A stretch of 44,073 nucleotides of DNA from Roseovarius sp. (GTDB taxonomy: Bacteria; Pseudomonadota; Alphaproteobacteria; Rhodobacterales; Rhodobacteraceae): NCBI RefSeq assembly GCF_018066915.1, contig NZ_JAGPVV010000263.1, positions 1 to 44,073 on the forward strand, in the 5' to 3' direction. The position numbers and the translations under genes were made by a program. The notes under the pieces are model-generated. The model searched no databases, was not told where the DNA came from, and worked only from the letters and a program-made list of their open reading frames with translations. This document shows positions 1 to 44,073 of this stretch, one piece after another. The first letter of the stretch is position 1, and each line of letters starts with the position of its first letter.

Positions 1-371
1 TGGGTTTCCGAGACGTCGCGGATCAGGCCCTGATCATGCAGGCGCTTGGCGAAATGCTGGGTCAGCTTGCGGTTCTGAGGCGAGGAGGAGCGCCCGAAGT
101 GATCGAAGCTGAGGCGGAAGTCGCGTGCGATGTCGGCCTGAACGGCGTGCATTTCCGCGCAGTACTCGGCCACGGGCTGCCCTGCCTTGGCGGCGGCGAG
201 TTCGGCGGGGGTGCCATGCTCGTCGGTGGCGCAGAGAAACAGCACCTCGTGGCCGCGGGCGCGGCAGTAGCGGGCAAAGAGATCCGCCGGAAGCTGAGAG
301 CCCACGAGATTGCCGAGATGCTTGATCCCGTTGATATAGGGGATTGCCGAGGTGATGAGATGCCGTGCCAT
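1..371 (-). CDS. metG: Methionine--tRNA ligase, N-terminal part (runs off the window)
   Basis: Only the first 123 codons are present; the gene continues leftward beyond base 1. Read on the minus strand from the ATG at 371, the protein opens with the class I aminoacyl-tRNA synthetase signature. [11 protein letters not shown] at about residues 11-21 is the MetRS version of the HIGH box, followed by [15 protein letters not shown] and then CATDEHGTP at about residue 50. This is the Rossmann-fold catalytic domain that activates methionine with ATP and charges tRNA-Met in the cytoplasm. The MFS transporter gene lies 55 bp upstream on the same strand, so read-through from it is possible. This is a core housekeeping gene, so the left edge of the window is probably ordinary chromosome. 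Family assignment is firm; domains beyond the catalytic start cannot be judged. Confidence 0.95.
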
Positions 372-426
372 ATCGCGCCTGTTCCTTGACGGTTTGGCCC
401 CGTTTAGCGCGGTTTTGCGGGCAGTT

Positions 427-1662
427 CTAGCGCTCGTTCCCGTCCCTGTCGCGGCTGCGCCCGGTGAGGCGGCCAATGAGGAAGGAGGTGCGCGGCGACC
501 AGACATAGGCCGTGCGGCGTTCGGCGGTGGGGCGGGCGCGCATGCGGTAGAGGCCAAAGACGACAAGGAGGGCGTGACCAGCGGCGATCATCACGAACAT
601 CGCGGGGGGGCCGTAAACCTCGATCAGGGTGGAGGCCATGAGCGGGGCGGCAATCGCCCCCACGGCGAAGAAGAACATGAGGGCGGCGGAAAGTTCGACC
701 CGTTCATGCGCTTCGGCGAAGTCATGGGCGTGGGCGGCGCTGACGGAATAGATGGGAAAGGTGGTCATGCCAAAGAAGAAGGCGGTCATCAGGATGCCGA
801 ATGTGTCGAGATTTTCGGTCATGGCGGTGGCGACCGAGGACAGGATTGCCGCGACCGAGAGTCCGATCAGGACCCAGCGGCGATCGTAACGATCCGCAAG
901 CCAGCCGACCGGGTATTGCGCCACGGCACCGCCCAGAACGAAGACCGCGAGAAAGCCTGCGATCTGGTCCACGGCAAGGCCGACTTGCTGTCCGTAAAGT
1001 GGCCCGACCATGCGAAAGGACGCGCTGGAGAGGGCCGCGACCAGCACGCCCGCCGCCGCCAGTGGCGAGCAGGCGATGAGCAGCATGGGGCGCAGGCGCG
1101 GGGCCTCGGGTGTTTCCGGCTCGCGCAGGCGCGAGAGGGTGAGTGGCAAGAGGGCCGCGCAGCAGAGCAGCGCCAGAAGGTTGTAAGAGACGTAAGAGGC
1201 GGGGGCCAATATGGAAATCAGCAATTGGGCAGCGAGAGATGCGCCCATGTCCACCACACGGTAAATGCCCATGGCGCGACCGCGCGTCTCGTTCGTGACC
1301 TTGGCCTGAAGCCAGGCCTCGATCACGGTGTAGCAGCCTGCGACGCAGAGGCCAGAGGCCACACGCATCAAGGCCCAAGCGTAGGGGTCGATCACCAGCA
1401 TATGCGCCAAGAGGCCGATGGCCCCGGCGGAGGTAAAGGCAGCGAAGGCGCGGGAGTGCCCGATGGTGCCCATCAGGCGGGGCGCGAACCAGCAGCCGAT
1501 GAAGAAGCCCACGAAATGCGCCGAGCCAAGGAGTCCGATCTGGGCCGTGGTGAAATCGAGCGCCAGACCCGAGAGCGCATCAAGTGGCCCCACCCCGCCT
1601 GTCGAGAGTTGCAGGAGCACGACCGAGAGAAAGAGGGCGGCAAAGGAAATGAGCAGGCGCAT
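427..1662 (-). CDS. MFS transporter, YcaD/UMF2-like
   Basis: A 411-residue protein with about twelve hydrophobic segments, the usual length of a major facilitator permease in the inner membrane. Residues after about 65 contain [18 protein letters not shown], an MFS loop 2-3 type motif, and [14 protein letters not shown] near residue 255 repeats that signature at the start of the second half. [21 protein letters not shown] is typical of the YcaD-like group. The C-terminal tail is basic and ends RDRDGNER. I start it at the ATG at 1662 because the hydrophobic N-terminus ([16 protein letters not shown]) begins there, and the longer in-frame extension is proline-rich and shadow-like. The substrate is unknown. 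It may be co-transcribed with metG. Confidence 0.85.
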
Positions 1663-2028
1663 GGTGGGGCCACCATGGCAGGACGTGAGGTGGCGGACCA
1701 GATGTTTTCGACATGATGCGTCGGTTTCGGGCAGGGGGGTGCGAATGGCGGGTGAGGGTGTGGGAAGGATGGGGATTGGGGGGGCGGTGGGAATGGGGCC
1801 ACTTGGAGGGACGCGTGTCCGATCTGTGGTTGAAGTCCATGCGAATGACAGCAAAGCGCGGGAAACGGGATATGCAAAGGTGGTGTCGTTTCCCGATAGA
1901 GGCCTTTCGTGTAGCCTGCGGCGAAGGTTTGGTTCGAGCACATACCTCCCAAGCTGACACGATGCAGCGAACGTCGGCTTGTGGGATACCTGTCTTGAAG
2001 TTTCCGCTGACTTCGATAGGGTCCCACC
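1663..2028. other. Divergent intergenic region with an inverted repeat
   Basis: This 366-bp stretch between the minus-strand MFS gene and a plus-strand hypothetical gene holds no convincing gene. The open frames in it are shadows. It contains an imperfectly spaced dyad: CGGGAAACG at 1859-1867 is the exact reverse complement of CGTTTCCCG at 1887-1895, with a 19-nt gap. It could be a protein-binding site or an RNA hairpin; nothing links it to a known regulator. Confidence 0.4.
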
Positions 2029-2526
2029 ATGAGTGACTGGCCTGTGTATTCCCGCAAGCAATGGATCAAAGCTGTCAATTTGTCGGCTTTGCTGGGTTAC
2101 CTAGCTGTGGTCGGGGTGCCCTCTGTACTCAACGCAAACCCCGGCGGCATTATTGGTGGAGCAATTTTGGGTGTTCCGTTTGCCTTATTGTGTTGCTGGG
2201 TGGTAGGAGCGCCAATCCTCAAACGGTTCATGCAAAAAGAAATCACTTGGATTTCCGCAGCTTGTTGGGGCGCTGCAATAGCTACGGTTTTGGCGACAAT
2301 GAGTATCGCGATTGGTCGCTACTCCGGTTGGCGGCAATCTAACAATCCCAACTTTAACTCACGTATTGGTGGCGATGGCTATGTCAGATCAATCGATGGA
2401 ATTCTAACGCCATATGGCTGGCAGGTGTTGGCGCAAAACACACTACTCTTCATCGCAACTGGAGCGGTCATAGCAATTGTCGTTAAGTGGATGGTCGGAA
2501 AGCCTGCTGCTTTCAAGAACGATTAG
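2029..2526 (+). CDS. Hypothetical membrane protein
   Basis: A 165-residue protein that I do not recognise. It has three or four hydrophobic stretches: about residues 17-37, 40-62, 75-95 and 135-155. Between the third and the last lies a polar loop with GRYSGWRQSNNPNFNSRIGG. That suggests a small polytopic inner-membrane protein with an extramembrane loop. Its base composition is visibly less GC-rich than metG, the MFS gene or imuA around it, which hints at later acquisition. The start at 2029 is preceded by a weak GATAGGG purine run. It stands alone, divergent from the MFS gene and convergent with the YceI gene, so context gives no function. Confidence 0.6.
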   Translation: MSDWPVYSRKQWIKAVNLSALLGYLAVVGVPSVLNANPGGIIGGAILGVPFALLCCWVVGAPILKRFMQKEITWISAACWGAAIATVLATMSIAIGRYSGWRQSNNPNFNSRIGGDGYVRSIDGILTPYGWQVLAQNTLLFIATGAVIAIVVKWMVGKPAAFKND

Positions 2527-2700
2527 ATTTGAAGATAACAGACATTTGCATTTGTAGGTCAAACGGCAACTTCGTCCGCATCTTACCAACTCGCGACGCG
2601 CGCGGTGAAGGTCAGCTATCGAAAACTCATGTCTAGGGCTGGTGCTTCGCCGCGGGGCTGAGGGCAGTCAGTCTTTGAAACGACCCTATGCTTCCTCCCC

Positions 2701-3258
2701 CTACCTCTCCACCCTTGCCACGATCCTCAACCCGATCTCGGGGCCTACGAGGTTTGCATATCCTGAGGCGCCGAAGGTGTGGCGGTTGAGGGTGCCGGTG
2801 AGCAGGATCGTGAGGTGGGAGAGGTCCTTGGGGTCGGTGCCGGGTTGACGGTAGAGGCCAGCGGTGAGGGTGATGGGGTGGGTGGTGCCGCGCACGGTGA
2901 GGAGGCCGGTGATCTGGGCCTCTTGCAGCGTGCCGGTGATCGCGGTCGAGCGGAACGTGATGGTGGGATGGCGGGCGGCGTCGAGCAACTCGGACCCTTT
3001 CATCGCCTCTGCGGCGAAGGGGAGGTCTGCGCGGACGCCGGTCGCGTCGAGCGTCACGTTGATCCGGCTCGTGTCAAGATCATCAAGGTCGATCCGCATT
3101 TCGGCCGCCGTGATCGGCATGGTGCCGCGATTGTTGCCGATGGGAAAGTCATAGGTGAAGCCCACGGTGGAGCGGGCCGTGTCGAGGCGATAGCTCTCAG
3201 GCGCGGCGGTGGCCTGCGCGGTCATCACGCAGAGGGCAAGGGCGATGCGGCGGATCAT
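2701..3258 (-). CDS. YceI family periplasmic protein
   Basis: A 185-residue protein with a clear signal peptide (MIRRIALALCVMTAQATA, cleavage near residue 18) followed by a lipocalin-like YceI domain. Family markers are YRLDTARSTVGFTYDF at the mature N-terminus, DLDTSRINVTLDATGV in the middle, and HPTITFRSTAITG and GLLTVRGTTHPITL towards the end. YceI proteins bind isoprenoid-type lipids in the periplasm. Their role is variable and not defined here. I use the ATG at 3258 because the signal peptide starts there; the upstream in-frame extension is low-complexity and overlaps imuA. The gene lies 34 bp downstream of imuA on the same strand, so some SOS-dependent read-through is possible. Confidence 0.88.
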   Translation of the reverse strand: MIRRIALALCVMTAQATAAPESYRLDTARSTVGFTYDFPIGNNRGTMPITAAEMRIDLDDLDTSRINVTLDATGVRADLPFAAEAMKGSELLDAARHPTITFRSTAITGTLQEAQITGLLTVRGTTHPITLTAGLYRQPGTDPKDLSHLTILLTGTLNRHTFGASGYANLVGPEIGLRIVARVER

Positions 3259-3292
3259 AAGAGAAGATACGCGCGGCGCGGGCAAACGGATG

Positions 3293-3895
3293 TCACGTTT
3301 GCTTGAGCGCCCATGTGCCGGGCTGGCCGGTGAGGTGCCATGCGGCGGGGGGTGCTGTGCGGGCGCGGCGGCGGGTGAGGTGCCAGCGGTCGATCTGTGG
3401 CTCATGCGCCGGGGCCATGTGCCAGCGGGTTTCCACCCCCGGCGCGCCGCCTTCACCCGGGGTGAGGATCAGGCCCAAGGGGCGGTGGTGACCGCGCGCC
3501 GCGCCTTCTTCGGCGGCGAGATGCAGGCGGCGGACCGGGGTGAGGGCGGGCGGCTCTGGCAGGTCGGCGATGATGAGGGGGGCGGCCCCGCTGCGCAGCG
3601 CCTCTTCCATGCACCACAAGAGATCCTCGCGCCGCTCAGGCGTGACAAAGATGAGGGATTCCGGGCCATTCCCGGCCCCGGTGAGGGGGCAGATGCCATC
3701 GGGGTTGAGGCGGTCGCGCGCCCAAGCGGGGGCGATCCAGAGCACGGGGCCGCGCAGGGCCCCGACGAGGAGCATCGCAAAGCTGTGGCGGGCGGGGCCG
3801 CAGGCTTCGTGCAGGCGGGTGAGGGGCAGGTCGAGCGCGCCCAGCAGGCGCAGGGCGGGGCGGTGGCTGTCGCGGGTGAGAAGCGGAATCGTCAT
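3293..3895 (-). CDS. imuA: ImuA-like SOS mutagenesis protein
   Basis: A 200-residue protein of the alphaproteobacterial ImuA type, a degenerate RecA/SulA-like fold. The features I recognise are LTRLHEACGPARHSFA near the N-terminus, LWIAPAWARDRLNPDG, then PESLIFVTPERREDLLWCMEEALRSGAAPLIIADLP and LTPVRRLHLAAEEGAA. The C-terminal arginine-rich piece RWHLTRRRARTAPPAAWHL is usual for the family. ImuA normally works with ImuB and DnaE2 in SOS-induced error-prone lesion bypass. Here the next gene downstream is a YceI protein, so imuB and dnaE2 are not adjacent in this window. A LexA-type box lies 17 bp upstream of the start, matching SOS control. The ATG at 3895 is the only start consistent with that promoter. 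Confidence 0.85.
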   Translation of the reverse strand: MTIPLLTRDSHRPALRLLGALDLPLTRLHEACGPARHSFAMLLVGALRGPVLWIAPAWARDRLNPDGICPLTGAGNGPESLIFVTPERREDLLWCMEEALRSGAAPLIIADLPEPPALTPVRRLHLAAEEGAARGHHRPLGLILTPGEGGAPGVETRWHMAPAHEPQIDRWHLTRRRARTAPPAAWHLTGQPGTWALKQT

Positions 3896-3911
3896 GGGGG
3901 GAGAATAGCGT

Positions 3912-3926
3912 GTTCGCTAAATGTTC
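3912..3926 (-). promoter_or_regulatory. LexA-binding SOS box of imuA
   Basis: The plus strand reads GTTC GCTAAAT GTTC, an exact match to the alphaproteobacterial SOS box GTTC-N7-GTTC (GAAC-N7-GAAC on the gene strand). It ends 17 bp before the imuA start codon, where bound LexA would block transcription. The assignment rests on the perfect match together with the SOS identity of the gene it precedes. Confidence 0.85.
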
Positions 3927-4180
3927 TCAATTGGGGGTGATGGTGTTAAACGCTGAGCCGCGCGGCAGCGCGCGCGTGAAGGATCACGCGTCTCCAGCAC
4001 ATGTTCTTCCTCGTGTTTGCGGACCTGACCTTCTGCTCGCCGACGTGTTCGGTGCTACACCGCCGCCCAAGCTAGATGGGACAGTCGGTGCAGGTGCATG
4101 ATCGACGACCGGCGAGCGGTGCCAGTGCCGTCCAATCGGATGATTGCCGCCGTTGCCAACTGTCCGCTAAAGAGCCATCC

Positions 4181-4408
4181 CTAATCTTTCCAGAACGGCT
4201 TGCTAGCTTCATTACATGCAGCATCCCGAGTGAGCCCAACATCCTCGAGGAGATGCGGCTCAAGGCCATTCAAAGCTTTGCGCGTACGCCGGTGCTGGTC
4301 CCATTTTGTCACCATGATCGCCATGGCTATCAAGATATGCGCGACTGGCGGAAGGCGCGCCTGATCGTTCAGAAGCGCAAGCTTTGCTGTGTGAAGCGAT
4401 GGTGCCAT
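4181..4408 (-). CDS. DUF1127 domain-containing small protein
   Basis: A 75-residue basic protein. The C-terminal half carries the DUF1127 (YjiS-like) pattern: RTRKALNGLEPHLLEDVGLTRDAA, that is, an R-x-L-x-x-L followed by LLxDVGLTRxxA, ending in FWK(D). Many DUF1127 proteins are short and basic; some have been connected with RNA turnover and phosphate or carbon responses in alphaproteobacteria, but no role can be fixed here. The start at 4408 has a good AGAGGAA ribosome site nine bases upstream. It is divergent from the MocR-type regulator, sharing an 86-bp control region, so it may be one of that regulator's targets. Confidence 0.8.
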   Translation of the reverse strand: MAPSLHTAKLALLNDQARLPPVAHILIAMAIMVTKWDQHRRTRKALNGLEPHLLEDVGLTRDAACNEASKPFWKD

Positions 4409-4424
4409 GGAGACGTTCCTCTTA

Positions 4425-4472
4425 ATTGTATTGACACAATATTAAAAATCAGCACAATAACACGATACAATA
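4425..4472. promoter_or_regulatory. AT-rich divergent control region with ACAATA repeats
   Basis: The short region between the DUF1127 gene and the MocR-type gene holds three direct copies of ACAATA at 4436-4441, 4454-4459 and 4467-4472. There is also a small ATTGT/ACAAT dyad at 4425-4440, and a fourth ACAAT just inside the regulator gene at about 4510. A TTGACA hexamer sits at 4431-4436 and a TACAAT hexamer at 4466-4471, but their spacing does not make one good promoter. MocR-type regulators usually bind direct repeats near their own gene, so this is a plausible operator; the exact site is inference. Confidence 0.35.
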
Positions 4473-4494
4473 AATCGGCCATGAGGGATACAAA

Positions 4495-5895
4495 ATGATT
4501 GTGCCTAGTACAATTTGGCCGATTGACCTGCCACCTTCAGGGAAGTCCAAGTACAAAGCCTTGGCACAAGCCATTCGCGAAGGCATCGCAACAGGGCGTC
4601 TTGCACCCGGAATGAAACTGCCGCCCGTGCGCGATCTTGCCTTCCGCGTGAAAGTGACGCCGGGCACTGTTGCGCGGGCCTATTCCCTGTTGACCGAGGA
4701 AGGGCGTCTTCGGGCAGAGGTGGGCCGCGGCACTTTCGTGGCGGCGGGACGGGCTGTGAAAATCGAACCCGTGACCCCTTTGGTAAATTTGCCCCTCGAT
4801 GCGGTTGCAGACTTTCGAAGTAGCCGCGTTCCTGATGTTGGGCAGGGTCAAACAATAGATGCTGTCCTGATCAAGCTGGCCGAAACCCACCGGCGTCGTC
4901 ACATCAACTACCCGACCACGGAAACGGATCTGGAAGCACGTATTGCCGTCGCATCCTGGATTGACCAGGACCGATTGGGCGGAGTTGAACCCGAGAATGT
5001 CGTTCTGGGAAACGGCGCACAAAACTGTTGCCTCTTGGCGCTGCAGGCCGAACTGAGCGGTCAAAATCCGATCATCATGACGGAAGAGCTAGGTTACCCC
5101 GGCACGCGTCATGCCGCTCGCTTGCTGCGCGCTCAGACGGTCGGCTTGCCGATGGATGAGGAGGGCATCATACCAGAATTTTTCAGACAGGCCTGCCGCG
5201 ATCATGGTGGTCGAATTCTGCTGACTGCAGCTGAAGTGCATAGCCCGACAACAATCCGGACAAGCCTCGCGCGCAGACAGGAAATAGCTCAGGTCGCACG
5301 TGAATTGGACATTACAATCATAGAAGATGATTGCCATACGACGGCTCCGAGCGAAATCCCCAGCTATCGTTCGATCCTGCCCGACCAGAGCTACCTTGTT
5401 TCGTCCCTGACCAAGTCAGTCAGTGGGGCATTACGGTTTGGATACGCCATAGCCCCGGTCGGGCGTGATAAAGAACTGAGACAAGTCGCGCAAAGCTCGT
5501 TTTACGGGGTGGCACAGCCAATTCTGGATCTGTGCCACGAACTGATTGTGAGCGGGGCTGCGTTCAAAATTCGTGATCGTGTCATAGCAGAGACCGCAAG
5601 GCGGGCACGGATGGCAGTCAATGCTCTTGGCGCTTGGGATTTGCGATGGCGGGAAGATGCACCCTTCGTATACCTGAACATGCCACAGGGATGGCGAGCA
5701 TCAGGTTTTGCTATGGCCTGCGAGAAGCGGGACATTTTGATCAAGCCTGCAGATGAATTTGCTTTGCCAAACTGCAGGTCCCCGAATGCAGTGCGACTCG
5801 CGGTAAATACATGCGCGTCTGACGCCTTGTTCCTTAAAGCCATGTCAGACATGAACGAATTGCTGGCCAATCCAAAGTCGCTGGTAGATGGGTAA
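4495..5895 (+). CDS. MocR/PdxR-type GntR regulator with aminotransferase domain
   Basis: A 466-residue fusion with the classical MocR order. Residues about 15-85 are a GntR winged helix (YKALAQAIREGIATGRLAPGMKLPPVRDLA, then TVARAYSLLTEEGRL). Residues about 125-455 are a fold-type I aminotransferase domain. The PLP-binding lysine is K307 in SSLTKSVSGALRFGY, and the PLP-ring aspartate region is IIEDDCH. Such proteins bind PLP, or a PLP adduct of an amine or amino acid, and switch genes for vitamin B6, taurine, GABA or related compounds; which one cannot be told here. It is divergent from the DUF1127 gene and convergent with the deacetylase gene. The TRAP operon begins about 1.2 kb beyond it, so a link to amino-compound uptake is possible but unproven. 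Confidence 0.9.
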   Translation: MIVPSTIWPIDLPPSGKSKYKALAQAIREGIATGRLAPGMKLPPVRDLAFRVKVTPGTVARAYSLLTEEGRLRAEVGRGTFVAAGRAVKIEPVTPLVNLPLDAVADFRSSRVPDVGQGQTIDAVLIKLAETHRRRHINYPTTETDLEARIAVASWIDQDRLGGVEPENVVLGNGAQNCCLLALQAELSGQNPIIMTEELGYPGTRHAARLLRAQTVGLPMDEEGIIPEFFRQACRDHGGRILLTAAEVHSPTTIRTSLARRQEIAQVARELDITIIEDDCHTTAPSEIPSYRSILPDQSYLVSSLTKSVSGALRFGYAIAPVGRDKELRQVAQSSFYGVAQPILDLCHELIVSGAAFKIRDRVIAETARRARMAVNALGAWDLRWREDAPFVYLNMPQGWRASGFAMACEKRDILIKPADEFALPNCRSPNAVRLAVNTCASDALFLKAMSDMNELLANPKSLVDG

Positions 5896-6003
5896 AGGGT
5901 CTTCCAGATCCTGCGACGTGGCACAAAGTTGCCAGTCAAGGTGATCGCTGCACGACGCAGGGTGGGCTCACATATTTTACTTACCACGACGTAGACCTGC
6001 ACT

Positions 6004-6021
6004 GCCCTATTCAAATAGGGC
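6004..6021. terminator. Hairpin between convergent genes
   Basis: GCCCTATT and AATAGGGC form a perfect 8-bp inverted repeat with a 2-nt centre. It lies 108 bp after the MocR-type stop codon and covers the stop codon of the convergent deacetylase gene. There is no strong T run on either side. It may act as a weak bidirectional terminator or an mRNA 3'-end hairpin. Confidence 0.35.
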
Positions 6022-6883
6022 CTTTGCCCAGCCCGGCGCAAAGTGTCGAGATTTCGGATCGGGTTGTTAACCAGATTGTTTCATCGTTTCGGCATATCTT
6101 TGCAATTTCGTCGATGGCCCAGGCCGCGGCGGGGCGGCCATAGCAGTGACCGTGGGCAAGTATGTCAAGGATGATGGTTTCTGCAGGTTGCGCCCGAATC
6201 CCGGCGAGGGCCTCGTTGAAGAGATCGACAAATTGTCTGGGCGTCCGGCCAAAACGCATTGCGTGCGGCAGGTCGTTGAACTCGACAGACATGGGGATGG
6301 CGAGGATACTGCCATCTCTAAATTGCTGGATGTAAGGATGGTCGCCGTCCAGCACATCCGCGTGCCAAGCATAGCCCTGCGCCGACAACATTTCTTGTAT
6401 ATCGGTCGACGACGTCACCCTAGGGCTGATCCAGCCGACAGGACGTCGGCCAGTCGCCGCTTCGATCAGTTTGGTCGTTCGGGTGATGGAATGCAGCGCG
6501 TCTTGCGTGGACAGGGTTGGGAAGATCATATTCTGAGCCAGCCCATGCCCGACAATATCGTGTCCTCGCTCGGCGTAGGTGCGCAGTTGGTCTGGAAAGG
6601 CTTCCGCCACCAAACCCGAGGTCATGAGCGTCGCTGATATGCCGTGGCGTTCAAGGATCGAAACCAGTCGTGGGATGCCGTGAGTGGCGTTGTAGCGCCC
6701 GTAGCTGTCGGCATTGGGATCGAACAGACCATCTGCCAGCAAGTTGCCCATCGGACCGACGCCGGACGTGGCGCCGGGCGACCACATCTCATAGGCAAGG
6801 TTGAAGACAACTGCGATCCGGCGTCCCCCCGGCCAGCATAGGCCCTGCTTTCCAAGGCCATTTTCGCATTCAGTCTCTGACAT
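6011..6883 (-). CDS. Polysaccharide deacetylase-fold hydrolase (PuuE-like)
   Basis: About 290 residues of the NodB/PuuE-like carbohydrate esterase 4 fold. Recognisable stretches are GGRRIAVVFNLAYEMW at the N-terminus, NATHGIPRLVSILERHGISAT, ERGHDIVGHGLAQN (the metal-binding H-x-x-x-H area), and GWISPRVTSS. In this subfamily members act on small amides such as allantoin or N-acylated compounds rather than on polymers. The first strand has NLAYE where the family often has an acidic pair, so activity needs checking. I prefer the ATG at 6883, which has GGGGA five to six bases upstream; in-frame ATGs at 6895 and 6907 are also possible. It is divergent from the TRAP operon across the TGCA site array, which suggests that the transported compound is its substrate or product. 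Confidence 0.75.
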   Translation of the reverse strand: MSETECENGLGKQGLCWPGGRRIAVVFNLAYEMWSPGATSGVGPMGNLLADGLFDPNADSYGRYNATHGIPRLVSILERHGISATLMTSGLVAEAFPDQLRTYAERGHDIVGHGLAQNMIFPTLSTQDALHSITRTTKLIEAATGRRPVGWISPRVTSSTDIQEMLSAQGYAWHADVLDGDHPYIQQFRDGSILAIPMSVEFNDLPHAMRFGRTPRQFVDLFNEALAGIRAQPAETIILDILAHGHCYGRPAAAWAIDEIAKICRNDETIWLTTRSEISTLCAGLGKGPI

Positions 6884-6946
6884 GGTCGTCCCCATTCTTC
6901 CGGTCATGCCGGTACCGAGTGCTGCATTTTCAACAGAATAGGGTCA

Positions 6947-7051
6947 TGCAGGACCTGCGAAAACTTCATTTCTTTCACGCCTTACTGCATGATATGCATT
7001 TGATAACATGCAGGACATGCAGGTTAATGTGTAAATTATGCACTGTTTGCA
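6947..7051. promoter_or_regulatory. Array of TGCA-N5-TGCA operator-like sites
   Basis: Between the deacetylase gene and dctP three exact copies of a 13-bp dyad TGCA-N5-TGCA occur, at 6986-6998, 7009-7021 and 7039-7051. A one-mismatch copy (TGCA-N5-TGCG) lies at 6947-6959. Each fits the T-N11-A form of a LysR-type binding box. The first and third exact copies are 53 bp apart, about five helical turns. The LysR gene that ends the TRAP operon is the obvious candidate for binding here and controlling both divergent transcripts. The tandem ACATGCAGG pair at 7006-7023 is part of the same pattern. Confidence 0.6.
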
Positions 7052-7136
7052 TTGGGCATCACCTGCGTAGTCTTTTCACAGACGTTTCGGACGCCGCATG
7101 ATTTCGGCCCGGAATTCATCTAAGGGAGGATACCTG

Positions 7137-8135
7137 ATGACCATGACTTTGACGCGCAGACTTTTTGGTGCGTTGCTGACAACAGCGGCCCTGACGGGAG
7201 CCGCGCACGCTGCGGAATATGAGCTGAAGCTTGCATGGCTCACGGCGGACAGCCCCACCGACCCCTATGCGATAACTGCGCATGCCTTCAAGAAAGAGCT
7301 TGAAGCCGCGATGCCCGGCCGGGTCGAGGTGCAGCTCTTTCCCAACCGCCAATTGGGCGACGACAAGGAGATCCTTGAAGGTCTGCAATTTGGCACCATC
7401 GACATGGGGGTGATCACCAATGCCGTGGTCGCCAATCTTGAGCCGACCTACCAGCTTGTCGATCTGCCGTTCCTGTTTGGCAGTGCCGAGCAGGCGCATA
7501 TGGTTCTTGATGGCGAAGTTGGCGCCCAGCTTGCCGCCAACCTGCGCGACGACGGTGTCGTCTCTCTCGGTGCCGCGGAAGGCGGGTTTCGCAATATGAT
7601 CAACAACACTCGGCCCGTGCGCACGCCCGAGGATGTCGAAGGCGTCAAATACCGCACCATGCAGAACCCCGTGTTCATCGAGATGTTTTCGTCACTTGGT
7701 GGCAGCCCCGTTCCGATGGCCTGGGGTGAAGTTTTCACCGCCATGCAACAGGGTACAGTCGATGGTCTGGAGATTCCCACTTCTGTGGTCAATTCCAACA
7801 ATTACGCTGACGTCACCAAGTTTCTCAGCTTTACGCGGCACACCTATTCCGCGATCCATCTGCTGATGTCCGAACGCAGCCTCGCGCGTCTGCCAGAGGA
7901 TGTGCAGCAGGCGGTGATGGATGCGGGCCGCGCCGCGATTGTAACACAGCGTAAGACGGTGGCGGCAGCTGAGGCTGACACGGTCGCTGCCCTTCAGGAG
8001 AAGGGCATGGAAGTCAACGATATTGATGATGTCGCGGCGTTCCGGGCCAAGGTTGGGCCGGTATACGAACGCTTCGAGCCAACCATCGGCACCGAACTTC
8101 TTGAGAACGCGCTTCAAGCCGTGTCCTCGAACTGA
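7137..8135 (+). CDS. dctP: TRAP transporter substrate-binding protein (DctP)
   Basis: A 332-residue periplasmic solute receptor. Residues 1-22 are a signal peptide (RRLFGALLTTAALTGAAHA). The mature protein has the DctP pattern: LFPNRQLGDDKEILEGLQFGTIDMG, then the conserved VKYRTMQNPVFIEMF in which the arginine usually grips the substrate carboxylate, then GEVFTAMQQGTVDGLE. It feeds an organic acid to the DctQM membrane part in a sodium-driven TRAP system. The ATG at 7137 follows AGGGAGGA by six bases; the longer frame upstream lacks this. It heads the operon dctP-dctQ-dctM-lysR. The substrate is unknown, though the neighbouring PuuE-like hydrolase points to an N-containing or carboxylated small molecule. 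Confidence 0.92.
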   Translation: MTMTLTRRLFGALLTTAALTGAAHAAEYELKLAWLTADSPTDPYAITAHAFKKELEAAMPGRVEVQLFPNRQLGDDKEILEGLQFGTIDMGVITNAVVANLEPTYQLVDLPFLFGSAEQAHMVLDGEVGAQLAANLRDDGVVSLGAAEGGFRNMINNTRPVRTPEDVEGVKYRTMQNPVFIEMFSSLGGSPVPMAWGEVFTAMQQGTVDGLEIPTSVVNSNNYADVTKFLSFTRHTYSAIHLLMSERSLARLPEDVQQAVMDAGRAAIVTQRKTVAAAEADTVAALQEKGMEVNDIDDVAAFRAKVGPVYERFEPTIGTELLENALQAVSSN

Positions 8136-8153
8136 CGCAATTGGATTGGTCCG

Positions 8154-8648
8154 TTGAGGAAAATTGCATCTTGCATCGATACCACCAGCCGCGTGATCTC
8201 GCGGCTGGTGGCCAATTTATGCGTTGGACTGATCTTCGTGATACTTGGCCTTTTGCTGACACAAGTCCTGATGCGATATTTCCATGGCTCACCACCCAGC
8301 TGGACCGAGGAACTGGCGATCATTCTCTTTGCCTGGCTGGTGCTCCTCTATGCGACCGTGGGTCTTCGCGAGGGGTTTCATGTCGCCATTGAAACCATCC
8401 CTTCGCGGTTCGTGCGGCTGCAAGGATGGGCCAATCGCTGGGTCGCCGCCTTGGCTGTTTTCTTTGGGTGGATCACTCTTACCGCAGGCAGCGACTATGT
8501 GTTGCGCACGGCGGGGCAAAAGAGTGCAGCGCTGCAAATTCCCATAGAGGCGCTTTATCTTTGTGTGCCGGTATGCGGCGCGCTTTTCATCCTGCACGGG
8601 GTCGCCCGGCTCTTTGTGCAACCGGACCCCGCCGAGGCAATCGCATGA
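8154..8648 (+). CDS. dctQ: TRAP transporter small permease (DctQ)
   Basis: A 164-residue membrane protein with four hydrophobic segments, as expected for the small TRAP subunit. Family features are VLMRYFHGSPPSWTEELAII near residue 40 and LREGFHVAIETIPSRF after the second helix. It pairs with DctM in the inner membrane. The start appears to be a TTG at 8154, 18 bp after the dctP stop. No ATG lies before the first helix, and the only other candidate, GTG at 8193, lacks a ribosome site. The stop overlaps the dctM start in an ATGA arrangement, indicating translational coupling. Confidence 0.85.
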   Translation: MRKIASCIDTTSRVISRLVANLCVGLIFVILGLLLTQVLMRYFHGSPPSWTEELAIILFAWLVLLYATVGLREGFHVAIETIPSRFVRLQGWANRWVAALAVFFGWITLTAGSDYVLRTAGQKSAALQIPIEALYLCVPVCGALFILHGVARLFVQPDPAEAIA

Positions 8649-9925
8649 GCAACACCGTACTCGTACTGACGCTTGGCCTGCCCTTGATGTTATTGCTGCG
8701 TGTGCCTTTGGCCTTTGCGGTCGGGCTTGCCACGATTGGCGCGCTTTGGACTGCCGACATCGACATGATGATCTTTGCGCAGCGCATGGTGTCGGGCACG
8801 CAATCCTTCAGCCTACTGGCCATTCCGTTCTTCATCCTGGCGGGGGACCTGATGACAGCGGGTGGCATTTCGCGCCGTCTTGTCGGGTTCGCGGACGTGC
8901 TGGTTCGCCATCGCACTGGGGGCCTCGGCATGGTTGCGGTTCTGGCGGCTGCTTTCTTTGCCGCGCTCTCGGGCTCCGCCCCCGCCACCACAGCGGCCAT
9001 CGGTGCCATCATGATCCCCGAGATGGAAAAGCGCGGATACTCGCGTGCTTTCGCGACGGCCCTCGCGGTCGCCGGTGGCATCATCGGACCCATGCTGCCC
9101 CCGTCGATCCCAATGGTGGTCTGGGGCGTCATGTCCGAAACGTCGATCAGCGATCTGTTCCTGGCTGGCATCGCTCCAGGGATACTGCTGGCCCTTGGCC
9201 TCATGGTGCTGTGCTGGAACCACGCGCGCAAGCACGAGATCGCAGCCCAACCCAAGGCCACCCGCGCCGAAGTCTGGGCCGCCTTCAATGCGGCAAAGTG
9301 GGCTTTGTGCGGGCCGATCATCGTTTTGGGCGGAATCTATGGCGGCATCGTCACGCCGACCGAAGCGGCCATCGTCGCCGCCGCATTCGCGATCATTCTG
9401 GGCTTCGGTGTTTACCGGGAACTGACTTTGCAGACCATCGTCCCTGTCACGCGCGGATCGCTCAAGACCATGACCATCGTCATGTTCATTATTGCTCTGG
9501 CGAACGGATTTGGCTGGGTCATGGCATTTGAACAACTGCCCGGGAAAGTCACGCACACGCTGGACGTATTTGCCGACACCCCCATGCTTTACCTGCTAAT
9601 GGTCAATTTGCTGTTGTTGGTGATCGGCTGCGTCATGGACAATCTCGCCGCGATGATCATTCTGGCGTCGTTTCTTGTACCCATCGGAGAGCAGCTTGGG
9701 ATGGATCCTGTCCAGTTCGGGGCGATGGTCGCGATCAATTTCACCATCGGGATGGCCACGCCACCTTTTGGCTACACGATTTTTGTGGGGGCGGCGATCA
9801 GTGGGCTTAGGATCGGCCAGATCGCCCGACCCTTGATGCCCATGCTGGGGGTGATGATCGGGGTCTTGCTTCTGGTGGCTTTCGTGCCGCCGGTGACCCT
9901 GACAATCGTCGAGTTACTGCGGTGA
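8645..9925 (+). CDS. dctM: TRAP transporter large permease (DctM)
   Basis: A 426-residue protein with about twelve membrane segments. TRAP large-subunit signatures include IPFFILAGDLMTAGGISRRL near residue 60, FFAALSGSAPATTAAIGAIM near 105, GGIIGPMLPPSIPMVVWG near 140 and GGIVTPTEAAIVAA near 240. These line the sodium and substrate path. The ATG at 8645 overlaps the dctQ stop; a longer reading frame upstream only covers dctQ in another frame and is not real. The last gene of the unit, a LysR regulator, starts four bases after this stop, so the regulator is part of the operon it presumably controls. Confidence 0.92.
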   Translation: MSNTVLVLTLGLPLMLLLRVPLAFAVGLATIGALWTADIDMMIFAQRMVSGTQSFSLLAIPFFILAGDLMTAGGISRRLVGFADVLVRHRTGGLGMVAVLAAAFFAALSGSAPATTAAIGAIMIPEMEKRGYSRAFATALAVAGGIIGPMLPPSIPMVVWGVMSETSISDLFLAGIAPGILLALGLMVLCWNHARKHEIAAQPKATRAEVWAAFNAAKWALCGPIIVLGGIYGGIVTPTEAAIVAAAFAIILGFGVYRELTLQTIVPVTRGSLKTMTIVMFIIALANGFGWVMAFEQLPGKVTHTLDVFADTPMLYLLMVNLLLLVIGCVMDNLAAMIILASFLVPIGEQLGMDPVQFGAMVAINFTIGMATPPFGYTIFVGAAISGLRIGQIARPLMPMLGVMIGVLLLVAFVPPVTLTIVELLR

Positions 9926-9929
9926 CGCC

Positions 9930-10841
9930 ATGGTGAACTTGCGCAATTTTGACCTGAACCTGCTGGTTATCTTTCGGGCAATCATGAATCGTGGTTCGAT
10001 TGCGGGTGCGGCGGAAGAGATCGGTCTGTCGCCTTCCGCCGTCAGCCACGCGCTGGCACGGCTGCGCGTGATGTTGAACGACGAGCTTTTCTTTCGGACA
10101 GCAGAGGGTGTAAGGCCCACCGAGCGCGCCCGAGAGCTCTATGCCGATATCGAGCGCGGTCTCGGCTTTATCTCGACAGCTATTTCCTTGCAGCACCAGT
10201 TTCTTCCCGCCAAGGCCGAGCGGGTTTTTACCATGCAGGTGGCTGACTATGTCTCAGCTTTTCTGCTGCCGCGGCTTGCTGAACGGCTGCAGGTCGAAGC
10301 CCCGGGCGTGTCCATCGACATCCTGCCCTTTACCATTTCGCCGGAGAGCGTCTGGGACCGCGTCGACATGCAGGTGCGTCTGACACCGGGGCGTCTGCAA
10401 CCGGAAATGGTCCGGTCCCAGCGGCTGCTCGCTGACGAGATTGTCGTCCTGATGCGGCGCGACCATCCGCGCGCGCACGAGCCGATGACCGCCGAATTAT
10501 ACGCTGAATTGGCCCACGTGAAATTGTCGCAATCGGCGACGGGCACGACCGTCATCGACGACGCGCTGGCGGCACGCGGATTGACGCGGCACATGGCAAT
10601 GACGGTCGCAAGCTGGTTTGAAATACCCGATATCGTGGCCAATTCAGACCTTATCGCCATTGCCCCACGACGCCTGTTCTCGCTGGACCCTCGATTGAAC
10701 AACCTGCGGTCTGCGCCCCTGCCGTTGCAGGAAGTGGTATTTTCCTTCGATCTTTGCTGGGACCTCAGAACAGAGCGCGAGCCGGGCCAGAAGTGGTTGC
10801 GCAAGGTCGTCTCGGACGTGTTCAGCGAAATGCGCGTCTGA
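9930..10841 (+). CDS. LysR family transcriptional regulator, NodD-like
   Basis: A 303-residue LysR regulator. The N-terminal winged helix-turn-helix spans about residues 5-65 (RNFDLNLLVIFRAIMNRGSIAGAAEEIGLSPSAVSHALARLR). The remainder is the two-lobed substrate-binding domain with AERVFTMQVADYVSAFLLPRL and VLMRRDHPRA. The NLRNFDLNLLVIF opening places it in the NodD/SyrM-like branch. The gene starts four bases after dctM and is probably co-transcribed. That is an unusual place for a LysR gene, which more often diverges from its targets. Its likely binding sites are the TGCA-N5-TGCA dyads upstream of dctP. The inducer is presumably the transported compound or a metabolite of it. Confidence 0.88.
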   Translation: MVNLRNFDLNLLVIFRAIMNRGSIAGAAEEIGLSPSAVSHALARLRVMLNDELFFRTAEGVRPTERARELYADIERGLGFISTAISLQHQFLPAKAERVFTMQVADYVSAFLLPRLAERLQVEAPGVSIDILPFTISPESVWDRVDMQVRLTPGRLQPEMVRSQRLLADEIVVLMRRDHPRAHEPMTAELYAELAHVKLSQSATGTTVIDDALAARGLTRHMAMTVASWFEIPDIVANSDLIAIAPRRLFSLDPRLNNLRSAPLPLQEVVFSFDLCWDLRTEREPGQKWLRKVVSDVFSEMRV

Positions 10842-10962
10842 GCGCTGTTCTTTGCTGCACGATCCGTCAACATGATTGTGATGTAACGTCGCGCCTGGAA
10901 ACGAGAAATCTTTAGGGCAGCTATCGCAGTACGTGCAAAGCGGCCGTTCTTACTCGCAGGCT

Positions 10963-11148
10963 CTACAGCAGCAAGGCCCGGCTGTTTGACAGCTTGGTAT
11001 GGGCCATCTGCAACTTCGTGCGCTCGCAGCCCAGAACCGGAAAGTCTTCGCTCCAGTCAAACTGGAAAGCTTCGCCAGGATCAAAATGCAGCAGCACAAA
11101 GGTCCCGCGCCTCGTCGTCTGCTGTTCACGCTGCCGATTTGATCGGTG
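10963..11148 (-). pseudogene. IS21-family transposase (IstA) remnant
   Basis: One minus-strand frame, without a usable start and closed by a TAG at 10963-10965, reads about 60 residues that match the middle of an IS21-type IstA. The segment runs NRQREQQTTRRGTF, then HFDPGEAFQFDWSED, then CERTKLQMAHTKLSNSRALL. The aspartate in FDWSED is the first acidic residue of the DDE catalytic triad. A full IstA is several times longer, and neither the helix-turn-helix start, the rest of the catalytic domain nor the IstB partner is visible nearby. It is a decayed insertion-sequence relic lying directly before the exopolysaccharide locus. Other open frames over this stretch are shadows. Confidence 0.75.
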
Positions 11149-11166
11149 ACGAACACCGAGGCGAAG

Positions 11167-11181
11167 TTAACCCGAGATTAA
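11167..11181. promoter_or_regulatory. CtrA-like full binding site
   Basis: TTAA CCCGAGA TTAA is an exact TTAA-N7-TTAA, the core of the alphaproteobacterial CtrA full site. It lies 244 bp before the exoA start and 19 bp outside the IS21 remnant. The core has only eight fixed bases, so a chance match within 44 kb is possible; the position in the leader of the exo locus is what makes it notable. Confidence 0.35.
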
Positions 11182-11424
11182 ACGTTACCAAACCCGATGC
11201 GCGCCATGATTTCAACCGTTGGCGGGTCAGAGTTTTCTATCGATGGGCAAGAAACAGCCATCAACCGGCAGACTCCAGCCGTCCCTTGGCCGGATAGCGT
11301 GCCTTGGTTGCGTGGGTGGGGCGGAGGTGCCAAGACTATCAAGGCGCGCAAACCTTGCCAGACAGGCAGTCGGACCGGATCGGTACCGAAGCTGCATTTT
11401 TTATGCCCAGACAAAGGTCATGCC

Positions 11425-12459
11425 GTGAGGACAGATATTTCAGAAACCCCGAAGGGTGCCAAGCAGGTCCCGTTGATCGTCATACCCTGCCTAGACGAGG
11501 CTGAACACATCGCGACCCTTCTGGCGCAGCTTGTCAAGACGACGGATCAGATTGGCGGACGGATCGTGGTGGTCGATGGCGGCAGTACCGATGGAACATG
11601 GGAGATCGCTTCTGCCATAGCCAGCCGCGATGCCCGCATCTCGCTGCTGCATAATCCGCAACGCATCCAGAGTGCTGCGATCAATCTGGCGGTGGCTGAG
11701 GACCGGGGCGTATCAAGTCACTTGATCCGAATCGACGCGCACTGCCGCTATCCAGATGATTACTGTGCCCGGCTTTTGGCTGAGATGGACCGCAGCGGTG
11801 CTGATAGCGTTGTCGTCAGCATGATCGCGGAGGGAGAGCAGGGCGTGGCCGTTCTCAACGCCGTGGCGCAGAACTCGACTGTCGGGAATGGCGGCTCGCG
11901 CCACCGCAGGCGTTCTGAGGGGCGGTTTGTTGACCACGGCCACCATGCGCTGTTCCGTCTGGATGCGTTTCGGGACGTGGGGGGCTATGATCCCAGTTTC
12001 TCGCATAACGAGGATGCCGAACTCGACCTCAGGCTGAGGCGGAACGGCTACTGCATCTGGCTGACCGCCGACCCGGTCATCACCTATATCCCGCGCCGTT
12101 CGCTCGGTGCCTTGACGCGGCAATACTTCAACTATGGCTGCGGTCGCGCGCGCACGATGCGCAAGCATGCCGTTGCGCCGCAGCTACGCCAGATGAAGGT
12201 CATGATGGTGCTGCCTGCTATTGTGTTATCCGCGTTGATTGGCGTTCACTGGATATTCGCGGTACCAGTGGCTTTGTGGTTGGCGGTCTGCATTGCGTCG
12301 GGCGTGTTTCTGGCGTTCCACCACCGGCGCGCATGGCTTGTGTTGTCCAGTGTCTCGGCAATGCTGATGCATGTCGCGTGGTCAACCGGATTCTGGTGGC
12401 AGATGGTCGGGTCTCTGTTCTCTGGTGGCTCAGTGGCGTCCCCTGGAAACGCCCGATGA
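11425..12459 (+). CDS. exoA: Succinoglycan-type glycosyltransferase ExoA
   Basis: A 344-residue GT2 glycosyltransferase. The nucleotide-sugar fold shows IPCLDEAEHIATLLAQL, VVVDGGSTDGTWEIA and HLIRIDAHCRYPDDYC (the D-x-D region), then FSHNEDAELDLRLRRNGYCIW and RRSLGALTRQYFNYGCGRART. Two or three C-terminal hydrophobic helices anchor it to the membrane. In Sinorhizobium ExoA adds the first glucose (beta-1,3) to the lipid-linked galactose. I start it at the GTG at 11425, preceded by AAGGT six bases upstream. The longer in-frame extension is not family-like. It opens the plus-strand unit exoA-exoM-exoP-exoX and overlaps exoM by ATGA. Confidence 0.85.
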   Translation: MRTDISETPKGAKQVPLIVIPCLDEAEHIATLLAQLVKTTDQIGGRIVVVDGGSTDGTWEIASAIASRDARISLLHNPQRIQSAAINLAVAEDRGVSSHLIRIDAHCRYPDDYCARLLAEMDRSGADSVVVSMIAEGEQGVAVLNAVAQNSTVGNGGSRHRRRSEGRFVDHGHHALFRLDAFRDVGGYDPSFSHNEDAELDLRLRRNGYCIWLTADPVITYIPRRSLGALTRQYFNYGCGRARTMRKHAVAPQLRQMKVMMVLPAIVLSALIGVHWIFAVPVALWLAVCIASGVFLAFHHRRAWLVLSSVSAMLMHVAWSTGFWWQMVGSLFSGGSVASPGNAR

Positions 12460-13394
12460 CTGCTTGTCACAATGACAGTATCGAGGTGTGCGTCTGCACC
12501 TATCGCCGACCCCAGTTGAGCGTCACTCTGGAGTCGCTTGCGTCGTTACGCGTGCCGGATGATTTTACCCTGTCGGTGCTCGTCATAGATAACGATACAA
12601 CCCCTAGCGCACGGCCGCTGGTTGAGGGCATTGCCGAGACGTTTCCTGTTCCGCTGCGTTATGTGCATTGCCCCGAGGGAAATATCTCGATCGCCCGCAA
12701 TGGCGCTTTGGATCATTGCCGGGCGCGGTATCTCGCCTTCATAGATGATGATGAGACCGCCTCGTCCGATTGGCTTTGCGCGCTGGTCGAAGAATTGCGG
12801 CGTGTTGATGCCGATGTCGTGCTGGGTCCGGTCGAAGGCGTATACGACCAGAGCGCCCCATCGTGGATGTGCAATCTGGAGATACACTCCACGCGCCCGG
12901 TTTGGGTCAAGGGTGAGATCCGGACAGGCTATACCTGTAATGTCATCATAGACCGGCACGCGTCAGCGGTGTGCGACCGCCGCTTTGATCTGGCTCTTGG
13001 CAAGACCGGCGGCGAGGATAGCCTGTTCTTCGATGAAATCCACAAAGCAGGTGGCAAAATCGGCTATGCGGAACGTGCCTTGGTCCATGAGGATGTGCCC
13101 ACCGAACGGCTCGCCTATGGCTGGCTGTTGCGGCGGCGGTTCCGAATGGGGCAAACCCATGGGCGAATGCTGCGCCAAAAGATTGGCGCGGGGCGCTTGC
13201 TGAGCAATCTGGCTGTGGCATTGGCAAAGGTCACCTATTGCTGTGGTGCAGCCGTTCTTGGCGGCTTCGACACCACGCGGCGCAACGCGGCTTTGCTGCG
13301 CGGAACGCTGCACATTGGCGTGTTCATGGGTCTGACCGGCATGCGTGAACTCGAACTCTACGGTTCGGGTTCGGTTCAGCGAGGGGAAAATTGA
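12456..13394 (+). CDS. exoM: GT2 glycosyltransferase, ExoM-like
   Basis: A 312-residue GT2 enzyme. Its N-terminus has VCVCTYRRPQLSVTLESLAS, followed by VIDNDTTPSARPLVE, GNISIARNGALDHCRARYLAFIDDDETAS (the acidic D-D-D-E metal site) and GGEDSLFFDEIHKAGGKIGY. A hydrophobic stretch near the C-terminus may associate with the membrane. ExoM of Sinorhizobium adds a beta-1,4-glucose in the growing repeat unit, and the linkage here is inferred from that similarity only. The ATG at 12456 overlaps the exoA stop. The frame continues upstream but merely overlaps exoA. Confidence 0.8.
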   Translation: MTACHNDSIEVCVCTYRRPQLSVTLESLASLRVPDDFTLSVLVIDNDTTPSARPLVEGIAETFPVPLRYVHCPEGNISIARNGALDHCRARYLAFIDDDETASSDWLCALVEELRRVDADVVLGPVEGVYDQSAPSWMCNLEIHSTRPVWVKGEIRTGYTCNVIIDRHASAVCDRRFDLALGKTGGEDSLFFDEIHKAGGKIGYAERALVHEDVPTERLAYGWLLRRRFRMGQTHGRMLRQKIGAGRLLSNLAVALAKVTYCCGAAVLGGFDTTRRNAALLRGTLHIGVFMGLTGMRELELYGSGSVQRGEN

Positions 13395-13416
13395 CAGTGA
13401 TTGCGAGGGGTCTGAC

Positions 13417-15315
13417 ATGATGCTCAATGATCTGGGGATGAAGATCCATGACGCGGATTTCAGGCCGGACACATTGAACCGTTCCCCGGCGCAGGATCGG
13501 ACGACGACGCTTGGCGATCTGCTGGCGGCGGCCCGACGGCAGCGTTGGCCGCTGATGCTCTGCACGGCTCTCGGTCTCGGCCTTGGCTTGGTCAAGCACA
13601 TGACCACTCCGCCGCTCTATTACAGCGCTGCGACTGTGCTTGTGGATGTGCGGATGGACGAATCTGGTGGTGAGATCACACCGACCACGCCCTTTCTGCG
13701 CAACGACACCTCGCTTTTGAACGAAATTCAGGTGCTCCGTTCGCTGCGACTTGCCGAAGAGGTGGCGCGACGGCTTAGCTTGCATGAGATGCCGATTTTT
13801 CTGAATCCGCCCGAATCGCTGGCGCGCAGCATGCTCTCTGCGGTGCAGGATGCGGTGCAGAACGTGATCGAGTCCGCTCCCGAGACACCGTCGCCTCTTC
13901 CCGATAATTCGGAGGATTCGGCAATCAAGAGAGCTGCCCTCATATTGCAACGGGACGTCGGCATCGACCGGATCGGGCAGAGCTTCACAATTGATATCAG
14001 CTATATCGGGCCGGAGCCCGCGCTCGCCGCCGCTATCGTCAATACCTATGCTGAATCGTATCTTGCGGCCCATCTGAACGCAAAAATGGAAGTGACGGCG
14101 CGCATGGCTGAATGGATGCAAGCGCGGATTGGCGAATTGCAGCGGGAAAGCGAAGCCATACAGATGCGCGCAGAGGCGCTGCGCGCCCAAACTCCCCCTG
14201 ACACAAAAGCGCTGAAGGCGCTCGCGCAGCGGGCAGCCAATCTTGAGACGTTGCAGCAAACTCTGTCGTCTCGCTATGAGATGGTCACTATCGAGGGGTC
14301 ATACCCGGTCACCAATGGGCGCATCCTGAGCGAGGCAGCGGTGCCGAAAAAGCCAGATCTTCCGAAGCTATGGCAGTCTGCTGCGATCGCGACGATCCTT
14401 GGTTTCATGGTCGGGTTTGTTATCGCCATCCTGCGCGAAACCCGCGAGCGTGCGTTTCGTGTCGGCGAAGACGTTTGGGTCGATACCGGCAAGCCGTTCC
14501 TCGGTTACATGCCACTTTTCGACACTGCTGCGCTGTCTCGGCAAGCACCGCGCGGTAAGAGCGAAAACGGGAAAAATAATGGCGACACCGATGCCCGCAG
14601 CGTGGTGCAATCGACAGCCCCCAGTCTGTTCATGTCGTTGCTCGATTCCCAATCACTCTTGGCCGACACTCTGCGGAATGTGCAGAGTACGGTCATGCTG
14701 GCGCCCACCGACACTGGCGCACAGGTGATCGGCGTGTCCTCGATGGTCGCGGGAGAAGGCAAGACAACCCTCGCCGCCAATTATGCAAACCTTGTCGCCC
14801 AATCGGGTGCTCGAACGCTCTTGGTTGATCTCGATCTCCATCGGTCTGCGCTGACCAGGATGCTCCAGTGCAATCAAGGGGCGGATCTGATACGCATCCT
14901 CGACGGAACCGCGACACTGGATGAGGCGCTGAAAACAGTGTCGGTGTCGGGTCTCGATTTCTTACCCTGCATTCCAGAGCACAATCCGCGACGCTCCAGT
15001 GATGCTCTGATGAGGCAGACGATGACGGCCCTGATCGAGTCTCTGCGACACCGGTACGATTTCGTGGTGCTCGACCTGCCACCGCTGGGAACAATTGCCG
15101 ACACCAAGATCATGCTGTCGCGGATCGACCACATAATCCTGCAATGTGCTTGGGGTAAAACACCGCGCACTCTTGTCCGAGATTATCTCAGAATGGAACC
15201 TGAAGTCGCGCGGAAAGTGCTGGGAATCGTTCTGAACAAGGTGGAAATGCGACGGCTGCGCAAGTTCGCGAGGCCTGGCAGTTGGGAAACCTATTTGGAA
15301 GAGAAATACGGATAG
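13417..15315 (+). CDS. exoP: Polysaccharide co-polymerase / BY-kinase-like protein ExoP
   Basis: A 632-residue inner-membrane protein. An N-terminal Wzz domain is framed by two helices at about residues 40-60 and 318-340. A large periplasmic coiled-coil part lies between them, with LQRESEAIQMRAEALRAQ. The C-terminal cytoplasmic ATPase has Walker A SSMVAGEGKTTLAAN at about 441, Walker A' LLVDLDLHR at about 468 and Walker B FVVLDLPP at about 548. It controls chain length and couples polymerisation to export. The tail has only two tyrosines (TYLEEKYG), far fewer than the tyrosine cluster of classical bacterial tyrosine kinases. The ATG at 13417 follows GCGAGGGG by six bases. Confidence 0.88.
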   Translation: MMLNDLGMKIHDADFRPDTLNRSPAQDRTTTLGDLLAAARRQRWPLMLCTALGLGLGLVKHMTTPPLYYSAATVLVDVRMDESGGEITPTTPFLRNDTSLLNEIQVLRSLRLAEEVARRLSLHEMPIFLNPPESLARSMLSAVQDAVQNVIESAPETPSPLPDNSEDSAIKRAALILQRDVGIDRIGQSFTIDISYIGPEPALAAAIVNTYAESYLAAHLNAKMEVTARMAEWMQARIGELQRESEAIQMRAEALRAQTPPDTKALKALAQRAANLETLQQTLSSRYEMVTIEGSYPVTNGRILSEAAVPKKPDLPKLWQSAAIATILGFMVGFVIAILRETRERAFRVGEDVWVDTGKPFLGYMPLFDTAALSRQAPRGKSENGKNNGDTDARSVVQSTAPSLFMSLLDSQSLLADTLRNVQSTVMLAPTDTGAQVIGVSSMVAGEGKTTLAANYANLVAQSGARTLLVDLDLHRSALTRMLQCNQGADLIRILDGTATLDEALKTVSVSGLDFLPCIPEHNPRRSSDALMRQTMTALIESLRHRYDFVVLDLPPLGTIADTKIMLSRIDHIILQCAWGKTPRTLVRDYLRMEPEVARKVLGIVLNKVEMRRLRKFARPGSWETYLEEKYG

Positions 15316-15421
15316 GCACGACTGGTCCTCATACTTGCGCGCATGTCGGCACTTCGGTAGCCTGCACCCTGATTATCCGTTATGCTGCTCTTCAATTCAG
15401 CACGGGGGTGAGGGTTCTGGA

Positions 15422-15685
15422 ATGCGTTTGGTGGTATTTGCCGCATTTCTTTTGGTCGCGATGATTCTCGTAGGGGCCTGGTCGCTTGCACAGGGCGCAG
15501 GGTTTGCGACGGTGGCTCTGCGTCTTATCGTGACCGCAATTGTCCTGCAGGTGGGGTATTTCGTGATGCTGGTCGTCGTTGCCTATCTGCCGAACTCTTC
15601 CGGGCGGGACGACCCCAGTCGTGCAGAGAAAGAGCGGCATCCTCCGTCCCAGTCGGTGCGCGGTGCAAACGATTCCTCTCACTGA
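15422..15685 (+). CDS. exoX: Exopolysaccharide production repressor (ExoX/SyrA-like)
   Basis: An 87-residue protein with two hydrophobic helices, residues about 2-24 and 28-52, and a polar C-terminal tail. The second helix, LRLIVTAIVLQVGYFVMLVVVAYLP, resembles the ExoX/SyrA family of small membrane proteins that restrain exopolysaccharide synthesis, probably by acting on ExoY. I start at the ATG at 15422 because the first helix begins there. It is the last gene of the exoA-M-P-X unit and converges with a glycosyltransferase gene 14 bp away. Sequence similarity in such a short hydrophobic protein is modest, but the locus supports the call. Confidence 0.7.
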   Translation: MRLVVFAAFLLVAMILVGAWSLAQGAGFATVALRLIVTAIVLQVGYFVMLVVVAYLPNSSGRDDPSRAEKERHPPSQSVRGANDSSH

Positions 15686-15704
15686 TTTGATCCCCAAGAT
15701 CAGT
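15681..15704. terminator. Dyad between convergent exoX and glycosyltransferase genes
   Basis: ACTGAT at 15681-15686 and ATCAGT at 15699-15704 form a 6-bp inverted repeat across the convergent stop codons. There is no T run. It may end transcription from both sides, weakly. Confidence 0.25.
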
Positions 15705-16680
15705 TCGCCTGTGCTTGGAGGAACTGGTGTAGCCCAGGCTCTGGACGACCGATCAGCCGGATCAGTCCGCCGCGTACGGCAAGGCGCAGCGCTTCCTTCC
15801 ACCGGAGAGCCGTCCCTGCGCCCAGCCTGATGTGCGATTTCACGAGGCCGCGAGCGCGCGATTCCCGTGAATAGCAAAATTGAGGATGGATGAGAAAGTT
15901 GGCGCGATCTTCGGCGCGTGCAATAGTCCAGGCGCGCCGTTGCAGAATGCCTATGGAATGTTTGAGCGTCAGTTCGCGGTTGAAATATCCCACGTTTAAC
16001 CCGTGGTCGCGTTGGGTCGCATCGCCGTTCTCCGCCCAGACGGCCAGCGGTTCGAGCGCCACGTAGATCGGTTCAGTGATCGCGAAGGTGCGCATGTATT
16101 CCTGCAGCGTGGCACTGCACGGAACACTCACCTCCAGTTCCGACGAGGCCTCACGAGACCAGAAAAGGCCGCCGTTGGAGACTCCGATATCCGCGATCAG
16201 GCTCAGGCGGAATACATCCGGCTCGTAGCGCCCGGCACTCAGCTTGTCATCGAGAAGCCCGCTTTTGCTCAACCGCGCATCAGGGGTGTCGCTGTGATGT
16301 TCCACGAGTTGGTTGCGCAGGACGATCTGAACATTCTCGCGATGGCAGAGCGCGATGTTGTCTTCCATGAAGCGCGGCAGAATGAAGTTGTCATCCTCCA
16401 CCACACAGAAATAATCAGCCTCGCGCGGATTGTCCCGTGAGAAGCACTTGTCGATATTACGTGACGCAAATCGCTGTGGCCGGTTGTGGTTGTAGGTGAT
16501 GCGGTCGTCCGAGAAAGCCTTAACAACGTCTCTTGCAGAGCCTTCCGGGTCGTCATCGTAGACGTCGCAAACCCAGTTGCCATGGGACTGTTCAATGAGA
16601 CTTGTCAGGCAGCGGTGAAGCGGTTCGGGCCGACGGTAAGTCGGAGTACGTACATGAACGAGGGCATGAGAAAGAGACAT
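15700..16680 (-). CDS. GT2 family glycosyltransferase
   Basis: A 326-residue GT2 enzyme. It has VHVRTPTYRRPEPLHRCLTSLIEQ at the start, CDVYDDDPEGSARDVV as the nucleotide-binding strand, and YFCVVEDDNFILPRFMED as the acidic metal site near residue 95. It probably transfers one sugar of the repeat unit at the cytoplasmic membrane face. By elimination it may fill the place of ExoU or ExoW, but its sequence does not let me say which. The ATG at 16680 starts 3 bp before the stop of the upstream ExoO-like gene with AAAGG about ten bases ahead; a TTG at 16689 is a possible longer start. It forms a two-gene minus-strand unit with that ExoO-like gene. Confidence 0.8.
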   Translation of the reverse strand: MSLSHALVHVRTPTYRRPEPLHRCLTSLIEQSHGNWVCDVYDDDPEGSARDVVKAFSDDRITYNHNRPQRFASRNIDKCFSRDNPREADYFCVVEDDNFILPRFMEDNIALCHRENVQIVLRNQLVEHHSDTPDARLSKSGLLDDKLSAGRYEPDVFRLSLIADIGVSNGGLFWSREASSELEVSVPCSATLQEYMRTFAITEPIYVALEPLAVWAENGDATQRDHGLNVGYFNRELTLKHSIGILQRRAWTIARAEDRANFLIHPQFCYSRESRARGLVKSHIRLGAGTALRWKEALRLAVRGGLIRLIGRPEPGLHQFLQAQAN

Positions 16681-16682
16681 GA

Positions 16683-18113
16683 TCAACAAGCCTTTGTCGT
16701 GATTGCGGCGTGAACCGGCGATGGTCGTGGCGGTGGGGCTTCGTTTTCAGGTGCCGGGGCGGGTATCAGGGATAGGGTGCGCCGCGCCGCAGTTTTGGCA
16801 TCGGAATGGGCTAAGCTGGTCGCAGGGGAGAGGATGGCATAGCCGTTCGCGAGCAATCGCTTTGCACCTATGGGCCAATCGCTTCCGGCTTGACCGAGCA
16901 GCACGCGCTGCGGCGCGGAGACATATCCAAGCGCAAAGAGCCCGACACCGCCAACGGCAATCACCCGCGTCGCGGGATGCTGTGTGGCCGCTGTCACCTT
17001 TGCCCAGTCGGTCGCGGTCCATGCGTCAGTGGAATGGGGAATAGCAATATGTCGCAACATGCCACTGAAACCGGAATGCTCCGGCAGTTTCTCGTTTGGC
17101 GGCGCGAGCAGGATATCCGGAGTTGCCAGTGGTTGAGGACTCTTGCGCCGCAAGCGGCGCGCCACACGCCGAGAGGCCAGACGGGCGAGCGCAAAGGCGG
17201 TCCCTGGATGGCCGAGGGTCCGCCCGAGCGCTGACAGAATTCGCCTCGCCCTAATGTCGGCAACGCAAGCTTCGAACCGCTTTGACCGCTCCATCGCAAG
17301 CCGCCGACGCGACGCGAGCGCGCGCTCAGCCTCTGACATCAACGGCACCAGATCATCCTGGGCCTTGATCATCGCAGTGAGGTCCGCGGGCTTCAACCGG
17401 TGCGAAATTGACGCCGGGTGTTGTCGATAGAGGTAATAGGACTGTGGTATCAGATACATGTTCCCGCCGCCGAGCAGGAAGCGCATGTAGAATTCGTGAT
17501 CCTCACCAATGCGGATATCCTCGCGGTACCGAAGGGCACCAATACATTCACGGCGGAGCATCGGCTTGAGATAACCGAGCAGCCCGCCCGCCCCTGTCCC
17601 GAGCATCATCGCAGGCGTGATGCGGACTGGTTCCATCTGGCGGGTGTCGCCCAGAAGCGTACTGGATTCCTCGTCGGACGGGCCATCGTGAAAGCGGATC
17701 AGATCATCGGCGATTACATCGGCCCCCAAGGTGTGTGCCGCGCCGATCAATCGCTCGAAGCGTTCAGGATGCAGCAGATCATCCGAGTCGACGATCGCGA
17801 TCCATGTCCCTCTTGCCATGTCCATCGCCCGGTTCCGGGCTGCTGCTGGGCCGGTATTGACGTCCGAGCGGAACAGCTTCACGCGCTGATCTCCTGCAAT
17901 GATCTCGGTCACAAGTTGCACGCTGGCGTCGGTCGAGGCATCGTCGACGACCAGCAGTTCGATATCCTCAACAGACTGGGCAAGAACGGAATGCACAGCA
18001 CTCGCAAGATGCGCCGCCCCATTGAAATTCGCCATGATGACAGACACTAACGGATCTCGTCCAGCGATATGATGTGCGGGTTGCGCCCCGACTGTCTGGT
18101 GGCGTTCTACCAT
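16683..18113 (-). CDS. exoO: GT2 glycosyltransferase, ExoO-like, with long C-terminal extension
   Basis: A 476-residue protein. The first roughly 300 residues are a GT2 domain: LVSVIMANFNGAAHLASAV, LLVVDDASTDASVQL, then GPAAARNRAMDMARGTWIAIVDSDDLLHPERFERL with the D-S-D-D metal site, and IRIGEDHEFYMRFLLGGG. ExoO of Sinorhizobium adds a beta-1,6-glucose and, as I recall, is about 350 residues. Here the last roughly 160 residues (from about RRVARRLRRKSPQ) form an extra part with TRVIAVGGVGLFALGY and a proline-rich end that I do not recognise. I start at the ATG at 18113. It is divergent from the GH16 exoK gene across 291 bp. Confidence 0.75.
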   Translation of the reverse strand: MVERHQTVGAQPAHHIAGRDPLVSVIMANFNGAAHLASAVHSVLAQSVEDIELLVVDDASTDASVQLVTEIIAGDQRVKLFRSDVNTGPAAARNRAMDMARGTWIAIVDSDDLLHPERFERLIGAAHTLGADVIADDLIRFHDGPSDEESSTLLGDTRQMEPVRITPAMMLGTGAGGLLGYLKPMLRRECIGALRYREDIRIGEDHEFYMRFLLGGGNMYLIPQSYYLYRQHPASISHRLKPADLTAMIKAQDDLVPLMSEAERALASRRRLAMERSKRFEACVADIRARRILSALGRTLGHPGTAFALARLASRRVARRLRRKSPQPLATPDILLAPPNEKLPEHSGFSGMLRHIAIPHSTDAWTATDWAKVTAATQHPATRVIAVGGVGLFALGYVSAPQRVLLGQAGSDWPIGAKRLLANGYAILSPATSLAHSDAKTAARRTLSLIPAPAPENEAPPPRPSPVHAAITTKAC

Positions 18114-18404
18114 GGGACATGGTCCTTTCTCCTTGCCATCGACCCGTACGCAGTCATTGCCTGACAGCACAGTGTGCCGGATAGGTCATCAATCTGACCC
18201 GCCACAGCGCTCTGAGACAATACCCGTTTGGCAGAAAGTCATAGGGACGGGCTGTGCCATAAACGGATTTCCGCCGGTGGCACGGCATTCTGGCAGCCTC
18301 TTGCCGATCACGGCGAAACGGCGCCCATGCGCTTTGCATTGGATCGCGATTCCCAGAAAGCTCGGCCCGACATGCCGTCCACCGTCCAGCTTCAGGAGTG
18401 CTCC

Positions 18405-19223
18405 ATGCCAAAGATTCGCCTCTTTCCCTCCGCCTGCCATTCCGCAAGGCTTGCAAGGTCCTTCGGCGCGGCGCTTGTCGCTTTCAGTCTTGCACCGCCC
18501 GTACCGGCGGCGGAGGAAATCCCGCAAGGCTCCAGCTTTTTCGACGATTTTGACAGTTTTGATAAATCGCTCTGGGGAATCTCGGACGGTTGGGTGAATG
18601 GGACCTGGCAGAATTGCCGGTGGTCCAAGGACGCGATGTCAGTGTCGGACGGATATCTCAACCTTCAGTTTCTCCGTCACCCGACCGAGAAACTCGATTA
18701 CATCTGTGGAGAGATCCAATCCCGCGAGAGATATGGCTACGGGGTTTACGAAGCGCGATTTCGCACGGCGCAGGGCTCGGGACTCAACGCCGCCTTTTTC
18801 ACCTATATTGGCCCGCATCACGGCAAGCCACACGGCGAGATCGACTTTGAAGTTCTGACGCGCGACACCTCGCGGGTAAGTCTGAACACCTATGTTGCTG
18901 GAAAGCCCCACAACGGCAAACCCGTGCCCCTGCCACATCCGTCGGACGACGGCTTTATCACGTACTCCTTTGTATGGTCGAAGGACGGCATCACCTGGTA
19001 TGTCGATGGCGTCAAAATGCACGAAACCGCCGCCGGGTCGCCGCTGCCCACTGATGCACAAAAGATCTATGCCAGTTTCTGGGGCAGCGACTCTTTTCCC
19101 AACTGGATGGGGCGTTTCGACGAACCGGAGCAGGATCTGACGATGAACGTCGACTGGATCGCCTTTACGGCAGAGGGCGAAAGCTGCCAGTTTCCAGCCT
19201 CCCTACTCTGTAAATTGGAATGA
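18405..19223 (+). CDS. exoK: GH16 endo-glycanase (ExoK-like depolymerase)
   Basis: A 272-residue secreted enzyme. Residues 1-36 form a signal peptide ending VPAAEE. The GH16 domain begins FFDDFDSFDKSLWGISDGW and contains RERYGYGVYEARFRTAQGSG and the catalytic motif HGEIDFEVL, whose two glutamates around the aspartate act as nucleophile and acid/base. YSFVWSKDGITWYVDGV follows. ExoK in Sinorhizobium trims nascent succinoglycan into shorter chains outside the cell. The ATG at 18405 has CAGGAG six bases upstream, and the longer frame is not signal-like. It overlaps the exoQ start by ATGA. Confidence 0.88.
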   Translation: MPKIRLFPSACHSARLARSFGAALVAFSLAPPVPAAEEIPQGSSFFDDFDSFDKSLWGISDGWVNGTWQNCRWSKDAMSVSDGYLNLQFLRHPTEKLDYICGEIQSRERYGYGVYEARFRTAQGSGLNAAFFTYIGPHHGKPHGEIDFEVLTRDTSRVSLNTYVAGKPHNGKPVPLPHPSDDGFITYSFVWSKDGITWYVDGVKMHETAAGSPLPTDAQKIYASFWGSDSFPNWMGRFDEPEQDLTMNVDWIAFTAEGESCQFPASLLCKLE

Positions 19224-20470
19224 TATCCGGAGCGGGGCATGAGCGTGAAATGGTCCCCGTCTCGCGGCGGTACATCGCTGCCCCGGCCCATGTCGTCGAG
19301 ATATCGCTCGATGGGGTGCTCGCCGGAATAGCTGTCGCGGCACTGGTGCTCGTCCCGATGCTTCGCACCTATGGCGCGCTGCTTTTTTTGATCGCAGGCG
19401 TTCTTCTCTGCGCGCGGCACTGGACGCGGGTCGCCGCCGTGTGCCTCAATTACTGGTATCTGCTGTGTCTTCCGGCCTATTGTCTGATGAGCTTTGCGTG
19501 GTCACAATTTCCGGGGCTGAGCTTTCGGTATGGGCTGCAACTTATGGTCACGATGGTCATCGCCCTGATGATTGTGACCCGGATCAGTCCCCGGCTGTTC
19601 GGTCGGCTGCTGTTCTTGTGTTTCGCAATTGCGATGGTGGCGAGTGTATTGGTCGGGCAGGTGCGCGCCGATACCGGAGCTTGGCTGGGCATTTACGGAA
19701 GCAAGAATGCACTGGCCGGAGCTGCCGCCATCTTCGTCGTGATCTCGGTCGCGCAGGCCCTCGACAGCAGCGCCAGCTACCGATTTCGCCTGATGGCCTG
19801 TTTCGGCATCATGACGGGGGGCATCCTGCTGCTTCAGGCGCAGTCCATGAGCGCCCTGCTGCTCATCCCTCCCGCGCTCCTGATCCAGGCTGGCTTGCTC
19901 ATCCTCTACAGGCTCACCCCGTTGCAGCGGGCTGTTACGATCATTGCAGTCCTGCTCGGTGTCAGCCTTGGAGTGCTTCTGGTTGCGGTGAACATGGACG
20001 CGCTTGTGCGCACAGCCCTCGAAATGATGGGCAAGGATGCGACACTGACCGGGCGCACGGACCTCTGGCGGATGGCCACGGATCTGATTGCGCAACGCCC
20101 GCTGTTCGGCGTCGGCTATCAGGCCTTTTGGGTGCAGGGGCACGCCCCCGCCGAGGCCCTCTGGGCGCAATTCGGTATTGATGGCCGGAGCGGTTTCAAT
20201 TTTCACAACACCTACCTGTCGAACGCGGTCGAAATCGGTCTCGTGGGCGTGGCATTGCAGGTTGGTGTGCTATACGGCGCTGCCGTTGTGACCTATGTTT
20301 GGGCTCTGCGGTCGCGCAGCGCCGAAGCCACACTAATGTTTGTTATGGTGGTGATCGTGATCATGATCAGCTTTGTCGAGGTGCCGGTGTTCTTTCAGTT
20401 CAGCCTGCGCACCGTGCTGATCATCTGCGCCTTCGCCTATGCGGTGCGGGAACTGCGTGCGATGCGGTAG
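19220..20470 (+). CDS. exoQ: Polysaccharide polymerase (O-antigen ligase family, ExoQ-like)
   Basis: A 416-residue polytopic membrane protein with about eleven or twelve helices, the size of ExoQ/Wzy polymerases. The Wzy_C/O-antigen ligase region contains DATLTGRTDLWRMATDLIAQRPLFGVGYQAFW at about residues 275-305 and FNFHNTYLSNAVEIGLVG soon after. The histidine in FHNTYL is the conserved catalytic-loop residue. It would polymerise flipped repeat units on the periplasmic side. The ATG at 19220 overlaps the exoK stop. It converges with exoV 16 bp later. Confidence 0.85.
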   Translation: MISGAGHEREMVPVSRRYIAAPAHVVEISLDGVLAGIAVAALVLVPMLRTYGALLFLIAGVLLCARHWTRVAAVCLNYWYLLCLPAYCLMSFAWSQFPGLSFRYGLQLMVTMVIALMIVTRISPRLFGRLLFLCFAIAMVASVLVGQVRADTGAWLGIYGSKNALAGAAAIFVVISVAQALDSSASYRFRLMACFGIMTGGILLLQAQSMSALLLIPPALLIQAGLLILYRLTPLQRAVTIIAVLLGVSLGVLLVAVNMDALVRTALEMMGKDATLTGRTDLWRMATDLIAQRPLFGVGYQAFWVQGHAPAEALWAQFGIDGRSGFNFHNTYLSNAVEIGLVGVALQVGVLYGAAVVTYVWALRSRSAEATLMFVMVVIVIMISFVEVPVFFQFSLRTVLIICAFAYAVRELRAMR

Positions 20471-20486
20471 CGATCCTGACCCGGAC

Positions 20487-21389
20487 TTAGGTTGACCAGG
20501 CTTTGTCCCCATAGTCCCGGACCATCGCCTCGACGCGGCTCAAGGCGCGGTCTGTCGCGCGTTCGATCTCGCTGTCGGCGCTCAGGTGCGGATCGACACG
20601 GGCGAGGCTTTGCAGGCTGCGCGCGGCCAGATGCCGACACGCCCAATTGACCGGACGGCCCGCCGGGTTCTCAAAAACCGCGCGCACGCCCGGACCACTG
20701 CCGGAACGCCCGGTTGCGACGGCCCAGGCTTCGCGGCCATTGGACGGGAGGAGGGGCCGTGGTCGATAGGGTATCGCAAGCGAGTCGGTCCAGTCATACC
20801 ATTTGAATCGATGGACGTGATGCATGGTCTTCACGCCGATCCAAGGTGTGCGCATGGCGTCGGCGACAATTGCACCGTGCATCGCCTCGGCGATCACCAG
20901 ATCTGCGCCGCGCAGTTGGGCAATCACCTGATCCGGGCTTTCGGTCGGATCAATGAAATGGATACCGGCAAGGTCGCACGCCGCGCGCCAATCGCCGCGT
21001 TCTATGCTTTCATAATGCGGTATGAATGCTGTGCCGATTGCCTTTGCCGGTGGGGGCAGCGGGGTAGCACGCAACAGGACCGCCGCATCGGTTATCGCCT
21101 GACGCGGATCGAGACCTAGCGCGCTTGCGGTCCGTGGGCCGCGCACGAACCGGAAATCCCAAGTCCCGTCGGAAATGTCCGGCAGAGCTGTGTAACCGCC
21201 ATACCCCGATCCGACGACCACCTTGCGTGCGGATCTGGGGTAATTGTGCTGAATCACCGAGCCGATTCCGACGAACAGCGTGGAGGGGTCTTCGTCGAAG
21301 AAGCTCTGCGGCAGCAGATGATGCCACATGGTGGCATTCAGCTCGTCCCCAAAGTTCGGGGAGCGGCCTTGGAAATATGTAAGTTTCAT
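20487..21389 (-). CDS. exoV: Polysaccharide pyruvyl transferase (ExoV-like)
   Basis: A 300-residue member of the polysaccharide pyruvyl transferase family (CsaB/ExoV type). It opens LTYFQGRSPNFGDELNATMWHHLL, the typical NxGDE pattern. Later come VGIGSVIQHN, RFVRGPRTASALG and ADLVIAEAMHGAIVADAMRTPWIGV, the latter with the conserved histidine. It puts a 4,6-ketal pyruvate from phosphoenolpyruvate onto a terminal sugar, adding negative charge to the polymer. The ATG at 21389 overlaps the stop of the flippase gene, so the two are translationally coupled. The longer upstream frame only shadows that gene. It is the last gene of the exoY-exoF-exoT-exoV unit. Confidence 0.88.
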   Translation of the reverse strand: MKLTYFQGRSPNFGDELNATMWHHLLPQSFFDEDPSTLFVGIGSVIQHNYPRSARKVVVGSGYGGYTALPDISDGTWDFRFVRGPRTASALGLDPRQAITDAAVLLRATPLPPPAKAIGTAFIPHYESIERGDWRAACDLAGIHFIDPTESPDQVIAQLRGADLVIAEAMHGAIVADAMRTPWIGVKTMHHVHRFKWYDWTDSLAIPYRPRPLLPSNGREAWAVATGRSGSGPGVRAVFENPAGRPVNWACRHLAARSLQSLARVDPHLSADSEIERATDRALSRVEAMVRDYGDKAWST

Positions 21390-22891
21390 GCAGTCTTTCT
21401 CCGACCAGGCCACACGAGGTTGAGGATCTCCACAATTCTGTCCCTTGCGATCAATCCGAGGACGGCCAGATAGGTGACTATCGCGATACCGATACGGGCC
21501 GCCACTGAGATGGCGGGAGATAGCTCGGGCGCCAGATGCTGGGTTGCCAGCACCGCAGAAATCATCGCCAGAGTGGCAATAGCCGGGGTGACAAACGTGC
21601 CCAGATACTTGAGGAGTCCAATCCCCAGCAGTCGTGCCATCATGATGACCGATATCGGCCAGACCAGCAGGGATTTGAGAACAAGCGCGATCATGAGCGT
21701 CTCCAGCCCGGCACTGAAGGTTACACCGATCACCAGCAGCGACGTTGCCTGCTGGATAAGCTGGTAGAAGAACCACCAGTTTGCTTTGCCTTGGCTGCGG
21801 ATGAACGCGCCTTGCACAACGCTGACGCCCGCTATGCAGCCGATCACGCTGAACATCTGCACTGTGAATCCGGCACCCTGCCACCGGGGATCGAAGAGCA
21901 ATGCCACGATGTCGGGGGCGAGCACCAAGAGCAGGCTGAACAACGGCAGGCTGACGACCGCCGCCGAGAACGACGCAATGTAGAAGGCGCGGGCGGTCTT
22001 CTCGCGGTCATCCTGAAGAGATGAGAACAATGCATGTGTCACAGATGAAAGCGCGCCGCCGACGAATTGGGTCAGCATCAGGTAGAGCTTTTGAGCAAAG
22101 AAGTAGAACCCGAGCATCGCCGTGCCGCCAAGCGCACCCAGTACGATGTGATCAAGACGCATTGTCGTCAGCATTCGAGTTCCAGACGCATAGAGCCCGT
22201 ATCCCGTCAACTCTTTGATTGCGTGCAGATTGAAGCTCAGACCGGGGCGCCAACCGGAAGTCCAGAAGACCATAGCACAGATCACGATACTGCTCGAAAG
22301 CTGGCTGATTGCCAGAGCCCAATAGCCATACCCAGCCCAAAGTAAGGAGAGGGTGATGACCAAGCTGACCGAAGTGGCGACGGAGGTTCGCAAGGCGACA
22401 AGCTTGAACTTCATCGACCGCACGATCATCGCGTTGGGCACCGCCACCGACAAGTCGAGCGGGATACGCAGTCCCAACAGCAGTAGGAGCGCGGCAATTG
22501 CGCTGTCGCCTGCCCATTGCGCGATGGACGGTGCTGCCAGAAAGACCGACAACATCAGAACCAAACCAACCGCTATCGTCATCCAGAAGACACTGTCGGC
22601 GTTGGATTTCGAGATCGTCTTGCGCTGAACAAGGGCCTCGCCGAACGCAATTGGCGACACCGCTATCGCCGTCATCACCAAACTGCTCGCAAGGCCGAAG
22701 AGCCCCAGATCGGCCGGGGAGAGATAGCGTGCGCTGACGTAAAAAATCAGCGTGGAACCGAAGATTGGAATAGCCGTGTGCAACGATGACCAGAGCACTC
22801 CAACAGCGGCGGACCGCGACCGGCCGGTGCGGACATGCGGATGATAAGCCGTGCCAGGAGCGACAGCGGTGGTCTCAAGCGATTGGCTCAT
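21386..22891 (-). CDS. exoT: Repeat-unit flippase (Wzx/ExoT-like)
   Basis: A 501-residue MOP-superfamily membrane protein with about twelve to fourteen helices. It opens after a short polar leader with SAAVGVLWSSLHTAIPIFGSTLIFYVSARYLSPADLGLFGLASSLV, the typical polysaccharide-transporter start. GYGLYASGTRMLTTMRLDHIVLGALGGTAMLGFYFFAQKL follows in the middle. It would move the lipid-linked repeat unit across the inner membrane. The ATG at 22891 is chosen because the protein before it reads like a shadow of exoF. It lies between exoF (25 bp upstream) and exoV (4-bp overlap). Confidence 0.85.
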   Translation of the reverse strand: MSQSLETTAVAPGTAYHPHVRTGRSRSAAVGVLWSSLHTAIPIFGSTLIFYVSARYLSPADLGLFGLASSLVMTAIAVSPIAFGEALVQRKTISKSNADSVFWMTIAVGLVLMLSVFLAAPSIAQWAGDSAIAALLLLLGLRIPLDLSVAVPNAMIVRSMKFKLVALRTSVATSVSLVITLSLLWAGYGYWALAISQLSSSIVICAMVFWTSGWRPGLSFNLHAIKELTGYGLYASGTRMLTTMRLDHIVLGALGGTAMLGFYFFAQKLYLMLTQFVGGALSSVTHALFSSLQDDREKTARAFYIASFSAAVVSLPLFSLLLVLAPDIVALLFDPRWQGAGFTVQMFSVIGCIAGVSVVQGAFIRSQGKANWWFFYQLIQQATSLLVIGVTFSAGLETLMIALVLKSLLVWPISVIMMARLLGIGLLKYLGTFVTPAIATLAMISAVLATQHLAPELSPAISVAARIGIAIVTYLAVLGLIARDRIVEILNLVWPGRRKTA

Positions 22892-22916
22892 GGCAAATCC
22901 CGATCTGGCTGATGCT

Positions 22917-24197
22917 TCAGTTGACCGATCCGGCTGCGGAAAACGCCGCCGGGGTTTCTGGAAAATCTTCCTCAAGAATGTCCGGGAATTTGACCTCGAC
23001 CACATCACCCGGCAGAATTTCGGTATCGCTTTGCGCCTCAAACTGGCGGGAGTCGCCTTCGCGGGTGCGGGTGATCCAGAATTCCGGCGTGCCGACGGCG
23101 CGCGCATGCAGGCTTTCGAGCGTGACGTCCTCGCCGAGTGCTGCCGACATCAGCGCATATTCTCCGTCCAGCTTGGCTTCGGCCTCTACGATCTTGGCGG
23201 TGACCTCTTGCAGTTCGGTGACTGCGGTTTCGGCCCGCGACGCCTCCAGCACAATCCGTTCTTCCTCGATGTCTCGTAGATTTTGCTGTGTCGACAGGAT
23301 TGAACGCTCGATATCGAGCACTCGGCTTTCCACCTCGCCAACATAGCGCACGCGATCAAACAACCGCGCACGGGTAGCAAGACCTTGCTCGACCATGTCT
23401 TCCTCGCGTCTCAGTTCCTCGCGACCAGCCCGCAGTTGCTCCGTGTTGGTTGCGAGTTTCTGTTCCAGCACTCTGATTGCATCGTTCAAGGCGGTTTCCG
23501 CCTTGTCGAGGAACGCCAACTGCTGGTCGAGCAGTTGGTTGCGAGCCTCAAAGATCGCCGCCTCGCCCGCGCGGAACTTGCTGACGCTCGGCAGGTCCGG
23601 ACTATCTCTTGCGGCTGTTATTTCACTGCGCGCGACTTCTGCAGCCAGGCGATCCCTTCGTGCTTCGAGAAAGCGCAACTGCTTGCTCAGAACCATGGCC
23701 GCGCTCCGGGCGAGGTAAAAGTTGCGTTCTTGGCCAAGGATGGGCTCTATCCGGGCAGTACCGCCAGCGAGCGTCACGGCCTTGAGCACAGTCAAGCCGG
23801 GAGAATACGTGTAGACATTCGGTGCATCGACCTCACCTGCGACGTAGATCATCGCATATTGCTCGACATCGACCGATACTCGGGGCGTGCGGCCGGCTCC
23901 GGCGTAGCCTGCCATCGCTTCTTGAAGGGTCGATGCGATTTCCTGTGGTGTGAGACCCGCCACATCCACGCTACCGACCAGCGGAACAGAGATCTTTCCA
24001 CCGGCACTGACGCTGTAGCTGTCCGAAACTGTCAGCAGTTCCTCGACCGTGCCGTCGGCAGCGTTCCAGATCGTCGCCCGCACTTTGAGAATGTCGTTCA
24101 TGCCAACAGGTACGTCCTGCGTTTGCGCTAAGGCTGGCTGGTTCAGCCAGAGCATCGCGGTCAGACAGGCCGATATGGCCCTCGATGTCCATTGCAT
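22917..24197 (-). CDS. exoF: Polysaccharide export protein (Wza/ExoF-like)
   Basis: A 426-residue secreted protein. The signal peptide is about 26 residues (SACLTAMLWLNQPALAQ). A polysaccharide biosynthesis/export domain follows with VGMNDILKVRATIW, SVSAGGKISVPLVGSVDVAGLTPQEIASTLQEAM, and a SLBB segment MIYVAGEVDAPNVYTYSPGLTVLKAV. A long coiled-coil then spans roughly residues 175-345, ending in a second short SLBB-like end (SDTEILPGDVVEVKFP). It works with ExoP in moving the polymer through the periplasm. The ATG at 24197 has AAAAGGG about eight bases ahead. Confidence 0.88.
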   Translation of the reverse strand: MQWTSRAISACLTAMLWLNQPALAQTQDVPVGMNDILKVRATIWNAADGTVEELLTVSDSYSVSAGGKISVPLVGSVDVAGLTPQEIASTLQEAMAGYAGAGRTPRVSVDVEQYAMIYVAGEVDAPNVYTYSPGLTVLKAVTLAGGTARIEPILGQERNFYLARSAAMVLSKQLRFLEARRDRLAAEVARSEITAARDSPDLPSVSKFRAGEAAIFEARNQLLDQQLAFLDKAETALNDAIRVLEQKLATNTEQLRAGREELRREEDMVEQGLATRARLFDRVRYVGEVESRVLDIERSILSTQQNLRDIEEERIVLEASRAETAVTELQEVTAKIVEAEAKLDGEYALMSAALGEDVTLESLHARAVGTPEFWITRTREGDSRQFEAQSDTEILPGDVVEVKFPDILEEDFPETPAAFSAAGSVN

Positions 24198-24291
24198 CAC
24201 GCATCCCTTTTCATAGTTTGCCGTGCTGCATCGCCAATCTGATGCGTGCAAGACCAGATGTCTGCGGTGTTGCGCGCGCTCCCGCCACGAC

Positions 24292-25005
24292 TCAGTACGA
24301 GCCCCGCGCCGCGATAACCGCCGGGATTGTTCGGACCAGAATCACGCAGTCCAAAAACAGTGACCAGTTTTGTACATACGATTTGTCCAATTCGACCCGC
24401 TTGTCGTAACCGACATCGCTGCGTCCGCTTACTTGCCAAAGGCCGGTGATTCCGGGGTGAGCGCTCAGATAAAACTGCACCGCGTCGCTGTAGAGTGACA
24501 GTTCATCGCGCACCACGGGGCGTGGGCCGACCAGACTCATTGAGCCGGCCAGAACATTGAGCAATTGCGGTAACTCATCGACGCTATAGGTGCGAAGAAC
24601 CGCGCCAATCCGTGTTACTCGGGGGTCGTTTTTCAGCTTGCGTTCGGTGACCCATGCGTGGTGCTCGTCAGGGTGTTCTGCCAGGTAGCGGTCCAACAGG
24701 TCCTGACCATCGACCACCATGGACCGAAACTTCCAGCAGCGGAACGGCTGCCCAGCATAGCCGATGCGAGTATGACCAAACAGCACAGGGCCGGGCGATG
24801 TAATCTTGATCGCGCAGGCGATCAGCATGAACAGAGGGCTTAGAAGAACGAGGCCGAAGAGCGCCACGAGAACGTCCAAAACTCTCTTTGAGCGCCCCCC
24901 TAACACCCTGCGTGAGGAGGTTCTCGTATCGCCATGCTCGTCGCCGCCGGAACAAGTTTGGCGACTGGTAAACACTTCCGGGCTAACTTCATTCGACGTC
25001 GACAT
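24292..25005 (-). CDS. exoY: Undecaprenyl-phosphate sugar-1-phosphate transferase (ExoY)
   Basis: A 237-residue initiating glycosyltransferase of the bacterial sugar transferase family. A single membrane helix (VLDVLVALFGLVLLSPLFML, about residues 42-62) is followed by the catalytic part with GYAGQPFRCWKFRSMVVDGQ, RTYSVDELPQLLNVLAG, SMSLVGPRPVV and HPGITGLWQVSGRSDVGY. It loads the first sugar phosphate, galactose in Sinorhizobium, onto undecaprenyl phosphate. The ATG at 25005 has AGGAG about eight bases upstream. It heads the minus-strand unit exoY-exoF-exoT-exoV, separated by 94 bp from exoF. ExoX, encoded in the other unit, is expected to act on it. Confidence 0.9.
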   Translation of the reverse strand: MSTSNEVSPEVFTSRQTCSGGDEHGDTRTSSRRVLGGRSKRVLDVLVALFGLVLLSPLFMLIACAIKITSPGPVLFGHTRIGYAGQPFRCWKFRSMVVDGQDLLDRYLAEHPDEHHAWVTERKLKNDPRVTRIGAVLRTYSVDELPQLLNVLAGSMSLVGPRPVVRDELSLYSDAVQFYLSAHPGITGLWQVSGRSDVGYDKRVELDKSYVQNWSLFLDCVILVRTIPAVIAARGSY

Positions 25006-25482
25006 GTGCGTGCTCCTGAAGAGGTGACTGGAAATCTGCACAAACCATTACTTGATGGCCTCGATATCGAGTAGCGTCACTTTGCAACTGCAGCGAGAAC
25101 AGCAGAATTTTGCCACCTCTGGTTGCCGGAACTTGCGTAAACATCAAATAAACTCAGGGGATTCGGCTCGCCCTTGCGGTGTCAAATCAATATAAACGAA
25201 CTATAACAAGACCTTCCGTAGATGCGCGAACTATCGCATTTTCGACCACGGTTTCTTGCCGATGGGCATGCAAGTCATGAGAAACGACGCTCGCTCCGGC
25301 CGGATCTCGTGTGTGGTCGCGGAAGTAGAGGGTTTCATTTGCTGGCCGAGGCTTTAATTGCACGACTGCAAAGACGCGGCCAAGCCGAACAATCACATCG
25401 AAACGAAGAACGTCGGGCCCTGCTCATGGGTAGATCGGTTACCCGGAACAAGCAAACACATGATGCACTGTGAGGATGACTC
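25006..25482. other. Divergent control region between exoY and the sulfotransferase gene
   Basis: No credible gene lies in these 477 bp. The short frames across it do not look protein-like. The middle (about 25140-25215) is AT-rich for the window and probably holds the exoY promoter. CGAACTAT occurs twice in direct orientation, at 25197-25204 and 25227-25234, 30 bp apart, roughly three helical turns. I see nothing that names the regulator. Confidence 0.4.
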
Positions 25483-26373
25483 GTGACCGCACCCCCTGAA
25501 ACCGAATTCAATAGCCAGCAGCTTGCTGTTCCGAAGACTCTCTGGCACCGGCAATTCGCAGTCGAGAACGACTTTGATCCGACCCCGGTGACATGTCATG
25601 TCGCCATTTGCACAACGCCGCGATGCGGCAGCCATTTTCTTGGCCATCAGATGCGCGCACTGAATTGCTTTGGCTATCCGCTGGAATATCTCAACTCTGG
25701 CAACTGGCCGGTCTGGGAAAAGCGCGCGCGCCGCGCCGGTGCGACCGATACTCTCCAATTCATCAAATCGGTTCGCACCGGTCCCAACGGAGTTTTCTCC
25801 GTAAAGTTACACCATGAGCATCTGGAAGCGTTCTTGGACCACGAAGTCGATCCGTTGAGCTATCGTTTCATCCAACTGCAGCGCCGCGATCTTGTGCGGC
25901 AGGCGGTTTCATTCGCGCGGGCGCAGCAAACCGGGGCTTGGATCTCGGACATGCCGGAGCGGGCCGAAGCGCGATACGACCGCAATCTGATTGCGGCGAA
26001 GGTGGAAGCGATTGCCGATTTCAATGCCGGATGGACGTCTTTCCTGGCCAGTCTGGGCGTGAAGCCCTTGGAACTCTTCTATGAGGATATCGTTACCGAC
26101 CGGAAGGGCGCAATTGAGCGTATAGCGACCTATCTCAATATCGAGTTGCCGGATGCATCGACCGGCGAGAATGTCTTTCAGCCCAAGGCTCAACGCGCAT
26201 CCAACGATCCTACAGAAGTCTGGGTCGAGCGATTTAAGTCAGAGAATCGCGGCGCTATCGGGCAATGTCAGCCCATACCCGGTTATCGACACACGCCCAA
26301 GGCGCGACGTCTTGGCAACGGCCTTCGGCAAACTGTTTCGGGCGCGCTGCGGCGCTTCGGCCTTGGGGCGTGA
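25483..26373 (+). CDS. Stf0-type sulfotransferase
   Basis: A 296-residue cytoplasmic sulfotransferase of the Stf0 type. The PAPS 5'-phosphosulfate loop is seen as CTTPRCGSHFLGHQM at residues 43-57. Later family features are FSVKLHHEHLEAFL and YRFIQLQRRDLVRQAVSFARAQQTGAW (the 3'-phosphate-binding R-x-x-x-x-x-x-S area), then LELFYEDIVTDRKGAIERIATYL. It should transfer sulfate from PAPS to a sugar hydroxyl. Lying between exoY and exoL, it most likely sulfates a repeat-unit sugar or its lipid-linked precursor, which classical succinoglycan loci do not do; this is inference from position. The GTG at 25483 follows GAGGA by six bases. Confidence 0.85.
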   Translation: MTAPPETEFNSQQLAVPKTLWHRQFAVENDFDPTPVTCHVAICTTPRCGSHFLGHQMRALNCFGYPLEYLNSGNWPVWEKRARRAGATDTLQFIKSVRTGPNGVFSVKLHHEHLEAFLDHEVDPLSYRFIQLQRRDLVRQAVSFARAQQTGAWISDMPERAEARYDRNLIAAKVEAIADFNAGWTSFLASLGVKPLELFYEDIVTDRKGAIERIATYLNIELPDASTGENVFQPKAQRASNDPTEVWVERFKSENRGAIGQCQPIPGYRHTPKARRLGNGLRQTVSGALRRFGLGA

Positions 26374-26443
26374 CGACGGCGCCAAGGAAACATTGCTGTC
26401 CGCTTTAGGTTTGGTGTCGACGTTCAAAACCGAGAAGGCCGTC

Positions 26444-27595
26444 TTAGCGATTTGCTGGCGAGATTCGGAATGCCGGGCTCAGAGCGTCTTCAATCGCCTC
26501 GGGGCGAAGTTCGAACTGCTTGTCGTCCTGCTCCAGAATCCCTTGCGAAAGAGCGCTGAGTTCAGGACGCGTGATACGGCGTAGGAGCGCGACAAGCGCA
26601 TCGGCGGAAGGCTCTGATATTGTCAGGCCCAGTTGTTCGGCTGCAACCTTTCGACCTGTCTCGGTCGTTTCAACCGCAATCGAAGGGCAGCCGAACCAGC
26701 TCGCCTCATACATCCGATTGGGCAATAGCCAGTCCGAATTCGCGCCGCTTTGCCAGAGATCCTGTGCCCAGACAAGATCGCTGCCAGCGTAGATCGCTTC
26801 GAGATCGCGAGGATAGCTGTAGGGGCCAAAGAATCGAATATTTGCCCGCGACTCCACGGCTGCGTCGATGTCGCCGATCGCGTGCCGGTGAACATTCCCA
26901 TGGATGTTGATCTGCACATCCTTGCCCATCCGGTCGGCGGTTTGAAGCAGGATCTGAAGGCTAGGCGCACAGCGAATGGACCCCACCCAACTTAGAATAA
27001 TGGGACCACGCGCATTGCGTCGCGGTGCGTCCAGCGGGCGCGAGACCGTTGCGCCATCGAACCAGAGCTTGTTCTCGATGATCGAGACGTCACCGTGGAA
27101 TCCCTGAACCGGCACGAAGTAATGTTCGACGAAGCCGGGCGAAGAGACGATCAGAAGTTGCACGCGCGCCAGAAGGCGCCGTTCACACCAACGCATCAGA
27201 GCACCAATTGCGTCGGGGCGTGTGAATAGCCGGTGGATGTCGAGGCACTCGTATACGATTGGGACCCGTCTTCGACCGAACAGGCCTCGTGCCATCCAGG
27301 CGAGGATCAAAAGATCGAAGTTTCGCGCCACAATGACATCTGCAGATCTGAGATTCTGCCGTGATCTGAAGGTTGGCCAGAGGGCTCGGATAAGAGCAAG
27401 GAGGCGTTTGCCGTAGTTCTCGTTCGGGACGTGACCGAGGTTGGTATTCGTCCAGTCTGGCACAAAGTCCGCGTTCATATTGCCGCGCTGAAACGCCAAG
27501 CTTCGCACGTCGTAGCCGAGCTGTAACAAGCTGCGAATCCGGCGAATCTGCGAAGCCTCTTTGATGTCAAAAGCAAAGACAACGACACGCGCCAT
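26444..27595 (-). CDS. exoL: GT4-like glycosyltransferase, ExoL-like
   Basis: A 383-residue GT-B fold enzyme. The N-terminus ARVVVFAFDIKEASQIRRIRSLLQLGYDVRSLAF resembles ExoL. The C-terminal half has ILSWVGSIRCAPSLQILLQTADRMG, ANIRFFGPYSYPRDLEAIYAGSDLVW and LLPNRMYEASWFGCPSIAVE, the acceptor and nucleotide-sugar loop with a glutamate near residue 310. ExoL in Sinorhizobium adds the second glucose (beta-1,4). The real ATG is at 27595, and the TTG at 27601 in frame is less likely. It converges with the sulfotransferase gene 70 bp away and is the outermost gene of the locus on this side. Confidence 0.75.
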   Translation of the reverse strand: MARVVVFAFDIKEASQIRRIRSLLQLGYDVRSLAFQRGNMNADFVPDWTNTNLGHVPNENYGKRLLALIRALWPTFRSRQNLRSADVIVARNFDLLILAWMARGLFGRRRVPIVYECLDIHRLFTRPDAIGALMRWCERRLLARVQLLIVSSPGFVEHYFVPVQGFHGDVSIIENKLWFDGATVSRPLDAPRRNARGPIILSWVGSIRCAPSLQILLQTADRMGKDVQINIHGNVHRHAIGDIDAAVESRANIRFFGPYSYPRDLEAIYAGSDLVWAQDLWQSGANSDWLLPNRMYEASWFGCPSIAVETTETGRKVAAEQLGLTISEPSADALVALLRRITRPELSALSQGILEQDDKQFELRPEAIEDALSPAFRISPANR

Positions 27596-27939
27596 GATCA
27601 ATCCATCCCGTCTCCGACCGCCGACGGGCGTGTCGGCAAATACCGCGTTCCATTATTTGGTGGTGGCCTGCCGATGCAAGGTAGCAGCGTCTGGTCGATG
27701 GGAACGGGCGGATATCAGCTTGGAGTTGGTGGTGTCACTGGGGAGTGAATTGATGCAGTGGATGCCCCCACCGGCCTGCATCGTATACCGTGACGGTTCT
27801 GTATTTGCTTACTCCCGCACTTTTCGCTCACGGTAGCTATCTCCCAATTGCGGCCCACGGTCCCGCTTCCACCTTGTGGATGTTTCCGTCCTCCAATTCA
27901 TCGTCGGACATCACGAACACCTCTGCAAAGACGTCCGGC
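27596..27939. other. Gene-poor gap after the exopolysaccharide locus
   Basis: No gene is supported in these 344 bp. A minus-strand frame ending at 27837 reads LEPDVFAEVFVMSDDELEDG and then HKVEAGPWAAIG, which is protein-like and has acidic codon-rich content. However, it overlaps the tautomerase gene in another frame and has no recognisable family. It may be the tail of a decayed gene. No terminator-like hairpin was seen. Confidence 0.3.
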
Positions 27940-28128
27940 TCAAGGGTTTCTATCCGACGCAAGAACGCCGCCCTTTGCCCAGTTCTCATCTTCGGCTTCA
28001 GCAAAGAATATCTGCACGGCGTCGGCCGGCAGACCATAGGCTTCGACAAAAGCGGTGGTGATCTTCTCAGCAACGTGTCGTTTCAGGTTGCGTGAACGGG
28101 GGGACTGTTGGATCGTAACAATGGGCAT
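27940..28128 (-). CDS. 4-oxalocrotonate tautomerase family protein
   Basis: A 62-residue protein, the usual size of a 4-OT subunit. After removal of Met the catalytic Pro1 is exposed (MPIVTIQQS). The family pattern follows: RNLKRHVAEKITTAFVEAYGLPADAVQIFFAE and ENWAKGGVLASDR at the end. Such enzymes tautomerise or hydrate small unsaturated keto acids or haloacids as hexamers in the cytosol. The gene lies 90 bp downstream of the ECF41 sigma gene on the same strand and may be read through from its promoter. No ECF41-type promoter was seen immediately before it. Confidence 0.8.
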   Translation of the reverse strand: MPIVTIQQSPRSRNLKRHVAEKITTAFVEAYGLPADAVQIFFAEAEDENWAKGGVLASDRNP

Positions 28129-28218
28129 GGAAAGTATCCTCTTTATTCCGGCTGGGGTTCGTTAGCTGTTATCCCTGCCTCACAGCGTTGCGGCGATCGG
28201 GGAATTTTCCTTTGGCCA

Positions 28219-29178
28219 TCATGTTGCAGGCCCGCGCCGACGATCGGGCGAAAGAGCTGTGGACGGATCGGCCGCATTGCGATCCGAGTCGTGCACAGCG
28301 GCCCACAATCTTCCCAGCTTGTCGGGATTGCGGAGCAGGTAGATCGTGGTGATGCGGCCGCTTGCAACCTCGACAGCGGTCGCTTGTCGCGTCCCGTCCG
28401 CCTCGAGAGTTAGCTCCGAGATCAACCCGTTCAACCGCGCGGCTTGCCGCCAGATTGGCGGCGCAGCCCCCGGTTTCCTCGCAAGGCCTGCAAAGAACCG
28501 CGCCACATGGCTGGCCCCCTTGATGATGTTCAAGGCAGCGATCTTTCGTCCCCCGCCATCACTGTGTAGGTCCGCACCATCGGCCAGATAGCGCATGATC
28601 TCCTCTACGTCGTTCTCTCGGGAGGCCTTGAAGAACGCGGCTGCGACAGCTTCATGGTCTTCGGCAGCGACGGCAAATCGCGGACGCTCGGTACGCAGGT
28701 TGTCGCGCGCCCGCTTTGCCAGTTGCCGGCACGCCGCCTCGGACTTTCCCAAGGATTGTGCAATCTCCCGGAATTCGATCTCGAACACATCATGCAAGAT
28801 GAACGCAGCCCTCTCGGATGGCGACAGACGTTCCAGTGCAACCAGCAGCGCATAGGATATGTCGGTTTCATGCTCGATTGCAGGCGCGTTGACCCCTTCC
28901 GTGAGCAGGGGCTCTGGCAGCCAGTGGCCGATGTAGGTTACTTTCTCGCGCTGGCGGCGTCGCAACCTGTCAAGGCACAAGCGTGATGCGATCGTGACAA
29001 GGTATGCCTCGGGGTTTTCGAGGTTCGCAAGGTCGGCTGTCTGCCAGCGCAACCAGGTATCCTGCAGAACATCTTCTGCGTCTGTGTGCGATCCAGTCAT
29101 GCGGTAGGCGATGCCGGTCAACTTTTGCCGCGAGGCTTCGAACGCCTTTGCCCTGTCAATGATCTTCTCAGGCTGCAT
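28219..29178 (-). CDS. ECF41-type RNA polymerase sigma factor (SigJ-like)
   Basis: A 319-residue ECF sigma factor with a fused C-terminal SnoaL-like domain. Sigma2 is at about residues 10-75 (GIAYRMTGSHTDAEDVLQDTWLRW), and sigma4 at about 105-165 (ALERLSPSERAAFILHDVFEIEFREIAQSLGKSEAACRQLAKRARDNL). All three marks of group ECF41 are present: WLPEP at 86-90 in the linker, DGGGR at 207-211, and NPDKL at 284-288 in the regulatory domain. In ECF41 the C-terminal domain controls activity in place of an anti-sigma factor. It overlaps the carboxymuconolactone decarboxylase-like gene by 11 bp, the classical ECF41 partner. A matching promoter is seen in front of that gene. Confidence 0.93.
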   Translation of the reverse strand: MQPEKIIDRAKAFEASRQKLTGIAYRMTGSHTDAEDVLQDTWLRWQTADLANLENPEAYLVTIASRLCLDRLRRRQREKVTYIGHWLPEPLLTEGVNAPAIEHETDISYALLVALERLSPSERAAFILHDVFEIEFREIAQSLGKSEAACRQLAKRARDNLRTERPRFAVAAEDHEAVAAAFFKASRENDVEEIMRYLADGADLHSDGGGRKIAALNIIKGASHVARFFAGLARKPGAAPPIWRQAARLNGLISELTLEADGTRQATAVEVASGRITTIYLLRNPDKLGRLWAAVHDSDRNAADPSTALSPDRRRGPAT

Positions 29179-29629
29179 CAGGTACAGATACTTTGGGATG
29201 TTTGCTTTGGAAACCTATGGCCATCCGGTTCCAAATATTGATGACCCCGATCAGTAGTGTCAGTTGCACGCACTCGCTCTCGTCGAAGTGGCGGCAAAGC
29301 TCTTCGTAGATTTCGTCGGGGGCACCTTGGTTGGCGATCTCGGTCAGCGACTCAGTCCATGCGAGGGCCGCACGCTCTGCGCGGGTGTAACAGGACGCCT
29401 CGCGCCAAGCGGGCAAAAGGTCCAATCGGCCCTGCACTTCGCCTGCGGCGCGTGCCTCGCGCGCATGGAGATGCAGGCAATAGACGCATCCATTGATCTG
29501 AGAAGCACGCAGCTTGATTAAGTGCATCAGCCGTGGCGGCAGACCGCTGGCGCCGACAACGGCGTCCAGATCAACCAACTTCTGCACCAGATCAGGGGCA
29601 ACTGTGAAGTATTGTAAGCGTGTGGTCAT
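29168..29629 (-). CDS. AhpD-like carboxymuconolactone decarboxylase family protein
   Basis: A 153-residue AhpD/CMD-like protein. It has LIKLRASQINGCVYCLHLHAREARAAGE, with the redox pair C48-x-x-C51 and H55 that marks the peroxidase-like branch. YTRAERAALAWTESLTEI follows. These proteins usually use the CxxC pair in disulfide or peroxide chemistry. It is the first gene of the ECF41 operon and the classical ECF41 target (the COE gene, standing for carboxymuconolactone decarboxylase, oxidoreductase or epimerase). It overlaps the sigma gene by 11 bp, so translation is coupled. The start at 29629 has AGGAG eight bases ahead. Its physiological substrate is unknown. Confidence 0.88.
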   Translation of the reverse strand: MTTRLQYFTVAPDLVQKLVDLDAVVGASGLPPRLMHLIKLRASQINGCVYCLHLHAREARAAGEVQGRLDLLPAWREASCYTRAERAALAWTESLTEIANQGAPDEIYEELCRHFDESECVQLTLLIGVINIWNRMAIGFQSKHPKVSVPDAA

Positions 29630-29664
29630 GATTTTATCTCCTGAGGACCATGTTCGTTATTTGA

Positions 29665-29691
29665 GACGTTCAAGAGTCCTCTGGTGTGACA
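29665..29691 (-). promoter_or_regulatory. ECF41-dependent promoter
   Basis: On the minus strand TGTCACA (29685-29691) is followed after exactly 16 bp by CGTC (29665-29668). That equals the -35 and -10 elements I know for ECF41 sigma factors. The -10 element is 35 bp from the start codon of the decarboxylase-like gene. With the sigma gene directly downstream, this makes an autoregulated operon likely. Confidence 0.85.
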
Positions 29692-29854
29692 CCGAGAGCG
29701 AAATTCGGGCAACTAGGTGCGGAGTCATGGGCCAGGTGCCGGCTCCAGACACAACCTGCATCAGATTGGGCTGTATGTCCTGATGCCCTCTCGACTGGAT
29801 GCGACGAGTTTTTTGCTGCGGCCTCGTGGCATTGATAGCGACGCTCACGCTGCC

Positions 29855-30283
29855 TCACCCCGGCCAAGCATCCATCGCGTACTGATCACGAAATTCTTCA
29901 CTGGGATGGATTGGGGTGATGATGTCAATCATGATCCCATTGGGGTCTTGGGTGATAAAATGCCGCTGCCCAAAGGGTTCATCCCGCAACGTTAGCAGTA
30001 TGGGTAGGCCCTGATCGCAGAATGCTTGATGCACCGCATCGACATCGGCGACTTCGAAGTTGAGCAGCATGCCAGAGGTGTGGTGGCCACGGGACATTTC
30101 GGGAAGGGTTTCATGGTCGGCGTCAAGGATAGCCAGATTGATACACTCATCCTCAGCGGACTGAAGATGGACGTACCAGTCGCTCTCGAACAGGGAACGA
30201 AAGCCAAGATGCGTCCGGTAGAATGCACTTGTCTTGGCAACGTCCTCAACCATGAGCACGGGGTAATACTGGGTGATCTTCAT
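29855..30283 (-). CDS. VOC family (glyoxalase/bleomycin-resistance fold) protein
   Basis: A 142-residue single-chain VOC protein made of two beta-alpha-beta-beta-beta units. It has [31 protein letters not shown] in the first and [20 protein letters not shown] and [23 protein letters not shown] in the second. The function within this fold (lyase, dioxygenase, binding protein) is open. The ATG at 30283 follows TGGAGA by eight bases. It is divergent from the tetR gene across two 17-bp palindromes, so it is very probably the direct target of that repressor. Confidence 0.85.
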
Positions 30284-30304
30284 CGATTGCGTCTCCATTG
30301 GGGA

Positions 30305-30350
30305 ACATGCAAACTGCATGTAAGTGACAATTAACATGCAGGCTGTATGT
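30305..30350. promoter_or_regulatory. Pair of TetR operator palindromes
   Basis: ACATGCA-AAC-TGCATGT at 30305-30321 is a perfect 17-bp dyad. ACATGCA-GGC-TGTATGT at 30334-30350 is the same dyad with one mismatch. They are 29 bp apart, nearly three helical turns, and lie in the divergent VOC/tetR region. The second touches the tetR start codon, so a bound repressor would block both promoters. The size and symmetry are typical for a TetR dimer. Confidence 0.75.
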
Positions 30351-30965
30351 ATGCAAGAAAGACGGTCCAATGCTGATCGCAGCGAAGAAACGCGTCGCGC
30401 CCTTATCGAGGCTGGCCGGATGCTGTTTCTTGAAAAAGGGTATGCCGCAACGGGCACGCCCGAGGTTGTCGCACGTGCCGGGCTCACGCGTGGCGCGCTT
30501 TATCACCACTTCAAGGACAAGCAGGCTCTGTTCCGTGCCGTCGTGGAGTCGGAAGCGCGCCAAATTGCCACCGAGATTGAGGCTGGTGCGTTGGACGCCG
30601 CGTCGCCGGTTTCGGCGCTCGCGCAGGGATCACGGGCCTATCTGAAAGCGATGAAGACACCGGGGCGACTACGACTGATGTTGCTCGAAGGTCCATCTGT
30701 ATTGGGCCCCGAAACCATGCGCCGGATCGACCTGGCAACCGGTGGCCGGGAACTTCGACTTGGGATCGCGGATGCTCTAGGCTCAGATGCGCCGGCAGCC
30801 CGGATTGACGCGCTTGCAGACCTCATATCTGCGATGTTCGAGCGTGCCGTGATCGCCGGGGCAAGCGGTGAAGACGTGGAGTTGTATGCGCAGACAGTGC
30901 AGGACCTGCTGACCAGGCTTCTTGAACGCGAGCCAAGTGCCGAGACTTCCCCGACCCTCCCTTGA
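30351..30965 (+). CDS. TetR family transcriptional repressor
   Basis: A 204-residue TetR-type regulator. The DNA-binding domain is in residues about 8-60 ([50 protein letters not shown]). The C-terminal ligand-binding domain is divergent, with [22 protein letters not shown] start at the ATG at 30351. Earlier in-frame starts at 30324 (GTG) and 30336 lie within the operator dyads and are less likely. It sits divergently next to the VOC gene and probably represses both that gene and itself. The inducer is unknown, presumably a small electrophile or toxic compound handled by the VOC protein. Confidence 0.88.
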
Positions 30966-31188
30966 TCAGCTGTGCAGAGTGACGCCTCTGAAGATATCCG
31001 CGCCGAGCGCGCGTGGGACCTTCGCGGGATCCTGCCGACCCCTATTCTTAACTATGGTCCTCACATCCATTCATTTACGATCGTCAGTAAACGTGTGTGG
31101 TCGATCCTCCTGAGGGTGGGTCGCCGCAGGATCGCTCCGTCAGAAGAGCAGAATTCAACCGGATAGAACATGATTTATGGAGAACGTC

Positions 31189-31755
31189 ATGAAACAATTG
31201 GCCATTGTTTTGACCGAAGGGTTCGCCGATTGGGAATGCGCGCCCCTCATGGGTACCGCGAAGGGTCACCTTGGGATCGAGTGTGTTGTCGCATCACCCT
31301 CGGGTGCCGGTGTCACATCCATGGGCGGTCTTGCCACAATACCCGCGGTGGCCGTGGAAGATCTTGACCCGATCGAGTTCGCGGGCGTCGTGATCTGTGG
31401 CGGCACGAGCTGGGGGGCTGGTCGGGCCCCTGTTTTGGACAATGTGCTCTGGGACTTTCGCGATAAAAATCGACTTGTCGCAGGCATCTGCGCAGGTACG
31501 TTGTCGCTTGCCAAGGCGGGGCTGCTAAATAGTGTCGACCACACGAGCAATTCACGTGGTTTCCTCGAAACGGTGCCGTGTTATCGCGGTGAGGCGCAGT
31601 ATCGTGACGTCGCCTATGCCGTTACCTGCGACGCCATCGTGACTGCGCCCGGAACAGCGCCGATGACGTTCATGGCAGAGATCCTTCGGGCTCTTGGACA
31701 TGGGAGCCCGGAGTTGGATGCTTATCTCTGCGCTCTCGCTGCAGAACACGCATAA
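31189..31755 (+). CDS. DJ-1/PfpI family protein
   Basis: A 188-residue flavodoxin-like protein of the DJ-1/PfpI superfamily. QLAIVLTEGFADWECAPLMG at the start carries the conserved glutamate. The nucleophile elbow is AGICAGTLSLAKAG, with C101. VICGGTSWGAG and IVTAPGTAPMTFMAEILRALG complete the pattern. Members act as glyoxalase-III, deglycase-like or redox-sensing proteins in the cytosol. The ATG at 31189 has GGAGAAC six bases upstream; an ATG at 31177 in frame is part of that ribosome site. It stands alone between tetR and the GST gene. Confidence 0.87.
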   Translation: MKQLAIVLTEGFADWECAPLMGTAKGHLGIECVVASPSGAGVTSMGGLATIPAVAVEDLDPIEFAGVVICGGTSWGAGRAPVLDNVLWDFRDKNRLVAGICAGTLSLAKAGLLNSVDHTSNSRGFLETVPCYRGEAQYRDVAYAVTCDAIVTAPGTAPMTFMAEILRALGHGSPELDAYLCALAAEHA

Positions 31756-32016
31756 GGTCATGGGCGTTGATGCCGGACATCTCAGGAAACATCACGACGC
31801 CAATCACTTGTTTCGGCGCGCTGCCTTGCCAATACACGTGTTGCTGAGAAAATACGCATTACACATCAGGTAATTGTGCCTTCATGCCAAGAGATGTCAT
31901 CTCGGTCTCATCCCGAGGTGGATGACAGCGCCCACGACCTGATTGGCTGGGCTGTCCGGATCACCCGCTCCTGCAACCGTCTGCCGCAACACATGCGATG
32001 CCAGAGGACCCCCAAA

Positions 32017-32640
32017 ATGAAGCTCTATTATGCCGAGACCATGAATTCGTGGAAGACCTGCGCTGTGGCGCGACTGGTGGGGCCGGACGTCTCATTTCGC
32101 CCGATCAATCTGAAATCCGGTGAACAGCGATGCGCTGAGTTCCTGGCGATCAATCCCAATGGCAAGGTTCCCGTCCTCGTGGACGGTGACAAGACAATCT
32201 GGGAGTCCAACGCGATCATGTGCCACCTCGCGATTGTCGCAGGATCTGATCTATGGCCGCGGGATGCGCGCCAAGTCGAGATCGTGCGCTGGTTTGGATG
32301 GGCTGCGGACCATTTTTGTCGATTTGCAGGGGAGCTCTATTTCGAACATGTCATCCGTGCCGAGTTCGATATGGGCGCTCCAAATCCCGCGTCAGTCGCC
32401 GAAGCACTGGGATATGTGCGCCACTATAGTGCCATTCTTGACACGCATCTCGACGGCCGATCTTACCTTGTCGGAGAGGCGCTCAGCCTCGCCGATTTCG
32501 CCGTCGCCACGATCCTACCTTGGGCTGAAGCGGCGCAGATCCCACTCGATGAATTTCCGGCCGTCCGCCGCTGGCATGAACGCCTGATGGAGCTGCCTGC
32601 CTGGCGATCACCCTTCCCGGCGCAGATTGAAGATGCCTAG
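32017..32640 (+). CDS. Glutathione S-transferase family protein
   Basis: A 207-residue GST. The thioredoxin-like N-terminal domain has KLYYAETMNSWKTCAVARL, then NPNGKVPVLVDGDKTIWESNAIMCHLA (cis-Pro P at VPVLV, then E-S for the glutathione gamma-glutamyl group). The helical C-terminal domain has GRSYLVGEALSLADFAVATILPWAE, the usual N-capping D. It probably conjugates or isomerises electrophiles in the cytosol. The ATG at 32017 is preceded by AGAGGA; the upstream extension of the frame is not GST-like. It adds to the detoxification theme of the island. Confidence 0.88.
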   Translation: MKLYYAETMNSWKTCAVARLVGPDVSFRPINLKSGEQRCAEFLAINPNGKVPVLVDGDKTIWESNAIMCHLAIVAGSDLWPRDARQVEIVRWFGWAADHFCRFAGELYFEHVIRAEFDMGAPNPASVAEALGYVRHYSAILDTHLDGRSYLVGEALSLADFAVATILPWAEAAQIPLDEFPAVRRWHERLMELPAWRSPFPAQIEDA

Positions 32641-32867
32641 GACGGTCGATTCCGCCACAACGCCCGCTCCATTGTGAACGTTCGGTTGCTGTCTGCGACA
32701 CTTGGGTGGCGGCGGTGGGAGATGTGGATGATTGACTGGGTATATCTCTCATCGGGGTGGCGAGCCTTCGGTATCGACGAGCGGAATTGCCCGGCCGCCC
32801 TGCACAACGCAGTTCCGAGGATCAGTCTCGGACGCGCGGCGGCCATTCATGATGCCATCCCCGCATG

Positions 32868-33035
32868 TCATAGGCGACGGAGGCGGCAACCAGGCGGTTC
32901 ACGAGTTCTGAGCGATCGAGTGCAAGCCTCAGCCCGGTCGCTGAACGTTTCGGCCCATGCAGGACCGCAGGAAAGGATGACTGCGGCAAGAAGATAAGTG
33001 CGTATCTTTTGAGTCTCTCCAACTGATGCACTCAC
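32868..33035 (-). CDS. Small predicted secreted protein, possibly frameshifted
   Basis: A 55-codon frame starting at GTG 33035, whose GTGA overlaps the stop of the VOC gene upstream. It reads a convincing signal peptide, TQKIRTYLLAAVILSCGPAWA, followed by ETFSDRAEACTRSLRTRE and an arginine-rich end. The overlap suggests translational coupling with the VOC gene. The end looks unnatural, and a different minus-strand frame over the same bases continues sensibly (ELVNRLVAASVAYDMRGWHHEW, stop near 32822). This may therefore be a longer secreted protein broken by one frameshift. I recognise no family. The 227 bp on to the GST gene hold nothing supported. Confidence 0.4.
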   Translation of the reverse strand: MSASVGETQKIRTYLLAAVILSCGPAWAETFSDRAEACTRSLRTREPPGCRLRRL

Positions 33036-33451
33036 GCCATGGGTGTCTCGGATGCGGCGTCCATGTTCATCCAGATGAGTTCCAAGATGTGACCGTCCGG
33101 ATCTGCCAAGGCGCGGTTGTACATGAAATCCATGTCCATGACCGCTCGGACATCCGCCTCGCCACCGGCGGCCACACCCGTTGAAACCGTGGTGTCGATC
33201 TGCTCTCGACTGTCAAATGTCAGCGCCAGTAGCACTTCGCAGGTTGCATCTGAGTCGGCGATCTTCTTCGGAGTGAACGTCTGAAAGTAGTCACGCACCA
33301 AAAGCTGAAATGTGATCGTGTCGGACCAGACCATGCTGGAGGCTTGATGATCGCTGAATACCTCGTTCTTGTGGCAGCCGATGGCTGTGTAAAAGCGCGT
33401 TGCCTTTGCCAAATCCTTCACAGGCAGGTTCACAAAGATCATCTTCGGCAT
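33032..33451 (-). CDS. VOC family protein, lactoylglutathione lyase-like
   Basis: A 139-residue VOC-fold protein. It opens MIFVNLPVKDLAKATRFYTAIGC, then SSMVWSDTITFQLLVRDYF, DSREQIDTTVSTGVAAGGE and NRALADPDGHILELIWMN with the C-terminal metal-site glutamate. The sequence resembles the PhnB/glyoxalase-like group annotated as extradiol-like or lyase-like; the real reaction is unknown. The ATG at 33451 has AAGGAG nine bases upstream. A frame opened further upstream (to 33733) has some protein-like stretches but no ribosome site that fits. It may be an in-frame fusion to a lost gene rather than a real extension. Confidence 0.85.
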   Translation of the reverse strand: MPKMIFVNLPVKDLAKATRFYTAIGCHKNEVFSDHQASSMVWSDTITFQLLVRDYFQTFTPKKIADSDATCEVLLALTFDSREQIDTTVSTGVAAGGEADVRAVMDMDFMYNRALADPDGHILELIWMNMDAASETPMA

Positions 33452-33784
33452 TTCAATTGCTCCTTTTACGCATGGCACATGATTGTGCGTGGTTCGCGGA
33501 TCGACATGTGACCCAGTACAGGCCAATTCGGATCGGATGTGGAAACTAGCTTCCCACCAGTTCGTGATAGTGCGGTCTCGGTCGTTGATGTGGATTGCCC
33601 CGTTGGTGCTGGAGCAACGCATCTCAGGACCTTTGGGTAGCCCAATCACCAACCCGCCGTCGACGACCTCGCAGGTAATCGTTGGGCGATCAAATTTTCT
33701 CAGGTTTGGGCTCAAATACACAGAGCAGAGCACGCATGAGTGTGCATCTAGCGGGCCTTCTCGACATTCAATGAGGGTCGCCCG
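33452..33784. other. Gap between VOC and RibD/DHFR-like genes
   Basis: No gene is supported in these 333 bp. The minus-strand frame that leads into the VOC gene reads TITCEVVDGGLVIGLPKGPE and NGAIHINDRDRTITNWWEAS, which is oddly protein-like. It could be the remnant of another small gene, but I find no family or start for it. The AAGGAG ribosome site of the VOC gene lies at its left end. Confidence 0.3.
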
Positions 33785-34363
33785 TCATTCGGCCCGGTCC
33801 CGGTCATACCGGACCAGCAGGATGCCCGAGCCAAGCACACGGACGTCAATCAATGCGAAGCGCGCCGCAGATCCCTCGGCCCAGAGACGCTTGCCCCGAC
33901 CGAGCGTGACCGGATAGATCATCAGGTTGACGCGATCAACAAGATCCTGCGCCAGAAGATCGTGGAGCAGGGTTGCACTTCCGTAGACAAGGATATCACC
34001 TCCGTCGGCGGCGCGCAGCCGACGAATATCGGACACCGCATCCTCGCTCAGAATCATGGAATTGGCCCAGGACGCCGTCGTCATGGTTCGGGACGCGATA
34101 TGCTTCGGCAGTTTGTTAATGCGGTCGGCAAAGCCCGCCTCATCCTGCACATGGGGCCAAACGGCCGCGAATCCCTCGTAGGTTCGCCGACCGAACACGA
34201 GCGCATCGCAGGACATCAGTTCCGCATGCTTGAAGCCATCGCCCTCCGGGCCGCGCTTGAACGGCCCCGTCCAGTCACCAAGACCACTCTCCTCCATTCC
34301 GACCGGGTCCTCAATCACGCCATCAAGTGAGATGTATTGCGTCGCGATCAGCTTTCTGGGCAT
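33785..34363 (-). CDS. RibD C-terminal/dihydrofolate reductase-like family protein
   Basis: A 192-residue protein of the RibD_C/DHFR-like superfamily. RKLIATQYISLDGVIEDP opens the Rossmann-like fold. CDALVFGRRTYEGFAAVWP, then DILVYGSATLLHDLLAQDLVDRVNLMIYPVTLGRGKRLW, complete the pattern (GSATL and P-V-x-L-G-x-G-x-R-L-W are typical). It likely binds NADPH and reduces a small heterocycle or is a bystander oxidoreductase; the substrate is unknown. The ATG at 34363 has AAAGGTAA ahead. It is divergent from an XRE/MmyB regulator across 232 bp, so it is that protein's likely target. Confidence 0.87.
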   Translation of the reverse strand: MPRKLIATQYISLDGVIEDPVGMEESGLGDWTGPFKRGPEGDGFKHAELMSCDALVFGRRTYEGFAAVWPHVQDEAGFADRINKLPKHIASRTMTTASWANSMILSEDAVSDIRRLRAADGGDILVYGSATLLHDLLAQDLVDRVNLMIYPVTLGRGKRLWAEGSAARFALIDVRVLGSGILLVRYDRDRAE

Positions 34364-34595
34364 CCGTTCGTTACCTTTCTTTTGAAACCGACCTTGTCCG
34401 AGGGCCGGAGGCGTCAAGGTTTTGCACGAAACCAACGCCTGCGCGATTACCAGACGGGTCATCGTCGGGTGGCAGGGTTTCGCCTAGAAAGTCGTTGGCG
34501 GCATCAAGCGATCCCGCCGCAGCCAAGTTGGGCGTATTCTGAACCGGCGAAAGCGACTTTGGTCCGGGAAGCTGAAAAGGTCGGACATCGAAGCC

Positions 34596-35432
34596 ATGAC
34601 GGTCGGTGACATATTAAAGACGGCGCGCAAGGTTCGAGGGACGTCTCAACTCGACCTTGCGCTCGCGCTTGGCATTTCGCAGCGCCATGTGAGTTTTGTC
34701 GAACGCGGCCGCTCGCGACCGAGCCGGGACCTTATCCTGAACTGGATGGAGGAAGTCGGCGCCACAGTCTCGGCCCGAAACGCAGCCTTGATCGGGGCGG
34801 GCTTTGCAACGGGAGGGCGAGGCCTCGTCTTGCCCGAACGACCCTCGCCTGCCCATCATCAAGTGCTGAGTGCGCATGATCCGCTGCCCGGTCTGATCTT
34901 CGATGCCGACTGGCGGATGGTGCAGATGAATGCCGGCGCAACCTGGCTCTTCCACCACCTGATGGCAGGGTTCTTGGCATCGCCTGAGGGCCAGGTGCCC
35001 TGCTGGGACATGATTGCAGGCGTGGCTCATGCAGGCGGTCTTCTCTCTAGGATGGTTGACCCCTGGATCTACGGCGGACACCTGCTTCGACAGTTGAGGT
35101 TCGAAGAGATGACACGACCCTCGCTTGCGCCGAGGGTGGCGGCGCTGGAACAGGTATTGAGGGCGCGATTCGGCGACCAGATGATGATCGAACCCGGCCA
35201 GTTTGAGCCCGGCCTCGACCTGCACTTCGACACGGCTTATGGAAGGCTCTCGTTCTTCTCCGTCCAGAGCATGTTCCAGCTACCGCAGGATACCGTGCCG
35301 ACATCAGTGCGGGTGGGGCTGTGGTTTCCGGCAAGCGCGGCGGCCCGCACCGTGCTGGAAGAGAACGTGCCGGCCGGCAGCCATGCGCGACCTACATCTG
35401 CGCCGACTGGCCCCCGTCGACGGTCAGCGTGA
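34596..35432 (+). CDS. XRE family regulator with MmyB-like ligand-binding domain
   Basis: A 278-residue regulator. Residues about 3-62 form the Cro/CI helix-turn-helix (ILKTARKVRGTSQLDLALALGISQRHVSFVERGRSRPSRDLILNWM). The remainder is the PAS-like MmyB ligand-binding domain with VLSAHDPLPGLIFDADWRMVQMNAGATWLF. The last 15 or so residues (HARPTSAPTGPRRRSA) are unlike the family end and lie over the 3' end of the convergent SDR gene by 41 bp. It is divergent from the RibD/DHFR-like gene and resembles the other XRE regulator at 37289 in order of domains. The ligand is unknown. Confidence 0.85.
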   Translation: MTVGDILKTARKVRGTSQLDLALALGISQRHVSFVERGRSRPSRDLILNWMEEVGATVSARNAALIGAGFATGGRGLVLPERPSPAHHQVLSAHDPLPGLIFDADWRMVQMNAGATWLFHHLMAGFLASPEGQVPCWDMIAGVAHAGGLLSRMVDPWIYGGHLLRQLRFEEMTRPSLAPRVAALEQVLRARFGDQMMIEPGQFEPGLDLHFDTAYGRLSFFSVQSMFQLPQDTVPTSVRVGLWFPASAAARTVLEENVPAGSHARPTSAPTGPRRRSA

Positions 35433-36150
35433 TGCCGTTCACATAGCTGGATCTGGGTGCGGCAAGAAACAGAACGGCGGTCGCAAGCTCCGTCGGATCA
35501 CCCCAGCGTTTCAAGGGGACGCGCATCTCGACGAAGCTTCGCATGGCCGGGTCTGCGACGAGCGCGGCATTGGCCTCTGTCGCGAAAAGGCCAGGAGCGA
35601 TGGCGTTCACCGTCAGACCGGTCGTGCCGAACTCAACCGCCAGCGCCCGCGTGAGTGCCGAAAGGCCACCCTTGCACGCGACATAGCCCGGATCGCCAGC
35701 GCGTGCGATCCGGGCTGCGATGGACGAGACAAAGATGAGCCGCCCCGCAGACGCGCGTGTCAAGTGCGGCAGCGCTGCGCGTGCGAGGCGGTAGGACGCC
35801 GTCAGGTTCAAGTCGAGGAGGCGCGAGAAATCCTCCGCGCCAAGCTGCGCCGTTGCGCGACGATCGCGGAGCGCCGCGGCGTGGACCAGGATGTCCATGC
35901 CACCGCAGAGGGTCGCCGCGTCGTCCACCAACTGCTCGGCCTCTGAGGCAAGGTCGCAGGCCACGACATCGACCGTGCCGCCCTCGGCGCGTATGATTTC
36001 GGCCGCCTGATCGAGGGATGCGGCATCGCGCGCATTGAGGACAACGCGTGCGCCCGCGCCTGCCAGTGCTCTGGCCATCCCAAGACCCAAGCCACGGCTG
36101 GCACCGGTGACAATTGCGGAACGGCCCGTCAAGTCGAAGGCGTCGATCAT
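35392..36150 (-). CDS. Short-chain dehydrogenase/reductase
   Basis: A 252-residue classical SDR. The cofactor motif is VTGASRGLGLG at residues 14-24, the NNAG-equivalent strand is HAAALRDR, the catalytic serine lies in IFVSSIAARIARAGDP, and Y156-x-x-x-K160 in GYVACKGG completes the active site. It ends GITLTVDGGQSAQM, typical of gluconate 5-dehydrogenase and FabG-like members. It should oxidise or reduce a hydroxyl/keto group with NAD(P)H. I prefer the ATG at 36150. A GTG at 36186 in frame lacks a ribosome site. It is followed by no gene on its strand before the XRE gene it overlaps, and preceded by the exported VOC gene 37 bp upstream. Confidence 0.88.
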   Translation of the reverse strand: MIDAFDLTGRSAIVTGASRGLGLGMARALAGAGARVVLNARDAASLDQAAEIIRAEGGTVDVVACDLASEAEQLVDDAATLCGGMDILVHAAALRDRRATAQLGAEDFSRLLDLNLTASYRLARAALPHLTRASAGRLIFVSSIAARIARAGDPGYVACKGGLSALTRALAVEFGTTGLTVNAIAPGLFATEANAALVADPAMRSFVEMRVPLKRWGDPTELATAVLFLAAPRSSYVNGITLTVDGGQSAQM

Positions 36151-36187
36151 GGGAAATCTACCAGGTGTGTCGCGGTCTGACGTCACT

Positions 36188-36709
36188 TTAATCTATCATA
36201 TAGCGATCCCAGAACCCGGCTTCCGGTGCGATCTGCTGGACGACATCGACCTGCACCCCCGCCGGATCACGGGTCATGAATCGCCGTTGTCCCCACGGCT
36301 CGTCCGTCAGCGGATAAACGATAGGGGCGCCGGCATCGGACAGACGCGCATGGGTGGCGGCAGCGTCAGAAACCTCGATGGTGACAATCATGCCGCGCCC
36401 GTCGAACACCTCGGGTCCCGGCGGGGTCGAGGGATGATCGGGATGCATGAAGGCGATGGTGGTGCCCCGGCTCTCGCCGTCGGCGCCACCGGTCAGATAA
36501 ACGAACCAGCTGGCCTGGAACGCCACCTCGAAGCCGAAATGCTCGCGATAGAAATCTCGCGCCTCGAACAGCGCGGGCGTGGTGATCAGCGGATAGAGAT
36601 CGCGGACAGGCATGGCAGAGGTTTCCAGTGCAGGAGGGATCGTTTCTGCCGAGAGTGCAAGCGTGGAGGCAAGTAGGAGTGGCAGGGCAAATACGGGGAC
36701 ATGGGCCAT
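36188..36709 (-). CDS. VOC family protein with predicted signal peptide
   Basis: A 173-residue protein. The first 21 residues read as a signal peptide (HVPVFALPLLLASTLALSAE), which is uncommon for VOC enzymes. The VOC fold follows with YPLITTPALFEARDFYREHFGFEVAFQASW and GMIVTIEVSDAAATHARL, then EPWGQRRFMTRDPAGVQVDVVQQI. If the signal is real the protein works in the periplasm. If the ATG at 36613 is used instead, it is an ordinary cytosolic VOC protein. The ATG at 36709 has GGAAGA seven bases upstream, favouring the long form. It lies between a membrane protein gene and the SDR gene on the same strand. Confidence 0.8.
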   Translation of the reverse strand: MAHVPVFALPLLLASTLALSAETIPPALETSAMPVRDLYPLITTPALFEARDFYREHFGFEVAFQASWFVYLTGGADGESRGTTIAFMHPDHPSTPPGPEVFDGRGMIVTIEVSDAAATHARLSDAGAPIVYPLTDEPWGQRRFMTRDPAGVQVDVVQQIAPEAGFWDRYMID

Positions 36710-36777
36710 GAGATGTCTTCCGAGCAGGAGGGGTGGCTGACGGGCGCGGAGGTGGCCGTCGCCCGACAAGGGCTTAA

Positions 36778-37170
36778 CTACGCGGCGGCGCGGGCGCTTC
36801 CTGCCCAGGCAGAGGCCTCGAGCCAGGCAAGCACCGCGACCACGGCGGCCTGCACGAGGACGAACGCAATACCAAGCGGAGTCGGTGTCAGCGCGACCAG
36901 AATACCAAGGCTCGCGATCACCCAGCCAGCATTGCCGAGGATCGCCAACCATACCAGCGCCCCACTGCCGGTCCCGAACCGGGCGACCGCAGCCATGAAA
37001 ATCGCAACCGGAACAAGCACGAGACCAGCACCCAGAACCAGCAGGTCCGGCAACCCGGTCAGGGTGGCCAACACGCGGTTGGCTACGAGCAAAATCGCGG
37101 CCATGACGGCGCAAGTCGCCGCGTCGATCAGGAGAATGCGCCTAAGCGCCGGGTTCGAAACGAATGCCAT
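36778..37170 (-). CDS. Hypothetical four-helix membrane protein
   Basis: A 130-residue protein with four evenly spaced hydrophobic helices (about residues 12-32, 40-62, 70-90 and 95-118). The first follows NPALRRILLIDAATCAVMAAILL. The C-terminus is alanine-rich. I do not recognise a named family. The ATG at 37170 has AAAGGA seven bases ahead. It is divergent from the second XRE/MmyB regulator across 118 bp, and upstream of the exported VOC gene by 68 bp. It is thus probably the first gene of a small unit (membrane protein, VOC, SDR) controlled by that regulator. Confidence 0.75.
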   Translation of the reverse strand: MAFVSNPALRRILLIDAATCAVMAAILLVANRVLATLTGLPDLLVLGAGLVLVPVAIFMAAVARFGTGSGALVWLAILGNAGWVIASLGILVALTPTPLGIAFVLVQAAVVAVLAWLEASAWAGSARAAA

Positions 37171-37288
37171 CTGAGGGTCCTTTCAGGTGAAAGTGTCGAT
37201 GACAGTAGCCATAGGCGGCGCACTTGGCTCGGGTCGATTATGCGCGAGGTAATGGTGGCGATCTTTCTTTTCCGTTAGGCTGCCTGCC

Positions 37289-38074
37289 ATGACCCAGCTC
37301 AATCCGTCCTTTGGTGACTTGCTTCGCTCCTGGCGCAACCGCCGGTCGCTCAGCCAGTTGAGTCTGTCAGTAGAGGCCGAGATATCCCAACGTCATCTCA
37401 GCTTCCTTGAATCGGGGCGCAGCGTGCCAAGCCGCGAGATGGTGCTGCGTCTGGCCAGCCAGCTCGAGGTGCCGCTGCGCGATTGCAACGTGCTGCTGGC
37501 CGCCGCAGGCTTCGCCCCGGTCTATCGCGACCGTCCACTCGATGATCCGGACATGGAAGATATGCGCCGCGCAGTCACGGCCATACTGACGGCGCATGAG
37601 CCGTTTCCAGCCCTCGCCATCGACCGGCACTGGACCCTCATCGAGGCGAATGAAGCGGTTGGCCCCTTGCTCGCGGGCGTCGGCACGGCGTTGCTTGTGC
37701 CGCCCCTCAACGTTTTGCGCCTGTCACTGCACCCCGAGGGGCTGGCCCCGCGGATCGAGAATTACCGCGAGTGGCGGTGCCATATTCTCCACCGGCTCGA
37801 CCGCCAGATCGCGCAGGTCGCGGACCCCGTGCTCGCTGACCTTCGCGACGAGGTCGCAGACTACCCGGTGCCGGTCGACACGGCGCCCTGGCGCGCTGGC
37901 CCTCCTAATGTGATCGCGACACCAATGCGCCTGCGCAGCGAGGTCGGGCGCCTCAACCTGCTGAGCGCCACCACGATCTTCGGCACTGCTCTGGACGTGA
38001 CCCTGTCTGAACTTGCGATCGAGACATTCCTTCCCGCCGACAAGGAGACACGCGATCTGCTGTTCAGGCGATGA
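37289..38074 (+). CDS. XRE family regulator with MmyB-like ligand-binding domain
   Basis: A 261-residue regulator with the same order as the one at 34596. The helix-turn-helix is at about residues 6-65 (GDLLRSWRNRRSLSQLSLSVEAEISQRHLSFLESGRSVPSREMVLRLASQLEV). The MmyB-like domain follows with ILTAHEPFPALAIDRHWTLIEANEAVGPLL. It ends as expected for the family (ETFLPADKETRDLLFRR), unlike its neighbour. It is divergent from the membrane-protein/VOC/SDR unit and probably represses or activates it in response to a small ligand. The start at 37289 has no strong ribosome site. Confidence 0.85.
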   Translation: MTQLNPSFGDLLRSWRNRRSLSQLSLSVEAEISQRHLSFLESGRSVPSREMVLRLASQLEVPLRDCNVLLAAAGFAPVYRDRPLDDPDMEDMRRAVTAILTAHEPFPALAIDRHWTLIEANEAVGPLLAGVGTALLVPPLNVLRLSLHPEGLAPRIENYREWRCHILHRLDRQIAQVADPVLADLRDEVADYPVPVDTAPWRAGPPNVIATPMRLRSEVGRLNLLSATTIFGTALDVTLSELAIETFLPADKETRDLLFRR

Positions 38075-38142
38075 CGCGTAGCAGAGGCTGGGATCGGGTA
38101 ACAGATTGCACATATGCCGAAAGGCTTGGAGATAGTGCCCGG

Positions 38143-38514
38143 TCACGTTGTAAGATGGCCTGCAAAGCCAAAAATTGCCACCACCGCAAAGGCGATCCAC
38201 TGCGGCATGTCACGATGCAGCTGTCGCTTCCAGATCACGACGGCAAAACTCCACAGGGCAAGCAGTGAAATCATCACCGTCCCTGCTAGGGCATACTCTC
38301 TCCATGCATCCGATATTACGGCGCCAATGTAGGCTGCAGCGGCCCCAAGCATGACCAAAGTTACAAGATGCCAGCACAAGAAGAGAACGCAGACCACGTC
38401 TTCCTTCAACTCCCGCGATGCAAGCAGCGGGTTCACGATTTTCCTCTGCCCCGCAGTCAGATGAATGTAGCTCAGAAACAGAAGGCCAAGCGCGGCGATC
38501 CAGTAAAACACCAT
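38143..38514 (-). CDS. Hypothetical four-helix membrane protein
   Basis: A 123-residue protein with four hydrophobic stretches: FYWIAALGLLFLSYIHL, VVCVLFLCWHLVTLVMLGAAAAYIGAVI, GTVMISLLALWSFAVVIW and WIAFAVVAIFGFAGHL. The polar segment TAGQRKIVNPLLASRELKED connects helix one and two. I do not recognise the family. I start at the ATG at 38514 because the first helix begins there, with a GGGGAA run about eight bases upstream; the longer frame is not membrane-like. It ends 68 bp from the convergent XRE gene. No function can be proposed. Confidence 0.6.
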   Translation of the reverse strand: MVFYWIAALGLLFLSYIHLTAGQRKIVNPLLASRELKEDVVCVLFLCWHLVTLVMLGAAAAYIGAVISDAWREYALAGTVMISLLALWSFAVVIWKRQLHRDMPQWIAFAVVAIFGFAGHLTT

Positions 38515-38666
38515 GACGTTTCCCCAATTCTCGACATGCACTGAACGCGCCAAGTTATCTAGAAATGTGCGACCACGGTCGACCCAGAATTGGCACATGA
38601 AATGCCTTCTTTGCGTTCCAGGTGCGTGGTTCGGCATTGATTTGCTGGGCGTTGAAAGGGTCGTGT

Positions 38667-39950
38667 TTACCGAAGAGCCGCAGGAAGAAAGAGAGCGAGT
38701 TGTGGCAAGGCAATGAGCGCTGCGACCATGAGCAACATCATGATGACATAGGGGATGGTGCCCAGCATCACTTCGCTCAACTTGCCGCTTTTTCGAGCAC
38801 CTTGCACCACGTAGAGGTTCAAGCCGACTGGTGGCGTGATCAGTGCCATTTCGATGAGAACGATCATAAGGATGCCGAACCAGATCACATCATAGCCTTG
38901 CGCGAGGACAAGCGGCACAATGATCGGGATAGTCACAACCATCAGCGATAGAGTTTCGATGAAGAAGCCAAGGACGATGTAAATGCAGACCACCACGAGA
39001 ATCGTCATCAGAGGCGAAAGACCAAGCCCTTCTAGAAATGCGCTGAGGTCCCGTCCAATTCCAGCTGAGGCCAAGGTGAAGTTCAAAAACGATGCACCGA
39101 TCACGACGAGCATGATCATCGAAGTGATTTTGACTGTTCCAACAACGCTGTCCGCAAACATCTGGCGCGAAATACCACCAAAAATGGCTGCGATTGCAAG
39201 AGCGCCCGCGACACCAACAGCAGCAGCTTCTGTCGGTGTCGCCCAGCCCTTGTAGATTGTTCCAATAATGATTGAGAACAGCAAGACAATCGGCCCAAGA
39301 TGCAGGAGAGCCCGCAGCATTTCGGTGAACGGGAATGTGCGTCGCGGTCCTCCCAACTCTGGCTTCATCGCACAGATGATGACGGTGACAGCCATGAAAG
39401 ATAGCGCAAGAAGGATGCCTGGCAGCAATCCGGCCAAGAAAAGTTGCGGAATTGAAGACTGTGTGAGGAAACCGTAAACAATAAGGTTGATCGACGGTGG
39501 TATCATGATGCCAAGCGTTCCTCCAGCTGCAATGGCGCCAGAAAAGAGCCTCGGATCATAGCCAAGCCTTTCCGCTTGGGGCATGGCGACGGTTGCAACA
39601 GTTGCCGCGGTCGCAACGGAAGAACCCGATGTAGCAGAAAACATGGTGGCTGTCGCGATATTGGCATGCACCAGCCCGCCCGGAAGCCAGGACACCCAGC
39701 GATCCAGAGCGGTGTAGGTTCGCTCTGCAATGCCGCTGCGAACAAGGATCTCGCCCAAAAGGACAAAGAATGGAACCGCGATAAGTGTTGCATTGTTCGA
39801 CGTAGACCAGACTAGGTTTCCAAGACCTTTGATCAAAGGGAATGGGCTGAAGACGGCATCTACACCGAAACCAAGAAGAAACAGAACGATCCCTACAGGT
39901 ATCGACAGGGTGAGCAGCGCCAGAAGACCCACTGAAACAAAAGTGATCAT
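38667..39950 (-). CDS. dctM: TRAP transporter large permease (DctM), second system
   Basis: A 427-residue protein with about twelve helices. Markers are LIAVPFFVLLGEILVRSGIAERTY near residue 60, ATMFSATSGSSVATAATVATVAMPQAERLGYDP near 105, GGTLGIMIPPSINLIVYG near 150 and GWATPTEAAAVGVAGALA near 240. It is clearly different in sequence from the DctM at 8645 and represents a separate system. The ATG at 39950 overlaps the dctQ stop (ATGA). It is the last gene of the minus-strand unit that begins with the DUF1445 gene, possibly with the LysR gene. The substrate is probably an organic acid. Confidence 0.92.
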   Translation of the reverse strand: MITFVSVGLLALLTLSIPVGIVLFLLGFGVDAVFSPFPLIKGLGNLVWSTSNNATLIAVPFFVLLGEILVRSGIAERTYTALDRWVSWLPGGLVHANIATATMFSATSGSSVATAATVATVAMPQAERLGYDPRLFSGAIAAGGTLGIMIPPSINLIVYGFLTQSSIPQLFLAGLLPGILLALSFMAVTVIICAMKPELGGPRRTFPFTEMLRALLHLGPIVLLFSIIIGTIYKGWATPTEAAAVGVAGALAIAAIFGGISRQMFADSVVGTVKITSMIMLVVIGASFLNFTLASAGIGRDLSAFLEGLGLSPLMTILVVVCIYIVLGFFIETLSLMVVTIPIIVPLVLAQGYDVIWFGILMIVLIEMALITPPVGLNLYVVQGARKSGKLSEVMLGTIPYVIMMLLMVAALIALPQLALFLPAALR

Positions 39951-40495
39951 TGCAGGCTTTCCTCATCGCTGAAGGTTCCGATGGCGGCTGCACCGGCCTC
40001 GAAGTTGCCCTTAAGTATGAGCAGAAGAGCGGCAATGAGTGTCAACCATGCGACGATTGCGAACCAAGCCCATCCGGCAAACCAGGGCAATTGAACGATC
40101 CAAAGCGGTGTCTCGAGTGGCGTGTTCGCGCGCGAACTATTCGCAATAGAACGCTCAAGGACTGGCCAGCATTTTATGGCGATGACGGTGATTGTGATCG
40201 ACAGTGCCGCCATCGCAAACAGATCGAAGACGGACTTGCCGAGCGCACCGACACGCCCCCGAAGGATGTCTATACGAACATGGCTCAATTCAAGAAGGGC
40301 AAAGCCCATGCCCCAGGAGGTTACAATGGCCATGACATATCCACTGATTTCGTCTGTTCCTCCAAGAGAGGACCCAACTTTCCGAAGGATGATGTCGGCG
40401 AGCACGTAAAGCGCACAGGTAAGCAGGATTGCTCCGATGAGCATCGCCACCAACGTGTTGAGCCATCGCAAGCGCCCAATCAGTTTTTCAGCCAT
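39947..40495 (-). CDS. dctQ: TRAP transporter small permease (DctQ), second system
   Basis: A 182-residue membrane protein with four hydrophobic helices. The helix 2-3 region has EISGYVMAIVTSWGMGFALLELSHVRIDILRGRV, the typical H-V-R-I-D pattern of DctQ. It partners the large permease in the inner membrane. The ATG at 40495 lies 23 bp after dctP. The stop overlaps the dctM start by four bases, indicating coupled translation. Confidence 0.88.
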   Translation of the reverse strand: MAEKLIGRLRWLNTLVAMLIGAILLTCALYVLADIILRKVGSSLGGTDEISGYVMAIVTSWGMGFALLELSHVRIDILRGRVGALGKSVFDLFAMAALSITITVIAIKCWPVLERSIANSSRANTPLETPLWIVQLPWFAGWAWFAIVAWLTLIAALLLILKGNFEAGAAAIGTFSDEESLQ

Positions 40496-40518
40496 TCTGA
40501 TCCCTTCCCAGAGATTTC

Positions 40519-41553
40519 TCAGTTCGTGCTGATCGAGACACCAGCGGCTTTTCCGACGGTTTCATTCCAGCGCGCGGTCCATTCTGGTCCTGCCCGGTCC
40601 GCCCACTCCGGAAGAACTTGCATTTCAAGGATTTCCCTAGCCTTGGCGAAGTCCGCATCGCTGACGGAGACAAGGGTCATCGCGCGCGAATCTCCTGACG
40701 TGCAGGTGCCATTGCCGGTCAGGCAGGCGATATCGTTTTCGAGTGCGCCTTGCGCATCGGCCCAGGCCGGATCCTCGAGCTTGGTCGTCACCTCAGCTTG
40801 GATCAGCGTCTGAAGATCCGGCGACAGGCTGTTCCACTTGTCGAGATTGACGGCCGTCACAACCGGGTCCCAACCGCCGAGAGGCAACGGCAAAAGATGG
40901 GTCGAAACTTCCCACCAACCAGCGCTGTAGCCCGATCCTGCACCAGTGACTGCGCAGTCGACCACACCCTTCTGGAGTGCGCCGGGCACCTCTGCGAAGC
41001 TAACGTTGACGCCCTCGGCACCGAGCGCTTCAAGAAACTTTGCGGTCATCCGGCCCGATGCGCGCACCTTGAGATCTTTGAGATCGTCTAGGCTGGCAAT
41101 CTCGTGGTTGCAAAAGACGACTTGGGGCGGATAAGGCGCGATCGCCAACACATGGCTATTGAAACGCGCATTGTATATGTCTTCGATCATCGGCTTGGCG
41201 GCATCAACGAGCGCTTTTTCGTCCATGGCCGTCAAGGCCAACAATGGGACGTCCAGTCCCTCCAATTCCGGGGCGTCGGCCACGGCGTAGTCCGCGACCG
41301 TCATGCCGACATCGTAGACCCCCTGGCCGAGGAGTGTGTAGACGTCGGCTACGCCGAGATTCATCTGGTCATGTGTGGTAAGGTTCACACTCACCTCTCC
41401 GCGTGACGCCTCTGGAAGGATGGTTGACCAGAAAGGTGCCTCGAACTGCTTGTGCAGCGGCAAGCTTGACCAGCTGCCGACCACCGACAGGTCTTCGGCA
41501 ATGGCCGGCGATGCAAACATCGCAGCGCTCATCATCAGGATCTTCTTTTTCAT
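40519..41553 (-). CDS. dctP: TRAP transporter substrate-binding protein (DctP), second system
   Basis: A 344-residue periplasmic receptor. Residues 1-19 are a signal peptide (KKKILMMSAAMFASPAIA). The mature protein carries LKDLKVRASGRMTAKFLEALGAEGVNVSFAEVPGALQKGVVDCAVTGAGSG, where the arginine in VRASGRM occupies the usual carboxylate-binding place. It includes four cysteines, among them a close pair, CLTGNGTC, that could form a periplasmic disulfide. It lies 21 bp after the DUF1445 gene, so the hydro-lyase and transporter probably share a pathway. The ligand is unknown, perhaps a hydroxy or oxo dicarboxylate. Confidence 0.92.
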   Translation of the reverse strand: MKKKILMMSAAMFASPAIAEDLSVVGSWSSLPLHKQFEAPFWSTILPEASRGEVSVNLTTHDQMNLGVADVYTLLGQGVYDVGMTVADYAVADAPELEGLDVPLLALTAMDEKALVDAAKPMIEDIYNARFNSHVLAIAPYPPQVVFCNHEIASLDDLKDLKVRASGRMTAKFLEALGAEGVNVSFAEVPGALQKGVVDCAVTGAGSGYSAGWWEVSTHLLPLPLGGWDPVVTAVNLDKWNSLSPDLQTLIQAEVTTKLEDPAWADAQGALENDIACLTGNGTCTSGDSRAMTLVSVSDADFAKAREILEMQVLPEWADRAGPEWTARWNETVGKAAGVSISTN

Positions 41554-41574
41554 GGGGCTCTCCCTTTTGGTTGA

Positions 41575-42405
41575 TTAGCCGATTTCTTGAACGAAGTTCA
41601 GCACGGGTGTTTCGGCCTCTTCTGGCACATCAGTAATCAGCATATGGCCTGGCTTGTGGGTAATGCACAGCGGCACCCCGGCTCCTTCAATCGCAACCTG
41701 TGGCGTTACTCCACAGGCCCAAAATACCGGAATCATGCCCTCGGGCATGGGGGCCGGATTGCCCCAATTTGGGTGGGCGATATCGGCGATACCGATCGTC
41801 TCTGGGGAGCCGACCTGGATTGGTGCGCCATGTGCCAGAGGAAACCTGCGCGAGATGTCGATCGCAAGGTCAACTTGCGATTTGGAAATGGCGCGCATGC
41901 TGACCACCAGTGGCCCAGAGAACGGCCCTGCAGGAATTGTCTGGATGTTGGTTCGAAACATCGGCACGGTTGTATTGTTGTCGATGTGCCAAATTGGGAT
42001 ACCCGCCCGGATCAGCGCATGCTCGAATGTAAACGAGCACCCGAGTGCAAAGGCAACGAGATGATCGTTCCAGAGCGCTTTGATGTCTTTTGTTTCGCAG
42101 GCTAATCTGCCGTCTCGATAGACGTTATAGGCTGGCACATCCGTGCGGATATCGATGTTGGCAGCCAGCGTAGGTAAATGCGGATCGCCGGTTTCCGAGA
42201 CGCCAACCAAAGGACAGGGCTTGGGATTGCGCTGACAGAAGCGCATGAAGTCAAGCGCGACCTCCTCAGGCAAAATTGTCAAATTGGCTTGCAAGACGCC
42301 GGGCGCAAGACCGGCCGTGTGGCCGTCGTAGCTTCCTGCACGGATGGTCTTTCGGACATTCGCAACCGATTCCAATCGCAGTTTCTGAAATGTAGTGCTG
42401 TCCAC
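41575..42405 (-). CDS. DUF1445 putative hydro-lyase (D-glutamate cyclase-like)
   Basis: A 276-residue protein of the DUF1445/D-glutamate cyclase-like family. SVANVRKTIRAGSYDGHTAGLAPGVLQANLTILP at the N-terminus, DFMRFCQRNPKPCPLVGVSETGDP, NDHLVAFALGCSFTFEHAL and VFWACGVTPQVAIEGAGVPLCITHKPGHMLITD are the family blocks. The eukaryotic relative makes 5-oxo-D-proline from D-glutamate; bacterial members are usually called putative hydro-lyases and their reaction is less certain. It starts at GTG 42405 with GGGAGG six bases ahead. It is the first structural gene of the TRAP unit, 85 bp after the LysR gene. Confidence 0.88.
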   Translation of the reverse strand: MDSTTFQKLRLESVANVRKTIRAGSYDGHTAGLAPGVLQANLTILPEEVALDFMRFCQRNPKPCPLVGVSETGDPHLPTLAANIDIRTDVPAYNVYRDGRLACETKDIKALWNDHLVAFALGCSFTFEHALIRAGIPIWHIDNNTTVPMFRTNIQTIPAGPFSGPLVVSMRAISKSQVDLAIDISRRFPLAHGAPIQVGSPETIGIADIAHPNWGNPAPMPEGMIPVFWACGVTPQVAIEGAGVPLCITHKPGHMLITDVPEEAETPVLNFVQEIG

Positions 42406-42472
42406 GGATGCCTCCCTTCGTTCGGGAAGTATCCAAAATGCTCACCATAAAACCAAATTAAAACTATTTGCT

Positions 42473-42485
42473 CTTAAGCATTAAG
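42473..42485. promoter_or_regulatory. Possible LysR operator dyad
   Basis: CTTAA-GCA-TTAAG is a 13-bp dyad in the AT-rich gap between the LysR gene and the DUF1445 gene, centred about 74 bp before the GTG start. The site is at the distance and of the size expected for a LysR recognition box; the link is inference. Confidence 0.35.
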
Positions 42486-42490
42486 GAAAA

Positions 42491-43384
42491 TTATATCGAT
42501 TGGAACTCTTGAGCAACCGTCAGAGCGATATGTGCTGCGGTTTCTACAAGATGACTCCGTGGTTCACCAACATAAGATGCTGTGAATTTCAACGGGTTAG
42601 GCACCCATCCCGGATTAAACTCGCGAATTCTTCCTTCGGATACAAATCGCTTTCCCATGTGGCGAGGAAGCGCAGCAACGCCAAGTCCAGCTTCAACCAA
42701 CCGAAAGCCGGCAGAAAGTGATGACGATGGGAAAATCAACGCACCAGGACCGTTTCTCTCAAGCAGTAACGACTTCAGCTCACGAAAAGGCCGAGTGTGG
42801 CGAGCGTATGAGATCACCGGTAGTTTGAAGAGCGAATCGCTGTTTGCCTGCTCACCAAGTTCAGAAGTGGAGCAGTACCAAGCAAGTTCGAAATCCGGCA
42901 AATCAATATTGTTGACAGTAAACTCGGAAATGGGGCCAAGCAGAATGGCGAGATCAATCTCTCGGTTCAACAGGTCCTGTCGTAGATTCAACGAGATATC
43001 GACATTAATCTCGACTTCGATGACCGGGAACGCTTTGTGCAGTGAGGTTACAAACTCGGGAAGCCATGTCTGTGCGATGGTCTCGGAAACACCCAATCTC
43101 AGATGGCCCTCAATTCCTTCGGGATCCATCACATCTGCGAAGATAAGTTCAGACAACTGTTCGATCTGTTCGGCGTAACGGACGAGGAGGCCACCGCGTT
43201 TCGTCAAAGAGATGCCCGTTGATCGGCGCTCCAGTAACTGCGCGCGAAGGCTAGCCTCCAAGTTCTGGATGCGTGTTGTTACTGCAGGCTGCGTCAGATT
43301 CAACGCCTGTGCAGCTTTGGATATGCTGCCAAGCCTTGCTACCGTCAGGAACGCTTTCATTTGGTCGAGATTCAATTTAGCCAA
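42491..43384 (-). CDS. LysR family transcriptional regulator
   Basis: A 297-residue LysR regulator. The helix-turn-helix is at about residues 4-65 (LNLDQMKAFLTVARLGSISKAAQALNLTQPAVTTRIQNLEASLRAQLLERRSTGISLT). The effector domain follows with HLRLGVSETIAQTWLPEFVTSLHKAFPVIEVEI. The start decision rests on GGAGGAG nine bases before a TTG at 43384, giving MAKLNLDQMKAF; the internal ATG at 43360 is too late for the fold, and the TTG at 43447 adds residues with no homology. It lies upstream of, and in line with, the DUF1445-TRAP genes and probably controls them, so it is not divergent from its target. Confidence 0.85.
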   Translation of the reverse strand: MAKLNLDQMKAFLTVARLGSISKAAQALNLTQPAVTTRIQNLEASLRAQLLERRSTGISLTKRGGLLVRYAEQIEQLSELIFADVMDPEGIEGHLRLGVSETIAQTWLPEFVTSLHKAFPVIEVEINVDISLNLRQDLLNREIDLAILLGPISEFTVNNIDLPDFELAWYCSTSELGEQANSDSLFKLPVISYARHTRPFRELKSLLLERNGPGALIFPSSSLSAGFRLVEAGLGVAALPRHMGKRFVSEGRIREFNPGWVPNPLKFTASYVGEPRSHLVETAAHIALTVAQEFQSI

Positions 43385-44018
43385 GATTTTTATCTCCTCC
43401 AAATGACTTCCGATGGCGCTAATGGCCCCTTTTCCCGAGGATGCCAAAATCTGTCTTCGACGTCAGGCTGTTCTCTATCGCTATGCGATATGCAGGATGG
43501 ACTCAACTTCTTGAGAACCGAAGAATAGTATTCTCAGATTAACCAGTTCCGTGTTTCGGTGTGCCATTTTGAACTCTTGGTATTCGTCGGGACCATCTGG
43601 TGCGAGGCAGCGAGTTGAGGGTGGGCCGTTACATTGTTCACGACCCGCATTGCTGGCCGGATCGAACCAGTGAAAGGCGATGCGGATGCATGAGATGTGT
43701 CTTCCAACCTTGCAGAGCCCGCATTGAGGGAGTCTGTAAAATCAAGTGCGAGCTGAATCACACGCGGGTCGTCGAAGCGGAAAATGTTGAAGCGACCCTT
43801 GGAGGGCGGTCTCAGCTCTGAGCGCCAAGATACCGACAATTCCGCGCTGGAAACTGCACGGCTCGAGCATAGTTTTCGGAAGGCTGAGCGCGCCGGGTTT
43901 TCTTATCGCCCAGTTGGCGGGACATACATCAAAATGGCATCAAATAGGCATATCTCTCTGTTTTTGCCCCTTGCTTGACGTCAGAATCTCGCGCGACTTT
44001 CTCCTACGCCTCGATAGG
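43385..44018. other. Gene-poor region at the right end
   Basis: No gene is supported in these 634 bp. Weakly protein-like frames occur at 43534-43839 (-) and 43784-43978 (+), but neither shows a family or a ribosome site that I trust. A dyad TGAGAA/TTCTCA spans 43512-43536, about 130 bp before the LysR start, and could be part of its promoter. Confidence 0.35.
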
Positions 44019-44073
44019 TCAGATGTCGGCCAGAACGCCAACCTGTCTGATGATGGTATCGCTGGCGCATGGA
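44019..44073 (-). CDS. Possible 3' end of a minus-strand gene (runs off the window)
   Basis: On the minus strand one frame reads CASDTIIRQVGVLADI before a TGA at 44019-44021. It looks like a natural protein end, but only about 17 residues are visible and no family can be named. The call is tentative and could be a chance open frame. Confidence 0.25.
   Translation of the reverse strand, partial: PCASDTIIRQVGVLADI

Follow-up and report, generated by a model that had tools for sequence, protein, structure and literature searches.

The window analysed here, a whole 44,073-base contig from a 363-contig Roseovarius-type genome, carries between positions 11425 and 27595 a 14-gene succinoglycan-type locus (exoA, exoM, exoP, exoX, GTb, GTa, exoK, exoQ, exoV, exoT, exoF, exoY, stf0 and exoL; Table 1), the ends of which are the in-frame starts of exoA (GTG) and exoL. 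Pfam and NCBIfam families, together with matches to Sinorhizobium medicae proteins, bear out the gene list of an earlier note on this DNA, which comprised exo genes, two further GT2 genes and an Stf0 sulfotransferase. The GT2 genes are divided between the strands, two on each, and the exoX-like gene follows exoP, its expected slot, which relatives keep. ExoA would carry out what we take to be a beta-1,3-glucosyl transfer, and the EIDFE motif of ExoK, presumably catalytic, aligns with EIDIE of a beta-glucanase of solved structure. A broken (frameshifted) glycosyltransferase behind the GTa/GTb pair was considered, since the two are fused in Qingshengfaniella, and rejected: in two other Roseovarius genomes the pair is again found as overlapping genes read in different frames.

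Table 1. Genes of the exo locus, with positions in the window; percentages refer to S. medicae proteins unless stated.
Gene and predicted product	Position	Strand	Evidence
exoA-like GT2	11425..12459	+	PF00535; 51% to ExoA
exoM-like GT2	12456..13394	+	PF00535; 53% to ExoM
exoP-like chain-length / tyrosine autokinase (Wzz/BY-kinase)	13420..15315	+	PF02706, PF13614, TIGR01007 above cut-off; 34% to ExoP
exoX-like small protein, two hydrophobic stretches	15422..15685	+	23% to ExoX, E 1.6e-4 (weak); start by eye, ORF opens at 15335
GTb, GT2, probable last side-chain sugar	15700..16680	-	PF00535; alignment; start by eye
GTa, ExoO/ExoU-like GT2, probable first side-chain sugar	16683..18113	-	PF00535 112 bits; start by eye
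exoK, GH16 endo-1,3-1,4-beta-glycanase	18405..19223	+	NF052392 366.6 bits vs cut-off 350; 47% to ExoK; start by eye at signal-peptide-like stretch, ORF opens at 18228
exoQ-like Wzy polymerase	19220..20470	+	PF04932 (Wzy_C); 30% to ExoQ
exoV, pyruvyl (ketal) transferase	20487..21389	-	PF04230; 37% to ExoV; 77% to Qingshengfaniella protein
exoT, Wzx flippase	21386..22891	-	PF13440; 27% to ExoT
exoF, export protein (Poly_export/SLBB)	22917..24197	-	PF02563, PF10531; 29% to ExoF
exoY, initiating sugar-phosphate transferase (Bac_transf)	24292..25005	-	PF02397; 55% to ExoY
stf0, Stf0 sulfotransferase	25483..26373	+	PF09037 82.4 bits vs cut-off 22
exoL-like GT4	26444..27595	-	PF13579; 35% to ExoL

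Succinoglycan, the slime polymer made by the exo gene cluster of rhizobia, serves as a model for acidic polymers and is noted for its pyruvate and acyl substituents, with a repeating unit of seven glucose and one galactose residues bearing pyruvate, succinate and acetate. Our reference was the exo locus of S. medicae pMl3, the record of which itself names only exoF, exoA, exoP and galE, the remaining gene names being partly assumed by us from the S. meliloti gene order. The backbone enzymes ExoY, ExoA, ExoL and ExoM are all present in the window (55, 51, 35 and 53%), as are ExoK, the ExoP/Q/T/F machinery, ExoV and an ExoX-like gene; the gene order, however, is not that of S. medicae, and the window adds Stf0 and GTb, the latter without a match within the S. 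medicae exo locus. Conversely, exoH, exoZ, exoI, exoN and exoB of that locus have no counterpart among the 14 window proteins, so the earlier observation that exoH and exoZ are not to be seen here holds. The ExoO/ExoU/ExoW set for the octasaccharide side chain is incomplete, being represented by GTa (best matches in the S. medicae locus ExoO, 31%, and ExoU, 30%) and the unmatched GTb, with no clear exoU or exoW.

The window Stf0 is predicted by its family (PF09037) to be PAPS-dependent, and an APS kinase gene is present in the same genome. Judged from its AlphaFold model (mean pLDDT 81.8), the protein has the Stf0 fold: the best four Foldseek matches are chains of the mycobacterial Stf0 trehalose 2-sulfotransferase 1TEX (E 2.3e-10 to 1.8e-8, TM-score 0.51-0.64), with an rmsd of 8.1-10.5 over the whole alignment, so that only part superposes; a profile comparison likewise matches 1TEX. 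The two proteins share PF09037 and an arginine in the PAPS-binding loop (RxGS), but are ~20% identical, and only the window protein is set in an exo locus. In a weakly aligned piece His55 stands opposite a Glu of 1TEX, the role of which we assume. A search of Stf0 for a membrane segment found no hydrophobic segment.

The exoY-stf0-exoL arrangement recurs in Roseovarius sp. 217, in R. azorensis and on a Qingshengfaniella plasmid. A genome scan gave 8 other loci, of which 7 share it, for a total of 11 loci with the window; the scan used two peptide patterns, and its locus counts are lower bounds. Diverged Stf0 (36-40%) is present in four further exo loci. Among 394 family genomes, seven contain Stf0 at E<=1e-30, six of which (including that of the window) have exo genes around it, while in the seventh an exoV-like gene adjoins Stf0. 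Actibacterium has a lone trio of consecutive genes, a GT2, an exoV-like gene and stf0, with a 4-base overlap between the exoV-like gene and stf0, and apart from the GT2 there is no other exo gene within 10 kb; in Jannaschia Stf0 lies ~1.2 kb from an exoV-like gene. The earlier note had looked to gene neighbourhoods to tell whether Stf0 belongs with the exo genes, and it is indeed a conserved member of the exo locus across Rhodobacteraceae genera. No report of Stf0 within a succinoglycan locus was found among the matches listed for open-licence PMC literature. A sample of 385 genomes from across the class yielded, outside the family, two more with Stf0 relatives at E<=1e-25, and their three copies (27-34%) have no exo match in the surrounding 20 kb. 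Loci with the same glycosyltransferases but without Stf0 exist (L107 and L108, the closest in GT content), so Stf0 is dispensable. As stf0 lies on the strand opposite to both exoY and exoL, it is not co-transcribed with them; a scan of 24900-27800 for sigma-70-type promoters found no such site (1.5 expected in shuffles).

Stf0 co-diverges with the exo genes: for each of eight exo genes, identities correlate with those of Stf0 (r=0.65-0.90, 12-14 loci), and none of 2000 permutations per gene reached the observed value. The comparison drew on 14 exo-linked loci (all 15 except L050) and on permutations that shuffle labels, ignoring the shared descent of whole loci. The gene is under purifying selection, its dN/dS of 0.17-0.18 falling within the range of its neighbours. 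A recent insertion was rejected, since dN/dS and distance patterns are like those of the neighbours, despite stf0 having the lowest GC3 (0.636) of 13 genes measured (exoX left out; next exoL, 0.643). A first Stf0 tree of 24 rows was spoiled by long branches, and G006, G016b and G002 were removed. In the resulting 21-row tree the exo-linked Stf0 do not group as one clade, three changes being needed, against a single change in 14% of 200 bootstrap trees; rows from Jannaschia, S. meliloti and Actibacterium are interspersed among them, though weakly supported there, and the result is compatible with one origin or with several. Of 18 Stf0 matches other than the three exo-linked ones, 7 were entered for the tree, one of which, L008, had no match and was lost from it.

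From these loci we infer a sulfate acceptor, an order of steps and a polymer chemistry. The best explanation, which we consider fairly probable, is that the locus makes a sulfated, pyruvylated succinoglycan-type polymer, with Stf0 acting in the cytosol on the lipid-linked unit, probably at its side chain. The product would be a Wzx/Wzy-type acidic exopolysaccharide on the succinoglycan backbone plan, the unit being begun on the lipid carrier by ExoY and the backbone extended by ExoA, ExoL and ExoM. GTa and GTb would add a short side chain, on which ExoV would place a pyruvate ketal, and Stf0, with PAPS as donor, would place sulfate on one of the hydroxyls of this lipid-linked unit, the ExoV-modified side chain being the likeliest site. 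Sulfation would precede flipping by ExoT, followed by polymerisation and export by ExoQ, ExoP and ExoF, with ExoK trimming the product.

GTa and GTb are fused into one continuous reading frame in 5 of 16 clusters, so they probably add consecutive sugars; GTb is present in 7 of the 394 family genomes. The fusion favours the earlier proposal of a repeat unit shorter than the octasaccharide, whereas the diverged Stf0 genes, some of whose loci also carry exoU- and exoW-like genes, count against it, and the proposal stands only in part. Together with the absence of a GTb match from 3 of the 4 genomes with diverged Stf0 exo loci, the same genes would suit sulfation of a backbone sugar common to Stf0-bearing exo loci, a possibility that differs from our explanation in the acceptor only and that we hold to be unlikely, though the most serious of those weighed here. 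The lone GT2-exoV-stf0 trio of Actibacterium instead points to the side chain, a placement that rests on two partial loci.

Somewhat less likely still is that the acceptor of Stf0 is a different surface glycan (LPS or capsule) or a small sugar, its gene accompanying the exo locus all the same. Published work describes trehalose sulfation by mycobacterial Stf0, and sulfated LPS and KPS in S. meliloti; stf0 is on the strand opposite to its two neighbours, and the three relatives from another family have no exo match in the 20 kb surrounding them. On the other hand, its place is kept in 11 loci, the window included, its divergence follows that of the exo genes, and the pairing of Stf0 with an exoV-like gene persists where a GT2 is the only other exo gene within 10 kb, all of which count against this reading.

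ExoK-model matches occur in 37 of the 394 genomes, of which 19 were kept at >=190 bits and 18 weaker ones (<=140 bits) set aside, by judgement, as other GH16 enzymes; with two loci that have GTb but no ExoK, this gave 21 loci. Many of the ORFs compared with Pfam had no match and are probably wrong-strand frames. Within 10 kb of the anchor (exoK, or GTb in the two) we found five Stf0 (4 of 20 without the window) against 0.065 expected by chance, non-Stf0 sulfotransferases (PF13469) in four loci against 0.35, and no PF01757 acyltransferase on the same contig against 0.30, the Poisson expectations assuming 4 Mb per genome and full 20-kb spans though several contigs end sooner. The PF13469 expectation counts 75 matches less 5 Stf0 cross-matches; no fewer than 4 further cross-matches and some split matches are still included, which if anything makes 0.35 an overestimate. 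The PF13469 genes are embedded among exo genes in L101 and L104 and lie at the edge in L103 and L099, that of L099 being a partial family match. Outside these counts are G203, where a PF13469 gene lies 16 kb away from exoK, and G225, whose Stf0, together with exoN/L/A/M/P-like genes, is on a contig different from its exoK.

The earlier claim that a sulfotransferase replaces acyl decoration, sulfate having taken over the succinyl/acetyl role after loss of exoH and exoZ, suits loci that lack a match to either and in which sulfotransferases recur, but is improbable, since PF01757 acyltransferases are just as absent, within 10 kb, where the survey met no sulfotransferase close by (11 of the 21 loci), L107 and L108 have no exoH or exoZ match either, an exchange at one position is seen in no locus, and two PF01757 genes, partly like exoZ, lie on other contigs of the window's genome. 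Acetylation by such a distant gene may therefore occur. For L032-L038 the acyl-gene search covered 10 kb either side of Stf0. In the sulfated, pyruvylated polymer that we favour, the sulfotransferase would contribute a further charged group and would not be filling in for a lost acyltransferase of this locus.

Polysaccharide genes with sulfotransferases are also found in the S. meliloti nodP2-SMb21248 cluster (ExoP2, ExoF2/F3 and three sulfotransferases), for which its authors propose a sulfated surface polymer, but which is separate from the succinoglycan genes (PMC5498481). By composition only, the exopolysaccharide of Salipiger mucosus A3T, another Rhodobacteraceae polymer, combines pyruvate (6%) and sulfate (0.9%), but has a Glc/Man/Gal/Fuc composition and bears acetyl (0.9%) (PMC2953402). 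That related bacteria share the gene combination of the window suggests a sulfated form of succinoglycan as their product. It is an even call whether sulfated, pyruvylated polymers resembling succinoglycan make up a family in the Rhodobacteraceae, for which at least two, perhaps three or four, separate sulfotransferase lineages were recruited independently into one kind of exo locus, with ExoV and Stf0 forming a movable side-chain decorating module. A conserved sulfotransferase in marine relatives of the succinoglycan locus would offer a tractable genetic route to sulfated bacterial polysaccharides, with one gene to delete and several sequenced strains with an Stf0-bearing exo locus now identified, and would point to sulfate as a preferred source of charge in succinoglycan-class polymers outside rhizobia.

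The exo locus of the Roseovarius window, one complete contig of a 363-contig genome, comprises 14 genes (11425-27595). Family searches, together with matches to the S. medicae exo locus, most of whose genes we named after the S. meliloti gene order, bear out the names exoA, exoM, exoP, exoK, exoQ, exoV, exoT, exoF, exoY and exoL given in the earlier note, while exoX is assigned from a weak match to the S. medicae locus (23%, E 1.6e-4) and gene position. Two minus-strand GT2 genes complete the glycosyltransferase set: GTa (16683..18113) is ExoO/ExoU-like, and no counterpart of GTb (15700..16680) was found in the S. medicae locus. None of the 14 window proteins matched exoH, exoZ, exoI, exoN or exoB of S. 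medicae. The Stf0 sulfotransferase gene scores 82.4 bits against a family cut-off of 22. Around the locus lie a polysaccharide deacetylase-family gene (6011-6907), ∼4.5 kb ahead of exoA, and, just past the other end at 28219-29629, a sigma-70 region 2/4 gene, probably ECF-like, adjoining a carboxymuconolactone decarboxylase-family gene.

By the test put forward in the earlier note, Stf0 proves to be a conserved member of this locus. In a genome scan its closest relatives occur in Roseovarius sp. 217, with all 14 genes in the same order (90–98%, except for 80% over a short stretch at the exoK amino terminus), and R. azorensis (14 of 14, same order, 72–87%, except two short terminal pieces at 62–63%); the 517-kb plasmid of Qingshengfaniella alkalisoli also retains all 14 in order (40–77%). 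The non-exhaustive scan, covering one genome per species with two peptide patterns, gave ten loci, two from Roseovarius and eight others. Seven of these eight keep the order exoP end, Stf0, exoL, with exoX unmatched in three and exoF in one; in the eighth, Actibacterium lipolyticum, Stf0 is flanked only by an exoV-like gene and a GT2. Among 394 genomes drawn from the family, for the most part one from each genus, this Stf0 at E≤1e-30 is found in seven: the window's, Qingshengfaniella, Actibacterium and four diverged cases (36–40%), all four surrounded by exo genes. Because ExoK above 480 bits occurs in 3 of 60 genus genomes, each with Stf0, the locus is patchy in the genus and accompanied by Stf0 in these three. 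Pairwise identities of Stf0 and eight exo genes correlate across 12–14 loci (r 0.65–0.90; 0/2000 label permutations as high in every test), in a test that takes no account of shared descent, and three exo-exo pairs behave much alike (0.61–0.95). Stf0 dN/dS against the two Roseovarius relatives (0.17 and 0.18) falls within the spread of values for the 12 other genes compared; deep branching in the Stf0 tree is without firm support.

The further proposal that the sulfotransferase replaces acyl decoration is not borne out, because loci with and without a sulfotransferase alike show no acyltransferase gene in the span surveyed. We surveyed 19 genomes of the family whose ExoK match reached 190 bits or more, our chosen limit for true ExoK, and two with GTb only, counting genes within 10 kb of exoK (or GTb) on the same contig. 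In these 21 loci, several cut at 20 kb or by contig ends, PF01757 acyltransferases were found in none (chance expectation 0.30), Stf0 in five (four of 20 excluding the window; 0.065) and PF13469 sulfotransferases in four (G151, G114, G191 and G077; 0.35), the G077 gene being a partial family match at the locus edge, past exoL. A further Stf0 case, in genome G225, falls outside the five owing to a split assembly. The closest acyltransferase lies ∼14 kb from exoK (genome G109), and S. medicae exoH and exoZ were not found in the 16 stretches compared.

Stf0 contains no hydrophobic segment, and the top structural matches of its model are mycobacterial Stf0 chains, with moderate TM-scores (0.51–0.64). 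From these features we expect a cytosolic enzyme that modifies the lipid-linked unit ahead of flipping by ExoT. PAPS is a plausible donor, since the genome encodes an APS kinase.

GTa and GTb overlap in the window (15700-18113) but are fused into a single open frame in 5 of the 16 clusters checked, an arrangement suggesting that the two enzymes add consecutive side-chain sugars; if each acts once, ExoY, ExoA, ExoL, ExoM, GTa and GTb would build a six-sugar unit. The fused frame occurs in L023, L038, L048, L107 and L108; of these, L107 and L108 have the same glycosyltransferase set, but lack Stf0 and ExoK. Actibacterium carries GT2, exoV-like and stf0 genes in a row (L039:8042-10816), the latter two overlapping by 4 bases, and an exoV-like gene is near Stf0 on the 63-kb plasmid of Jannaschia sp. 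W003; these arrangements make the ExoV-modified side chain the more likely place for the sulfate. Counting against this placement, a diverged Stf0 also accompanies exoU- and exoW-like genes in other loci; there the common part is the backbone, the less likely acceptor. The Actibacterium trio is surrounded by unrelated metabolic genes, with no other exo genes matched within 10 kb, and neither ExoK nor GTb was matched in that genome at the thresholds used.

Annotation-level reports describe succinoglycan genes in roseobacters (PMC3230580, PMC10090131), and a Rhodobacteraceae polymer contains 6% pyruvate and 0.9% sulfate (PMC2953402). In S. meliloti, LPS and KPS are sulfated, and sulfotransferases are also borne by a cluster of their own (PMC5498481); a review treats Stf0 as an enzyme of mycobacterial glycolipids (PMC11625862). 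Passages in PMC4189415 and PMC4148975 give nothing further on the window's exo locus. No report of Stf0 in a succinoglycan locus appears in the titles, abstract openings and excerpts among the matches listed from the open-licence literature, and a phrase search of that literature for sulfated succinoglycan gave no papers.

Non-Stf0 sulfotransferase genes at succinoglycan-type loci of the compared stretches
Stretch	Coordinates	Placement
L101	6925-7896	inside locus
L104	10989-11867	inside locus
L103	8361-9488	edge of locus
L099	18610-19512	edge of locus

The Jannaschia plasmid stretch (L026) shows five sulfotransferase-annotated genes among glycosyltransferase genes. Our comparison suggests that sulfotransferases have been recruited repeatedly into succinoglycan-type loci, the recruited types being Stf0, the L101/L104 pair (44% alike), that of L103 (26–31% to this pair) and the barely similar enzyme of L099.
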